64,000 nucleotides of DNA from positions 978,728 through 1,042,727 of the forward strand of contig BROI01000011.1 of the NCBI GenBank assembly GCA_027923505.1, read 5' to 3'. Source of the stretch: Mayamaea pseudoterrestris. Its lineage: Eukaryota; Bacillariophyta; Bacillariophyceae; Sellaphorales; Sellaphoraceae. Within the stretch, counting starts at the first letter, position 1, and every line of letters begins with the position of its first letter. The position numbers were made by a program, and so were the translations under genes. The notes beneath the pieces were generated by a model, which was given only the letters and a program-made list of their open reading frames with translations, did no database searches and was not told the origin of the DNA. Shown one piece after another: positions 1-64,000 of the stretch.

Positions 1-311
1 GCAGGTTTTGTATATTGGAATTCTCCGAGCCGGACGAGTCTTTCGGTACCATGGGAGCGATTGCGAGGTTCTTTATACGAAACGTGATACCATTCGTCGG
101 CGGAATCCTTAGCGGCGCTCCAAAGGAATATTGGCATTTGCAAAACTCCATTAAGAACTTTCCTTCACCTAGCGAGTTCGCAACTTTAATCCAGGAAACT
201 AGATGCGATGGTGGATCGTTCGCAGTGACGGACATTGTTCAAATAAACTACGGCTCGGTGCAACTATACGTGATGCAAACAAACAAGACGGATACTGAGC
301 AGTCAACATGA
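1..311 (+). CDS. UbiE/COQ5-family methyltransferase, C-terminal part (5' end outside window)
   Basis: The reading frame is open from base 3, before any ATG, so the gene starts upstream and only about 102 residues are seen. The first residues read GRFCILEFSEP, the conserved strand after the SAM-binding core in UbiE/MenG/COQ5 methyltransferases (usual form GGRxxILEFSxP). The segment VIPFVGGILSGAPKEYWHLQ and the following SIKNFPSPSEF match the family's C-terminal pattern (VIPxxGxxxxG..YxYLxxSIxxFP). Family members C-methylate ubiquinone, menaquinone or phylloquinone precursors in mitochondrion or plastid. The fragment cannot tell which, because the N-terminal targeting peptide is missing. It converges with the next gene with only 17 bp between stop codons. 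Confidence 0.75.
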   Translation, partial: RFCILEFSEPDESFGTMGAIARFFIRNVIPFVGGILSGAPKEYWHLQNSIKNFPSPSEFATLIQETRCDGGSFAVTDIVQINYGSVQLYVMQTNKTDTEQST

Positions 312-328
312 AATAAACAACGGCATGT

Positions 329-2560
329 TTAGTCAATTAAGTTACTTTGAACGCCCAAGTGCGCTGCTGGATGCTTTGCCAGACGATCAGGAACCTGGTT
401 CCCCGTGCTTTCTAAATACTTTCGAAGCGGCGCCATAATTCCTTGGTCTGCCTCCGTAATAAACGATGTAGCCAAACCAGTTTTTCCAGCTCGTCCCGTA
501 CGACCAATTCTATGCGTGTAATTCTGTGTGTATAGTCAGGTAAGAAGTTTTGTCAGAACGAAGCAGAACGCAATATCAGAATATTCAAACGCACTTAAAG
601 ACACTGACCTCAATCGACCGAGTCGGCAGGTCGTAGTTGATGACATGAGCAACGTCAGGGATATCAAGACCTCGTCCGGCTACATCGGTGGCAACCATGA
701 CGATACCGCCTCGACGAAACCTCTCCAAATTCTCCTCACGCTCCTCCTGCGACTTGCCACCGTGTAGCACGACACACTGGCGACCCGCTCGCTCGACGAT
801 TCGACCAACACCGTCCGCATGCTTCTTTTCGTTTACAAAAACGAGAATTTTGTCGCGTAAGAAGCGAGGATCGCAAATTAAATCCGTCAGTGCCTTTTCT
901 TTTTGAGCTGGAGACGACAAAAAGACAATCTTTTGCGTAATTCGAGCATTCTTGCCGCTGTCGCGATCACCAACACTGATAATGGCTGGGTGTCGCAAGT
1001 ATTGCTTGGCAATCTTTTCGACTTCCAGTGGCATAGTCGCGCTAAACATTGCTGTCACGCGATGGCGCGCTACTGACTTGTTTTGCAGGTCTTCTATCTC
1101 TTGTCGATACGTCTCCTTTTCATCTTCGGACTTTAGAACACCCCCAATGGCATCTAAAATACCGCGAATCTGAGGCTCAAAACCCTGCAAGAAGTAATAA
1201 ATTATATGAGCGACAAGGGTGAACTAAAAAAGCATACAAAGGCAACGTTCTCTAGCAAACTACACACCATGTCAACCATTCTGTCACTCTCGTCCAGGCA
1301 GACATATGAACACTGATTCAAAACCAGATAAGCCATTTCCAAACAATCAAGAATGCGTCCCGGTGTTCCAACGAGTACATGTCGCCCTTCCCTCAGCACA
1401 ACTGCCTGCTGCTGAATTGGCTGACCACCAACAATGCAACACGTCTTGACCAAATCTTGCCGCGACAAGAGTCTTCCAATCTCCACGTCAATCTGAATGG
1501 CAAGCTCGCGCGTCGGCGCCAAGACAACTGCCAGCGGTCCGCTCTGATGCACATTTTTCAAAACGTCCATGGGCAAATTCAAAATGTAGTGACAAAGCGG
1601 AACTCCAAAGGCCAATGTTTTGCCGCTACCAGTTTCCGCAATACCAATCAAGTCTCTTCGCTGCAATCCAATAGGAATGGCTTGTCGCTGAATTGGCGAT
1701 GGTTCCTTGAAGCGCAATTCATATTCAATCGCATCGAGCAAGGCTGGATGCAAGTCTGGAATGTCATTTGGTGCCGGATTCTCACGAAAGCTTCGAAGCG
1801 GCGGTGGACATTTGCCTCCCTTGACGTTAATTTCGTAGTTTTCGCGAACAATTCTCCAGTCTCGAGGCGTCATCTTGTGGAGAGGCTTGACTTGGACGGA
1901 TGCAATGGTTGTAACAATGTCCTCCTGCTTCTTGTGCGCAGGTTTCTTCTGGTTTGCAACTGTTGCCATGCCCGAGTAGAGTAAGTCATCTTGCTGATAG
2001 GTGTCATCCGTATCGTCCCACTGGAACTTAAAGGTCTGCTTTTTGGAAAAAGTCTTTTTCTTCTTTGGTTCTTCAGGGACGTCCGAATCAACGGCAGATT
2101 TTCCCAAGTAGGTCTCCCGAATTCGCGCCATTTCCTTTTCTGAGAATGCTGATGAAACTTCATTTTGCTTCTGTTGGATTGGTGCACTTTGTGATTTAAG
2201 AGCTGCATTGGAAGCAGCAGGTAAATTGGATGAAACATCAACTGATTCTGGTTGATCCGGCACCACTAAACCTCGCTTGCGCTTGGGAATATAGACAACT
2301 CCATCCGCGGTCGATTGCTTGTTGGAACCATTGTCAGGATGGTTTAACATGGCTGCAGCAGTTGCTTTATCGAGTCGACGTCGTTCCTCTTCCTTGCGGC
2401 GAAACGCTTGTTCCATGGCGCGTTGCTCGGCTCGTTCCTCGGCGCGCTGAGCAGCTGCAGCTGCTTGCAACGCCTCCTGCTTTTGCTCATCAGTAAGCCC
2501 TTTCAGCAAAGCAGGATCAATAAGGAATGACGATGAATCTGACATTGATGATCCGTTCAT
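329..2560 (-). CDS. PRP28: DEAD-box pre-mRNA splicing RNA helicase Prp28/DDX23
   Basis: Three exons, joined in phase 0: 2560-1268, 1184-609 and 523-329. The introns are 83 nt (1185-1267, GTGTGT...TTGCAG) and 85 nt (524-608, GTCAGT...ACACAG). The product is about 687 aa from the chosen ATG; ATGs at 2545 and 2662 are alternatives, and the extra N-terminus from 2662 does not look conserved. Prp28 remodels the U1/U6 exchange at the 5' splice site in the nucleus. Support: an Ala/Glu/Arg-rich N-terminus, YIPKRKR and [11 protein letters not shown], then [20 protein letters not shown] just before the helicase core, the Prp28 signature. Motifs: [10 protein letters not shown] (Q), AETGSGKT (I, about residues 308-315), PTRELA (Ia), TPGR (Ib), SAT (III), [11 protein letters not shown] (V) and [13 protein letters not shown] (VI, on the last exon). 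Motif II reads DESD (423-426) instead of DEAD. Family assignment is firm; the exact start is not. Confidence 0.93.
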
Positions 2561-2795
2561 AAAGCGGCGCCGTGGCGTTGTCGACGTGATCGCGCATGGA
2601 TGGTCGTCATGGTCGATTTCGCAATGGATCGACCGAATGTCGCAGTAAGAATGAAAAGACACCAGCTATGGCAATGGTAATAGGCTCCGTTTGATCATGC
2701 AACTACCTTTTCTTTCTTTACAAAAGCCAAGTCAAGTACCGCCCTAGTATGCTACGTAACAAAGGATCTTATGAATGTTAACTTCCGCGCCATTT

Positions 2796-4943
2796 TCAGC
2801 AAGCAATTCCAAGACCTAAGAGATACTCCCGCAAACCTTCCAACGCGTGATCGCCTTCGCTACAGTACATGGCTACAACCACCTGCGTTAGTAGCTCAGC
2901 CACGGCTAAATCCCATTCATTGTTTTCGCGGGCAACATGCAACAAGGTAGCAACGTCGGCTGCAAACTGTGGTATCTCACTTGACATGTGAAAGAGCGTA
3001 TCAACCAAGCGCTTGCGTTCGGCAAAGGTCAAGGGAATCGCCGGGTAATGAAACAAAAGTTTTTCATCACCATCCAGCTGACCAACGGTACGGTAATGCT
3101 CGGGACGGAGAGTGACTGAGTTTACAAAAACTGTCGGCAAAGTCGGCGCGGCGCTACCACGAGGGAGTTCAGTGCCCGAATAGGACCGCTTAACACCTAC
3201 GCGTCCCTGAGCTGCATCGACTCCCAACATGGTTTCCTCACTCTGATTGGACAGAGACGACTGAGGCGAGTTGAAAAAGCTTGTCGTGGAAACCCGGGAC
3301 TCTGGAGAAACTTGGACCGGCAAAAGTTGCGGCGCGTGAACCGGCGCCTCCTGCGTACTGTGCGTCAGCTGACCGCTTTGGGAAAGGTGGTCGAGCCGAA
3401 GACTGCCATGATCAGATTCGTACGAAACAAAGTTGTTCATTTTGGTCAAAGGCGCCGTAATTTGACCTGGCTCTGCGGCAGTATATGCGTTGACGGCGGG
3501 GTATACCATGACACCAATGCTTCTATGCATGCATTGGCGGTAAGGACAATTATGGCTTTGCTTTGGTTGCCCGCATAGCTTGCAGCGGTACTTTAGCTTT
3601 GGGAACTCATTGTGAAACTCACTTGTCGGGCTGCTTTCCGAGCTACTCGTCGGCTCCTCAATGGTAGCGCTTGAGCGTCTCAGAGCTTTAGCTGGCAATT
3701 CCACGCCATCTGCGCGCAATGGCGGTGGTCCTTCGTTCGTCTCGTTCTCGACAAAAATTGGAGGATCTTCTTCCATATCCCAGGAAATGACAGACCCAGA
3801 GACATGATAGCGCTTATGCATTTGACGCTCGTATGCGAATCGGCGGGAACTTGTCTTCATACGAAAAATTGACAACCGATGATCGACTCTCGGAGCTGCT
3901 GTGATTGTGCCTCCAAATGCAATGACTGCTGTTTCGACGCGACGACTCGCTAGTTTCAAATCAGATGACGACGGTGCAGTCTGTGAAGTAGTTAAAAAAG
4001 AAAGTTAGAGAAAATGCTGTGCCGTGCAGTGCAAAGCCAAACAATCCGACTGCTCACCGATGACTGATACTGCCGAACATGGCCGTGACCACTAATGTTT
4101 ACCGGGCACACTTCAAGTTCATCCTCTCGAGGAGCGTTAAGCAAGTAACAACAGTTCTTAAAAGCATCTCGCGCACTCCGGAGGACATAAAATGGATTTG
4201 ATACCAAGCCTGACGCAAGATCCGGTGAGTTGAAACCGGTAGCCCACTGGCGTCCAGTGGTTCGGTGCTCGTTATTGTCCTGGCACGAGCCGCGATTCAA
4301 CTGGATTGGTGAGATATCTCCGCCCAGAGAGTAATCTGAGTCGTCGAGATCGTGTTTTAATTCCGGCAAGCCAAAGTCTTGCCCTGAATCGTGCTTGAGG
4401 CTTCTTTCACGCGACGGCGACATGAATGAGAAAGGATCGTTCGCGCTCGTAAGCGTTTCGAAAGAAGTTGCATTAAACAGATTAAAAGATGGATCATCAT
4501 GCGTCTGACTACCAGTAGACTCCAAGCCTCCCTATGATGAGCAAGTAGATGCGAAGAAGTCTGAGTGACGCGCATCATATTTATGTCAGACGCAACTATC
4601 AACTTACCAAAGATGATGCCAGATTCAATCTCGTCGCCTCAAGAACTGGGATTTCGTGCCCAGCATCCCTGTTCGTCTTGACGGCAGCGCGAACGGCGAT
4701 AGAAGCAACCGACTCGTATTGCTGGTTCATTGTCCACGTATAGAGCTCACCAGTGCACAGATAACGACGAGTGTTAATTTGTGCTTCCAAGGTATACACA
4801 TCCTCTCCAATGCTTGCACTCTTGCCCTTGACTCCGACTTTGGGAGTCACACCGTTGAAAAATGTTAAACCCATTCGGGAGAGAGTCGCGCACCAAAGTT
4901 GTGAATCGCACCATTGTCGGAGTTGGTTCGGCTGCCAACGCAT
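2796..4943 (-). CDS. Conserved hypothetical protein with a Cys/His zinc-knuckle-like motif, three exons
   Basis: Exons 4943-4608, 4531-4058 and 3980-2796 join in frame (phase 0) through 76-nt (GTAAGT...CATAG) and 77-nt (GTGAGC...TTCACAG) introns, giving about 664 aa. The start is uncertain: ATG 4943 follows a stop, and ATG 4874 (MGLTFFNGVTPK) is an alternative. Exon 1 has a well-structured segment (YLCTGELYTWTMNQQYESVA) and exon 2 is Ser/Asp-rich and probably disordered. Exon 3 has HVSGSVISWDMEEDPP, then RCKLCGQPKQSHNCPYR (C-x2-C-x6-H-x-C, a plausible zinc site unlike the canonical CCHC knuckle) and RSIGVMVYPAVNAYTAAEPG. The last 110 residues look helical. I recognise the KLCGQPKQ-H-CPY block as a diatom-type conserved segment but know no function. 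A DNA- or RNA-binding role is only a guess from the motif. Confidence 0.75.
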
Positions 4944-5327
4944 TTAGCGCGCATCGTCACCACTCTTTACTCGAGGAAGCAGATGTAATCTTTGTTTCGG
5001 ATAAAAATTTCGCATAAACATGGCTCGGCAGCCTTAACGTGTACTGTAACTCATCGAGCAGCACATCTTTTTGAGACAGCATTGGAGTTGCGGAGTGGCG
5101 AACAAGGTTAAGGAATGTCGTTAAATGGGGTGTTGAATTTATCAACGCATGACCACGTACTTTTCCGAACCCGTCTCCGTGCCATAGCGAATGACCCATG
5201 TCAGATTAGGCCCTTTGTCGATGGTCATTCGACACGACGTGCCCAAGAGAATCTCTTGGTCACAAACCATTTTGCGCCTCTTCCACGAAATCACATCGGC
5301 TCGTCACCAAGCCCGACAACGCGCACT
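4944..5327. other. Intergenic region between divergent genes
   Basis: This lies between the presumed starts of the minus-strand zinc-knuckle gene and the plus-strand RGLEYRT gene, so it should hold both promoters. Open frames cross it on both strands (minus 5199-4957; plus upstream extension from 5115). I could not join the minus one to the neighbouring exon with phase-compatible splice sites, and the plus extension lacks family resemblance. No clear regulatory motif was recognised. Confidence 0.4.
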
Positions 5328-6008
5328 ATGATCTCCTTCGAATCCACTGATGATTCAGCGCGGTCATCCTTTAGCATTAGTGACAAGAAACGTTGCGTGA
5401 GCTTTGCCGAAACTGCTTCAATTCGCATCATTGACAATTTGCAAGCCATGTCGGGCGAAGAGCTGCGAAATACCTGGTATCGCAAGAGCGAGTTTGAAGA
5501 CATCAAGAAGTCGATGATCCCATTGATCAAAGCCTTGATGCGAGGGGACTCAATAGAAGAGACGGACGAAGTGACCTATCGTGGCCTCGAGTACAGAACA
5601 AGAAAAGGAGCTCTGATGCGACAGCACAACAAGGTGATTTCTATCACGTCCGTTCTCGACGAGCAAGATCGCCAACGGTGTGTCGGAGACGTCAACAGTG
5701 AATGCATTAGGAACGTCTATCTTCAAAACTCGGCACATTGTCTAGTGGCAGCTCGTCAACTTGGTATCGACGATGAGGATGCCATTCAAAATTATATGGA
5801 CATTGACGAGCCAATTGAAGCTCCAATTGACGATTACTCTTCATGCGGCTCAGATGATTCTTCGCTGTCTTCAAACCCGTCGCAACAAAAGTTTAAAGGT
5901 TTCAACAAGATTGTCAAGACTTTCCGTAGACGACAGCAAGCCTTGTACGACGACCTTGCCGGTCTCGTTCTTCCGACTCATTTCAATGGCATGCCACAAG
6001 CCGCATGA
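5328..6008 (+). CDS. RGLEYRT-family conserved protein (paralog 1)
   Basis: The predicted product is 226 aa from ATG 5328 (MISFESTDDSARSS). The frame is open back to an ATG at 5115, but that 71-residue extension has no counterpart in the paralog. The core reads VSFAETASIRIIDNLQAMSGEEL, TWYRKSEFEDIKKS, then RGLEYRTRKGALMRQ-N and VLDEQDRQ. The same order occurs in the neighbour at 6631-7428. I know this arrangement as a lineage-expanded family of unknown function in diatoms; that is from memory and not checked. The region is charged and mostly helical with no signal peptide or membrane segment, so a cytosolic or nuclear protein is likely. The C-terminus has an acidic stretch (DDEDAIQNYMDIDEP), a Ser-rich linker and a basic patch (FRRRQQ). 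Function unknown. Confidence 0.85.
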   Translation: MISFESTDDSARSSFSISDKKRCVSFAETASIRIIDNLQAMSGEELRNTWYRKSEFEDIKKSMIPLIKALMRGDSIEETDEVTYRGLEYRTRKGALMRQHNKVISITSVLDEQDRQRCVGDVNSECIRNVYLQNSAHCLVAARQLGIDDEDAIQNYMDIDEPIEAPIDDYSSCGSDDSSLSSNPSQQKFKGFNKIVKTFRRRQQALYDDLAGLVLPTHFNGMPQAA

Positions 6009-6630
6009 GCTTGTCATGCTTCATTCACTCGTACGAATGTACGAATACATATATTTTATGCATGAATTACAGTTAGTTTATCTAGTGCTTATCCATTTAT
6101 CTGATTAGCATTTCGCCACTGGCGCATAACGGCACACACCTGCGGCTAGCCCGTCCTTGAAGTCGCAAGGTCGGGCGACTCATTCGTCACTGCATTGAAG
6201 CTCGCTGATAAGCTTGTTCCAATTCGTCGTAATCATTCGTGTTCTCTCCTCTTGGAGGCCATGTAGTTGGCTGTCGGATTAGCGTGTACAGTACTTCTAA
6301 CTCACAGGTTCCCACGACCAGCATCCGATTCTGGTCGTATACTCCGTCATGAAAAGCATCCGAGTACTGCGAAGGCAATAGTTAAGTCAATGACAAGATA
6401 TTCCTACTCTCGCATGCACAATAAAGTCTTTGATCGTGGTTGTGCCAAATGGCTTAAACAATCTGGTCGGGCTTTGTTATGATTGAACTACATCAAGGTT
6501 AAGGTTAATGACCGATCGTCGGCCCAAGAGTCACAACAAACGCAAGAGCATCCAACCAGGCGCGAGTTTACTGTAGAGGGAAGCAACTGGCTTGCCAAAA
6601 AGCACGCTGCCACCATAGCGATCCCCATCG
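6009..6630. other. Intergenic region between the two paralogs; possible small exon on minus strand
   Basis: No firm gene. A minus-strand frame (6367-6187) follows a good acceptor (TTCGCAG at about 6374-6368) and reads YSDAFHDGVYDQNRMLVVGT through to LEQAYQRASMQ and a stop. It looks protein-like, but I found no matching upstream exon with a phase-compatible donor, so it is left unannotated. The right part should contain the promoter of the 6631 gene. Confidence 0.3.
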
Positions 6631-7428
6631 ATGCCTCCGCGTTCCTTGATCGATAGCAGCCCCTCTAGTGTGATGCGATGGAGTGACGAACAATCGACTA
6701 CTAGCAGCTCCACTGTTGTGAACAAAAGTAGCAGCAAGAGCAAGAAGCGAGGGAAAGGACCGAAAGGAATCAAATTTGTCGAAGAGCGGAACAAGGTCTA
6801 TCCTATAACTCATCTAGATGACATTCCAGAAGAGGAAGTCAATGCGACTTGGTACGACGGGAATGAGTATGCCGAGATCAAGCAATCATATCAGTTAACC
6901 ATATTTATGATGGAAGCTGGCGAGCAACTCAACCTTGAAGAACACACAAGTCGAGGGCTGGAGTACCGAACGCAGGAAGGCGCCTGGGCTCGGTACGAGA
7001 ACAAGCGAGACGCTTACAACGCAGTCCTAGACGAGCAAGATCGGCAGTGGCAAGAAGACCAAGATGACGACGAAAAGATCTCCATTATATACCTCGAGCA
7101 TTCTTCCAAATGTGCCAAGGCTGCCGCTGACCGAGCCAAGGCCGACGAGGCGGAAGCCTTGATCATTCTCGAATCCATCATGCCCAAGAACTTTCGAAAG
7201 AACCAACTTAAGAAGAAGGAGAAAGACAAGGTGGAAGTTGTCGACGGCGAAAAGAAAAAAAAGAAGAAGAGCACAACCAAGGGAGCTGCCGACATTGCTC
7301 AAGCGAGGGAGATGCTTCGAGAGCGATCGACGATTAGACGGAACGAGATCCAAGACGACATACAGCGCCTAGAGAAGTCCAAGTCTGGATCACCAGCTGT
7401 CAATAGAACTGGCCAGGTCTCCGTATAG
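6631..7428 (+). CDS. RGLEYRT-family conserved protein (paralog 2)
   Basis: 265 aa, single exon. Shared with the gene at 5328: a phosphorylatable Ser-rich N-terminus, IKFVEERNKVYPI (aligned to VSFAETASIRII), DIPEEEVNATWYDGNEYAEI (aligned to the MSGEELRNTWY block), SRGLEYRTQEGAW and AVLDEQDRQWQED. The C-terminus differs: an Ala-rich helix, then a Lys-run (KKKKKK at about residues 209-214) and a second helix. The Lys-rich patch could serve as a nuclear localisation signal or a nucleic-acid contact; this is inference. The two genes are head-to-tail, 622 bp apart, the layout expected from an old tandem duplication. ATG 6676 (MRWSDEQ) is an alternative start. Function unknown. Confidence 0.87.
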   Translation: MPPRSLIDSSPSSVMRWSDEQSTTSSSTVVNKSSSKSKKRGKGPKGIKFVEERNKVYPITHLDDIPEEEVNATWYDGNEYAEIKQSYQLTIFMMEAGEQLNLEEHTSRGLEYRTQEGAWARYENKRDAYNAVLDEQDRQWQEDQDDDEKISIIYLEHSSKCAKAAADRAKADEAEALIILESIMPKNFRKNQLKKKEKDKVEVVDGEKKKKKKSTTKGAADIAQAREMLRERSTIRRNEIQDDIQRLEKSKSGSPAVNRTGQVSV

Positions 7429-7670
7429 ACATACATTTACTGTTAAAGTCACCTATATTCGTTGTTCCAAGTCCCACTTTAGTAGCTAATCGTACGTACT
7501 CCCGGTAGAATCGCCCACTTGATATCGCCCCGCTTTTGACGTTTCTCCGAGTCAGTGACATGAACAGTCGCACTGGTTGTCAATCTGTGGCGTTCGTCGA
7601 TTGCATCGCGCATTGCACCCGTCCACCTTTCACATCGACGCAAATTTGCAGCCTATAATTCATACAAAGA

Positions 7671-9968
7671 ATGTCAAAGAAATCAAGTAGAGGAGGCGGC
7701 GATGGTGGAGATGAGACGAAGCGAGAGCAGCCGCTGCAGGCAGTCCTCCTAGCCGACTCTTTCCTCGACACCTTTCGACCCATTAGCTTGGATCGACCAA
7801 AAATGCTTTGTCCTGTCAATAATGTAACCATGCTGGACTATAGTATGGATTTTCTTGCCGGATCTGGTGTGGAGGAGCTCTTTGTCGTTTGTACCGACGA
7901 GCGAGTGGAGCAGTACGTGGAGCAGCACACTTGGGCAGGAACAATGCAGGTGCAGGTTGTCAAGGATGGCTCGCTTACCAACGCTGGAGATGCTCTTCGA
8001 GAGATTGATAAGCGAAACTTGGTGCAGAGCGATCCCTTCATTCTCATGTTTGGAGACGTGATAACAAATGTTGATATCAAGTCGGCGCTACGAGCTCATG
8101 AGGTTCGGAAGAAGAAGGATAATAGCTCAATCATGACGCTTCTGTTGAAAGAAGTTGGTACTACAGAAATGGATGGCTCTAACTTACTCCGATCAAACCT
8201 TCGGCCGATCACAAAAGACCTTGTCGTTGGTCTGGATCCGACGCAAGAGAATCGAATTCTTTTGTTTGACGACCATTCATCGCTCAAGAATGTTGCGTTA
8301 CCTTGCTCGTATTTTGGATCGCACCCGCAGATTGACGTTCGCACTGATCTGCTTGATTGCGGAATTGACATTTGCAGTCCAGAAGTTTTGGCTCGCATGG
8401 CGGATGAGTTTGACTATCGGGACATTCGCCGCGAGTTTGTGGCCAACAGTGTTGCCGAGGAGGAGGAAGGCTTGCAAAACAAGATTTACGCACACATACT
8501 TCGACCGACTGAATACGCGGCGCGGATTCATGACTTTTATACATATGCTGCCGTTTCCAAGGATTTGCTGCGGCGTTGGTGCTACCCAGTCGTTCCGGAT
8601 AACCTTCCGTCGGGATACGAAAAGCGCTATCGTTACATGCTCCAACGCCATTACATGTATTACGAACGAAGAATTGGCAGTTCGCAGATTGATCGAAGCT
8701 CCAATGTCAAAGGACCCGGTATGATTGGCAGTTCCTGTCAAATAGGTGAAAAGTGTTGCATCGATTCATCGGTAATTGGTAACAAGGCACGGATCGAAAA
8801 TGGCGCCACTGTCATTGGATCCTATCTTTGGGATGGCGTTTGTGTCGGAAAAGGAGCTAAGATAATTCAATCTATTTTGGCTGACGACTGTGTGGTGAGC
8901 GCCAACGCGGTCATCAATCGAGGCTGCATTATTGGATCAGGTTGCGTTATTGGAGAAGGTGCAGTGATTCCTGAGTTTACAAGGCTTACTCTCGCAGAAG
9001 ACAAGGAAGCTGATGACTTTGGAGACGATTGGGGAGACGAGGATGACAGCATTGACGAAAGTGAAGTTGTTGCTGACAAAATGGCTGAAACGGATAGCAT
9101 GGAGCCGACCAAACATTTCGTTGGCACAGGCGGCAAGGGTCGTGTTTGGAACCCTGTCACGTACAGCGACGAAGACCTCGAAGATGATGGCATAAGTGTC
9201 AAGACCGCCAGAATGATGGAATGCATTGGTTTTGATGCAAAAACAAAGATGTGTGAGCGTTGGCGCGAAGAAGAGGACGATAACTTCTCTGACGTCGCCG
9301 GTCTCGACATGGAAAATGATCTTTCAGACTACGCCGATGTACCGGTTATGTTCGACTCGGCGACACCACCGAGCGACGAGTTTGTAATCGTGGGCCGACA
9401 GAAAGGTGTCGATGTTGTTAAGGAGCTCAAGCTCATTTGTTTGGAGCATGAACCAGAAAGTGCTATCGAAAACTTAGCGATTGAGCTCAACTCATTCAAG
9501 TTTAGTCAGAATGCGACCTACTCGGATTGTACCGCCGCAGCCACACTTGCTATTCTCGAAATGATGCAGATTCGGAAAGGCGTGACCGACGGGAAGCTCG
9601 TCGCAGACTTCAAGTTATACTTGGAAAAATGGGCACCATTGCTGCGAAAGATGAGCATCGGTCCAAGCGAGGAAAAAGCGATTGTTTGCGCTCTCGAGCA
9701 ATGTGCGACCGACGAAGGAGAAATGGGTCAAGTATTGAGCACGGGCATGTCGTTTCGATTCTTGCTGCAGACGTTGCATGATGAGGAGATTGTCAGCGAG
9801 GACGCCATTTTGATGTGGGCTGCGGACCATCGCGAAAACGAGAATAAGGGCAGCGCTGCGGCGGGTCTTTTTGCTGCCAAGCCTGTGCAAGACTTTTTAC
9901 AGTGGCTGGAAGAGGAAGAGAGCGAGGACGGCAGCGACGATGACGAAGACGAAAGCGAGGAGGATTAA
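7671..9968 (+). CDS. EIF2B5: Translation initiation factor eIF2B, epsilon subunit
   Basis: 765 aa, one exon; close to usual length (about 710-720 aa). It is the catalytic subunit of the guanine nucleotide exchange factor that recharges eIF2 with GTP in the cytosol. Residues about 20-300 form the nucleotidyltransferase-like domain: QAVLLADSFLDTFRPISLDR, KMLCPVNNVTMLDYSMDFL and FILMFGDVITN. Residues about 334-440 are a left-handed beta helix of hexapeptide repeats (IGSSCQIGEKCCIDSSVIGN, ...IIGSGCVIGEGAVIP). An acidic linker follows (about 440-465). The C-terminal W2/eIF5C HEAT domain starts near residue 582 (VVKELKLICLEHEP) and ends in its aromatic/acidic box (FLQWLEEEE) plus a very acidic tail. 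The tail after the W2 box is longer than I expect. Confidence 0.95.
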   Translation: MSKKSSRGGGDGGDETKREQPLQAVLLADSFLDTFRPISLDRPKMLCPVNNVTMLDYSMDFLAGSGVEELFVVCTDERVEQYVEQHTWAGTMQVQVVKDGSLTNAGDALREIDKRNLVQSDPFILMFGDVITNVDIKSALRAHEVRKKKDNSSIMTLLLKEVGTTEMDGSNLLRSNLRPITKDLVVGLDPTQENRILLFDDHSSLKNVALPCSYFGSHPQIDVRTDLLDCGIDICSPEVLARMADEFDYRDIRREFVANSVAEEEEGLQNKIYAHILRPTEYAARIHDFYTYAAVSKDLLRRWCYPVVPDNLPSGYEKRYRYMLQRHYMYYERRIGSSQIDRSSNVKGPGMIGSSCQIGEKCCIDSSVIGNKARIENGATVIGSYLWDGVCVGKGAKIIQSILADDCVVSANAVINRGCIIGSGCVIGEGAVIPEFTRLTLAEDKEADDFGDDWGDEDDSIDESEVVADKMAETDSMEPTKHFVGTGGKGRVWNPVTYSDEDLEDDGISVKTARMMECIGFDAKTKMCERWREEEDDNFSDVAGLDMENDLSDYADVPVMFDSATPPSDEFVIVGRQKGVDVVKELKLICLEHEPESAIENLAIELNSFKFSQNATYSDCTAAATLAILEMMQIRKGVTDGKLVADFKLYLEKWAPLLRKMSIGPSEEKAIVCALEQCATDEGEMGQVLSTGMSFRFLLQTLHDEEIVSEDAILMWAADHRENENKGSAAAGLFAAKPVQDFLQWLEEEESEDGSDDDEDESEED

Positions 9969-10592
9969 CAAGGCCGCAGAGGTTGTCATGAACCCGCGGA
10001 TAGTAGCAAACATTTACGATTATCGGATTTAGACTTACATCATGTAAAGTCGTATGAGGGTTGCGTCGTGTTGCACGCTGTGGCTCATCATCGGATAAGT
10101 TATTCAAAACTCAAAAATAAAACTGCATTTGCTAAATGGACCATCACATCCTTACAGCAGTACCTTTTAGGCATGCTGACTATTACTGCGGGTACCTTAA
10201 TATGCGATTGGTTGGAGGCGACTTTGGTTTTGGTGAGGGTTGCGACGTGAAACGGCGGTAATTGTAAACTCACTGTCAAGAGGCAGCAGGCCCCTGACAA
10301 CCCACACCAGCCTTGCCAGAGCAGGTGGAACGCACCCAACAGATGCGTGGCTGACAGCTTTATGCCAGTTTCTGATATCCTGGGCGACCCGTCAGGTGGC
10401 GAGGACTTAACTACATTGGTAAGTAGCCGCATAACTACTCGTAGGTACCAGTTACGTAGGGTAGCTGGCGGAGATAAAACCGCTGAGACGGATTCGTTTT
10501 TCCATCAGCGAGAAACACGACAATTGCATGACAACTTCCTCAGAGGAATAAGAGTCAGCTCATCTCCCCAGTCTGTCGGCCTACGTACAACC
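9969..10592. other. Intergenic or 5' leader region upstream of PIG-W
   Basis: The frame of the PIG-W gene stays open upstream from 10593 to an ATG at 10347, but the added 82 residues do not resemble the family's N-terminus. A consensus 5' splice site (TTGGTAAGTAG, GT at about 10420) lies inside it, so part of this stretch may be a spliced 5' leader. The left 370 bp shows nothing I can name. Confidence 0.35.
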
Positions 10593-11933
10593 ATGACTTT
10601 TACAAAAGTCGATAAGGAAGCTTTTGTTACTGGGCATAAAGGTAGTACTCCATGGGAGATTCTCTTGATCATTTCGACAACTCCCATCGGCTTGCTCTTC
10701 TTTCAAGCTGTGACAAACGAGTATAATGATTTCATACGTCGAGACTGGCAGCTCATTGTTTGGGAAGCAGTCTCGTTTGAAATTCCAATGATCCTGTGTC
10801 AAAGCAACCTGCTGTATCCATATGGAGTGTCCTACTTGCTGGTGCAGCTAGTTATTGGCTTTCGAGGCAGGCTTCTTTCTCACGGTTCCAAATGCTCGCG
10901 ACACGTATCCACACACCCTCAGCAAAATGTCAACAAGGCAACATTGACAATATATCGAGCTTCAGTAATGTTTCTGACGTTCATAGCGATTCTCGCGGTC
11001 GACTTTCACGTCTTTCCTCGTCGCTTTGTCAAAACGGAAACACAAGGTTATAGCCTCATGGATGTTGGAGCGGCATCCTTTGTGTTTGCCGCTGGATTGG
11101 TTAGTGCTAGAAGCCGCGGTCGCACTCAAAGTAAACGCAAAACTATGAGCCGCATGGTGCCTCTCTTAATCATGGGACTGGTTCGCCTACTGACTCACAA
11201 GGGGCTCGACTATCAAGAACACGTGTCGGAATACGGCGTGCACTGGAACTTTTTCTTTACTCTAGCCATGCTTTCGCCAACGTCCTGCTTGTTTCCCGGT
11301 CCAAGTTTGGTGGTTCCTGTTGCTCTGTTGACCTTTTATCAAGCATCTCTTTCGTTTGGAATGCAAGAATGGGTCCTTGAAGCTCCGAGAACATGCCAAA
11401 CAGCCAATCGCTTATGTTCCTTGTTTGTTGCCAACCGGGAGGGGATTTTGGGATGTATTGGCTATGGGGCTCTATACTTGGTAAGCGAATGGATTGGAAA
11501 CGCGTTTGTTTGGCGAACAGAAAAACCAAAGAACCGAATGCTGCTAGTGGCAGTTCTTGGAGCATGTTGGTTCGTACTCACTGCTGTGCTACAAATTCCG
11601 GTTTCTCGTCGAACCACAAATGCACCCTTTGTCATTTGGATTTTGCTAATCAACATACTACAGCTTTTCGCCATTGAGTGGGCAGCCGGAAGCGAATGCC
11701 GCGTTCCACTACTCTTCGAGGCTGTGAATGACAATGGCCTCGTCATGTTTGTCGTGGCGAACCTTTTGACTGGTCTGATAAATCTATCCATCGACACGCT
11801 AAGTGTTGCGAATGAATGGGCGCTGAGTATTCTAATTCTCTACATTCATGTTGTTGGAGGAATGGCCTATGGTTTAAAAGTTGTTTCGCGAGCCATACAA
11901 ACGTCTCAATTGAGCAATGAGAAGGACGCTTGA
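10593..11933 (+). CDS. PIGW: GPI-anchor inositol acyltransferase PIG-W/GWT1
   Basis: 446 aa from ATG 10593 (MTFTKVDKEAFVTGHKGST), chosen because KEAFV..-G-T at the very N-terminus matches PIG-W/Gwt1 proteins (490-504 aa). ATG 10347 gives 528 aa. The enzyme acylates the inositol of glucosaminyl-PI in the ER membrane, an early step of GPI-anchor synthesis. Recognised blocks are RASVMFLTFIAILAVDFHVF with PRRFVKTETQGYSLMDVGAA (the most conserved PIG-W segment), HKGLDYQEHVSEYGVHWNFF and NREGILGCIGYGALYL. About eleven or twelve hydrophobic segments fit a polytopic ER protein. Also recognisable near the end is LFEAVNDNGLVMFVVANLLT, a conserved C-terminal membrane block. No introns within the chosen CDS. 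Confidence 0.93.
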   Translation: MTFTKVDKEAFVTGHKGSTPWEILLIISTTPIGLLFFQAVTNEYNDFIRRDWQLIVWEAVSFEIPMILCQSNLLYPYGVSYLLVQLVIGFRGRLLSHGSKCSRHVSTHPQQNVNKATLTIYRASVMFLTFIAILAVDFHVFPRRFVKTETQGYSLMDVGAASFVFAAGLVSARSRGRTQSKRKTMSRMVPLLIMGLVRLLTHKGLDYQEHVSEYGVHWNFFFTLAMLSPTSCLFPGPSLVVPVALLTFYQASLSFGMQEWVLEAPRTCQTANRLCSLFVANREGILGCIGYGALYLVSEWIGNAFVWRTEKPKNRMLLVAVLGACWFVLTAVLQIPVSRRTTNAPFVIWILLINILQLFAIEWAAGSECRVPLLFEAVNDNGLVMFVVANLLTGLINLSIDTLSVANEWALSILILYIHVVGGMAYGLKVVSRAIQTSQLSNEKDA

Positions 11934-11946
11934 CGCATACATGACA

Positions 11947-13366
11947 TTAAATAGGCAACGGCTCCTCCGAATCTCCAATTCTCTTCAAGTGGACAAAGGC
12001 ATCGGTACCATAACCCTCCATGCTTACCAAGTCAAGATCTCCGCCAAAGTAACGGCAATAGCTTCTCGAGATTGGCAAGCCGTAACCGAGTCCTGCGATG
12101 GGATTTACATTGCTATGATCACCACCTTCGGCGATCATTCCCTTTTGAACAGAAGGACACGCTGTGGTAAAGAGATAGCTCCAAATCTTGTCGACTTGAC
12201 TGCGTCGAATGCCACCTCCTTCGTCGGCGATTTTTATAACAACATCTTCGTTCGAAATTCCGTCGGCAATGATTACATTGACAGAAGGCAATTGAACAGA
12301 GTTTGCATGCGTCTCGGCAGTGGCTCGGAGTGCATTCTAAAAGGGCATGGGTGCTGGTAGTTAGAAAGAGTCCGGATAATACGAACATGCATTAAGCCGA
12401 TGCATCACGTACCTTCAACAGCTCCAACAAAATGTAATGGAGGTAGGTTGGTATGTAAGCAAATGTAAGATCCAGCCTTCCACTAATTTCAACCATTGGT
12501 GCTCGCCCATATTGTCGTCGGCACATTTTCTTGGCATTCTCCGACGCTTGGCGCACAATGTCGTACGGCGACGTGTTTCGACATATCATGCCAACGTAGT
12601 CGTCTCCAAAATCATCCCTCAGCGCCAGATACTGTCCTGCCAAAACGCGAATACCGATACGCGATGTGTAGAAGCGATCAAGCAAGTCTTGGCATTCGTT
12701 CATAGGAGTCGATGCGTGGCTGTGGTGGTCGTCATCGTCGTCATGCTCGTCATGACATGCTTGAATGATGTCACCTTTCCGAACGGCCTCCCGAAACTCA
12801 TATGCTCCTTTTGCCATTTGTACAAGTACCGACGAATGCTTCATGTAAAGCTGCTCCAGCTTGTGAGCGAACTCCTCCTCATCAACAGTTGTCATTATGG
12901 GTTCAATTTGAAGCAATTCCTCAAATGAATCAACGTAAATCTGCTTGACGGCCTTGACACTCTCCATATCCTTCATGTACGGCACTTGATCCAAATCCTG
13001 TATTCTATGGGCAAGTCGAATTGGAATTTCCTTTCGTAAGAATGAAGCCATTTGATTTAAAACGCGCTGCTTTGCTAATTGGCACCCCATGCGGCCGAGC
13101 GACGCCTCATTTCTGTAGGCTTTTCCCATTTTCAAAAGCATTTGCAAAGAAGCTGACGTTTGCGGAAGCTTGGCGTACTCTTTGACCAAATAATCCTTGT
13201 CATGCGATTCGGCAAAATAGTCGATTGTATTGGCCGACGATGAAAGTAGACCAGTAAACATAGATCTTGTCGTTGTCAGTGTGACATCAACTTCGCCAGC
13301 AGGTGACTGTGTACTCTGGCAGCAGCGCATATTGCGGACAAATAAACTTCTCGAATGCATAGCCAT
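11947..13366 (-). CDS. PDK: Mitochondrial pyruvate dehydrogenase kinase (GHKL family)
   Basis: Two exons, 13366-12413 and 12336-11947, with a 76-nt phase-0 intron (GTACGT...TTTTAG); 447 aa. It phosphorylates and switches off the E1-alpha subunit of pyruvate dehydrogenase in the mitochondrial matrix. The N-terminus (MAMHSRSLFVRNMRCCQS) is basic and Ser-rich, a likely transit peptide. The helical regulatory domain includes FLRKEIPIRLAHRIQDLDQV and FYTSRIGIRVLAGQYLAL. The ATPase domain has an N-box split exactly by the intron (ELLK | NALRAT, 318/319), DEGGG (356-360), GLGYGLPISR (400-409) and GYGTDAFVHLKRIGDSEEPL. The last block favours PDK over branched-chain ketoacid dehydrogenase kinase. An Asp/His-rich insert (about residues 205-219) sits before FYTSR. 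Convergent with PIG-W, 13 bp between stops. Confidence 0.93.
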
Positions 13367-13710
13367 TCAATACTAAGGAAAATAATCAGGCTCGAGCTTC
13401 GCCTATTGGCATGAACGTCTGGATGGCTTTGGTGGTTGATGTTGCAAGTGTCGGCTTCGCGTCGTCAACTCCTTCCAACTGAAACGTCACTTCGGAACTT
13501 TATATATAATACAGAAACCGTCATCTCCGAACTAAGACATCATCATGACACCTTGACACACGACCAACCAAAGCTTGGAAGTTCGACGACCATGATTTTG
13601 CGTTGATGGCTTGCCCACTCTTTTGGTTGATGTTGGCCTCCATCGAACGCGAATCTATTGACAGCACCTCCTTCATTGCAGCGTCAAAATAAATAATAAT
13701 TTTCAAAATA
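13367..13710. promoter_or_regulatory. Divergent promoter region with a TATA-like stretch
   Basis: Divergent spacer between pyruvate dehydrogenase kinase (-) and the Rsa3-like gene (+). The only notable site is the AT-rich TTTATATATAAT at about 13499-13510, 200 bp upstream of the plus-strand ATG and 133 bp upstream of the minus-strand ATG. Position does not decide which gene it might serve; no other element recognised. Confidence 0.25.
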
Positions 13711-14226
13711 ATGAACAACGCAGTCATTCCCTTTCGCGAGCAATCGGCAGCCGTCGACAAGGCTGCCGAGCGCAGCGTGGAACTCATTCGCAAGTTTGCC
13801 AACATGGATCCACGCGACTGCTCCAATAACGCCTGGAAGGATCCGGAACAAATACTGCAGCAGCTGGATGAGGCACGGACGCAGCTGGCGGATGCCTGGG
13901 ATGCTCTTCAAAAAGCGATTGATGCACATCAAGCTGCAGCCACGCAAACGAACAAGCCACGTGTTTCAGAAGATGATTTGCGGGCGTCGTATATTGACAT
14001 GATTACCGACTCGTTTGCTGATGTATTGGAGGAGATGCGACACAATGAGACTGACATGGATATAGAGATCTTGGCCGATTGCTTGCAATCTGGTCTTGAG
14101 CTCATGACGCAAGAAGACAAGGATTTGTTTTTAGAATGCATTGGCCGCGACGAGAATGACAATGACATGCTTACGCCGCATGAGCGGCGTCGACGACAAT
14201 TAGGATATAATGTTGAATTGGAATGA
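13711..14226 (+). CDS. Small helical protein, possible Rsa3-like ribosome assembly factor
   Basis: 171 aa, one exon, with no signal peptide or membrane segment. The first half is alpha-helical and coiled-coil-like (LLQQLDEARTQLADAWDALQK, in parts). The second half contains SYIDMITDSFADVLEEMR, a short Asp-rich loop, then IEILADCLQSGLELMTQEDK. That order (Y-x3-T-x2-F-x-D-L-x2-R, then an L-x2-L-x-GxxxxxxEE-like helix) resembles the ribosome assembly protein 3 (Rsa3) C-terminal domain, a nucleolar 60S maturation factor. The similarity is by pattern only and could be chance in a helical protein. The tail is charged (DENDNDMLTPHERRRRQ). Reading frame and start (MNNAVIPFREQ) look sound. Confidence 0.6.
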   Translation: MNNAVIPFREQSAAVDKAAERSVELIRKFANMDPRDCSNNAWKDPEQILQQLDEARTQLADAWDALQKAIDAHQAAATQTNKPRVSEDDLRASYIDMITDSFADVLEEMRHNETDMDIEILADCLQSGLELMTQEDKDLFLECIGRDENDNDMLTPHERRRRQLGYNVELE

Positions 14227-14541
14227 AAGTTGTAAATCAAAGTCAAGATGCACGCCTTGAAAGGGACATCTCGGAATGGACAAGTATGAGGAAGAATTAT
14301 GAAGCGAGATTGGTTCCCATGTCGTGGAGGCAGTGAATGCGCTCGTGCACCAAAAATATGTATACAATATTTATTAGAACAATGTTATCTTATCAGCAGC
14401 CAAGCGCGATATCAGTGACTCAGTACTGCTCGTTGAAAAAAGAGAGCCATGTGCCATGATCTGACGTAGCGCTTCCACTCGCAAAGTAGGCGCATGGTAC
14501 ACAAAGCCTATCGGAAACGCACAAGCTGTCTCATGATGTAC
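14227..14541. other. Intergenic region between convergent genes
   Basis: 3' flank of both the Rsa3-like gene (+) and the HAD gene (-). It includes an AT-rich stretch near 14355-14385 that may hold 3' processing signals. Nothing else seen; an open plus-strand frame from 14494 is the antisense shadow of the HAD gene. Confidence 0.4.
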
Positions 14542-15192
14542 TTATGTAACTGTATGCTGCCTTTTGTAATCATCAATTTGATTCTGCAACAGCGAAATGG
14601 CAAGCTGTGCCTTGTCGTCCGTCAAACCTCTGTGACTTTCCGTCCTGACAAAATGTCTGTCAAAGCTATGAAGAGTTCCTCCCAAAAGCAAATCCTCGTC
14701 ATCCAGTGCCACCCACGCCAAGGGAGGTTTGCGCTGCTTCTGCAGCCAATCGTCAATCTCATAATGTCGCTCCGAATGCATGGATGGGTCCGTAATGTCG
14801 AAAAAGGAAAACTCGGTCAAGGGACCACCATATTCGTATGCATATTGATGGAACTGATCGAGTATATCTTGAATAAATTTTGGTTGTACCCTCCACGTTG
14901 AGCTCAAGACTACCTTTGTTTTGCCATGATGTGCCTGTAGAATGGTGGAAAAGGCCTGCAGTTGATCGTCTGGAAAACGATCCTTTCCAAAGGGCAGTAA
15001 GACGCCATCAATGTCCAGGAAAATGATGACTGATTCTGAAATATCTTGCGGCTCGCTCAAGGGAAGGCTTGCCATGAGTGCATGGTCGTAGCAAAGGACA
15101 ATCGAAGGTCCGTGCGCCGATGACGAAGCAGTGAAGGTCATGGTGAAACGAGGGCGCCTTCGATCGGTAGGTGACGTCACAAGGAATCGCAA
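14542..15192 (-). CDS. HAD-superfamily domain protein, Swiss-Army-Knife RNA-repair type
   Basis: 216 aa, one exon. HAD phosphatase motif I is FLDIDGVLLPFG (Asp60, Asp62), motif II is VVLSSTWR (Ser97/Ser98), and the last acidic motif is WVALDDED (Asp164, Asp165). The order LDIDGVL - LSSTWR - W-x-LDD, with no large cap domain, is typical of the HAD domain found in 'Swiss Army Knife' RNA-repair proteins and small stand-alone relatives. The predicted activity is phosphatase, perhaps on nucleic-acid ends; the substrate is inferred, not seen. A stand-alone protein here lacks the ligase and kinase modules of multi-domain forms. Start is uncertain: ATG 15192 is the longest; ATG 15141 and ATG 15075 are alternatives. 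No clear targeting signal. Confidence 0.8.
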   Translation of the reverse strand: MRFLVTSPTDRRRPRFTMTFTASSSAHGPSIVLCYDHALMASLPLSEPQDISESVIIFLDIDGVLLPFGKDRFPDDQLQAFSTILQAHHGKTKVVLSSTWRVQPKFIQDILDQFHQYAYEYGGPLTEFSFFDITDPSMHSERHYEIDDWLQKQRKPPLAWVALDDEDLLLGGTLHSFDRHFVRTESHRGLTDDKAQLAISLLQNQIDDYKRQHTVT

Positions 15193-15214
15193 CGGTTATG
15201 ACAAGGCGACGTCA
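15172..15214. promoter_or_regulatory. CRE-like TGACGTCA palindrome plus second ACGTCA half-site
   Basis: A perfect 10-bp palindrome GTGACGTCAC (15171-15180, containing TGACGTCA) and a second ACGTCA (15209-15214) lie 30 bp apart in the divergent region between the HAD gene and SERINC. CREB/ATF-type bZIP proteins bind TGACGT; in diatoms such sites are known as CO2/cAMP-responsive elements. If the HAD start is 15192, the first site falls on codons 5-7; with start 15141 it is upstream. It lies about 310 bp upstream of the SERINC ATG. Confidence 0.35.
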
Positions 15215-15481
15215 ACGCGAGCGCGAAGCAGTGCAAAAGTCATCATCACGCTTTGCACGACCAAACTCCGTCTAGTAATACAGCTCGTCTATTGTAAAGT
15301 CTTTACTCAACTTTAAAAGATCATGGTGCGTTTACGAAATGTGGAAGTGCTGAAAGCGTATCTCTTGTCGCTTTTTACTTTTAGTTTTGAGAGTGTCGAC
15401 AAAATTTTGGAAAAAGCTCCTCACGTTTCATTTATTTGAAAATGAATCACGCAGGGAGCCGCCATTAGCACGAGCATTAGC

Positions 15482-16852
15482 ATGGGCTTGACCTACTGCT
15501 GCTGCAATGTTGCTGGAAATTTATGCCAGACTTGTCTAGGATCAACGGCGGCAGGAACGACGGGTCGCAAGCGTTCGGCGCTACTGCTGCTTCTGACAGT
15601 GATGCTTTCCCTCTGGTTTCAGTATTCCGTCGGACCTTCTATTGTGACGCAGACTGGAAGTATCTGGAAATTATATCGCTGGATACCAGGCATGGGAACC
15701 ATGGTCTTTAATGCCTGGCATGAGCCATGCGAAAAGTATCAGGGAGACGAACACCTATTGGCCCAGTGCGCTGGATATGCCGGCGTATATCGACCAACGA
15801 GCATGGCGAGTCTCTTTTTTGCGGCGTCGGCCGTTGCTGCAAAACTTAATTCGGAGCTAAATCGACAGGCCTGGCCGGCCAAGTTTGGAGTATACATGTT
15901 CGCAGTGGCGCTGTCAGTGTTCTTGTCAAGTTCACCTTGGTTTACAGGAATTTATTTATTCTTGGCACGCATTGGAGCAACTGTATTCTTGTTGCTGCAG
16001 CAAGTTATTCTCATTGACCTTGCGTACAATTGGAACGAGGATTGGGTTAACCGAGCTGATCAAGCCGATCGCCTTGACTATGGGAGTGGACAGGCGTGGT
16101 TACGATTGATTGTTGGAACTTGCGCAGGCTTCTACCTTTCGACGATTGTGGGCATTTCACTCTTGTATCACTTGTTTGGAAACTGTCCATCTAACAATTG
16201 GATCATAACCTTAACGCTACTGGGTGTCATTGCTTTCACGGCGATTCAGCTCAATTCAAGCGACGGGTCGCTCTTGACGAGTTCCATCATGAGTCTGTAC
16301 GTCGTCTACTTGGCATACTCAATGGTCTCCAAGAATCCCGATGGTCACTGCAATCCATACTTGGGTGCAAATGATGTATGGGGTATTACGATTGGACTGA
16401 CATTGACGGCCGTGAGCTTGGCGTGGACTGGGCTTTCGTGGACAGCGGAGGAGCGGCTCAATGCAACCGGGGTGCAAGCGCCGAGGACGGTCAATGGAAG
16501 CGACAATCCCCATCATTCTTCCAATGAGGTGAACTTGGACGTGCCGTTCTTGGATCCAGAGGATATGCCAACCTCTGGACTGATTGTTGACTCGGATGCT
16601 GCCAACACGTCGTCGGGAGGTACGGATCTGTGGAAGCTCAATGTCGTCTTGTTTTTGATCACATGCTTTGTTGCCATGACGCTGACTGGCTGGGGCGCGA
16701 TTGACCAGCTCGATGAAAATTCGAATGCTGCAAATCCAACGGTGGGTCGACTGAACATGGCGGCCATTGGAGTGAGTCAATGGGCGGCCATTGGCATGTA
16801 CATTTGGACGATTCTCGCGCCTCAGCTATTCCCGGATCGAGACTTTTCGTAA
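15482..16852 (+). CDS. Serine incorporator (SERINC/TDE1) family membrane protein
   Basis: 456 aa, one exon, the usual length for the family (450-475 aa). SERINCs are polytopic membrane proteins of ER, Golgi and plasma membrane, named for serine incorporation into phosphatidylserine and sphingolipid and later shown to act as lipid scramblases. Support: the Cys-rich N-terminus (MGLTYCCCNVAGNLCQTC), RPTSMASLFFAASAVAAKLN, a long internal hydrophobic region with DLAYNWNEDWV (the conserved W-N-E motif after TM5), SSDGSLLTSSIMSLYVVYLA with YSMVSKNPDGHCNP (highly conserved), a polar cytosolic loop (DVPFLDPED), and the final LNMAAIGVSQWAAIGMYIWT. About ten membrane segments. No odd features. Confidence 0.93.
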   Translation: MGLTYCCCNVAGNLCQTCLGSTAAGTTGRKRSALLLLLTVMLSLWFQYSVGPSIVTQTGSIWKLYRWIPGMGTMVFNAWHEPCEKYQGDEHLLAQCAGYAGVYRPTSMASLFFAASAVAAKLNSELNRQAWPAKFGVYMFAVALSVFLSSSPWFTGIYLFLARIGATVFLLLQQVILIDLAYNWNEDWVNRADQADRLDYGSGQAWLRLIVGTCAGFYLSTIVGISLLYHLFGNCPSNNWIITLTLLGVIAFTAIQLNSSDGSLLTSSIMSLYVVYLAYSMVSKNPDGHCNPYLGANDVWGITIGLTLTAVSLAWTGLSWTAEERLNATGVQAPRTVNGSDNPHHSSNEVNLDVPFLDPEDMPTSGLIVDSDAANTSSGGTDLWKLNVVLFLITCFVAMTLTGWGAIDQLDENSNAANPTVGRLNMAAIGVSQWAAIGMYIWTILAPQLFPDRDFS

Positions 16853-17032
16853 AGACATACACGCTCAATAAAGCTGTGGCAACTGCGTATCTTCTCCATG
16901 AATGGCTATTGCATGACGGCAGGGCGGGCATGAAATGCGAGGCACGTCAAAGGAACAGGAACACGCTTGTTCGGCTCTCGCTTTTGCACGTAAGTTTATT
17001 ACATACTCTACCTCTATAATATTTGCACTTAA

Positions 17033-18499
17033 CTATTGCTTATAATTGCTGGTAGGACGTACGTATGCATCTTCGGCCGGCAAGGTGTGCCAAAACTCTC
17101 CGTCTGCTCGCAGATGAGGATGTACGTAAAGCAAAGGTTCCAACAAGGACGCGCCCAGTGCCTGCGCTCTCGCTGGACTCCATCCTCGCTCAGGATCTGG
17201 ATTCGACAAGCAGTCCTTGAACGGCATTTCCAACGTGACGGAGAGACAGTCGAAGCGAGCAGCAACCTGCGAGGATGCCACGCGGTGTATCTTGGACTCG
17301 CTGCATGGCTTGTCCCATGCTTCGTACCCGATTGTTCGCTGCATATCGGAATTGGCGCGCTCGTATGCAGAAACAAAGGCGCCGTGCAGGCTCCGCAGCC
17401 GATCGCCCCAGTTTGGAACTGTGGGCTGGGCGCAAAAATTGTACGGCAAGACTTCGTCGCCATGCACGTCAATAAAGACATCGCAACCAGTATCCTTCAT
17501 CTTGTTCAAAACGCCAAACACTTCCGGTGATCGCTCAAGTGTCGGCGCTTGGTAAACGTCGGACGAGTCGGCCCATTCGCGATTGAGATTGGCTCCGCCC
17601 GCGTTGGTGCGAAGGTGTCCGCGCACACCTCCGTCGGGGTTCATGTTGGGAACAATGTGCAAGGTATACATCGACAAGATCTTTTCGACAGCCGCATCAT
17701 TGGCCGAATCTCCCAAGAGTCGCATCAATAGTCCTTCAGCATAGTACTCGGCCATGTGCTCGCCCGGATGCTGCCGATGAATGATCCATCCAACGCGGTC
17801 ACCAGACCCGACTGTGACGCATTCAATCTCTCGACCATCCAAGCTTTGTCCAAGCGACTCCACTGCAGCAATGGGCGACGAGCAGCATTTTTGAATGAGA
17901 TCTAAGTGTCTTGTGTATGAAAACGGTGGAAAGTAGCAAAAGTAAACGCTGCTTGAAAACTCATCATGCTGGTGCATCCACTTTAGTTTGCCGTCCTCGT
18001 ATCTGGTTTCAATCTTTCGTTTCCACGAGTCGGATTCGTTAATGGAAGTCGAATAAAAGACTGTCGATTCCTCCCATGCCTTGGCGTACGATGTATTGCA
18101 AGCATTTTCAATAACATACTCGACGAGTGCCGACGACAAAGCGTTCCGATGAAGATTCACCGTCGACCGAAAGGAAAAGTACTGCAAATGGTTCGTCTTT
18201 TCCAGTTCCGTATATGGATCAGCCTTGACATTGAGTGATACTACTAATTTATCGTCTTGAATCTGCGTTCCGACCCACTCAATGTTTCCTCCGTCATACG
18301 CGTCGCTAATGGAAACGCGAGGATGAGCTTGCGAAAAGAGGCGCGCCGAATGACGACTTGACGCTGGTATCCGATGTAGACTTGGCCGCTGTAACAACAG
18401 TCCAGTTGCTTTTTCGGCTCTAAGAAAAAGACTTGTGACAACCAAAGCCATTAATAATCCTTTCCAATCTGACTCAGTCGCTCGGCGAATGACCATCAT
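17033..18499 (-). CDS. M14-family zinc carboxypeptidase, cytosolic-carboxypeptidase (CCP/Nna1)-like
   Basis: 488 aa from ATG 18499; the frame is open further upstream with an ATG at 18643, but ATG 18499 or 18496 places a hydrophobic stretch (LLMALVVTSLFL, about residues 15-26) near the N-terminus. That suggests a signal or anchor sequence and possibly secretory or plastid import. The CCP N-terminal domain is recognisable (LQYFSFRSTVNLHR, VYFCYFPPFSYTR). The catalytic domain has HPGE (His244, Glu247: zinc ligands), NMNPDGGVRGHLRTNAGG with NLNREW, DVHGDE (His346: third zinc ligand) and VTLEMPFKD (Glu424: catalytic). All active-site elements are present. Family members remove C-terminal residues, for example glutamates from tubulin tails. 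The likely signal sequence argues against a simple cytosolic role. Divergent from the TraB gene, about 200 bp between starts. Confidence 0.88.
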   Translation of the reverse strand: MMVIRRATESDWKGLLMALVVTSLFLRAEKATGLLLQRPSLHRIPASSRHSARLFSQAHPRVSISDAYDGGNIEWVGTQIQDDKLVVSLNVKADPYTELEKTNHLQYFSFRSTVNLHRNALSSALVEYVIENACNTSYAKAWEESTVFYSTSINESDSWKRKIETRYEDGKLKWMHQHDEFSSSVYFCYFPPFSYTRHLDLIQKCCSSPIAAVESLGQSLDGREIECVTVGSGDRVGWIIHRQHPGEHMAEYYAEGLLMRLLGDSANDAAVEKILSMYTLHIVPNMNPDGGVRGHLRTNAGGANLNREWADSSDVYQAPTLERSPEVFGVLNKMKDTGCDVFIDVHGDEVLPYNFCAQPTVPNWGDRLRSLHGAFVSAYERANSDMQRTIGYEAWDKPCSESKIHRVASSQVAARFDCLSVTLEMPFKDCLSNPDPERGWSPARAQALGASLLEPLLYVHPHLRADGEFWHTLPAEDAYVRPTSNYKQ

Positions 18500-18698
18500 G
18501 CGCAAAGACGCAAACACTTGGCCAGAGAGTCGTCTGCTTTTGTGATGGGCTTTGGACGAAGCGTGACACAAAACGTGTTCGATGCTGGTGCGACATTTCG
18601 CCAAGTTGAAGCGCGCCGCGATCACCGACGACGATTCCATCATTCGTCCGTTTCCAAAGGCGCGCCGCGGGGACAACGAAATAGGAGAGATCCACAGA

Positions 18699-20012
18699 AT
18701 GACACTTTCGGCAAGACTGATAGCATGGCTTTTTTGCCTTCAGACTCCGCTCTTGAGTGTGGCGCTTCTTTCAGTTCCGACATTGAAGTCACTGACTCAC
18801 AGTCCACGGCAGCAGCAAGAATTAGGACATCAGCGACGTTCCACAATCTTGCACTCAACAAGCAGTACAACGAGACCCGAAAGAAATAACGAGGAGACTA
18901 GTCGTCGTTTACAATATAACAGTCTCGACAAGGCAGCAGTGACAATCATTGAGCCTCAAACCAACGTTCAAGTCATTTTGCTCGGATGCTTTCATGGATC
19001 GCAAAGCTCGGCACGAGACGTTCAAGCCTTGCTTGTTCCGCCGCGATCAGACGAGAAACACACGTTACCAACCAAGGCTGTCGTGCTGGAGCTATGCGCC
19101 AGTCGGTTTTTGAGTTTGAGAAAGGGCATGGAACAAGAAGAAGACGCGATGAAAAGTGACGACGATTTCGACGAGGCAATGCAGCAGCAAGAGGAGCAGC
19201 CTTGGATGACACGATATGTCCGCATGGTGTCCAAAGTGTCAAAGTCGCAAGGAGTATCAACTGGCATTGCTTCGGCACTGCTTGGGTTGGCGTCGGGATG
19301 GCAAACCGCCATGGCCGGACTGGAACCTGGCCTCGAGTTCAAAACGGCACTGTTGCACAATCCAGAAGGTAGCGACGTTATTTTGGCGGACCAAAGCGTT
19401 GATGAAACACTTTATAAGCTTGGTAACCTTCCAGCAACCTTTCTGGAGCTTTGACGCGCCTTTCTAAGCAAGGGATGGGACGACTCGTTTGGAGTGGAAG
19501 CGGACGCTTTGACGAATGCCGTGTTTGGGTCGTCGTCACCGACCGACCAGCACCAGCAGCAGCTAACGGTTCCTGATTTCATGACACGGAACTCTGCAGC
19601 TGTCAAGGACATGCTGCGACTGATTCTCCTTCCACTAGTTGGTTTGGAAACTTTGAATCTGATTTTGTCAACCTTGAGTGACCATCTTGCCAGGACGACG
19701 ACATTGGACGCGTCGAGCTTTGATGGCACCACCATTGACGGACCTCACTTGCTCGTCAATTTATCACTCAACATGTGTTTTCTGCTTGCCTGCTACATGG
19801 GAGTCGCTCTTCCCGCCGCGCGGGTAGTGTTACGCGAGCGTGATGAGCGTCTTGCCCAAGGCATTCGGGCAGCATGCCGCATTGTTGCAAAGAATGAAGA
19901 AAGCGACAAGGCCAAGCCAAAAGGACGAGTCGTCGCTGTCTTGGGACTACTGCACGTCAATGGAGTCGCGCGACGTTTACGAGCTACTGGGAATGATGAG
20001 AGACCAGCATGA
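18699..20012 (+). CDS. TraB/PrgY/TIKI-family protein with one in-frame TGA (19452-19454)
   Basis: From ATG 18699 the frame runs 251 codons to TGA at 19452, then stays open in the same frame to a stop at 20010 (about 436 residues plus the TGA). Both halves are needed for one TraB domain: VQVILLGCFHGSQSSARDVQ and KAVVLELCASRF lie before the TGA; ERDERLAQGIRAACRIV and RVVAVLGLLHVNGVARR lie after it. The protein looks continuous across the stop (GNLPATFLEL * RAFLSKGWDDSFG). The cause could be a TGG-to-TGA mutation, base-call error, programmed readthrough or a small intron. No GT-AG pair I tried restores frame without losing conserved-looking residues. N-terminus: hydrophobic SARLIAWLFCLQTPLLSVAL, a likely signal sequence. 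Two membrane segments lie after the TGA (LRLILLPLVGLETLNLIL; LNMCFLLACYMGVALPAA). The family includes putative metalloproteases of organelle or plasma membranes. ATG 18582 is a less likely start. Confidence 0.65.
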
Positions 20013-20426
20013 AAACGACAGCTTTGTAGCCGTCATGACTCCGTTTCAGCGACTGTGAGACGACATCGATCGAGCGTGCTTGTTCAATACAATCTCAGTC
20101 TCCTAATGCTCCTTGACACCGTAGCCTGATTTTAAACTCGTCGGCTACCAAAAGTGCTTTGTGGCGTTGACACTCATGCGAAAACGATGCAAGTGCACAT
20201 CGGCATTGATTGAACTGACATTGCACGCGCCGGCAATCAATTCACAAGTAAATGCAATACTATGAATATAAACAATTTGTTACAGTATGTCAATTATTGT
20301 ACGCACTTTTGAATGTCGTGGCAGTACTTTGGTGGCTGCCATTGTCGATGCGAGATCGGTTTAAACGTGAGTTATTCGAAAACTTAGACGCAAAATGAAT
20401 CGTCAGCCGACTCGTCCCATTCACCT
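20013..20426. other. Intergenic region between convergent genes
   Basis: 3' flanks of the TraB gene (+) and the low-complexity hypothetical (-). A second plus-strand frame continues to 20058 past the TraB stop (DVYELLGMMRDQHENDSF), so a frame change near the TraB C-terminus cannot be ruled out. The rest is AT-rich with no feature recognised. Confidence 0.35.
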
Positions 20427-21281
20427 CTACGCTTCCATATTACATCCATCATTCGAGTAGCTGTCAGAGCTAACCATGTTCAAATCATTTAAAAGCATGG
20501 CGTTCTGAACGCGATGCTTGGTGACTTCGTCACGCATCATTTCCATAATGAGCGTTTTATTGACCGCCAACCGAAGCAAGCCGTCGAAGGGATTCATGCT
20601 GCTAGTGTTTTTGTATGCAGAGTCATAGTCCGCGCCGTCTGGACCTGCGGTGTTTTGCGACTCGGCCATGTCGACAAATTCGCGAGAACTGCTTGGACGC
20701 ACATCGTTCGTCGTCATGTCCACGGACGAATCATTCGTAAAATTCATTGGCTCCACCTCTTTGTCATATTCGTTCGTAAATAAAATTTGCTTATTTTCCT
20801 CTTCCTTTTCATCAACCGCAAATGATCTGGCAGCAGGAGCTGAATCAGTCATTGAGTGTCGCTCCTGCGAACGAAAGCTTGTCACATCCATAAACGTCGG
20901 GATTTTCATGGTCGATCGCGATTGCTTTGTAAACTGAAACTTGGATTTCTTCGAGGTAAATTGATTCGAACGTTTTTGAGGAGGGTAGCGGCGCGGCGTT
21001 TGTTGCGACATGCGAGATGAACTCACCGATGACGACGATGATGCAGCCGGCAACTGGTGCGGAGTAATGATGGCTGAAGGATCAAGAACGTCATGAGTCG
21101 AGTTCATGATATTACCATAGTAGTCTGTTATGCTCGAAGGTGTCTTTCCGCCAGCATAATCGTCGAGGAAGCTGTGGTCGTCCGTCATGGTGGTGCAATT
21201 ATTTATCCTGCCTCGCCGAGACGACGAGAAATGCGACAAAGACATCATGCGCACCGCATGCGATGGGCGCGGCCGGCGCAT
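20427..21281 (-). CDS. Hypothetical low-complexity, Ser-rich protein
   Basis: 284 aa from ATG 21281; ATG 21188 (MTDDHSFLDDYAGG) would give 253 aa and removes a basic N-terminus of uncertain worth. Polar and probably disordered throughout: a Ser-run (SSSSSVSSS), a basic block (RRYPPQKRSNQFTSKKSKFQ), acidic patches, and one likely helix near the C-terminus (NPFDGLLRLAVNKTLIMEMM then RDEVTKHRVQNAMLLNDLNM). No domain recognised; no signal peptide or membrane segment. Last supportable gene before the satellites. Codon-level openness over 850 bp supports a real gene, but no homology signal was seen. Confidence 0.6.
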   Translation of the reverse strand: MRRPRPSHAVRMMSLSHFSSSRRGRINNCTTMTDDHSFLDDYAGGKTPSSITDYYGNIMNSTHDVLDPSAIITPHQLPAASSSSSVSSSRMSQQTPRRYPPQKRSNQFTSKKSKFQFTKQSRSTMKIPTFMDVTSFRSQERHSMTDSAPAARSFAVDEKEEENKQILFTNEYDKEVEPMNFTNDSSVDMTTNDVRPSSSREFVDMAESQNTAGPDGADYDSAYKNTSSMNPFDGLLRLAVNKTLIMEMMRDEVTKHRVQNAMLLNDLNMVSSDSYSNDGCNMEA

Positions 21282-21649
21282 GTTTGCACGCCTGTCAGGT
21301 TTTGTGTGTCGTAGGCTATACCGTCGCTATTTATTTTTATATGCATAGCTAGGGCAAGTCCCTGCTGGCACCTAAGATGCTCCTGTCATTCAACTGCACC
21401 ATTAAACTTCACCCATAATAGCTGGCAAGTCCCTTCAACAGCAATGTGGGTGAAATTCCCAAGGCCAGCCTGTGCAACATGCAGGACCAGCTTGAGCAAT
21501 GTATGGGAGAAGCTAGCTCAATCATAAGCTCAGGTGCAAACAAGCTGTCAGCGGGACAATACACTGGTGCAACAAGGTTGCTGTGAATGACCAAGACTGA
21601 ATGTTGTGAGACATGTCCGGATATATCCTACTGCAACCAACTCCATTGT
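21282..21649. other. Boundary between genes and satellites
   Basis: No gene seen. Left part is the presumed promoter of the minus-strand hypothetical, including a TATA-like TATTTATTTTTATATG near 21328-21343. Right part (from about 21350) has repeat-like, GC-balanced sequence with short direct repeats (GGCAAGTCCC twice-like at 21352 and 21424), perhaps diverged satellite. Confidence 0.35.
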
Positions 21650-22828
21650 GCTACAGTGTGTGGCCTTCAAACACTACCCCCAATAGTCTTGTTCCATAAA
21701 TTCTGTTCTGGCAATCCTTTGGGACATGTATGCAGTGACATTGGTGCATAACAATCATTCCCAGCTCACGTGTAGCATCAGTTCTTTCGGAGGGCAAAGA
21801 TCCACACAGTAACCAGCTACATGGTGCTACAGAATAAGGCCTTTAATGACTACCCCCAAAAGTCTTGTTCCATGAATTCTGTTCTGGCTATGCTTGAGGA
21901 CAAGTATGCGGTGAAATTGGTGCATAACAATCATTCCCAGCTCACGTGTAGCATCAGTTCTTTTGGAGGGCAAAGATCCCCACAGTAACCAGCTACATGG
22001 TGCTACAGAATAAGGCCTTCAATAACTACCCCCAAAAGTCTTGTTCCATGAATTCTGTTCTGGCTATGCTTGATGACAAGTATGCGGTGAAATTGGTGCA
22101 TAACAATCATTCCCAGCTCACATGTAGCATCAGTTGTTGGGGAGGGCAAAGATCCACACAGTAACCAGCTACACGGTGCTACCGGTACATGTGTGGCCTT
22201 TAATGACTACCCCTCATAGTCTTGTTCCATGAATGCTGTTCTGGCTATCCTTGGGGACACATATGCGGTGAGATTGGTGCATAACAGTCATTCCCAGCTC
22301 ACATGTAGCATCAGTTGTTGGGGAGGGCAAAGATCCACACAGTAACCAGCTACACGGTGCTACAGAATAAGGCCTTCAATGACTACCCCCCATAGTCTTG
22401 TTCCATGACTTCTGTTCTGGCTATGCTTGAGGACACATATGCGATGATATTGGTGCACAACAATCATTCCCAGCTCACGTGTAGCATCAGTTGTTGGGGA
22501 GGGCAAAGATCCACACAGTAACCAGCTACACGGTGCTACATGTGTGGCCTTTAATGACTACCCCTCATTCTTGTTCCATGAATGCTGTTCTGGCTATTCT
22601 TGGGGACACATATGTGGTGAGATTGGTGCATAACAGTCATTCCCAGCTCACATGTAGCATCAGTTGTTGGGGAGGGCAGAGATCCGCACAGTAACCAGCT
22701 ACAAGGTGCTACAGTGTGTGGCCTTTAATGACTACCCCCAATAGTCTTGTTCCATGACTTCTGTTCTGGCTATCCTTGGGGACACATATGCGGTGAGATT
22801 GGTGCATAACAATCATTCCCAGCTCACA
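21650..22828. repeat. Satellite family 1: ~176-bp tandem repeat, about 7 units
   Basis: The landmark TTCTGTTCTGG (variant TGCTGTTCTGG) recurs at 21701, 21877, 22053, 22234, 22410, 22583 and 22759, giving spacings 176, 176, 181, 176, 173 and 176. Each unit also carries ATTCCCAGCTCAC, GATCCACACAGTAACCAGC and CTTTAATGACTACCCC. Units differ by scattered substitutions and small indels (extra CGGTACATGTG near 22181). No coding potential: 176 is not a multiple of 3 and frames are closed. Confidence 0.95.
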
Positions 22829-23230
22829 TAGCTAACAAAGTTATAGTCTTTTCAATTAATGTCATGAAGCATGTCCAGAAAAACACATTCGCGGGGCGGG
22901 GAGGTGGTTTGTAGGATCAATGGCTTCACAAAGCCTGCATTGACTTTTGCGCGCTCCACATGCACAAACAAACACAGCCAAGCAATAGACAGTAAAATTG
23001 ACCCTGGCCTTCAAAGCAACCTTTGATAAGAAATGCCAACAACTCTTAACTACAGGTAGATGGAACAAATGGAGAGGCTAGAGATTGCAGTATTCAAGTG
23101 GTAATTAATGACTCTTTGAGAGCACACTCCTACTGTAAAACAATGTGCTTTGGGATAGCTAGCATGGTCATTGTGAGGGGCCATTGCATGCACCTGAAGC
23201 TTGACGTCATCTACGTTGTAGTGGCAGTTT
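22829..23230. other. Single-copy spacer between satellites 1 and 2
   Basis: About 400 bp unrelated by eye to either flanking satellite. Contains one 68-codon minus-strand frame (23068-22862, Cys-rich) with no support as a gene. No tRNA, palindrome or known element recognised. Confidence 0.6.
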
Positions 23231-26018
23231 TGGCTGCAGGAACATCAGCATTGCCTGCTGAGCCCTCCAATATCTTTCACATCATATAAGTTGTCATGAT
23301 GGGCCATAAGTTGGTCAGTTGCACCTCAGTACCATCACCACGTATGCCACGGTGAGACTGAGCAGATCCAACAACTTGTTGGATCTGCTAGCAATGCACC
23401 TCAAGTGGCAAGTGAGACTTCCAAAATGGCCAAAAGACCCCATAAAACAACAAAAATGGACTCTAACATTGAATGGGGCTCATAGACTTGTCCATTTGGG
23501 TGTGGAAGCTATCACTATGCCCTGAATGCCCGCACATTCAACAACTGGTTGAATGTGCCAGCATTGCTCCCTTTTTGGCTGCAGGGATCATCAGCATTGC
23601 CTGCTGAGCCCTCCAATATCTTTCACATCATGTTTGTTGTCATGATGGGCCATAACTTAGTCATTTGCACTGCAGTATTCACCGCCACACATGCCATGGT
23701 GAGACTGAGCAGATCCAACAACTTGTTGGATCTGCCAGCAGTGCACCTCAACTGGCAAGCGAGACTTCCAAAATGGCCTCCAGACCCCATAATACAACTA
23801 ACATAGACTTTAACATTGAATGGGACTCATAGACTTATCCGTTTGGGTGTGGAAGCCATCACTATGCCCAGAAACTCTGCACATTCAACAACTGGTTGAA
23901 TGTGCCAGCCCTGCTCCCTTTTTGGCTGCAGGGATCATCAGCATTGCCTGCTGAGCCCTCCAATATCTTTCACATCATATAAGATGTCATGATGGGCCAT
24001 AAGTTGGTCAGTTGCAGCTCAGTATCCATCACCATGTATGTCATGGTGAGACTGAACAGATCCAACAACTTGTTGGATCTGCTAGCGGTGCACCTCAAGT
24101 GGCAAATGAGACTTCCAAAATGGCCACCAGACCCCATAATACAACAAACATAGACTCTAACATTGAATGGGGCTCATAGACTTGTACATTTGGGTGTGGA
24201 AGCCATCACTATGCCCTGAAACTCCGCACATTCAACAACTGGTTGAATGTGCCAGCATTGCTCACTTTTTGGCTGCAGAAATCATCAGCATTGCCTGCTG
24301 AGCCCTCCAATATCTTTCACATCATATAAGTTGTCATGATGGGCCATAAGTTGGTCAGTTGCACTGCAGTTTTCCATCACCATGTATGCCATGGTGAGAC
24401 TGAACAGATCCAACAATTTGTTGGATCTGCCAGTGGTGCACCTCAAGTGGCAAGCAAGACTTTTAAAATGGCCTCAAGACCCCATAATACAACTAACATA
24501 GACTCTAACATTGAATGGGGCTCATAGACTTATCTGTTTGGGTGTGGAAGCCATCACTATGCCCTGAAACTCCGCACATTCAACAACTGGTTGAATGTGC
24601 CAGCATTGCTTCCTTTTTTGGCTGCAGGGATCATCAGCATTGCCTGCTGAGCCCTCCAATATCTTTCACATCATATAAGTTGTCATGATGGGCCATAAGT
24701 TGGTCAGTTGCACTGCAGTATCCATCACCACTTAGGTCATGGTGAGACTGAGCAGATCCAACAACTTGTTGGATCTGCCAGCGGTGCACCTCAAGTGGCA
24801 AGTGAGACTTCCAAAATGGCCACCAGACCCCATAATACAACAAACATGGACTCTAACATTGAATGGGGCTCATAGACTTGTACATTTGGGTGTGGAAGCC
24901 ATCACTATGCCCTGAAACTCCGCACATTCAACAACTGGTTAAATTTGCCAGCATTGCTCCCTTTTTGGCTGCAGGGATCATCAGCATTGCCTGCTGAGCC
25001 CTCCAATATCTTTCACATCATATAAGTTGTCATGATGGGCCATAAGTTGGTCAGTTGCACTGCAGTATTCGTCACCATGTATGCCATGGTGAGACTGAGC
25101 AGAATACAACAAACATGGACTCTAACATTGAATGGGGCTCATAGACTTGTACATTTGGGTGTGGAAGCCATCACTATGCCCTGAAACTCCGCACATTCAA
25201 CAACTGGTTAAATTTGCCAGCATTGCTCCCTTTTTGGCTGCAGGGATCATCAGCATTGCCTGCTGAGCCCTCCAATATCTTTCACATCATATAAGTTGTC
25301 ATGATGGGCCATAAGTTGGTCAGTTGCACTGCAGTATTCGTCACCATGTATGCCATGGTGAGACTGAGCAGACATTGTTGGATCTGCCGTGCATGGCAAG
25401 TGAGACGCCAGACCCCATAATACAACTTACATAGACTCTGACATTGAATGGGGCTCATAGACTTATCCGTTTGGGTGTGGAAGCCATCACTATGCCTAGA
25501 AACTCCGCACATTCAACAACTGGTTGAATGTGCCAGCATTGCTCCCTTTTGACTGCAGGGATCATCAGCATTGCCTGCTGAGCCCTCCAATATCTGTCCC
25601 ATCATATCAGTTGTCATGATGGGCCATAAGTTGGTCAGTTGCACTGCAGTATCCATCACCTTTTATGCCATGGTGAGACTGGCGCAACAACTTGTTGGAT
25701 CTGCCAGCGGCACCTCAAGTGGCAAGCGAGACTTCCAAAATGGCTCCAGACCCCATAATACAACACACCACAGGACTCTAACAGTGCCATAGACTTGTCC
25801 GTTTGGGTGTGGAAGCCATCACTATGCCCTGAAACTCCGCAAATCAACAACTGGTTGAATGTGCCAGCTACACTTGCTCCCTTTTTGGCTGCAGATATCA
25901 TCAGCATTGCCTGCTGAGCCCTCCAGTATCTTTCACATCATATAAGTTGTCATGATGGGCCATAAGTTGGTCAGTTGCACTGCAGTATCCATCACCATGT
26001 ATGCCATGGTGAGACTGA

Positions 26019-26045
26019 GCAGATCCAACAACTTGTTGGATCTGC
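26019..26045. repeat. Perfect 27-bp dyad in the 347-bp unit (example copy)
   Basis: Arms GCAGATCCAACAA and its reverse complement are separated by a single C. The same dyad is found, intact or mutated, in nearly every 347-bp unit. The centre ACAACTTGT is kept even in units whose outer left arm is lost (for example near 29815, 31200, 31890, 32240 and 32585, where the left arm reads GACCCTACAA or close to it). Confidence 0.9.
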
Positions 26046-27202
26046 CAGCGGTGCACCTCAAGTGGCAAGCGAGACTTCCAAAATGGCTTCCAGACCCCAT
26101 TATACAACAACCATGGACTCTAACAGTGAATGGGCTCATAGACTTGTCCGTTTGGGTGTGGAAGCCATCACTATGCCCTGAAACTCCGCACATTAACAAC
26201 TGGTTGAATGTGCCAGCATTGCTCCCTTTTTGGCTGCAGGGATCATCAGCATTGCCTGCTGAGCCCTCCAATATCTTTCACATCATATAAGTTGTCATGA
26301 TGGGCCATAAGTTGGTCAGTTGCACTGCAGTATCCATCACCATGTATGCCATGTTGAGACTGAGCAGATCCAACAACTTGTTGGATCTGCCAGCGGTGCA
26401 CCTCAAGTGGCAAGTGAGACTTCCAAAATGGCCACCAGACCCCATAATACAACAAATATGGACTCTAACAGTGAATGGGGCTCATAGACTTGTCCGTTTG
26501 GGTGTGGAAGCCATAACTATGCCCTGAAACTCCGCACATTCAACAACTGGTTGAGTGTGCCAGCATTGCTCCCTTTTTATCTGCAGGCATCATCAGCATT
26601 GCCTGCTGAGCCCTCCAATATCTTTTACATCATATAAGTTGTCATGATGGGCCATAAGTTGGTCAGTTGCACTGCAGTATCCATCACCATGTATGCCATG
26701 GTGAGACTGAGCAGATCCAGCAACTTGTTGGATCTGCCAGTAATGCACCTCAAGTGGCAAGCGAGACTTGCAAAATGGCTACCAGACCCCATAATACAAC
26801 ACACATGGACTCTAACTTTGAATGGGGTTCATAGACTAAAACATTTGGGTGTGGAAGCCATCACTATGCCCTGAAACTCCGCACATTCAACAACTGGTTG
26901 AATGTGCCAGCATTCCCTTTTTGCTGCATCAGCATTGCCTGCGGCCCAGTCACACATATATGTCAATGATGGGCCATAAGTTGGTTAGTTGCACTGCAGT
27001 ATCCATCACCATGTATGCCATGGTGAGACTGAGCAGATCCAACAACTTGTTGGATCTGCTAGCAGTGCACCTCAAGTGGCAAGCGAGACTTCCAAAATGG
27101 CCTCAAGACCCCAAAATACAACAAACATGGACTCTAACATTGAATAGGGCTCATAGACATATCCGTTTGGGTGTGGAAGCCATCACTATGCCCTGAAACT
27201 CA

Positions 27203-27229
27203 GCACATTCAACAACTGGTTGAATGTGC
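27203..27229. repeat. Second dyad in the 347-bp unit (example copy)
   Basis: Arms GCACATTCAAC and GTTGAATGTGC (perfect 11-bp inverted repeat) flank AACTG. It occupies in the second half-unit the place the 27-bp dyad has in the first, supporting a dimeric origin. Present in almost all units. Confidence 0.9.
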
Positions 27230-30200
27230 CAGCCCTGCTCCCTTTTTGGCTGCAGGGATCATCAGCATTGCCTGCTGAGCCCTCCAATATCTTTCACATC
27301 ATATAAGTTGTCATGATGGGCCATAAGTGGTCAGTTGCACTGCAGTATCCATCACCATGTATGCCATGTTGAGACTGAGCAGATCCAACAACTTGTTGGA
27401 TCTGCCAGCGGTGCACCTCAAGTGGCAAGTGAGACTTCCAAAATGGCCACCAGACCCCATAATACAACAAACATGGACTCTAACATTGAATGGGGCTCAT
27501 AGACTTATCCGTTTGGGTGTGAAAGCCATTACTATGCCCTGAAACTCCGCACATTCAACAACTGGTTGAATGTGCCAGCATTGCTTCCTTTTTTGGCTGC
27601 AAGGATCATCAGCATTGCCTGCTGAGCCCTCCACTATCTTTTACATCATATAAGATGTCATGATGGGCCATAATTTGGTCAGTTGTACTGCTGAATCCAT
27701 CACCATGTATGCCATGGTGAGACTGAGCATATCCAACAACGTGTTGGATCTGCCAGTGGTGCACCTCAAGTGGCAAGTGAGACTTCCAAAATGGCCACCA
27801 GACCCCATAATACAACAAACATGGACTCTAACATTGAATGGGGCTCATAGACTTGTCCGTTTGGGTGTGGAAGCCATCACTATGCACTGAAACTCCGCAC
27901 ATTCAACAACTAGTTGAATGTGCCAGCATTGCTCCCTTATTGGCTGCAGGGATCATCAGCATTGCCTGCTGAGCCCTCCACTATCTTTCACATCATATAA
28001 GTTGTCATGATGGGCCATAAGTTAGTTGGTCAGTTGCACTGCAGTATCCATCATCATGTATGCCATGGTGAGACTGAGCAGATCCAACAACTTGTTGGAT
28101 CTGCCAGCAGTGCACCTCAAGTGGCAAGTGAGACTTCCAAAATGGCCACCAGACCCCATAATACAACAAACATAGACTCTAACATTGAATGGGGCTCATA
28201 GACTTGTGCATTGGGTGTGGAAGCCATCACTATGCCCTGAAACTCCGCACATTCAACAACTGGTTGAATGTGCCAGCATTGCTCCCTTTTTGGCTGCAGG
28301 GATCATCAGCATTGCCTGCTGAGCCCTCCAATATCTTTTACATCTTTTTTGTTGTCATGATGGGCCATAAGTGGTCAGTTGCACTGCAGTATCCATCACC
28401 ATGTATGCCATGGTGAGACTGAGCAGATCCAACAACTTGTTGGATCTGCCAGCGGTGCACCTCAAGTGGCAAGTGAGACTTCCAAAATGGCCTCCAGACC
28501 CCATAATACAACTAACATGGACTCTAACATTGAATGGGGCTCATAGACTTGTCCATTTGGGTGTGGAAGCCATCACTATGCCCTGAAACTCCGCACATTC
28601 AACAACTGATTGAATGTGCCAGCAGTGCTCCCTTTTTGGCTGCAGGGATCATCAGCATTGCCTGCTGAGCCATCCAATATCTTTCACATCATGTTTGTTG
28701 TCATGATGGGCCATAAGTTGGTCAGTTGCACTGCAGTAAACATCACCATGTATGCCATGGTGAGACTGAGCAGATCCAACAACTTGTTGGATCTGCTAGC
28801 AGTGCACCTCAAGTGGCAAGCGAGACTTCCAAAATGGCCTCAAGACCCCATAATACAACAATCATAGACTCTAACATTGAATAGGGCTCATAGACGTATC
28901 CATTTGGGTGTGGAAGCCATCACTATGCCCTGAAACTCCGCACATTCAACAACTGGTTGAATGTGCCAGCCCTGCCCCCTTTTTTGCTGCAGGGATCATC
29001 AGCATTGCCTGCTGAGCCCTCCAATATCTTTCACTTCTTGTTTGTTGTCATGATGGGCCATAAGTTGGTCAGTTGCACTGCAGTATCCATCACCATGTAT
29101 GCCATGGTGAGACTGAGCAGATCCAACAACTTGTTGGATCTGCCAGCGGTGCACCTCAAGTGGCAAGTGAGACTTCCAAAATAGCCACCAGACCCCATAA
29201 TACAACAAACATGGACTCTAACATTGAATGGGGCTCATAGACTTATCCGTTTGGGTGTGAAAGCCATTACTATGCCCTGAAACTCCGCACATTCAACAAC
29301 TGGTTGAATGTGCCAGCATTGCTTCCTTTTTTGGCTGCAGGGATCATCAGCATTGCCTGCTGTGCCCTCCAATATCTTTTACATCGTATAAGATGTCATG
29401 ATGGGCCATAATTTGGTCAGTTGCACTGCTGTATCCATCACCATGTATGCCATGGTGAGACTGAGCATATCCAACAACGTGTTGGATCTGCCAGCGGTGC
29501 ACCTCAAGTGGCAAGTGAGACTTCCAAAATGGCCACCAGACCCCATATTACAACAAGCGTTGACTCTAACAGTGAATGGGGCTCATAGACTTGTCCATTT
29601 GGGTGTGGAAGCCATCACTATGCCCTGAAACTCCGCACATTCAACAACTGGTTGAATGTGCCAGCCCTGCCCCCTTTTTTGCTGCAGGGATCATCAGCAT
29701 TGCCTGCTGAGCCCTCCAATATGTTTCACATCATCTTCATTGTCATGATGGGCCATAAGATGGTCAGTTGCACCTCAGTATTCATCACCATGTATGCCAT
29801 GGTGAGACTGAACTGACCCCACAACTTGTTGGATCTGCCAGCGGTGCACCTCAAGTGGCAAGTGAGACTTCCAAAATGGCCACCAGACCCCATAATACAA
29901 TAAACATGGACTTTAACAGTGCATGGGACTCATAGACTTGTCCATTGGGTGTGGAAGCCATCACTATGCCCTGAAACTCCGCACATTCAACAACTGGTTG
30001 AATGTGCCAGCATTGCTCCCTTTTTGGCTGCAGGGATCATCAGCATTGCCTGCTGAGCCCTCCACTATCTTTTACATCATATAAGATGTCATGATGGGCC
30101 ATAAGATGGTCAGTTGCACCTCAGTGTCCATCACCATGTATGTTATGTTGAGACTGAGCAGATCCAACAATTTGTTGGATCTGCCAGTGGTGCACCTCAG

Positions 30201-33200
30201 GTGGCAAGTGAGACTTCCAAAATGGCCACCAGACCCCATAATACAACAAACATGGACTGTAACAGTGAATGGGACTCATAGACTTGTTCTTTTAGGTGTG
30301 GAAGCCATCACTATGCCCTGAGACTCCGCACATTCAACAACTGTTTGAATGTGCCAGCCCTGCTCCCCTTTGTGGCTACAGGGATCATCAGCATTGCCTG
30401 CTGAGCCCTCCAATATATTTCATATCATATTGTTGTCATGATAAGCCATTAATCAGTTGCACCTCGGTATCCTTCACCATGTATGCCATGGAGGAGACTG
30501 AGCAGATCCAACAACTTGTTGGATCTGCCAGCGGTGCACCTCAAGTGGCAAGTGAGACTTCCAAAATGGCCTTCAGTCCCCATAATACAACTAACATGAA
30601 CTGTAACAGTGAATGGGGCTCATAGACTTATCCATGTTGGGTGTGGAAGCCATCACTATGCCCTGAGACTCAGCACATTCAACAACTGGTTGAATGTGCC
30701 AGCCCTGCTCCCTTTGTGGCTGCAGGGATCATCAGCATTGCCTGCTGAGCCCTCCAATATATTACAAATAGGTTGGTTGTCATGATGGGCCATGAGTTGG
30801 TCAGTTGCACCTCAGTATCCTTCACCATGTATGCCATGGTGAGACTGAGCAGATCCAACAACTTGTTGGATCTGCCAGCAGTGCACCTCAAGTGGCAAGT
30901 GAGACTTCCAAAATGGCCTGCAGACCCCATAATACAACAAACATGGACTGTAACAGTGAATGGGAATCATTGATTTGTCCATTGGGGTGTGGAAGCCATC
31001 GCTATGCCCTAAAACTCAGCAAATTCAACAACTGGTTGAATGTGCCAGCCCTGCTCGCTTTGTGGCTGCAGGGATCATCAGCATAGTCTGCTGAGCCCTC
31101 CAATATCCTTAAATATGTTTCTTATCATGATGGGCCATAAGTTGGTAGTTGCACCTCAGTATCCATCACCGTGTATGCCATGGTGAGACTGAACTGACCC
31201 TACAACTTGTTGGATCTGCCAGCGGTGCACCTCAAGTGGCAAGTGAGACTTTAAAAATGGCCTCCAGACCCCATAATACAACTAACATGGACTGTAACAG
31301 TGAATGGGACTCATAGACTTGTTCTTTTAGGTGTGGAAGCCATCACTATGCCCTGAGACTCCGCACATTCAACAACTGGTTGAATGTGCCAGCCCTGCTC
31401 CCTTTTTGGTTGCAGGGATCATCAGCATTGCCTGCTGAGCCCTCCAATATGTTTCGTTTTATGTTTGTTGTCATGATGGGCCATGAGTTGGTCAGTTGCA
31501 CCTCAGTATCTTTACCATGTATGCCACGGTGAGAGTGAGCAGATCCAACAACTTGTTGGATCTGCCAGCAGTGCACCGCAAGTGGCAAGTGAGACTTCCA
31601 AAATGGTCTCCAGACCCCATATTCCAACTAACATGGACTTTACCAGTAAATGGAACTCAAAGACTTGTCCATTGGGGTGTGGAAGCCATCACTATGCCCT
31701 GAGACTCCGCACATTCAACAACTGGTTGAATGTGCCAGCCCTGCTCCCCTTTGTGGCTACAGGGATCATCAGCATTGCCTGCTGAGCCCTCCAATATATT
31801 TCATATCATATTTGTTGTCATGATAAGCCATAAGAAATCAGTTGCACCTCGGTATCCTTCACCATGTATGCCATGGTGTGACTGAGCCGACCCTACAACT
31901 TGTTGGATCTGCCAGCGGTGCACCTCAAGTGGCAAGTGAGACTTCCAAAATGGCCTGCAGACCCCATAATACAACTAACATGGACTGTAATTGTGAATGG
32001 GATTCATAGACTTGTCCAATGGGGTGTGGAAGCCATCACTATGCCCTGAGACTCAGCACATTCAACAACTGGTTGAATGTGCCAGCCCTGCTCCCTTTGT
32101 GGCTGCAGGGATCATCAGCATTGCCTGCTGAACCCTCCAATATATTTCAAATAGGTTGGTTGTCATGATGGGCCATAAGGCGGTCAGTTGCACCTCAGTA
32201 TCCATCACCGTGTGTGCCATGGAGGAGACTGAACCGACCCTACAACTTGTTGGATCTGCCAGCGGTGCACCTCAAGTGGCAAGTGAGACTTCCAAAATGG
32301 CCTGCAGACCCATAATACAACAAATATGGACTGTAACAGTGAATGGGATTCATTGATTTGTCCATTGGGGTGTGGAAGCCATCACTATGCCCTAAAACTC
32401 AGCACATTCAACAACTGGTTGAATGTGCCAGCCCTGCTCCCTTTGTGGCTGCAGGGATCATCAGCATTGCCTGCTGAGCCCTCCAATATCTTTCATATCA
32501 TGTTTGTTGTCATGATAGGCCATAAGTTGGTCAGTTGCACCTCAGTATCCATCACCTTGAAAGCCATGGTGAGACTGAGCTGACCCTACAACTTGTTGGA
32601 TCTGCCAGCAGTGCACCTCAAGTGGCAAGTGAGACTTCCAAAATGGCCTCCAGACCCCATAATACAATAAACATGGACTTTAACAGTGCATGGGACTCAT
32701 AGACTTGTTTTTTTGGTGTGGAAGCCCAGGAGGCTGCCAAAACAAATTCCAGGGTATCTTGTCCCTCGCCATGGCGCCAGGGTGGGGCCTCTTTTGCCCA
32801 GGGCGTTGGGTGTACATACCAGCCCCGGTCTGGAAGCAGGCAACATGCAGGAGGCAAATGCACAAAGTGAATGCACTATACAATATCCATTTGTGACCTT
32901 GGATCATGCCCCAAGCCAGTTTACAAAGAGATTGTGGGGATCTGTTGTTTGCCACTGCTAGGGTAGGCAGTCACATAGTACCTGCTAACTGAAGCTGCTG
33001 ACCTGAGGGCAAAAGGCAAGCAGGAGGCTGATGCGCAAAACAAATTCACCAAGGAGGTCTTTCTTGTGCCCTCGGATCATGCACAGTGACTGTACGCATA
33101 GAGTGTGTGGGCACTTCATGTTTGCCACTGCTAGGTTGGTGTTCGGCAGTTGGTAGTAAGCAACATCTGCGGATCTGGAAGCAGGCAACATGCAGGAGGC

Positions 33201-33329
33201 AAATGCACAAAGTGAATGCACTATACAATATCCATTTGTGACCTTGGATCATGCCCCAAGCCAGTTTACAAAGAGATTGTGGGGATCTGATGTTTGCCAC
33301 TGCTAGGGTAGGCAGTCACATAGTACCTG

Positions 33330-36300
33330 CTAACTGAAGCTGCTGACCTGAAGGCAAAAGGCAAGCAGGAGGCTGATGCGCAAAACAAATTCACCAAGGA
33401 GGTATGTCTTGTGCCCTCGGATCATGCACAGTGGCTGTACGCATAGAGTGTGTGGGCACTTCATGTTTGCCACTGCTAGGTTGGTGTTCGGCAGTTGGGT
33501 AGTACATACCAGCAACTTCTGCGGATCTGGAAGCAGGCAACATGCAGGAGGCAAATGCACAAAGTGAATGCACTATACAATATCCATTTGTGACCTTGGA
33601 TCATGCCCCAAGCCAGTTTACAAAGAGATTGTGGGGATCTGATGTTTGCCACTGCTAGGGTAGGCAGTCACATAGTACCTGCTAACTGAAGCTGCTGACC
33701 TGAAGGCAAAAGGCAAGCAGGAGGCTGATGCGCAAAACAAATTCACCAAGGAGGTATGTCTTGTGCCCTCGGATCATGCACAGTGGCTGTACGCATAGAG
33801 TGTGTGGGCACTTCATGTTTGCCACTGCTAGGTTGGTGTTCGGCAGTTGGGTAGTACATACCAGCAACTTCTGCGGATCTGGAAGCAGGCAACATGCAGG
33901 AGGCAAATGCACAAAGTGAATGCACTATACAATATCCATTTGTGACCTTGGATCATGCCCCAAGCCAGTTTACAAAGAGATTGTGGGGATCTGATGTTTG
34001 CCACTGCTAGGGTAGGCAGTCACATAGTACCTGCTAACTGAAGCTGCTGACCTGAAGGCAAAAGGCAAGCAGGAGGCTGATGCGCAAAACAAATTCACCA
34101 AGGAGGTATGTCTTGTGCCCTCGGATCATGCACAGTGGCTGTACGCATAGAGTGTGTGGGCACTTCATGTTTGCCACTGCTAGGTTGGTGTTCGGCAGTT
34201 GGGTAGTACATACCAGCAACTTCTGCGGATCTGGAAGCAGGCAACATGCAGGAGGCAAATGCACAAAGTGAATGCACTATACAATATCCATTTGTGACCT
34301 TGGATCATGCCCCAAGCCAGTTTACAAAGAGATTGTGGGGATCTGATGTTTGCCACTGCTAGGGTAGGCAGTCACATAGTACCTGCTAACTGAAGCTGCT
34401 GACCTGAAGGCAAAAGGCAAGCAGGAGGCTGATGCGCAAAACAAATTCACCAAGGAGGTATGTCTTGTGCCCTCGGATCATGCACAGTGGCTGTACGCAT
34501 AGAGTGTGTGGGCACTTCATGTTTGCCACTGCTAGGTTGGTGTTCGGCAGTTGGGTAGTACATACCAGCAACTTCTGCGGATCTGGAAGCAGGCAACATG
34601 CAGGAGGCAAATGCACAAAGTGAATGCACTATACAATATCCATTTGTGACCTTGGATCATGCCCCAAGCCAGTTTACAAAGAGATTGTGGGGATCTGATG
34701 TTTGCCACTGCTAGGGTAGGCAGTCACATAGTACCTGCTAACTGAAGCTGCTGACCTGAAGGCAAAAGGCAAGCAGGAGGCTGATGCGCAAAACAAATTC
34801 ACCAAGGAGGTATGTCTTGTGCCCTCGGATCATGCACAGTGGCTGTACGCATAGAGTGTGTGGGCACTTCATGTTTGCCACTGCTAGGTTGGTGTTCGGC
34901 AGTTGGGTAGTACATACCAGCAACTTCTGCGGATCTGGAAGCAGGCAACATGCAGGAGGCAAATGCACAAAGTGAATGCACTATACAATATCCATTTGTG
35001 ACCTTGGATCATGCCCCAAGCCAGTTTACAAAGAGATTGTGGGGATCTGATGTTTGCCACTGCTAGGGTAGGCAGTCACATAGTACCTGCTAACTGAAGC
35101 TGCTGACCTGAAGGCAAAAGGCAAGCAGGAGGCTGATGCGCAAAACAAATTCACCAAGGAGGTATGTCTTGTGCCCTCGGATCATGCACAGTGGCTGTAC
35201 GCATAGAGTGTGTGGGCACTTCATGTTTGCCACTGCTAGGTTGGTGTTCGGCAGTTGGGTAGTACATACCAGCAACTTCTGCGGATCTGGAAGCAGGCAA
35301 CATGCAGGAGGCAAATGCACAAAGTGAATGCACTATACAATATCCATTTGTGACCTTGGATCATGCCCCAAGCCAGTTTACAAAGAGATTGTGGGGATCT
35401 GATGTTTGCCACTGCTAGGGTAGGCAGTCACATAGTACCTGCTAACTGAAGCTGCTGACCTGAAGGCAAAAGGCAAGCAGGAGGCTGATGCGCAAAACAA
35501 ATTCACCAAGGAGGTATGTCTTGTGCCCTCGGATCATGCACAGTGGCTGTACGCATAGAGTGTGTGGGCACTTCATGTTTGCCACTGCTAGGTTGGTGTT
35601 CGGCAGTTGGGTAGTACATACCAGCAACTTCTGCGGATCTGGAAGCAGGCAACATGCAGGAGGCAAATGCACAAAGTGAATGCACTATACAATATCCATT
35701 TGTGACCTTGGATCATGCCCCAAGCCAGTTTACAAAGAGATTGTGGGGATCTGATGTTTGCCACTGCTAGGGTAGGCAGTCACATAGTACCTGCTAACTG
35801 AAGCTGCTGACCTGAAGGCAAAAGGCAAGCAGGAGGCTGATGCGCAAAACAAATTCACCAAGGAGGTATGTCTTGTGCCCTCGGATCATGCACAGTGGCT
35901 GTACGCATAGAGTGTGTGGGCACTTCATGTTTGCCACTGCTAGGTTGGTGTTCGGCAGTTGGGTAGTACATACCAGCAACTTCTGCGGATCTGGAAGCAG
36001 GCAACATGCAGGAGGCAAATGCACAAAGTGAATGCACTATACAATATCCATTTGTGACCTTGGATCATGCCCCAAGCCAGTTTACAAAGAGATTGTGGGG
36101 ATCTGATGTTTGCCACTGCTAGGGTAGGCAGTCACATAGTACCTGCTAACTGAAGCTGCTGACCTGAAGGCAAAAGGCAAGCAGGAGGCTGATGCGCAAA
36201 ACAAATTCACCAAGGAGGTATGTCTTGTGCCCTCGGATCATGCACAGTGGCTGTACGCATAGAGTGTGTGGGCACTTCATGTTTGCCACTGCTAGGTTGG

Positions 36301-39300
36301 TGTTCGGCAGTTGGGTAGTACATACCAGCAACTTCTGCGGATCTGGAAGCAGGCAACATGCAGGAGGCAAATGCACAAAGTGAATGCACTATACAATATC
36401 CATTTGTGACCTTGGATCATGCCCCAAGCCAGTTTACAAAGAGATTGTGGGGATCTGATGTTTGCCACTGCTAGGGTAGGCAGTCACATAGTACCTGCTA
36501 ACTGAAGCTGCTGACCTGAAGGCAAAAGGCAAGCAGGAGGCTGATGCGCAAAACAAATTCACCAAGGAGGTATGTCTTGTGCCCTCGGATCATGCACAGT
36601 GGCTGCACGCATAGAGTGTGTGGGCACTTCATGTTTGCCACTGCTAGGTTGGTGTTCGGCAGTTGGGTAGTACATACCAGCAACTTCTGCGGATCTGGAA
36701 GCAGGCAACATGCAGGAGGCAAATGCACAAAGTGAATGCACTATACAATATCCATTTGTGACCTTGGATCATGCCCCAAGCCAGTTTACAAAGAGATTGT
36801 GGGGATCTGATGTTTGCCACTGCTAGGGTAGGCAGTCACATAGTACCTGCTAACTGAAGCTGCTGACCTGAAGGCAAAAGGCAAGCAGGAGGCTGATGCG
36901 CAAAACAAATTCACCAAGGAGGTATGTCTTGTGCCCTCGGATCATGCACAGTGGCTGTACGCATAGAGTGTGTGGGCACTTCATGTTTGCCACTGCTAGG
37001 TTGGTGTTCGGCAGTTGGGTAGTACATACCAGCAACTTCTGCGGATCTGGAAGCAGGCAACATGCAGGAGGCAAATGCACAAAGTGAATGCACTATACAA
37101 TATCCATTTGTGACCTTGGATCATGCCCCAAGCCAGTTTACAAAGAGATTGTGGGGATCTGATGTTTGCCACTGCTAGGGTAGGCAGTCACATAGTACCT
37201 GCTAACTGAAGCTGCTGACCTGAAGGCAAAAGGCAAGCAGGAGGCTGATGCGCAAAACAAATTCACCAAGGAGGTATGTCTTGTGCCCTCGGATCATGCA
37301 CAGTGGCTGTACGCATAGAGTGTGTGGGCACTTCATGTTTGCCACTGCTAGGTTGGTGTTCGGCAGTTGGGTAGTACATACCAGCAACTTCTGCGGATCT
37401 GGAAGCAGGCAACATGCAGGAGGCAAATGCACAAAGTGAATGCACTATACAATATCCATTTGTGACCTTGGATCATGCCCCAAGCCAGTTTACAAAGAGA
37501 TTGTGGGGATCTGATGTTTGCCACTGCTAGGGTAGGCAGTCACATAGTACCTGCTAACTGAAGCTGCTGACCTGAAGGCAAAAGGCAAGCAGGAGGCTGA
37601 TGCGCAAAACAAATTCACCAAGGAGGTATGTCTTGTGCCCTCGGATCATGCACAGTGGCTGTACGCATAGAGTGTGTGGGCACTTCATGTTTGCCACTGC
37701 TAGGTTGGTGTTCGGCAGTTGGGTAGTACATACCAGCAACTTCTGCGGATCTGGAAGCAGGCAACATGCGGGAGGCAAATGCACAAAGTGAATGCACTAT
37801 ACAATATCCATTTGTGACCTTGGATCATGCCCCAAGCCAGTTTACAAAGAGATTGTGGGGATCTGATGTTTGCCACTGCTAGGGTAGGCAGTCACATAGT
37901 ACCTGCTAACTGAAGCTGCTGACCTGAAGGCAAAAGGCAAGCAGGAGGCTGATGCGCAAAACAAATTCACCAAGGAGGTATGTCTTGTGCCCTTCGGATC
38001 ATGCACAGTGGCTGTACGCATAGAGTGTGTGGGCACTTCATGTTTGCCACTGCTAGGTTGGTGTTCGGCAGTTGGGTAGTACATACCAGCAACTTCTGCG
38101 GATCTGGAAGCAGGCAACATGCAGGAGGCAAATGCACAAAGTGAATGCACTATACAATATCCATTTGTGACCTTGGATCATGCCCCAAGCCAGTTTACAA
38201 AGAGATTGTGGGGATCTGATGTTTGCCACTGCTAGGGTAGGCAGTCACATAGTACCTGCTAACTGAAGCTGCTGACCTGAAGGCAAAAGGCAAGCAGGAG
38301 GCTGATGCGCAAAACAAATTCACCAAGGAGGTATGTCTTGTGCCCTCGGATCATGCACAGTGGCTGTACGCATAGAGTGTGTGGGCACTTCATGTTTGCC
38401 ACTGCTAGGTTGGTGTTCGGCAGTTGGGTAGTACATACCAGCAACTTCTGCGGATCTGGAAGCAGGCAACATGCAGGAGGCAAATGCACAAAGTGAATGC
38501 ACTATACAATATCCATTTGTGACCTTGGATCATGCCCCAAGCCAGTTTACAAAGAGATTGTGGGGATCTGATGTTTGCCACTGCTAGGGTAGGCAGTCAC
38601 ATAGTACCTGCTAACTGAAGCTGCTGACCTGAAGGCAAAAGGCAAGCAGGAGGCTGATGCGCAAAACAAATTCACCAAGGAGGTATGTCTTGTGCCCTCG
38701 GATCATGCACAGTGGCTGTACGCATAGAGTGTGTGGGCACTTCATGTTTGCCACTGCTAGGTTGGTGTTCGGCAGTTGGGTAGTACATACCAGCAACTTC
38801 TGCGGATCTGGAAGCAGGCAACATGCAGGAGGCAAATGCACAAAGTGAATGCACTATACAATATCCATTTGTGACCTTGGATCATGCCCCAAGCCAGTTT
38901 ACAAAGAGATTGTGGGGATCTGATGTTTGCCACTGCTAGGGTAGGCAGTCACATAGTACCTGCTAACTGAAGCTGCTGACCTGAAGGCAAAAGGCAAGCA
39001 GGAGGCTGATGCGCAAAACAAATTCACCAAGGAGGTATGTCTTGTGCCCTCGGATCATGCACAGTGGCTGTACGCATAGAGTGTGTGGGCACTTCATGTT
39101 TGCCACTGCTAGGTTGGTGTTCGGCAGTTGGGTAGTACATACCAGCAACTTCTGCGGATCTGGAAGCAGGCAACATGCAGGAGGCAAATGCACAAAGTGA
39201 ATGCACTATACAATATCCATTTGTGACCTTGGATCATGCCCCAAGCCAGTTTACAAAGAGATTGTGGGGATCTGATGTTTGCCACTGCTAGGGTAGGCAG

Positions 39301-42300
39301 TCACATAGTACCTGCTAACTGAAGCTGCTGACCTGAAGCAACAACGCAAGCAGGAGGCTGATGCGCAAAACAAATTCACCAAGGAGGTATGTCTTGTGCC
39401 CTCGGATCATGCACAGTGGCTGTACGCATAGAGTGTGTGGGCACTTCATGTTTGCCACTGCTAGGTTGGTGTTCGGCAGTTGGGTAGTACATACCAGCAA
39501 CTTCTGCGGATCTGGAAGCAGGCAACATGCAGGAGGCAAATGCACAAAGTGAATGCACTATACAATATCCATTTGTGACCTTGGATCATGCCCCAAGCCA
39601 GTTTACAAAGAGATTGTGGGGATCTGATGTTTGCCACTGCTAGGGTAGGCAGTCACATAGTACCTGCTAACTGAAGCTGCTGACCTGAAGGCAAAAGGCA
39701 AGCAGGAGGCTGATGCGCAAAACAAATTCACCAAGGAGGTATGTCTTGTGCCCTCGGATCATGCACAGTGGCTGTACGCATAGAGTGTGTGGGCACTTCA
39801 TGTTTGCCACTGCTAGGTTGGTGTTCGGCAGTTGGGTAGTACATACCAGCAACTTCTGCGGATCTGGAAGCAGGCAACATGCAGGAGGCAAATGCACAAA
39901 GTGAATGCACTATACAATATCCATTTGTGACCTTGGATCATGCCCCAAGCCAGTTTACAAAGAGATTGTGGGGATCTGATGTTTGCCACTGCTAGGGTAG
40001 GCAGTCACATAGTACCTGCTAACTGAAGCTGCTGACCTGAAGGCAAAAGGCAAGCAGGAGGCTGATGCGCAAAACAAATTCACCAAGGAGGTATGTCTTG
40101 TGCCCTCGGATCATGCACAGTGGCTGTACGCATAGAGTGTGTGGGCACTTCATGTTTGCCACTGCTAGGTTGGTGTTCGGCAGTTGGGTAGTACATACCA
40201 GCAACTTCTGCGGATCTGGAAGCAGGCAACATGCAGGAGGCAAATGCACAAAGTGAATGCACTATACAATATCCATTTGTGACCTTGGATCATGCCCCAA
40301 GCCAGTTTACAAAGAGATTGTGGGGATCTGATGTTTGCCACTGCTAGGGTAGGCAGTCACATAGTACCTGCTAACTGAAGCTGCTGACCTGAAGGCAAAA
40401 GGCAAGCAGGAGGCTGATGCGCAAAACAAATTCACCAAGGAGGTATGTCTTGTGCCCTCGGATCATGCACAGTGGCTGTACGCATAGAGTGTGTGGGCAC
40501 TTCATGTTTGCCACTGCTAGGTTGGTGTTCGTCAGCTGGAGATCGGCAGGGTACATACCAGCAACTTCTGCGGATCTGGAAGCAGGCAACATGCAGGAGG
40601 CAAATGCACAAAGTGAATGCACTATACAATATCCATTTGTGACCTTGGATCATGCCCCAAGCCAGTTTACAAAGAGATTGTGGGGATCTGATGTTTGCCA
40701 CTGCTAGGGTAGGCAGTCACATAGTACCTGCTAACTGAAGCTGCTGACCTGAAGGCAAAAGGCAAGCAGGAGGCTGATGCACTCGGATCATGCACAGTGG
40801 CTGTACGCATAGAGTGTGTGGGCACTTCATGTTTGCCACTGCTAGGTTGGTGTTCGGCAGTTGGGTAGTACATACCAGCAACTTCTGCGGATCTGGAAGC
40901 AGGCAACATGCAGGAGGCAAATGCACAAAGTGAATGCACTATACAATATCCATTTGTGACCTTGGATCATGCCCCAAGCCAGTTTACAAAGAGATTGTGG
41001 GGATCTGATGTTTGCCACTGCTAGGGTAGGCAGTCACATAGTACCTGCTAACTGAAGCTGCTGACCTGAAGGCAAAAGGCAAGCAGGAGGCTGATGCGCA
41101 AAACAAATTCACCAAGGAGGTATGTCTTGTGCCCTCGGATCATGCACAGTGGCTGTACGCATAGAGTGTGTGGGCACTTCATGTTTGCCACTGCTAGGTT
41201 GGTGTTCGGCAGTTGGGTAGTACATACCAGCAACTTCTGCGGATCTGGAAGCAGGCAACATGCAGGAGGCAAATGCACAAAGTGAATGCACTATACAATA
41301 TCCATTTGTGACCTTGGATCATGCCCCAAGCCAGTTTACAAAGAGATTGTGGGGATCTGATGTTTGCCACTGCTAGGGTAGGCAGTCACATAGTACCTGC
41401 TAACTGAAGCTGCTGACCTGAAGGCAAAAGGCAAGCAGGAGGCTGATGCGCAAAACAAATTCACCAAGGAGGTATGTCTTGTGCCCTCGGATCATGCACA
41501 GTGGCTGTACGCATAGAGTGTGTGGGCACTTCATGTTTGCCACTGCTAGGTTGGTGTTCGGCAGTTGGGTAGTACATACCAGCAACTTCTGCGGATCTGG
41601 AAGCAGGCAACATGCAGGAGGCAAATGCACAAAGTGAATGCACTATACAATATCCATTTGTGACCTTGGATCATGCCCCAAGCCAGTTTACAAAGAGATT
41701 GTGGGGATCTGATGTTTGCCACTGCTAGGGTAGGCAGTCACATAGTACCTGCTAACTGAAGCTGCTGACCTGAAGGCAAAAGGCAAGCAGGAGGCTGATG
41801 CGCAAAACAAATTCACCAAGGAGGTATGTCTTGTGCCCTCGGATCATGCACAGTGGCTGTACGCATAGAGTGTGTGGGCACTTCATGTTTGCCACTGCTA
41901 GGTTGGTGTTCGGCAGTTGGGTAGTACATACCAGCAACTTCTGCGGATCTGGAAGCAGGCAACATGCAGGAGGCAAATGCACAAAGTGAATGCACTATAC
42001 AATATCCATTTGTGACCTTGGATCATGCCCCAAGCCAGTTTACAAAGAGATTGTGGGGATCTGATGTTTGCCACTGCTAGGGTAGGCAGTCACATAGTAC
42101 CTGCTAACTGAAGCTGCTGACCTGAAGGCAAAAGGCAAGCAGGAGGCTGATGCGCAAAACAAATTCACCAAGGAGGTATGTCTTGTGCCCTCGGATCATG
42201 CACAGTGGCTGTACGCATAGAGTGTGTGGGCACTTCATGTTTGCCACTGCTAGGTTGGTGTTCGGCAGTTGGGTAGTACATACCAGCAACTTCTGCGGAT

Positions 42301-45300
42301 CTGGAAGCAGGCAACATGCAGGAGGCAAATGCACAAAGTGAATGCACTATACAATATCCATTTGTGACCTTGGATCATGCCCCAAGCCAGTTTACAAAGA
42401 GATTGTGGGGATCTGATGTTTGCCACTGCTAGGGTAGGCAGTCACATAGTACCTGCTAACTGAAGCTGCTGACCTGAAGGCAAAAGGCAAGCAGGAGGCT
42501 GATGCGCAAAACAAATTCACCAAGGAGGTATGTCTTGTGCCCTCGGATCATGCACAGTGGCTGTACGCATAGAGTGTGTGGGCACTTCATGTTTGCCACT
42601 GCTAGGTTGGTGTTCGGCAGTTGGGTAGTACATACCAGCAACTTCTGCGGATCTGGAAGCAGGCAACATGCAGGAGGCAAATGCACAAAGTGAATGCACT
42701 ATACAATATCCATTTGTGACCTTGGATCATGCCCCAAGCCAGTTTACAAAGAGATTGTGGGGATCTGATGTTTGCCACTGCTAGGGTAGGCAGTCACATA
42801 GTACCTGCTAACTGAAGCTGCTGACCTGAAGGCAAAAGGCAAGCAGGAGGCTGATGCGCAAAACAAATTCACCAAGGAGGTATGTCTTGTGCCCTCGGAT
42901 CATGCACAGTGGCTGTACGCATAGAGTGTGTGGGCACTTCATGTTTGCCACTGCTAGGTTGGTGTTCGGCAGTTGGGTAGTACATACCAGCAACTTCTGC
43001 GGATCTGGAAGCAGGCAACATGCAGGAGGCAAATGCACAAAGTGAATGCACTATACAATATCCATTTGTGACCTTGGATCATGCCCCAAGCCAGTTTACA
43101 AAGAGATTGTGGGGATCTGATGTTTGCCACTGCTAGGGTAGGCAGTCACATAGTACCTGCTAACTGAAGCTGCTGACCTGAAGGCAAAAGGCAAGCAGGA
43201 GGCTGATGCGCAAAACAAATTCACCAAGGAGGTATGTCTTGTGCCCTCGGATCATGCACAGTGGCTGTACGCATAGAGTGTGTGGGCACTTCATGTTTGC
43301 CACTGCTAGGTTGGTGTTCGGCAGTTGGGTAGTACATACCAGCAACTTCTGCGGATCTGGAAGCAGGCAACATGCAGGAGGCAAATGCACAAAGTGAATG
43401 CACTATACAATATCCATTTGTGACCTTGGATCATGCCCCAAGCCAGTTTACAAAGAGATTGTGGGGATCTGATGTTTGCCACTGCTAGGGTAGGCAGTCA
43501 CATAGTACCTGCTAACTGAAGCTGCTGACCTGAAGGCAAAAGGCAAGCAGGAGGCTGATGCGCAAAACAAATTCACCAAGGAGGTATGTCTTGTGCCCTC
43601 GGATCATGCACAGTGGCTGTACGCATAGAGTGTGTGGGCACTTCATGTTTGCCACTGCTAGGTTGGTGTTCGGCAGTTGGGTAGTACATACCAGCAACTT
43701 CTGCGGATCTGGAAGCAGGCAACATGCAGGAGGCAAATGCACAAAGTGAATGCACTATACAATATCCATTTGTGACCTTGGATCATGCCCCAAGCCAGTT
43801 TACAAAGAGATTGTGGGGATCTGATGTTTGCCACTGCTAGGGTAGGCAGTCACATAGTACCTGCTAACTGAAGCTGCTGACCTGAAGGCAAAAGGCAAGC
43901 AGGAGGCTGATGCGCAAAACAAATTCACCAAGGAGGTATGTCTTGTGCCCTCGGATCATGCACAGTGGCTGTACGCATAGAGTGTGTGGGCACTTCATGT
44001 TTGCCACTGCTAGGTTGGTGTTCGGCAGTTGGGTAGTACATACCAGCAACTTCTGCGGATCTAGCCCACGCAGGCACACCCATGCAGGAGGCAAATGCAC
44101 AAAGTGAATGCACTATACAATATCCATTTGTGACCTTGGATCATGCCCCAAGCCAGTTTACAAAGAGATTGTGGGGATCTGATGTTTGCCACTGCTAGGG
44201 TAGGCAGTCACATAGTACCTGCTAACTGAAGCTGCTGACCTGAAGGCAAAAGGCAAGCAGGAGGCTGATGCGCAAAACAAATTCACCAAGGAGGTATGTC
44301 TTGTGCCCTCGGATCATGCACAGTGGCTGTACGCATAGAGTGTGTGGGCACTTCATGTTTGCCACTGCTAGGTTGGTGTTCGGCAGTTGGGTAGTACATA
44401 CCAGCAACTTCTGCGGATCTGGAAGCAGGCAACATGCAGGAGGCAAATGCACAAAGTGAATGCACTATACAATATCCATTTGTGACCTTGGATCATGCCC
44501 CAAGCCAGTTTACAAAGAGATTGTGGGGATCTGATGTTTGCCACTGCTAGGGTAGGCAGTCACATAGTACCTGCTAACTGAAGCTGCTGACCTGAAGGCA
44601 AAAGGCAAGCAGGAGGCTGATGCGCAAAACAAATTCACCAAGGAGGTATGTCTTGTGCCCTCGGATCATGCACAGTGGCTGTACGCATAGAGTGTGTGGG
44701 CACTTCATGTTTGCCACTGCTAGGTTGGTGTTCGGCAGTTGGGTAGTACATACCAGCAACTTCTGCGGATCTGGAAGCAGGCAACATGCAGGAGGCAAAT
44801 GCACAAAGTGAATGCACTATACAATATCCATTTGTGACCTTGGATCATGCCCCAAGCCAGTTTACAAAGAGATTGTGGGGATCTGATGTTTGCCACTGCT
44901 AGGGTAGGCAGTCACATAGTACCTGCTAACTGAAGCTGCTGACCTGAAGGCAAAAGGCAAGCAGGAGGCTGATGCGCAAAACAAATTCACCAAGGAGGTA
45001 TGTCTTGTGCCCTCGGATCATGCACAGTGGCTGTACGCATAGAGTGTGTGGGCACTTCATGTTTGCCACTGCTAGGTTGGTGTTCGGCAGTTGGGTAGTA
45101 CATACCAGCAACTTCTGCGGATCTGGAAGCAGGCAACATGCAGGAGGCAAATGCACAAAGTGAATGCACTATACAATATCCATTTGTGACCTTGGATCAT
45201 GCCCCAAGCCAGTTTACAAAGAGATTGTGGGGATCTGATGTTTGCCACTGCTAGGGTAGGCAGTCACATAGTACCTGCTAACTGAAGCTGCTGACCTGAA

Positions 45301-47100
45301 GGCAAAAGGCAAGCAGGAGGCTGATGCGCAAAACAAATTCACCAAGGAGGTATGTCTTGTGCCCTCGGATCATGCACAGTGGCTGTACGCATAGAGTGTG
45401 TGGGCACTTCATGTTTGCCACTGCTAGGTTGGTGTTCGGCAGTTGGGTAGTACATACCAGCAACTTCTGCGGATCTGGAAGCAGGCAACATGCAGGAGGC
45501 AAATGCACAAAGTGAATGCACTATACAATATCCATTTGTGACCTTGGATCATGCCCCAAGCCAGTTTACAAAGAGATTGTGGGGATCTGATGTTTGCCAC
45601 TGCTAGGGTAGGCAGTCACATAGTACCTGCTAACTGAAGCTGCTGACCTGAAGGCAAAAGGCAAGCAGGAGGCTGATGCGCAAAACAAATTCACCAAGGA
45701 GGTATGTCTTGTGCCCTCGGATCATGCACAGTGGCTGTACGCATAGAGTGTGTGGGCACTTCATGTTTGCCACTGCTAGGTTGGTGTTCGGCAGTTGGGT
45801 AGTACATACCAGCAACTTCTGCGGATCTGGAAGCAGGCAACATGCAGGAGGCAAATGCACAAAGTGAATGCACTATACAATATCCATTTGTGACCTTGGA
45901 TCATGCCCCAAGCCAGTTTACAAAGAGATTGTGGGGATCTGATGTTTGCCACTGCTAGGGTAGGCAGTCACATAGTACCTGCTAACTGAAGCTGCTGACC
46001 TGAAGGCAAAAGGCAAGCAGGAGGCTGATGCGCAAAACAAATTCACCAAGGAGGTATGTCTTGTGCCCTCGGATCATGCACAGTGGCTGTACGCATAGAG
46101 TGTGTGGGCACTTCATGTTTGCCACTGCTAGGTTGGTGTTCGGCAGTTGGGTAGTACATACCAGCAACTTCTGCGGATCTGGAAGCAGGCAACATGCAGG
46201 AGGCAAATGCACAAAGTGAATGCACTATACAATATCCATTTGTGACCTTGGATCATGCCCCAAGCCAGTTTACAAAGAGATTGTGGGGATCTGATGTTTG
46301 CCACTGCTAGGGTAGGCAGTCACATAGTACCTGCTAACTGAAGCTGCTGACCTGAAGGCAAAAGGCAAGCAGGAGGCTGATGCGCAAAACAAATTCACCA
46401 AGGAGGTATGTCTTGTGCCCTCGGATCATGCACAGTGGCTGTACGCATAGAGTGTGTGGGCACTTCATGTTTGCCACTGCTAGGTTGGTGTTCGGCAGTT
46501 GGGTAGTACATACCAGCAACTTCTGCGGATCTGGAAGCAGGCAACATGCAGGAGGCAAATGCACAAAGTGAATGCACTATACAATATCCATTTGTGACCT
46601 TGGATCATGCCCCAAGCCAGTTTACAAAGAGATTGTGGGGATCTGATGTTTGCCACTGCTAGGGTAGGCAGTCACATAGTACCTGCTAACTGAAGCTGCT
46701 GACCTGAAAGGAAAAAGGAAGCAGGAGGCTGATGCGCAAAACAAATTCACCAAGGAGGTATGTCTTGTGCCCTCGGATCATGCACAGTGGCTGTACGCAT
46801 AGAGTGTGTGGGCACTTCATGTTTGCCACTGCTAGGTTGGTGTTCGGCAGTTGGGTAGTACATACCAGCAACTTCTGCGGATCTGGAAGCAGGCAACATG
46901 CAGGAGGCAAATGCACAAAGTGAATGCACTATACAATATCCATTTGTGACCTTGGATCATGCCCCAAGCCAGTTTACAAAGAGATTGTGGGGATCTGATG
47001 TTTGCCACTGCTAGGGTAGGCAGTCACATAGTACCTGCTAACTGAAGCTGCTGACCTGAAGGCAAAAGGCAAGCAGGAGGCTGATGCGCAAAACAAATTC
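33330..47100. repeat. Homogenised core of the 352-bp array, about 39 units
   Basis: Units are identical or nearly so over 13.8 kb. The few differences are a T-to-C near 36605, A-to-G near 37770, one extra T at about 37992, a small block change near 39337-39349, a replaced block near 40532-40550, a 27-bp shorter unit near 40780, a replaced block near 44063-44082, and a changed A-run near 46709. Such uniformity points to very recent amplification or active homogenisation, or to assembly effects. Confidence 0.93.
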
Positions 47101-50100
47101 ACCAAGGTATGTCTTGGCCCTCGGATCATGCACGTGGCTGCACGGTGTGTGGGACTTCATGTTGCCACTGCTAGGTTGGTGTTTGGCAGTTGGGTGTACA
47201 TACCAGCAACTTCTGGGATCTGGAAGCAGGAAAAATGCAGGAGGAAAATGAACAAAGTGAATGCACTATACAATATTTTTTGTGACCTTGGATCATGCCC
47301 CAAGCCAGTTTACAAAGAGATTGTGGGGATCTGATGTTTGCCACTGCTAGGGTAGGCAGTCACATAGTACCTGCTAACTGAAGCTGCTGACCTGAAGGCA
47401 AAAGGCAAGCAGGAGGCTGATGCACTCGGATCATGCACAGTGGCTGTACGCATAGAGTGTGTGGGCACTTCATGTTTGCCACTGCTAGGTTGGTGTTGGG
47501 CAGTTCGGTAGTACATACCAGCAACTTCTGCGGATCTGGAAGCAGGCAACATGCAGGAGGCAAATGCACAAAGTGAATGCACTATACAATATCCATTTGT
47601 GACCTTGGATCATGCCCCAAGCCAGTTTACAAAGAGATTGTGGGGATCTGATGTTTGCCACTGCTAGGGTAGGCAGTCACATAGTACCTGCTAACTGAAG
47701 CTGCTGACCTGAAGGCAAAAGGCAAGCAGGAGGCTGATGCGCAAAACAAATTCACCAAGGAGGTATGTCTTGTGCCCTCGGATCATGCACAGTGGCTGTA
47801 CGCATAGAGTGTGTGGGCACTTCATGTTTGCCACTGCTAGGTTGGTGTGTTGCAGTTGGGTAGTACATACCAGCAACTTCTGCGGATCTGGAGGCAGGCA
47901 ACATGCAGGAGGCAAATGCACAAAGTGAATGCACTATACAATATCCATTTGTGACCTTGGATCATGCCCCAAGCCAGTTTACAAAGAGATTGTGGGGATC
48001 TGATGTTTGCCACTGCTAGGGTAGGCAGTCACATAGTACCTGCCAACTGAAGCTGCTGACCTGAAGGCAAAAGGCAAGCAGGAGGCTGATGCGCAAAACA
48101 AATTCACCAAGGAGGTATGTCTTGTGCCCTCGGATCATGCACAGTGGCTGTACGCATAGAGTGTGTGGGCACTTCATGTTTGCCACTGCTAGGTTGGTGT
48201 TCGGCAGTTGGGTAGTACATACCAGCAACTTCTGCGGATCTGGAAGCAGGCAACATGCAGGAGGCAAATGCACAAAGTGAATGCACTATACAATATCCAT
48301 TTGTGACCTTGGATCATGCCCCAAGCCAGTTTACAAAGAGATTGTGGGGATCTGATGTTTGCCACTGCTAGGGTAGGCAGTCACATAGTACCTGCTAACT
48401 GAAGCTGCTGACCTGAAGGCAAAAGGCAAGCAGGAGGCTGATGCACAAAACAAATTCACCAAGGAGGTATGTCTTGTGCCCTCGGATCATGCACAGTGGC
48501 TGTACGCGTGTGCCAGTGTGTGGGCAGTTTAGTACATGCCACTGCTTAGTACAAGCAGAGGCAAATGCACAAAGTGAATGCACTATACAATATCCATTTG
48601 TGACCTTGGATCATGCCCCAAGCCAGTTTACAAAGAGATTGTGGGGGATCTGATGTTTGCCACTAGGTAGGCAGTCACAGCAGGCTGCTGACCTGAAGGC
48701 AAAAAGGCAAGCAGGGAGGCTGATGCGCAAAACAAATTCACCAAGGAGGTATGTCTTGTGCCCTCGGATCATGCACAGTGGCTGTACGCATAGAGTGTGT
48801 GGGCACTTCATGTTTGCCACTGCTAGGTTGGTGTTCGGCAGTTGGGTAGTACATACCAGCAACTTCTGCGGATCTGGAAGCAGGCAACATGCAGGAGGCA
48901 AATGCACAAAGTGAATGCACTATACAATATCCATTTGTGACCTTGGATCATGCCCCAAGCCAGTTTACAAAGAGATTGTGGGGATCTGATGTTTGCCACT
49001 GCTAGGTTAGGCAGTCACATAGTACCTGCCAACAGACGCTGCTGACCTGAAGGCATTCGGCAAGCAGGAGGCTGATGCGCAAACAAAATTCACCAAGGAG
49101 GTATGTCTTGTGTCGTTGGATCATGCACAGTGGCTGTATCGCATAGAGTGTGTGGGCACTTCATGTTTGCTCTGAGTTGTTGCTTGGCATGGGTAGTACA
49201 TACCAGCAACTTCTTGGATCTGGAAGCAGGCAACATGCAGGAGGCAAATGCACAAATGATGCAAAAACAAATCATTTGTGACCTTGGATCATGCCCCAAG
49301 CCAGTAAATCGGTCTGATGTTGCCACCTGATAGGCAGTCACATAACGTCTGCTACAATTGTGCAGGCAAAGGCAAGCAGGAGGGCTGATGCAAACCATTA
49401 AGAAGGTATGTCTTGTGCCCTTGGATCATGCACAGTGGCTGTACGCATAGAGTGTGGGCACTTCATGTTTGCCACTGCTAGGTTGGTGTTTAGCAGTTGG
49501 GTAGTGATACCAGCAACTTCTGCGGATCTGGAAGCAGGAAACAAGCAGGAGGCAAATGCACAAAGTGAATGCACTATACAATATCCATTTGTGACCTTGG
49601 ATCATGCCCCAAGCCAGTTTACAAAGAGATTGTGGGGATCTGATGTTTGCCACTGCTAGGTAAGGCAGTCACAAGGTACCTGCCAACAGAAGCTGCTGAC
49701 CTGAAGGCAAAAGGCAAACAGGAGGCTGATGCGACAAACCAAATTCACCAAGGGGTATGTCTTGTGCCCTCGGGGTGGCGCATCAGAGTTGTGGCACTTC
49801 ACATGTTTGCCACTGCTAGGTTGGTGTTCGGCAGTTGGGTGTACAAACCAAGAATCTGGAAGCAGGAAACATGCAGGAGGCAAATGCACAAAGTGAATGC
49901 ACTATACAATATCCATTTGTGACCTTGGATCATGCCCCAAGCCAGTTTACAAAGAGATTGTGGGGATCTGATGTTTGCCACTGCTAGATAGGCAGTCACA
50001 AGGTACCTGCCAACAGAAGCTGCTGACCTGAAGGCAAAAGGCAAGCAGGAGGCTGATGCGCAAAACAAATTCACCAAGGAGGTATGTCTTGTGCCCTTGG

Positions 50101-51286
50101 ATCATGCAGTGGCTGCGCATAGCGTGTGTGGTCACTTCATGTTTGCCACTACTAGGGTGGTGTTTGGAAGTTGGGTAGTACATACCAGCAACTCCTGTGG
50201 ATCTGGAGGCAGGCAACAAGCTGCAGGCAAATGCACAAAGTGAATGCATTATACAATATCCATTTGTGACCTTGGATCATGCCCCAAGCCAGTTTACAAA
50301 GAGGTTGTGGGGATCTGATGTTTGCCACTGCTAGGATAGGCAGTCACATAGTACCTGCCAACTGAAGCTGCTGACCTGAAGGCAAAAGGCAAGCAGGAGG
50401 CTGATGCGCAAAACAAATTCACCAAGGAGGTATGTCTTGTGCCCTCGGATCATGCACAGTGGCTGTACGCATAGAGTGTGTGGGCACTTCTCATGCCAAA
50501 GGAAAAGGCAAGAGGAGGTGATTGCCACTGCTAGGTTGGTGTTCGGCAGTTGGGCAGTACATACCAGCAACTTCTGCGGATCTGGAAGCAGGCAACATGC
50601 AGGAGGCAAATGCACAAAGTGAATGCACTATACAATATTTTTTGTGACCTTGGATCATGCCCCAAGCCAGTTTACAAAGAGTTTGTGGGGATCTGATGTT
50701 TGCCACTGCTAGGGTAGGCAGTCACATAGTACCTGCTAACTGAAGCTGCTGACCTGAAGGCAAAAGGCAAGCAGGAGGCTGATGCGCAAAACAAATTCAC
50801 CAAGGAGGTATGTCTTGTGCCCTTCGGATTGCACGCAGAGTGGCTGTTGGCATATGTTGCCATGTTTGCCACTGCTGTTGGGAAGGATCGGGCAGGCAAC
50901 ATGCAGGGAGGCAAATGCACAATAATGAATGCACTATACAATATCCATTTGTGACCTTGGGATACCTGAACAAAGGTGTGGGGGCGTTTGCCACTGGCTG
51001 GGGCAGTTCTCCTGCCAGCACGCGGCTGGCCTGAGAAGGCAAAAAGCCACAGAAGGAGGCTGATGCGCAAACAAAATTCACCAAGGAGGTATGTCTTGTG
51101 TCCTTGGATCATGCACAGTGGCTGTACGCATAGAGTGTGTGGACATTTCATGTTTGCCACCGCTAGGTCGGTGTTCGGCAGTTGGGTAGTGCACCAGCAA
51201 ATCCTGCGGATCTGGAGGCAGGCAACAAGCAGGAGGCAAATGCACAAAGTGAATGCACTATACAATATCCATTTGTAACCTTGATC
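47101..51286. repeat. Degraded zone of the 352-bp array
   Basis: Units here have many small deletions and substitutions (for example 47107-47275, 48500-48560, 49090-49400, 50820-51060), interleaved with almost consensus units (47680-48480, 48720-49010, 50340-50500). Patchy decay inside single units is unusual for an ageing array, where damage should be spread more evenly. Confidence 0.85.
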
Positions 51287-51400
51287 GTAAATCAACTCAC
51301 TTTCTAGAGAACTGCTTAATCAACTAGCGTTTTGTGGATAAGACCCCGGGATAAACCAAGGTAAAGGACTGATCATCCCGCCACTTGGAAACCGACTACG
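51287..51400. mobile_element. 114-bp non-satellite insertion in the 352-bp array
   Basis: The unit stops at CCTTGATC and resumes at GGTAGGCAG; the segment between has no resemblance to any satellite here. It replaces about 60 bp of the unit and is followed by a second small change (CCGGCACTG). No terminal inverted repeats, target-site duplication or coding frame seen, so 'mobile element' is only a possibility. Filler DNA from break repair is as likely. Confidence 0.4.
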
Positions 51401-54400
51401 AGGTAGGCAGCCGGCACTGTCACATAGTACCTGCCAACAAAAGCTGCTGACCTGAAGTCCAAGGCAAGCAGGAGGCTGATGCGCAAACCAAATTCTCCAA
51501 GGAGGTATGTCTTGTGCCCTTGGATCATGCACAGTGGCTGTACGCATAGAGTGTGTGGGCACTTCATGTTTGCCACTGCTAGGTTGGTGTTCGGCAGTTG
51601 GGTAGTACATACCAGCAACTCCTGCGGATCTGGAAGCAGGGAACAAGCAGGAGGCAAATGCACATAGTGAATGACCTATGCACTATCCAATTGTGACCTT
51701 GGATCATGCCCCAAGCCAGTTTACAAAGAGGTTGTGGGGATCTGATGTTTGCCACTGCCAGGAAAGGCAGTCACAAAGTACCTGCCAAAAGAAGCTGCTG
51801 ACCTGAAGGCCAAGGCAAGCAGGAGGCTGATGCACACACCAAATTCACCAAGGAGGTATGTCTTGTGCCCTTGGATCATGCACAGTGGCTGTACGCATAG
51901 AGTGTGTGGGCACTTCATGTTTGCCACTGCTAGGTTGGTGTTCGGCAGTTGGGTATACATACCAGCAACTTCTGCGGATCTGGAAGCAGGCAACAAGCAG
52001 GAGGCAAATGCACATAGTTAATGCGCTAAACACTATCCATTGGTGACCTTGGATCATGCCCCAGCCAGTTGACAAAGAGGTTGTGGGGATCTGATGTTTG
52101 CCACTGCTAGGATAGGCAGTCACATAGTACCTGCCAACAAAAGCTGCTGACCTGAAGGCCAAGGCAAGCAGGAGGCTGATGCGCAAACCAAATTCACCTA
52201 GGAGGTATGTCTTGTGCCCTTGGATCATGCACAGTGGCTGTACTCATAGAGTGTGTGGACACTTCATGTTTGCCACTGCTAGGTTGGTGTTTGGCAGTTG
52301 GGTAGTACATACCAGCAACTTCTGCGGATCTGGAAGCAGGGAACAAGCAGGAGGCAAATGCACAAAGTGAATGCACTATACAATATTTATTTGTGACCTT
52401 GGATCATGCCCCACGCCAGTTTACAAAGAGATTGTGGGGATCTGATGTTTGCCACTGCTAGGGTAGGCAGTCACATAGTACCTGCTAACTGAAGCTGCTG
52501 ACCTGAAGGCAAAAGGCAAGCAGGAGGCTGATGCGCAAAACAAATTCACCAAGGAGGTATGTCTTGTGCCCTCGGATCATGCACAGTGGCTGTACGCATA
52601 GAGTGTGTGGGCACTTCATGTGTGCCACTGCTAGGTTGGTGTTCGGCAGTTGGGTAGTACATACCAGCAACTTCTGCGGATCTGGAAGCAGGCAACATGC
52701 AGGAGGCAAATGCACAAAGTGAATGCACTATACAATATCCATTTGTGACCTTGGATCATGCCCCAAGCCAGTTTACAAAGAGATTGTGGGGATCTGATGT
52801 TTGCCACTGCTAGGATAGGCAGTCACATAGTACCTGCCAACTGAAGCTGCTGACCTGAAGGCAAAAGGCAAGCAGGAGGCTGATGCGCAAAACAAATTCA
52901 CCAAGGAGGTATGTCTTGTGCCCTCGGATCATGCACAGTGGCTGTACGCATAGAGTGTGTGGGCACTTCATGTTTGCCACTGCTAGGTTGGTGTTCGGCA
53001 GTTGGGTAGTACATACCAGCAACTTCTGCGGATCTGGAAGCAGGCAACAAGCAGGAGGCAAATGCACATAGTGAATGCACTATGCACTATCAATTTGTGA
53101 CCTTGGATCATGCCCCAAGCCAGTTGACAAAGAGGTTGTGGGGATCTGATGTTTGCCGCTGCTAGGATAGGCAGTCACATAGTACCTGCCAACTGAAGCT
53201 GCTGACCTGAAGGCAAAAGGCAAGCAGGAGGCTGATGCGCAAACCAAATTCACCAAGGAGGTATGTCTTGTGCCCTTGGATCATGCACAGTGGCTGTACG
53301 CATAGAGTGTGTGGGCACTTCATGTTTGCCACTGCTAGGTTGGTGTTCGGCAGTTGGGTAGTAGATACCAGCAACTCCTGTGGATCTGGAGGCAGGCAAC
53401 AAGCAGGAGGCAAATGCACAAAGTGAATGCACTATGCACTATCCATTTGTGACCTTGGATCATGCCCCAAGCCAGTTTACAAAGAGGTTGTGGGGATCTG
53501 ATGTTTGCCACTGCCAGGATAGGCAGTCACATAGTACCTGCCAAAAGAAGCTGCTGACCTGAAAGCCAAGGCAAGCAGGAGGCTGATGCACACACCAAAT
53601 TCACCAAGGAGGTATGTCTTGTGCCCTTGGATCATGCACAGTGGCTGTACGCATAGAGTGTGTGGGCACTTCATGTTTGCCACTGCTAGGTTGGTGTTCG
53701 GCAGTTGGGTAGTAGATACCAGCAACTACTGCGGATTTAAAGGCAGGGAACAAGCAGGAGGCAAATGCACATAGTGAATGCACTATACACTATCCATTTG
53801 TGACCTTGGATCATGCCCCAAGCCAGTTTACAAAGAGGTTGTGGGGATCTGATGTTTGCCACTGCTAGGATAGGCAGTCACATAGTACCTGCCAACAGAA
53901 GCTGCTGACCTGAAGGCCAAGGCAAGCAGGAGGCTGATGCGCAAACCAAATTCACCAAGGAGGTATGTCTTGTGCCCTTGGATCATGCACAGTGGCTGTA
54001 CGCATAGAGTGTGTGGGCACTTCATGTTTGCCACTGCTAGGTTGGTGTTCGGCAGTTGGGTAGTACATACCAGCAACTCCTGCAGATCTGGAAGCAGGGA
54101 ACAAGCAGGAGGCAATTGCACAAAGTTAATGCGCTATACACTATCCATTTGTGACCTTGGATCATGCCCCAGCCAGTTTACAAAGAGATTGTGGGGATCT
54201 GATGTTTGCCACTGCTAGGGTAGGCAGTCACATAGTACCTGCCAAAAGAAGCTGCTGACCTGAAGGCAAAAGGCAAGCAGGAGGCTGATGCGCAAAACAA
54301 ATTCACCAAGGAGGTATGTCTTGTGCCCTTGGATCATGCACAGTGGCTGTACGCATAGAGTGTGTGGGCACTTCATGTTTGCCACTGCTAGGTTGGTGTT

Positions 54401-54822
54401 CGGCAGTTGGGTAGTACATACCAGCAACTTCTGCGGATCTGGAAGCAGGCAACATGCAGGAGGCAAATGCACAAAGTGAATGCACTATACAATATCCATT
54501 TGTGACCTTGGATCATGCCCCAAGCCAGTTAACAAAGAGATTGTGGGGATCTGATGTTTGCCACTGCTAGGGTAGGCAGTCACATAGTACCTGCTAACTG
54601 AAGCTGCTGACCTGAAGGCAAAAGGCAAGCAGGAGGCTGATGCGCAAAACAAATTCACCAAGGAGGTATGTCTTGTGCCCTCGGATCATGCACAGTGGCT
54701 GTACGCATAGTGTGTGTGGGCACTTCATGTTTGCCACTGCTAGGTTGGTGTTCGGCAGTTGGGTAGTACATACCAGCAACTTCTGCGGATCTGGAAGCAG
54801 GAAACAAGCAGGAGGCAAATGC
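51401..54822. repeat. Variant subfamily of the 352-bp satellite
   Basis: Units share diagnostic changes absent from the core: CCCTTGGATCATGC for CCCTCGGATCATGC, GCGCAAACCAAATTC for GCGCAAAACAAATTC, CTGAAGGCCAAGGC, GGAACAAGCAGG and GAGGTTGTGG. Core-type units appear in between (52485-53060, 54220-54830), so two subfamilies are interspersed. Confidence 0.85.
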
Positions 54823-56461
54823 ACAAAGTGAATGCACTATACAATATCCATTTGTGACCTTGGATCATGCCCCAAGCCAGTTTACAAAGAGATTGTGGGG
54901 ATCTGATGTTTGCCACTGCTAGGGTAGGCAGTCACATAGTACCTGCTAACTGAAGCTGCTGACCTGAAGGCAAAAGGCAAGCAGGAGGCTGATGCGCAAA
55001 ACAAATTCACCAAGGATGTATGTCTTGTGCCCTCGGATCATGCACAGTGGCTGTACGCATAGAGTGTGTGGGCACTTCATGTTTGCCACTGCTAGGTTGG
55101 TGTTCGGCAGTTGGGTAGTACATACCAGCAACTCCTGCGGATCTGGAAGCAGGGAACAAGCAGGAGGCAAATGCACATAGTGAATGCACTATACACTATC
55201 CATTTGTGACCTTGGATCATGCCCCAAGCCAGTTTACAAAGAGGTTGTGGGGATCTGATGTTTGCCACTGCTAGGATAGGCAGTCACATAGTACCTGCCA
55301 ACTGAAGCTGCTGACCTGAAGGCAAAAGGCAAGCAGGAGGCTGATGCACAAAACAAATTCACCAAGGAGGTATGTCTTGTGCCCTTGGATCAAGCACAGT
55401 GGCTGTATGCATAGAGTGTGTGGGCACTTCATGTTTGCCAATGCTAGGTTGGTGTTTGGCAGTTGGGTATACATACCAGCAACTTCTGCGGATCTGGAAA
55501 CAGGCAACAAGCAGGAGGCAAATGAACAAAGTGAATGCACTATAAAATTTTCATTTGTGACCTTGGATCATCCCCCAAGCCAGTTTACAAAGAGGTTGTG
55601 GAGATCTGATGTTTGCCACTGCTAGGATAGGCAGTCACATAGTACCTGCCAACAGAAGCTGCTGACCTGAAGGCCAAGGCAAGCAGGAGGCTGATGCGCA
55701 AACCAAATTCACCAAGGAGGTATGTCTTGTGCCCTCGGATCATGCACAGTGGCTGTACGCATAGAGTGTGTGGGCACTTCATGTTTGCCACTGCTAGGTT
55801 GGTGTTCGGCAGTTGGGTATACATACCAGCAACTTCTGCGGATCTGGAAGCAGGCAACAAGCAGGAGGCAAATGCACATAGTGAATGCGCTAAACACTAA
55901 CCATTGGTGACCTTGGATCATGCCCCAGCCAGTTGACAAAGAGGTTGTGGGGATCTGATGTTTGCCACTGCTAGGATAGGCAGTCACATAGTACCTGCCA
56001 ACAAAAGCTGCTGACCTGAAGGCCAAGGCAAGCAGGAGGCTGATGCGCAAACCAAATTCACCTAGGAGGTATGTCTTGTGCCCTTGGATTATGCACAGTG
56101 GCTGCACACATAGAGTGTGTGGGCACTTCATGTTTGGCACTGCTAGGTTGGTGTTTAACAGTTGGGTAGTACATACCAGCAACTCCTGCAGATCTGGAAG
56201 CAGGGAACAAGCAGGAGGCAATTGCACAAAGTGAATGCGCTATACACTATCCATTGGTGACCTTGGATCATGCCCCAGCCAGTTGACAAAGAGGTTGTGG
56301 GGATCTGATGTTTGCCACTGCTAGGATAGGCAGTCACATAGTACCTGGCAACTGAAACTGCTGACCTGAAGGCCAAGACAAGCAGGAGGCTGATGCGCAA
56401 ACTAAATTCACCAAGGAGGTATGTCTTGTGCCCTTGGATCAAGCACAGTGGCTATACGCAT
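54823..56461. repeat. 1,639-bp tandem duplication, copy 1
   Basis: Contains about 4.66 variant 352-bp units and begins ACAAAGTGAATGCACTATAC. Every landmark and frame inside reappears exactly 1,639 bp downstream with no difference noticed. 1,639 is not a multiple of 352, so this is not unequal exchange in register. Confidence 0.9.
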
Positions 56462-58100
56462 ACAAAGTGAATGCACTATACAATATCCATTTGTGACCTT
56501 GGATCATGCCCCAAGCCAGTTTACAAAGAGATTGTGGGGATCTGATGTTTGCCACTGCTAGGGTAGGCAGTCACATAGTACCTGCTAACTGAAGCTGCTG
56601 ACCTGAAGGCAAAAGGCAAGCAGGAGGCTGATGCGCAAAACAAATTCACCAAGGATGTATGTCTTGTGCCCTCGGATCATGCACAGTGGCTGTACGCATA
56701 GAGTGTGTGGGCACTTCATGTTTGCCACTGCTAGGTTGGTGTTCGGCAGTTGGGTAGTACATACCAGCAACTCCTGCGGATCTGGAAGCAGGGAACAAGC
56801 AGGAGGCAAATGCACATAGTGAATGCACTATACACTATCCATTTGTGACCTTGGATCATGCCCCAAGCCAGTTTACAAAGAGGTTGTGGGGATCTGATGT
56901 TTGCCACTGCTAGGATAGGCAGTCACATAGTACCTGCCAACTGAAGCTGCTGACCTGAAGGCAAAAGGCAAGCAGGAGGCTGATGCACAAAACAAATTCA
57001 CCAAGGAGGTATGTCTTGTGCCCTTGGATCAAGCACAGTGGCTGTATGCATAGAGTGTGTGGGCACTTCATGTTTGCCAATGCTAGGTTGGTGTTTGGCA
57101 GTTGGGTATACATACCAGCAACTTCTGCGGATCTGGAAACAGGCAACAAGCAGGAGGCAAATGAACAAAGTGAATGCACTATAAAATTTTCATTTGTGAC
57201 CTTGGATCATCCCCCAAGCCAGTTTACAAAGAGGTTGTGGAGATCTGATGTTTGCCACTGCTAGGATAGGCAGTCACATAGTACCTGCCAACAGAAGCTG
57301 CTGACCTGAAGGCCAAGGCAAGCAGGAGGCTGATGCGCAAACCAAATTCACCAAGGAGGTATGTCTTGTGCCCTCGGATCATGCACAGTGGCTGTACGCA
57401 TAGAGTGTGTGGGCACTTCATGTTTGCCACTGCTAGGTTGGTGTTCGGCAGTTGGGTATACATACCAGCAACTTCTGCGGATCTGGAAGCAGGCAACAAG
57501 CAGGAGGCAAATGCACATAGTGAATGCGCTAAACACTAACCATTGGTGACCTTGGATCATGCCCCAGCCAGTTGACAAAGAGGTTGTGGGGATCTGATGT
57601 TTGCCACTGCTAGGATAGGCAGTCACATAGTACCTGCCAACAAAAGCTGCTGACCTGAAGGCCAAGGCAAGCAGGAGGCTGATGCGCAAACCAAATTCAC
57701 CTAGGAGGTATGTCTTGTGCCCTTGGATTATGCACAGTGGCTGCACACATAGAGTGTGTGGGCACTTCATGTTTGGCACTGCTAGGTTGGTGTTTAACAG
57801 TTGGGTAGTACATACCAGCAACTCCTGCAGATCTGGAAGCAGGGAACAAGCAGGAGGCAATTGCACAAAGTGAATGCGCTATACACTATCCATTGGTGAC
57901 CTTGGATCATGCCCCAGCCAGTTGACAAAGAGGTTGTGGGGATCTGATGTTTGCCACTGCTAGGATAGGCAGTCACATAGTACCTGGCAACTGAAACTGC
58001 TGACCTGAAGGCCAAGACAAGCAGGAGGCTGATGCGCAAACTAAATTCACCAAGGAGGTATGTCTTGTGCCCTTGGATCAAGCACAGTGGCTATACGCAT
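56462..58100. repeat. 1,639-bp tandem duplication, copy 2
   Basis: Second copy, ending GTGGCTATACGCAT at 58100. The next base begins satellite family 4 (GCCATTGACAGG), so the duplication ends exactly at the family junction. Confidence 0.9.
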
Positions 58101-58849
58101 GCCATTGACAGGTGCAGAGTCTCAATGGTGCAAAAAGGACTGCCTGGAGGCTGACACCATGGGAACGGCCTCCACTGTGGGCATGGCCAACAATATGAGT
58201 TGTAGATTCTGACCTGTCAAACGCCCCATGCCCTGGCCACCCAAATACCCAATGAGTCAGGCAAAACCTGTCCAGGGTAAGCCATTGACAGGTACAGAGT
58301 CTCAAATGATGCAAAAATGACTTCCTGGAGGCTGACACCATGGGTACGGCCTCCACTGTGGATATGGCCAACACCAAAAGTTGTAGATTCTGACCTGTCA
58401 TACGCCCCATTCCCTGGCTACCCAAATACCCAATGAGTCAGGCAAAACTTGTCCAGGGTATGCCATTGCCTGGTGCAGAGTCTCAAATGGCGCAAAAAGG
58501 ACTGCCTGGAGGCTGACACGAAGGGTACGGCCTCCACTGTGGGTATGACCAACACCACAAGTTGTAGATTCTGACCTGTCAAACATCCCATGCCCTGGCC
58601 ACCCAATTACCCAATGAGTCAGGCAAAACATGTCCAGGGTATGCCATTGACAGGTGCAGAGTCTCAAATGGTGCATAAAGGACTGCTGGAGGCTGACACC
58701 ATGGGTACGGCCTCCACTGTGGGTATGGCCAACACGACAAGTTGTAGATTCTGACCTGTCAAATGCCCCATGCCCTGGCCACCCAAATACCCAATGAGTC
58801 AGGCAAAACATGTCCCGGGTATGCAATTGATAGGTGCAAAGTCTCAAAT
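58101..58849. repeat. Satellite family 4: ~181-bp tandem repeat, about 4 units
   Basis: GCCATTGACAGGT (or variant) starts units at 58101, 58281, 58462, 58643 and 58823 (spacing 180-181). Within a unit TTGACAGGT and ACCTGTCAA form a widely spaced inverted repeat. Two units carry ACAAGTTGT (58557-58565, 58737-58745); the others have degraded versions. The fifth unit breaks off at AAGTCTCAAAT, where family 5 begins. Confidence 0.93.
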
Positions 58850-61588
58850 CCCCTGAGAAGCCTACCATCTTGTAGCGCAGCCTGAATAATTATGTTGGCA
58901 CCATTCTGGTGTATTGTGGGCATCTACAGGGCTTGCTGTAGGGGCATTTGAATGTCACGGCATCTGCAGGCTGAGACTGGTGACAAGTTGTCACCAAATA
59001 CATTGCCATCCCCTGAGACACCCGTCAAGCCTACCATGTTGTAGCGCAGCATGAATAATGATGGTGGCACCATTCTGGTGTATTGTGGGCACCTACAGGG
59101 CTTGCTGTAGGGGCGTTTGAATGTCACGGCATCTGCGGGCTGAGACTGGTGAAAAGTTGTCACCAAATACATTGCCATCCCCTGATACACCAGCCAAGCC
59201 TACCATGTTGTAGCGCAGCCTGAATAATGATGGTTGCACCATTCTGGTGTATTGTGGGCACCTACAGGGCTTGCTGTAGGGGCAATTGAATGTCACGGCA
59301 TCTGCGTGCTGAGACTGGTGACAAGTTGTCACCAGATACATTGCCATCCCCTGAGACAACCGCCAAGCCTACCATCTTGTAGCGCAGCCTAAATAATGAT
59401 GTTGGCACCATTCTGGTGTATCGTGGGCACCTACAGGGCTTGCTGTAGGGGCGTTTGAATGTCACGGCATCTGTGGGCTGAGACTGGTGACAAGTTGTCA
59501 CCAAATACATTGCCATCCCCTGAGACACCAGCCAAGCCTACCATCTTGTAGCGCAGCCTGGATAATGATTTGTGGCACCATTCTGGTGTATTTCGGGCAC
59601 CTACAGGGCTTTCTGTTGGGGCGTTTTGAATGTCACGGCATCCGCGGGCTGAGACTGGTGACAAGTTGTCACCAAATACATTGCCATCCCCTGAGACAAC
59701 AGCCAAGCCTACCATCTTGTAGCGCAGCCTGAGCAATTATGTTGGCACATTCTGGTGTATTTTGGGCACCTACAGGGCTTGCAGTAGGGGCGTTTGAATG
59801 TCACGGCATCTGCGGGCTGAGACTGGTGACAAGTTGTCACCAAATACATTGCCATCCCCTGAGACAACCGCCAAGCCTACCATCTTGTAGCGCAGCCTGA
59901 ATAATGATGGTGGCACCATTCTGGTGTATTTTGGCCACCTACAGGGCTTTCTGTAGGGGCGTTTGAATGTCACGGCAGCCGCGGGCTGAGACTGGTGACA
60001 AGTTGTCACCAAATACATTGCCACCCTCTGAGACAACAGCCAAGCCTACCATCTTGTAGCGCAGCTTGAGCAATGATGTTGGCACCATTCTGGTGTATTT
60101 TGAGCACCTACAGGGCTTGCTGTAGGGGCGTTTAAATGTCACGGCATCTGCGGGCTGAGAGTGGTGACAAGTTGTCACCAAATACATTGCCATCCCCTGA
60201 GACAACCGCCAAGCCTATCATCTTCTAGCGCAGCCTGAATAATGATGTTGGCACCATTCTGGTGTATTGTGGGCACCTACAGGGCTTGCTGTAGGGGCGT
60301 TTGAATGTCACGGCATCTGCAGGCTGAGACTGGTGACAATGTTGTCACCAAATACATTGCCATCCCCTGAAACACCAGCCAAGCCTACCATCTTGTAGCG
60401 CAGCCTTTTTAATCATGGTGGCACCATTCTGGTGTATTTTGGCCACCTACAGGGCTTGCTGTAGGGGCGTTTGAATGTCACGGCATCTGTGGGCTGAGAC
60501 TGGTGACAAGTTGTCACCAAATACATTGCCATCCCCTGAGACACCAGCCAAGCCTACCATCTTGTAGCGCAGCCTGATCAATGATGGTGGCACCATTCTG
60601 GTGTATTGTGGGCATCTACAGGGCTTGCTGTAGGGGCGTTTGAATGTCACAGCATCTGCAGGCTGAGACTGGTGACAATGTTGTCACCAAATACATTGCC
60701 ATCCCCTGAGACACCAGCCAAGCCTACCATCTTGTAGCGCAGCCTTTTCAATCATGGTGGCACCATTCTGGTGTATTTTGGCCACCTATAGGGCTTGCTG
60801 TAGGGGCGTTTGAATGTCACGGCATCTGTGGGCTGAGACTGGTGACAAGTTGTCACCAAATACATTGCCATCCCCTGAGACACCAGCCAAGCCTACCATC
60901 TTGTAGCGCAGCCTGATCAATGATGGTGGCACCATTCTGGTGTATATTGGGCATTTACAGGGCTTGCTGTAGGGGCGTTTGAATGAGACTGGTGACAAGT
61001 TGTCACCAGATACATTGCCATCCCCTGAGACACCAGTCAAGCCTACCATCTTGTAGCGTAGCCTGAATAATGATGTTGGCACCTTTCTGGTGTATTTTGG
61101 GCATCTACAGGGCTTGCTGTAGGGGCGTATGAATGTCATGGCATCTGTGGGCTGAGACTGGTGACAAGTTGTCACCAAATACATTGCCATCCCCTGAGAC
61201 ACCAGCCAAGCCTACCATCTTGTAGCGCAGCCTGATCAATGATGTTGGCACCATTCTGGTGTATTTTGGGCTTCTACAGGGCTTGCTGTAGGGGCGTATG
61301 AATGGCACGGCATCCGCGGGCTGAGACTGGTGACAAGTTGTCACCAGATACATTTCCATCCCCTGAGACAAAAACCAAGCCTACCATCTTGTAGCACAGC
61401 CTGATCAATGATGTTGGCACCATTCTGGTGTATTTTGGGCATCTACAGGGCTTGCTGTAGGGGCGTTTGAATGTCACGGCATCTGCGGGCTGAGACTGGT
61501 GACAAGTTGTCACCAAATACATTGCCATCCCCTGAGACACCAGCCAAGCATACTATCTTGTAGCGCAGCTTAAATAAGAAGGTTAGCA
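58850..61588. repeat. Satellite family 5: ~169-bp tandem repeat, about 16 units
   Basis: TGTAGCGCAGCCTGA, GGGCTTGCTGTAGGGGC and GAGACTGGTGACAAGTTGTC recur every 169 bp or so. One unit near 60985 lacks about 20 bp; several have one-base indels. Three inverted repeats per unit: TGGTGACAA-G-TTGTCACCA, CCTACAG-GGCTTG-CTGTAGG and CACCA-TTC-TGGTG. Frames of about 88 codons read through one and a half units and are a by-product of period (169 = 1 mod 3). Confidence 0.95.
58978..58996. repeat. Perfect 19-bp dyad in the 169-bp unit (example copy)
   Basis: TGGTGACAA-G-TTGTCACCA: 9-bp arms around one base, intact in most units. Centre ACAAGTTGT differs from that of the 347-bp family dyad (ACAACTTGT) only in strand-dependent reading: the two are reverse complements. 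Confidence 0.92.
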
Positions 61589-64000
61589 CCTCATGTATAC
61601 CCTGTTCAAAGGCGGCAATGGCTAAAAAAACAATCACAGCCATAGTTTGATTGGTTAGGATTCATAGACTGCACTGTTGTTCTATTTGGCCCATCTACTC
61701 CCACAATTTACCTAACACTTGAGCGTGCCAGGTTTGTTTGTCTTTGTAGGCCTCATGGATAGCTTGGCCGATGGTGTCAATGTTGGTAATTGATGGGGAT
61801 GCCTAGCGGACCTGGTGGTGTAGTGTGGTGACGTACGGGATACTTAGCTATGTGGAAGCAAGCATGTCTACTCCCAAATCTTGAAGGATTTGCATGACCG
61901 TCAAGGTTGTAGTGGATGTTTGACTTTATAAAAAGCTTTTTGAAAAGTGGGAATGCTTCACATGATGGGGATGGCCAACGTTTTGCGGGTGCTGCCGCTG
62001 CTGCCGCTGCTGCTGTGTGACATACAGTCGCACAAAAGACAGCGTATCTACTCCTGTTTTGCCAGGAACACATAAGTTGTCCATCATTGAATGTGTCATA
62101 GAAGCTCAAACATACCTTGTTGAAAGGTGGCATTGGCTAAAATGACAATCAGAGCCATAGTTTGATTGGTTTGGATTCATAGACTGCGCTGTTGTTCTAT
62201 TTGGCCCATCTACTCCCTCAGCTTTCCCAAAACTTGAGCTTGCCAGGTTTGTTTGTCTTTGTAGGCCTCATGGATAGCTTGGCCGATGGTGGCAATGTTG
62301 GTAATTGATGGGGATGCCCAGCGGACCTGGTGGTGTAGTGTGGTGACGTATGGGATACTTAGCTATGTGGAAGCTAGCATGTCTACTCACAAATCTTGAA
62401 GGATTTGCATGACCGCCAAGGTTGTAGTGGATGATTGACTTTATAAAAAGCTTTTTGAAAGATGGGAATGCTTCACATGATGGGGATGGCCAAAGTTTTG
62501 CGGGTGCTGCCGCTGCTGCTGTGTGACATACGGTCGCACAAAATACAGCGTATCTACTCCTGTTTTGCCAGGAACACATAAGTTGTCCAACATTGTATGT
62601 GTCATAGTACCTCATGTTTACCCTGTTGAAAGGTGGCAATGGCTAAAAAGACAATCACAGCCATAGTTTGATTGGTTAGGATTCATAGACTGCGCTGTTG
62701 TTCTATTTGGCCAATCTACTCCCACAGCTTTCCCAAAACTTGAGCTTGCCAGGTTTGTTTGTCTTTGTAGGCCTCATGGACAGCTTGGCCGATGGTGGCA
62801 ATGTTGGTAATTGATGGGGATGCCCAGCGGACCTGGTGGTGTGATGTGGCGACATACGGGATACTTAGCTATGTGGAAGCTAGCATGTCTACTCACAAAA
62901 CTTGAAGGATTTGCATGACCGCCAAGGTTGCAGTGGATAATTGACTTTACAAAAGGCTTTTTGAAAGGTGGGAATGCTTCAAATGATGGGGACGACCTAA
63001 GTTCTGTGGGTGCTGCCGCTGCTGCTGCGGGGCATACAGTTGCACAAAATACAGCGTATCTACTCCTGTTTTGCCAGGAACACATAAGTTGTCCAACATT
63101 GTATGTGTCATAGTACCTCATGTATACCCTGTTGAAAGGTGGCAATGGCTAAAAAGACAATCACAGCCATAGTTTGATTGGTTCGGATTCATAGACTGCG
63201 CTGTTGTTCTATTTGGCCCATCTACTCCCACAGCTTTCCCAAAACTTGAGCTTGCCAGGTTTGTTTGTCTTTGTAGGCCTCATGGATAGCTTGGCCGATG
63301 GTGGCAATGTTGGTAATTGATGGGGATGCCCAGCGGACCTGGTGGTGTAGTGTGGTGACGTATGGGATACTTAGCTATGTGGAAGCAAGCATTTCTACTC
63401 CCAAATCTTGAAGCATTTGCATGACCGCCAAGGTTGTAGTGGATGAATGACTATATTAAAAGCTTTTTGAAAGGTGGGAATGCTTCACATGATGGGGATG
63501 GCCAAAGTTTTGCAGGTGCTGCCGCTGCTGCTGTGTGACATACAGTCGCACAAAATACAGTATATCTACTCCTGTTTTGCCAGGAACACATGAGTTGTCC
63601 AACATTGAATGAGTCATAGTTGCTCACGTATATCTTGTTGAAAGGTGGCATTTGCTAAAATGACAGTCAGAGCCATAGTTTGATTGGTTTGGATTCATAG
63701 ACTGCGCTGTTGTTCTATTTGGCCCATCTACTCCCACAGCTTTCCCAAAACTTGAGCTTGCCAGGTTTGTTTGGTTTTGTTGGCCTCATTGATAGCTTGG
63801 CCAATGGTGGCAATGTTGGTAATTGATGGGGATGCCCAGCGGACCTGGTGGTGTGATGTGGCGACATACGGGATACTTAGCTATGTGGAAGCTAGCATGT
63901 CTACTCACAAAACTTAAAGGATTTGCATAACCGCCAAGGTTGTAGAGGTTGATTGACCTTACCAAAAGCTTTTTGAAAGGTGGGAATGCTTCAAATGATG
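61589..64000. repeat. Satellite family 6: ~506-bp tandem repeat (diverged trimer), continues past the window
   Basis: TGTTGGTAAT recurs at 61781, 62296, 62802, 63308 and 63814 (515, 506, 506, 506). Within a unit TCTACTC recurs at 171, 162 and 173 bp (62382, 62553, 62715, next 62888), with other shared words (TTGAAAGGTGG-AATG; GGCCGATGGTGGCAATG; GACATACGG), so the unit is a trimer of ~169-bp monomers. A GCTGCCGCTGCTG tract in each unit has three more triplets in the first (about 61990-62017), which accounts for the 515-bp spacing. A minus-strand frame of 118-123 codons is kept in three units and broken in the fourth. Confidence 0.94.

Follow-up and report, generated by a model that had tools for sequence, protein, structure and literature searches.

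The window analysed here, which is the whole stretch of 64,000 nucleotides, consists of a gene-bearing stretch followed abruptly by at least 42 kb of tandem repeats reaching its end, and these repeats probably represent constitutive, methylated satellite heterochromatin in a nuclear chromosome, built of nucleosome-length units and higher-order repeats and most likely pericentromeric. Positions 21648-64000 are occupied by six head-to-tail satellites, the sole interruption being one 398-bp spacer, and the block continues beyond the window end. The window is laid out as follows:

1-21281: gene-rich flank with ordinary genes, CpG o/e 1.13
21648-22829, plus strand: satellite A, 176-bp monomer, ~6.7 copies
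22830-23227: spacer between A and B, 398 bp, CpG o/e 0.37
23228-32726, plus strand: satellite B, 347-bp dimer (170+177), ~27 copies
32700-32828: B-to-C junction, a part-copy of C with numerous small deletions and a suspect consensus
32829-58100, plus strand: satellite C, 352-bp dimer (179+173), ~70 copies
48239-51628: part of C in which most copies are riddled with indels, possibly low-quality assembly
54823-58100, plus strand: two adjoining C blocks of 1639 bp each, 100% identical to each other
58099-58849, plus strand: satellite D, 181-bp monomer, 4.2 copies
58858-61577, plus strand: satellite E, 169-bp monomer, ~16 copies
61584-64000, plus strand: satellite F, 506-bp trimer (171+162+173), 4.8 copies, running past the window

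Repeat periods and extents were taken from Tandem Repeats Finder (TRF) and autocorrelation, which returned, at the same places, the periods of 176, 347, 352, 181, 169 and 506 bp reported in the first-pass annotation; autocorrelation and self-alignment likewise bore out its splitting of 347 into 170+177, of 352 into 179+173 and of 506 into 171+162+173. The arrays are satellite DNA, that is, tandem direct repeats present in many copies and homogenised within each array. Copies are ~90-100% identical to their own consensus when damaged and partial ones are excluded, and in C as many as 32 dimers, all within 33174-46529, are letter-identical, while the C copies at 52329-58100 are more diverged. 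A C array of period 1056 proposed by TRF was rejected as a further order of organisation, being three near-identical 352-bp dimers. No inverted copies were found: a minus-strand blastn search with the six units gave 20 matches, all of 27-36 bp and all due to a self-matching dyad in B.

Among the top 14 lags listed per array in the raw autocorrelation are the sub-periods 170/177, 173/179 and 171/173; the 162-bp lag of F is not among the 14 listed, and emerges on the consensus unit as lag 344 (506-162). In a banded circular self-alignment of each unit against 200 dinucleotide shuffles, B scored 48 (null -125, SD 16), C 152 (null -128, SD 14) and F -50 (null -188, SD 17), and not one of the 200 shuffles reached the score in any of the three. 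The first-pass annotation had named sub-units aligning no better than shuffled sequence as the outcome that would speak against it, and the sub-units of B, C and F align better than that. A, D and E are counted as monomers because their inner repeat was not significant, the best score being equalled by 147/200, 12/200 and 162/200 shuffles, respectively. With free rotation and 60 shuffles, the thirds of F gave only z values of 1.7-2.8. Monomers inside one dimer or trimer align at 58-71% identity of aligned columns (29-42% different) while whole copies are nearly identical, which is the pattern of a higher-order repeat; since unrelated pairs reach similar raw identity by way of gaps, this claim rests on the self-alignment score test. 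B, C and F are thus higher-order repeat satellites, and A, D and E are not. Indel events were not taken from the linear-gap alignment, because it splits long deletions into many runs.

The flank encodes DEAD-box helicase pieces, eIF2B-epsilon, GWT1, a mitochondrial dehydrogenase-kinase domain, Serinc and an M14 carboxypeptidase, among others, from which the chromosome can be taken to be nuclear and eukaryotic. The repeats themselves do not appear to be coding, none of the six unit lengths being a multiple of three. Four array ORFs of at least 150 aa exist, and in a domain scan of three of them (the fourth has an identical translation) no repeat-protein or transposon family was found, the scan yielding one sub-threshold VHL match. 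Across the whole window Rfam gave no match at gathering thresholds, ribozyme satellites such as hammerhead and retrozymes included, and no tRNA was found. Searches for the exact C, B, E and F patterns in 4 of 8 scans of viral contigs and for a degenerate C pattern in prokaryotic genome contigs returned no stretches, which carries little weight given that these are virus and prokaryote collections.

The strongest feature of the block, overlooked in the first-pass annotation, is its depletion in CpG. Against a CpG o/e of 1.13 in the gene part, all six arrays lie at 0.14-0.38, and TpG and CpA are raised in them (o/e 1.51-2.06 and 1.39-1.75, versus 1.19 and 1.15 in the genes). A one-step change-point over positions 1-30000 (log-likelihood gain 282.8) puts the step at 21325/21326, with a CpG density of 0.0667 per bp on the gene side and 0.0092 per bp on the array side. 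This point lies 44 bp outside the last minus-strand ORF (20427-21281), counted from its start codon, and the first repeat follows ~320 bp further on. Transitions were seen at 31/50 CpG positions (25 CpGs, both bases) compared with 133/792 other C/G positions (odds ratio 8.1, p 9e-12), and the same comparison gave no excess of transversions. CpG loss, TpG/CpA gain and an excess of CpG transitions are together, as read from sequence, the signature of cytosine methylation, and the CpG depletion of the arrays lends independent support to a heterochromatic state. On informal inspection by hand, the CpG positions within F looked clustered. Diatom CG methylation has been described on repeats and transposable elements in genomes otherwise unmethylated (PMC9998398).

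That the CpGs were instead lost through repeat-induced point mutation (RIP) or plain mutational bias is highly improbable, although the loss is common to all arrays. RIP converts CpA to TpA, and the arrays are low in TpA and high in CpA/TpG, with a product index of 0.45-0.71 and a substrate index of 1.48-1.92. Neither the adjacent genes nor the eight sampled inter-ORF gaps of the gene part (CpG o/e 0.84-1.42) are CpG-depleted.

The step also bears on the quality of the assembly. Assembly errors are possible in array C, in parts of B and at the B/C junction: indel-riddled copies lie at 25102-25407 and 26782-27103 in B and at 46882-47218 in C, besides the C stretch and the junction listed above. 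One could therefore suppose that unrelated repeat contigs were fused by gap filling and that the neighbourhood of the six satellites is unreal, a supposition to which the 32 identical C dimers and the two identical 1639-bp blocks could be added, as could the precedent of hybrid diatom assemblies gap-filled with long reads of ~5 kb (PMC7335047). However, the C/D, D/E and E/F boundaries are, by eye, free of any run of scattered deletions, and assembly error cannot create a CpG loss, which is common to the six arrays and already begins in the non-tandem flank ~320 bp ahead of array A. We regard such an artefact as very unlikely.

The first-pass annotation had also remarked that unrelated-looking sequences keep one base length, and this holds: the base unit is 162-181 bp in all six families, i.e. 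about one nucleosome repeat, and no relation between families was detected. When circular alignments, both local and global, were scored against dinucleotide shuffles, at least 24/300 shuffles reached the observed score in each of the 30 family comparisons, and among 80 comparisons of cross-family monomers (40 pairs on both strands, with 60 shuffles per comparison) the best z was 2.9. Short boxes of B, E and F that seemed by eye to be shared, and to speak for common ancestry, amounted to nothing beyond the number of tests. A putative shared protein-binding motif, AGTTGT/ACAACT, present in every family except C, was rejected because a 6-mer occurring in five or more families turned up in 292/300 shuffled sets as well, and 7-mers and 8-mers common to families fared no better against shuffles. 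The 398-bp spacer showed no detectable relation to the six families in 12 tests. An exact 13-mer is common to the flank 21326-21647 and C (0/100 shuffles), the only match at that level among 24 tests of flank and spacer against the families.

It is nonetheless conceivable, if unlikely, that the six families are one ancestral ~170-bp satellite diverged beyond recognition, their length being inherited rather than convergent. The sub-units of B, C and F already differ by 29-42%, so that older families would show no similarity; all families come from one window, where a forgotten common ancestor is possible; and one 9-mer common to B, D and E (mean of 0.20 such 9-mers in shuffled sets) provides a weak lead. 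No cross-family pair stands out once tests are counted, and shared 6-8-mers are as frequent in shuffles, but old descent is of a kind that missing similarity cannot disprove.

As to what holds the length, the selection for it put forward in the first-pass annotation did not find support. Net length differences between sub-units are 2-11 bp, as expected from randomly signed indels (SD 7.4-17.6 for the observed indel sizes), and the idea that compensating indels hold the length was not supported. Nor was the ~10-bp signal of AA/AT/TA/TT above shuffles in five of the six units, being weak in F; power at a period of 9.8-10.7 was matched by 168, 102, 292, 142, 236 and 31 of 300 shuffles in A-F. Mere coincidence of length was also considered and rejected: under priors of our own choice, six independent lengths uniform on 50-400 bp would fall within 12.3 bp with a probability of 5e-7 (2 million trials) and log-uniform lengths with 7.5e-6, but for satellites sampled around a nucleosomal mode (172, SD 12) the probability is 2%.

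In its organisation the block does resemble the satellite (peri)centromeres of other eukaryotes, as had been suggested. Nucleosome-length satellites, which in primates include dimers with up to ~30% divergence between the halves, are typical of (peri)centromeric regions elsewhere (PMC8122249). The same source describes methylation at centromeric satellites as differing between species, so that methylation indicates no single location.

The block could be, or be part of, a functional centromere, with CENH3 nucleosomes on one array, perhaps through conserved dyads in B and E; we think this rather doubtful. Besides the nucleosome-length units, the dimers and the trimer, and the near-perfect homogenisation of C, the dyads are what would recommend it. 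Each half of B carries a near-perfect 27-bp dyad, the two being 177 bp apart, and in E a 19-bp dyad, its arms 9 bp long, is the least variable 19-bp window of the unit; these dyads were equalled by 0/400 and 4/400 shuffles for the B halves and 2/400 for E. In low variability the first B dyad ranks 4 of 347 and that of E 0 of 169. Comparison of the two B dyads shows two differences in each arm, each compensated on the opposite arm. Short dyads are reported to be enriched at centromeres of several taxa (PMC13081366). Against this, the shuffle test of all six units gave no significant dyad in A, C, D or F, so that a dyad in every unit had to be rejected, and the second B dyad, at rank 128 of 347, is not specially conserved. 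An E copy with a variant dyad (149 nt) folded no better than shuffles (24/200 as good). Furthermore, in 100-bp GC windows the satellite block has no AT-rich minimum of the Phaeodactylum type: array GC is 0.456-0.517 across the families (0.486 in the gene part, a figure compatible with several diatoms), the lowest values beyond 21648 are 0.436 in 500-bp and 0.35 in 100-bp windows, and the three lowest 100-bp values of the window (0.31, 0.32 and 0.32) come from the gene part. In known genomes, too, much of the satellite DNA is not bound by CENH3.

Subtelomeric or interstitial heterochromatin, playing no role in segregation and kept by unequal exchange alone, would fit the genes that directly adjoin the array; methylated diatom repeats have been described as often concentrated in telomeric regions (PMC9998398), and a satellite of the brown alga Ectocarpus is almost exclusively sub-telomeric (PMC11541908). 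The Ectocarpus unit, however, is ~98 bp long and contains TTAGGG motifs, unlike these satellites (PMC11541908), and no doublet of TTAGGG or TTTAGGG occurs on either strand within the window, a count that applies to a block running off the window end into a segment beyond view. This location, too, appears to us an improbable one.

Returning to pericentromeric heterochromatin as the preferred reading, each of the six unrelated satellites may have started with a unit roughly as long as one nucleosome repeat, the arrays then being lengthened and homogenised by unequal exchange or rolling-circle amplification, until in B, C and F two or three long-diverged monomers were being copied together as a dimeric or trimeric unit. 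CpG cytosines would be, or would formerly have been, methylated in the germ line, silencing the block and eroding CpGs to TpG/CpA. The common length most likely stems from array chromatin rather than from common sequence, either because duplication units would be bounded by linkers or because arrays of regular nucleosomes would be better retained. A more specific proposal, which we offer tentatively and do not expect to hold, is a satellite-based diatom (peri)centromere in which six independent satellites converged in length as linker CG methylation fixed the register of duplication or retention; the account of DNMT5-type linker methylation gives this pattern for other algae and not for diatoms (PMC9998398).

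It is an open question whether satellites owe their nucleosome length to selection, to the way they are duplicated or to descent; a survey of 282 species reported no rule of length that holds universally across species (PMC4053949). Because six unrelated families stand together in a single block, the question can be put to a within-genome test here, and their common CpG loss ties unit length to a chromatin state. A heterochromatin block like those beside centromeres would be unexpected in a diatom, and higher-order, methylated satellite domains would then be known from a group in which the centromeres mapped so far are described as short and AT-rich. If a satellite (peri)centromere were true, diatoms would possess, besides short AT-rich centromeres as in Phaeodactylum, higher-order satellite domains of the kind found in primates and plants.

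Among the known systems, Phaeodactylum tricornutum, possibly of the same organism class as the source of the window, has centromeres described as short, AT-rich and non-repetitive (PMC7082073, PMC9266582), whereas nothing here is AT-rich. In the diatom Pleurosigma pacificum tandem repeats reportedly make up a relatively high share of the genome, but they are GC-poor (34.5%), unlike the satellites here (PMC12803021). The CG-methylated repeat islands of diatoms, attributed to DNMT5, would leave just such a sharp CpG step as that at 21325; as presented in their description they are transposable elements and repeats, with satellites unmentioned (PMC9998398), and methylation here is predicted from sequence. 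A stramenopile satellite is the candidate centromeric repeat PpSat1 of the oomycete Phytophthora parasitica (337 bp in its P. infestans homologue), the length of which its authors related to one or two nucleosome units; it is AT-rich (34% GC in P. infestans), and that study characterised two families, compared with six in one block here (PMC7290008). With primate alpha satellite, whose 171-bp monomers form dimeric and higher-order arrays, the block has in common the nucleosome-length monomer, halves that differ within a unit although identity between adjacent higher-order units reaches up to 97-100% (PMC8122249), and a short conserved element, matched here in the units of B and E. There, one family is involved, while here six unrelated families stand side by side in arrays that, as seen in the window, are shorter, and the likeness is one of sequence organisation, no CENP-B box being claimed. 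The 343-bp centromere repeat of New World monkeys belongs to an unrelated lineage and is alike in unit organisation rather than in sequence, consisting of two weakly related halves of ~171 bp that are copied as a unit, much like B and C (PMC4053949).

The window divides into genes, from position 1 to about 21.3 kb, and repeats, from 21.6 kb to its end. The repeat block, six unrelated satellites of one base length, is real and unusually regular, and its border to gene DNA is sharp. The periods and places that the first-pass annotation had assigned to the six arrays match those found here, and its sub-periods for the dimers B and C and the trimer F are correct. Copy-by-copy lengths were taken from wrap-around alignments, and the ranges apply outside damaged (indel-riddled) and partial copies:

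21648-22829, array A, 176-bp monomer; copies 173-181 bp
23228-32726, array B, 347-bp dimer (halves B1 and B2, 170+177); copies 338-351 bp
32829-58100, array C, 352-bp dimer (179+173); copies 350-353 bp, except 360 at 40215, 358 at 44060, 345 at 32829, 317 and 316 bp (one 35-bp deletion each), and a large deletion at 56193-56780
58099-58849, array D, 181-bp monomer; copies 180-181 bp
58858-61577, array E, 169-bp monomer; copies 168-171 bp, one copy 150
61584-64000, array F, 506-bp trimer (thirds F1-F3, 171+162+173); copies 506 bp, first copy 515

Banded self-alignment of the circular units against 200 dinucleotide shuffles bore out the related sub-units claimed for B, C and F, and found none in A, D and E. 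Within each array copies were found in one direction only, and all 20 of 20 minus-strand matches of the units are a palindromic dyad of B matching itself. Of the C dimers, 32 lying between 33174 and 46529 are identical letter for letter; array C also has a damaged stretch at 48239-51628 and, at its end, more diverged copies with an exact 1639-bp duplication; the TRF period of 1056 bp, considered as a separate period, is really three near-identical C dimers. Two C dimers 6.6 kb apart (40575-40891 and 47219-47534) share an identical 35-bp deletion, which points to block duplication or assembly copying. Copies rich in small indels lie beside much cleaner ones at 25102-25407, 26782-27103, 32700-32828, 46882-47218 and 48239-51628, as in low-coverage long-read consensus. 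The first F copy has a 9-bp expansion in a GCC/GCT triplet run (61984-62012; insertion at unit position 405).

The six families are not detectably related by sequence. In all 30 local comparisons of circular units on both strands, 24 or more of the 300 shuffles scored as well as the real pair, and words of 6-8 bases common to families were no more numerous than in shuffles. In global alignments of the ten monomers (all rotations, 60 shuffles apiece), the top value among 80 cross-family comparisons, z = 2.9, came from F3 against the minus strand of E, and although 0 of 60 shuffles attained its score, 80 tests can yield such a value. Same-strand z within families was 12.4 for C, 5.4 for B and 1.7-2.8 for F, and B1 scored 4.2 against the reverse strand of B2 because of the dyads. 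The common length is thus either convergent or too old for sequence memory.

Selection for nucleosome-length phasing had been proposed as the cause, and neither of two tests supports it. Related sub-units differ in net length by 7, 6, 9, 11 and 2 bp (the F alignments being uncertain), within the spread to be expected of random-sign indels of the sizes observed, and the ~10-bp AA/AT/TA/TT signal is no higher than in shuffles for A-E and weak for F (31/300). Indels are rarer than substitutions, each indel variant being set against 10 to 85 distinct substitution variants, but reading this as selection would need a neutral yardstick for the organism. The length may come from a duplication bias towards nucleosome length, from drift that began in a narrow range of lengths, or from selection.

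Both B halves and the E unit contain near-perfect odd palindromes with a one-base spacer (B, 23358-32700; E, 58858-61577), the arms measuring 13 bp in B2, 13 bp with one mismatch in B1 and 9 bp in E; 0, 4 and 2 of 400 shuffled units, for B2, B1 and E respectively, reached the dyad score. No dyad stood out from shuffles in A, C, D or F, and the feature, limited to two of six families, does not hold for the block as a whole. The dyads of B1 (mismatch 0.0093 vs 0.0541, rank 4 of 347) and E (0.0033 vs 0.0428, rank 0 of 169) rank among the least variable stretches of their units, whereas the B2 dyad as a whole is not specially conserved (0.0417, rank 128 of 347); the longest invariant run of B sits in its right arm. 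The B1 and B2 dyads differ at two positions per arm, each compensated on the opposite arm so that pairing is kept, and in single-strand folding each beat 200/200 shuffles, while one 149-nt E copy with a variant dyad was equalled by 24/200. The pattern is suggestive of a bound dyad or hairpin in these two families, or else of template-switch correction of quasi-palindromes.

The window has 26 ORFs of 150 aa or more, and 17 of them went through 18 Pfam scans (18582-19454 twice). Matches clearing the curated cut-off came from eight: two DEAD-box helicase pieces, eIF2B-epsilon, a mitochondrial dehydrogenase kinase domain, Serinc, an M14 carboxypeptidase, GWT1 and a HAD domain; the other nine, among them three array ORFs, had no match above it. 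These genes mark the window as nuclear eukaryotic DNA. The GC of the gene part, 0.486, is compatible with a diatom host and no proof of one, values in PMC12803021 being 48.3% for Seminavis robusta, 48.8% for Phaeodactylum and 46.9% for Thalassiosira. Two neighbouring plus-strand ORFs, 5115-6008 and 6631-7428, are mutually related (34% identity, 165 columns, E 2e-19) and have no Pfam match; they are tandem members of an uncharacterised family.

Observed/expected CpG falls from 1.13 in 1-21281 to 0.22, 0.14, 0.22, 0.20, 0.34 and 0.38 in arrays A to F, while TpG and CpA rise to 1.39-2.06 in the arrays vs 1.15-1.19 in the gene part. A one-step fit to the first 30 kb places the change in CpG density at 21325 (0.0667 to 0.0092 per bp); 21282-21647, mostly past that step, is also depleted (observed/expected 0.29). 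A coding/non-coding contrast is ruled out as its source, because eight hand-chosen gaps between listed gene-part ORFs keep observed/expected values of 0.84-1.42. The flank 21326-21647, outside any array, has an exact 13-mer in common with satellite C. The final ORF ahead of the block (20427-21281, minus strand, no Pfam match) begins 44 bp from the CpG boundary, which would put its upstream region inside the putatively methylated block.

Within the arrays, transitions occur at 31/50 CpG positions (25 CpGs, both bases) vs 133/792 other C/G positions, an odds ratio of 8.1 (Fisher p 9e-12, only a guide because positions within a unit are partly dependent), whereas transversions show no CpG excess (4 variants at 50 vs 109 at 792 positions, p 0.29). 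Removed as damaged copies before the transition and transversion counts were, in C, everything below 32829, 46882-47534, 48239-51628 and 56193-56780, in B, 24823-25407, 26782-27103 and beyond 32649, and the array ends of A, D and E. Among the families, CpG sites show transition rates of 0.45-0.80, against at most 0.42 per site elsewhere (non-CpG G in B); taken alone, B shows a weak contrast (3/4 sites vs 62/163). RIP does not fit as the cause, because TpA is low and CpA/TpG high. Loss of CpG, gain of TpG and CpA and transitions at CpG together are the trace of germ-line cytosine methylation; the arrays bear strong signs of having been CpG-methylated in the past.

Diatom CG methylation is reported to sit on repeats and transposable elements in an otherwise unmethylated genome with DNMT5 enzymes, and linker methylation is reported for three other algae (PMC9998398). 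Among stramenopiles, the Phaeodactylum centromeres described are short and AT-rich (PMC7082073, PMC9266582), those of Phytophthora sojae are transposon-rich (PMC7082073), and putative Ectocarpus centromeres are marked by retrotransposons (PMC11541908). Satellite arrays in diatom nuclei are described in no title or abstract opening among the open-access papers listed, and may be in print elsewhere; the genome papers on Seminavis, Phaeodactylum and Thalassiosira use neither 'tandem repeat' nor 'satellite' in their main text, and the one on Pleurosigma, which reports that GC-poor tandem repeats take up a relatively high share, does so without the word satellite (PMC12803021). For the oomycete satellite PpSat1, which its authors regard as a candidate centromere repeat, they relate the length to one or two nucleosomes (PMC7290008). 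Satellites of nucleosome length that form dimers and higher-order units are common: the two halves of primate dimers can be as much as about 30% different (PMC8122249), and a 343-bp unit of two weakly related halves occurs in New World monkeys (PMC4053949). The latter survey shows no conserved centromere repeat length across 282 species. What makes the block interesting is that length converges within one genome, that this is tied to methylation and that the host may be a diatom; as a kind the block is known, and it would work like the pericentromeric satellite heterochromatin of animals and plants.
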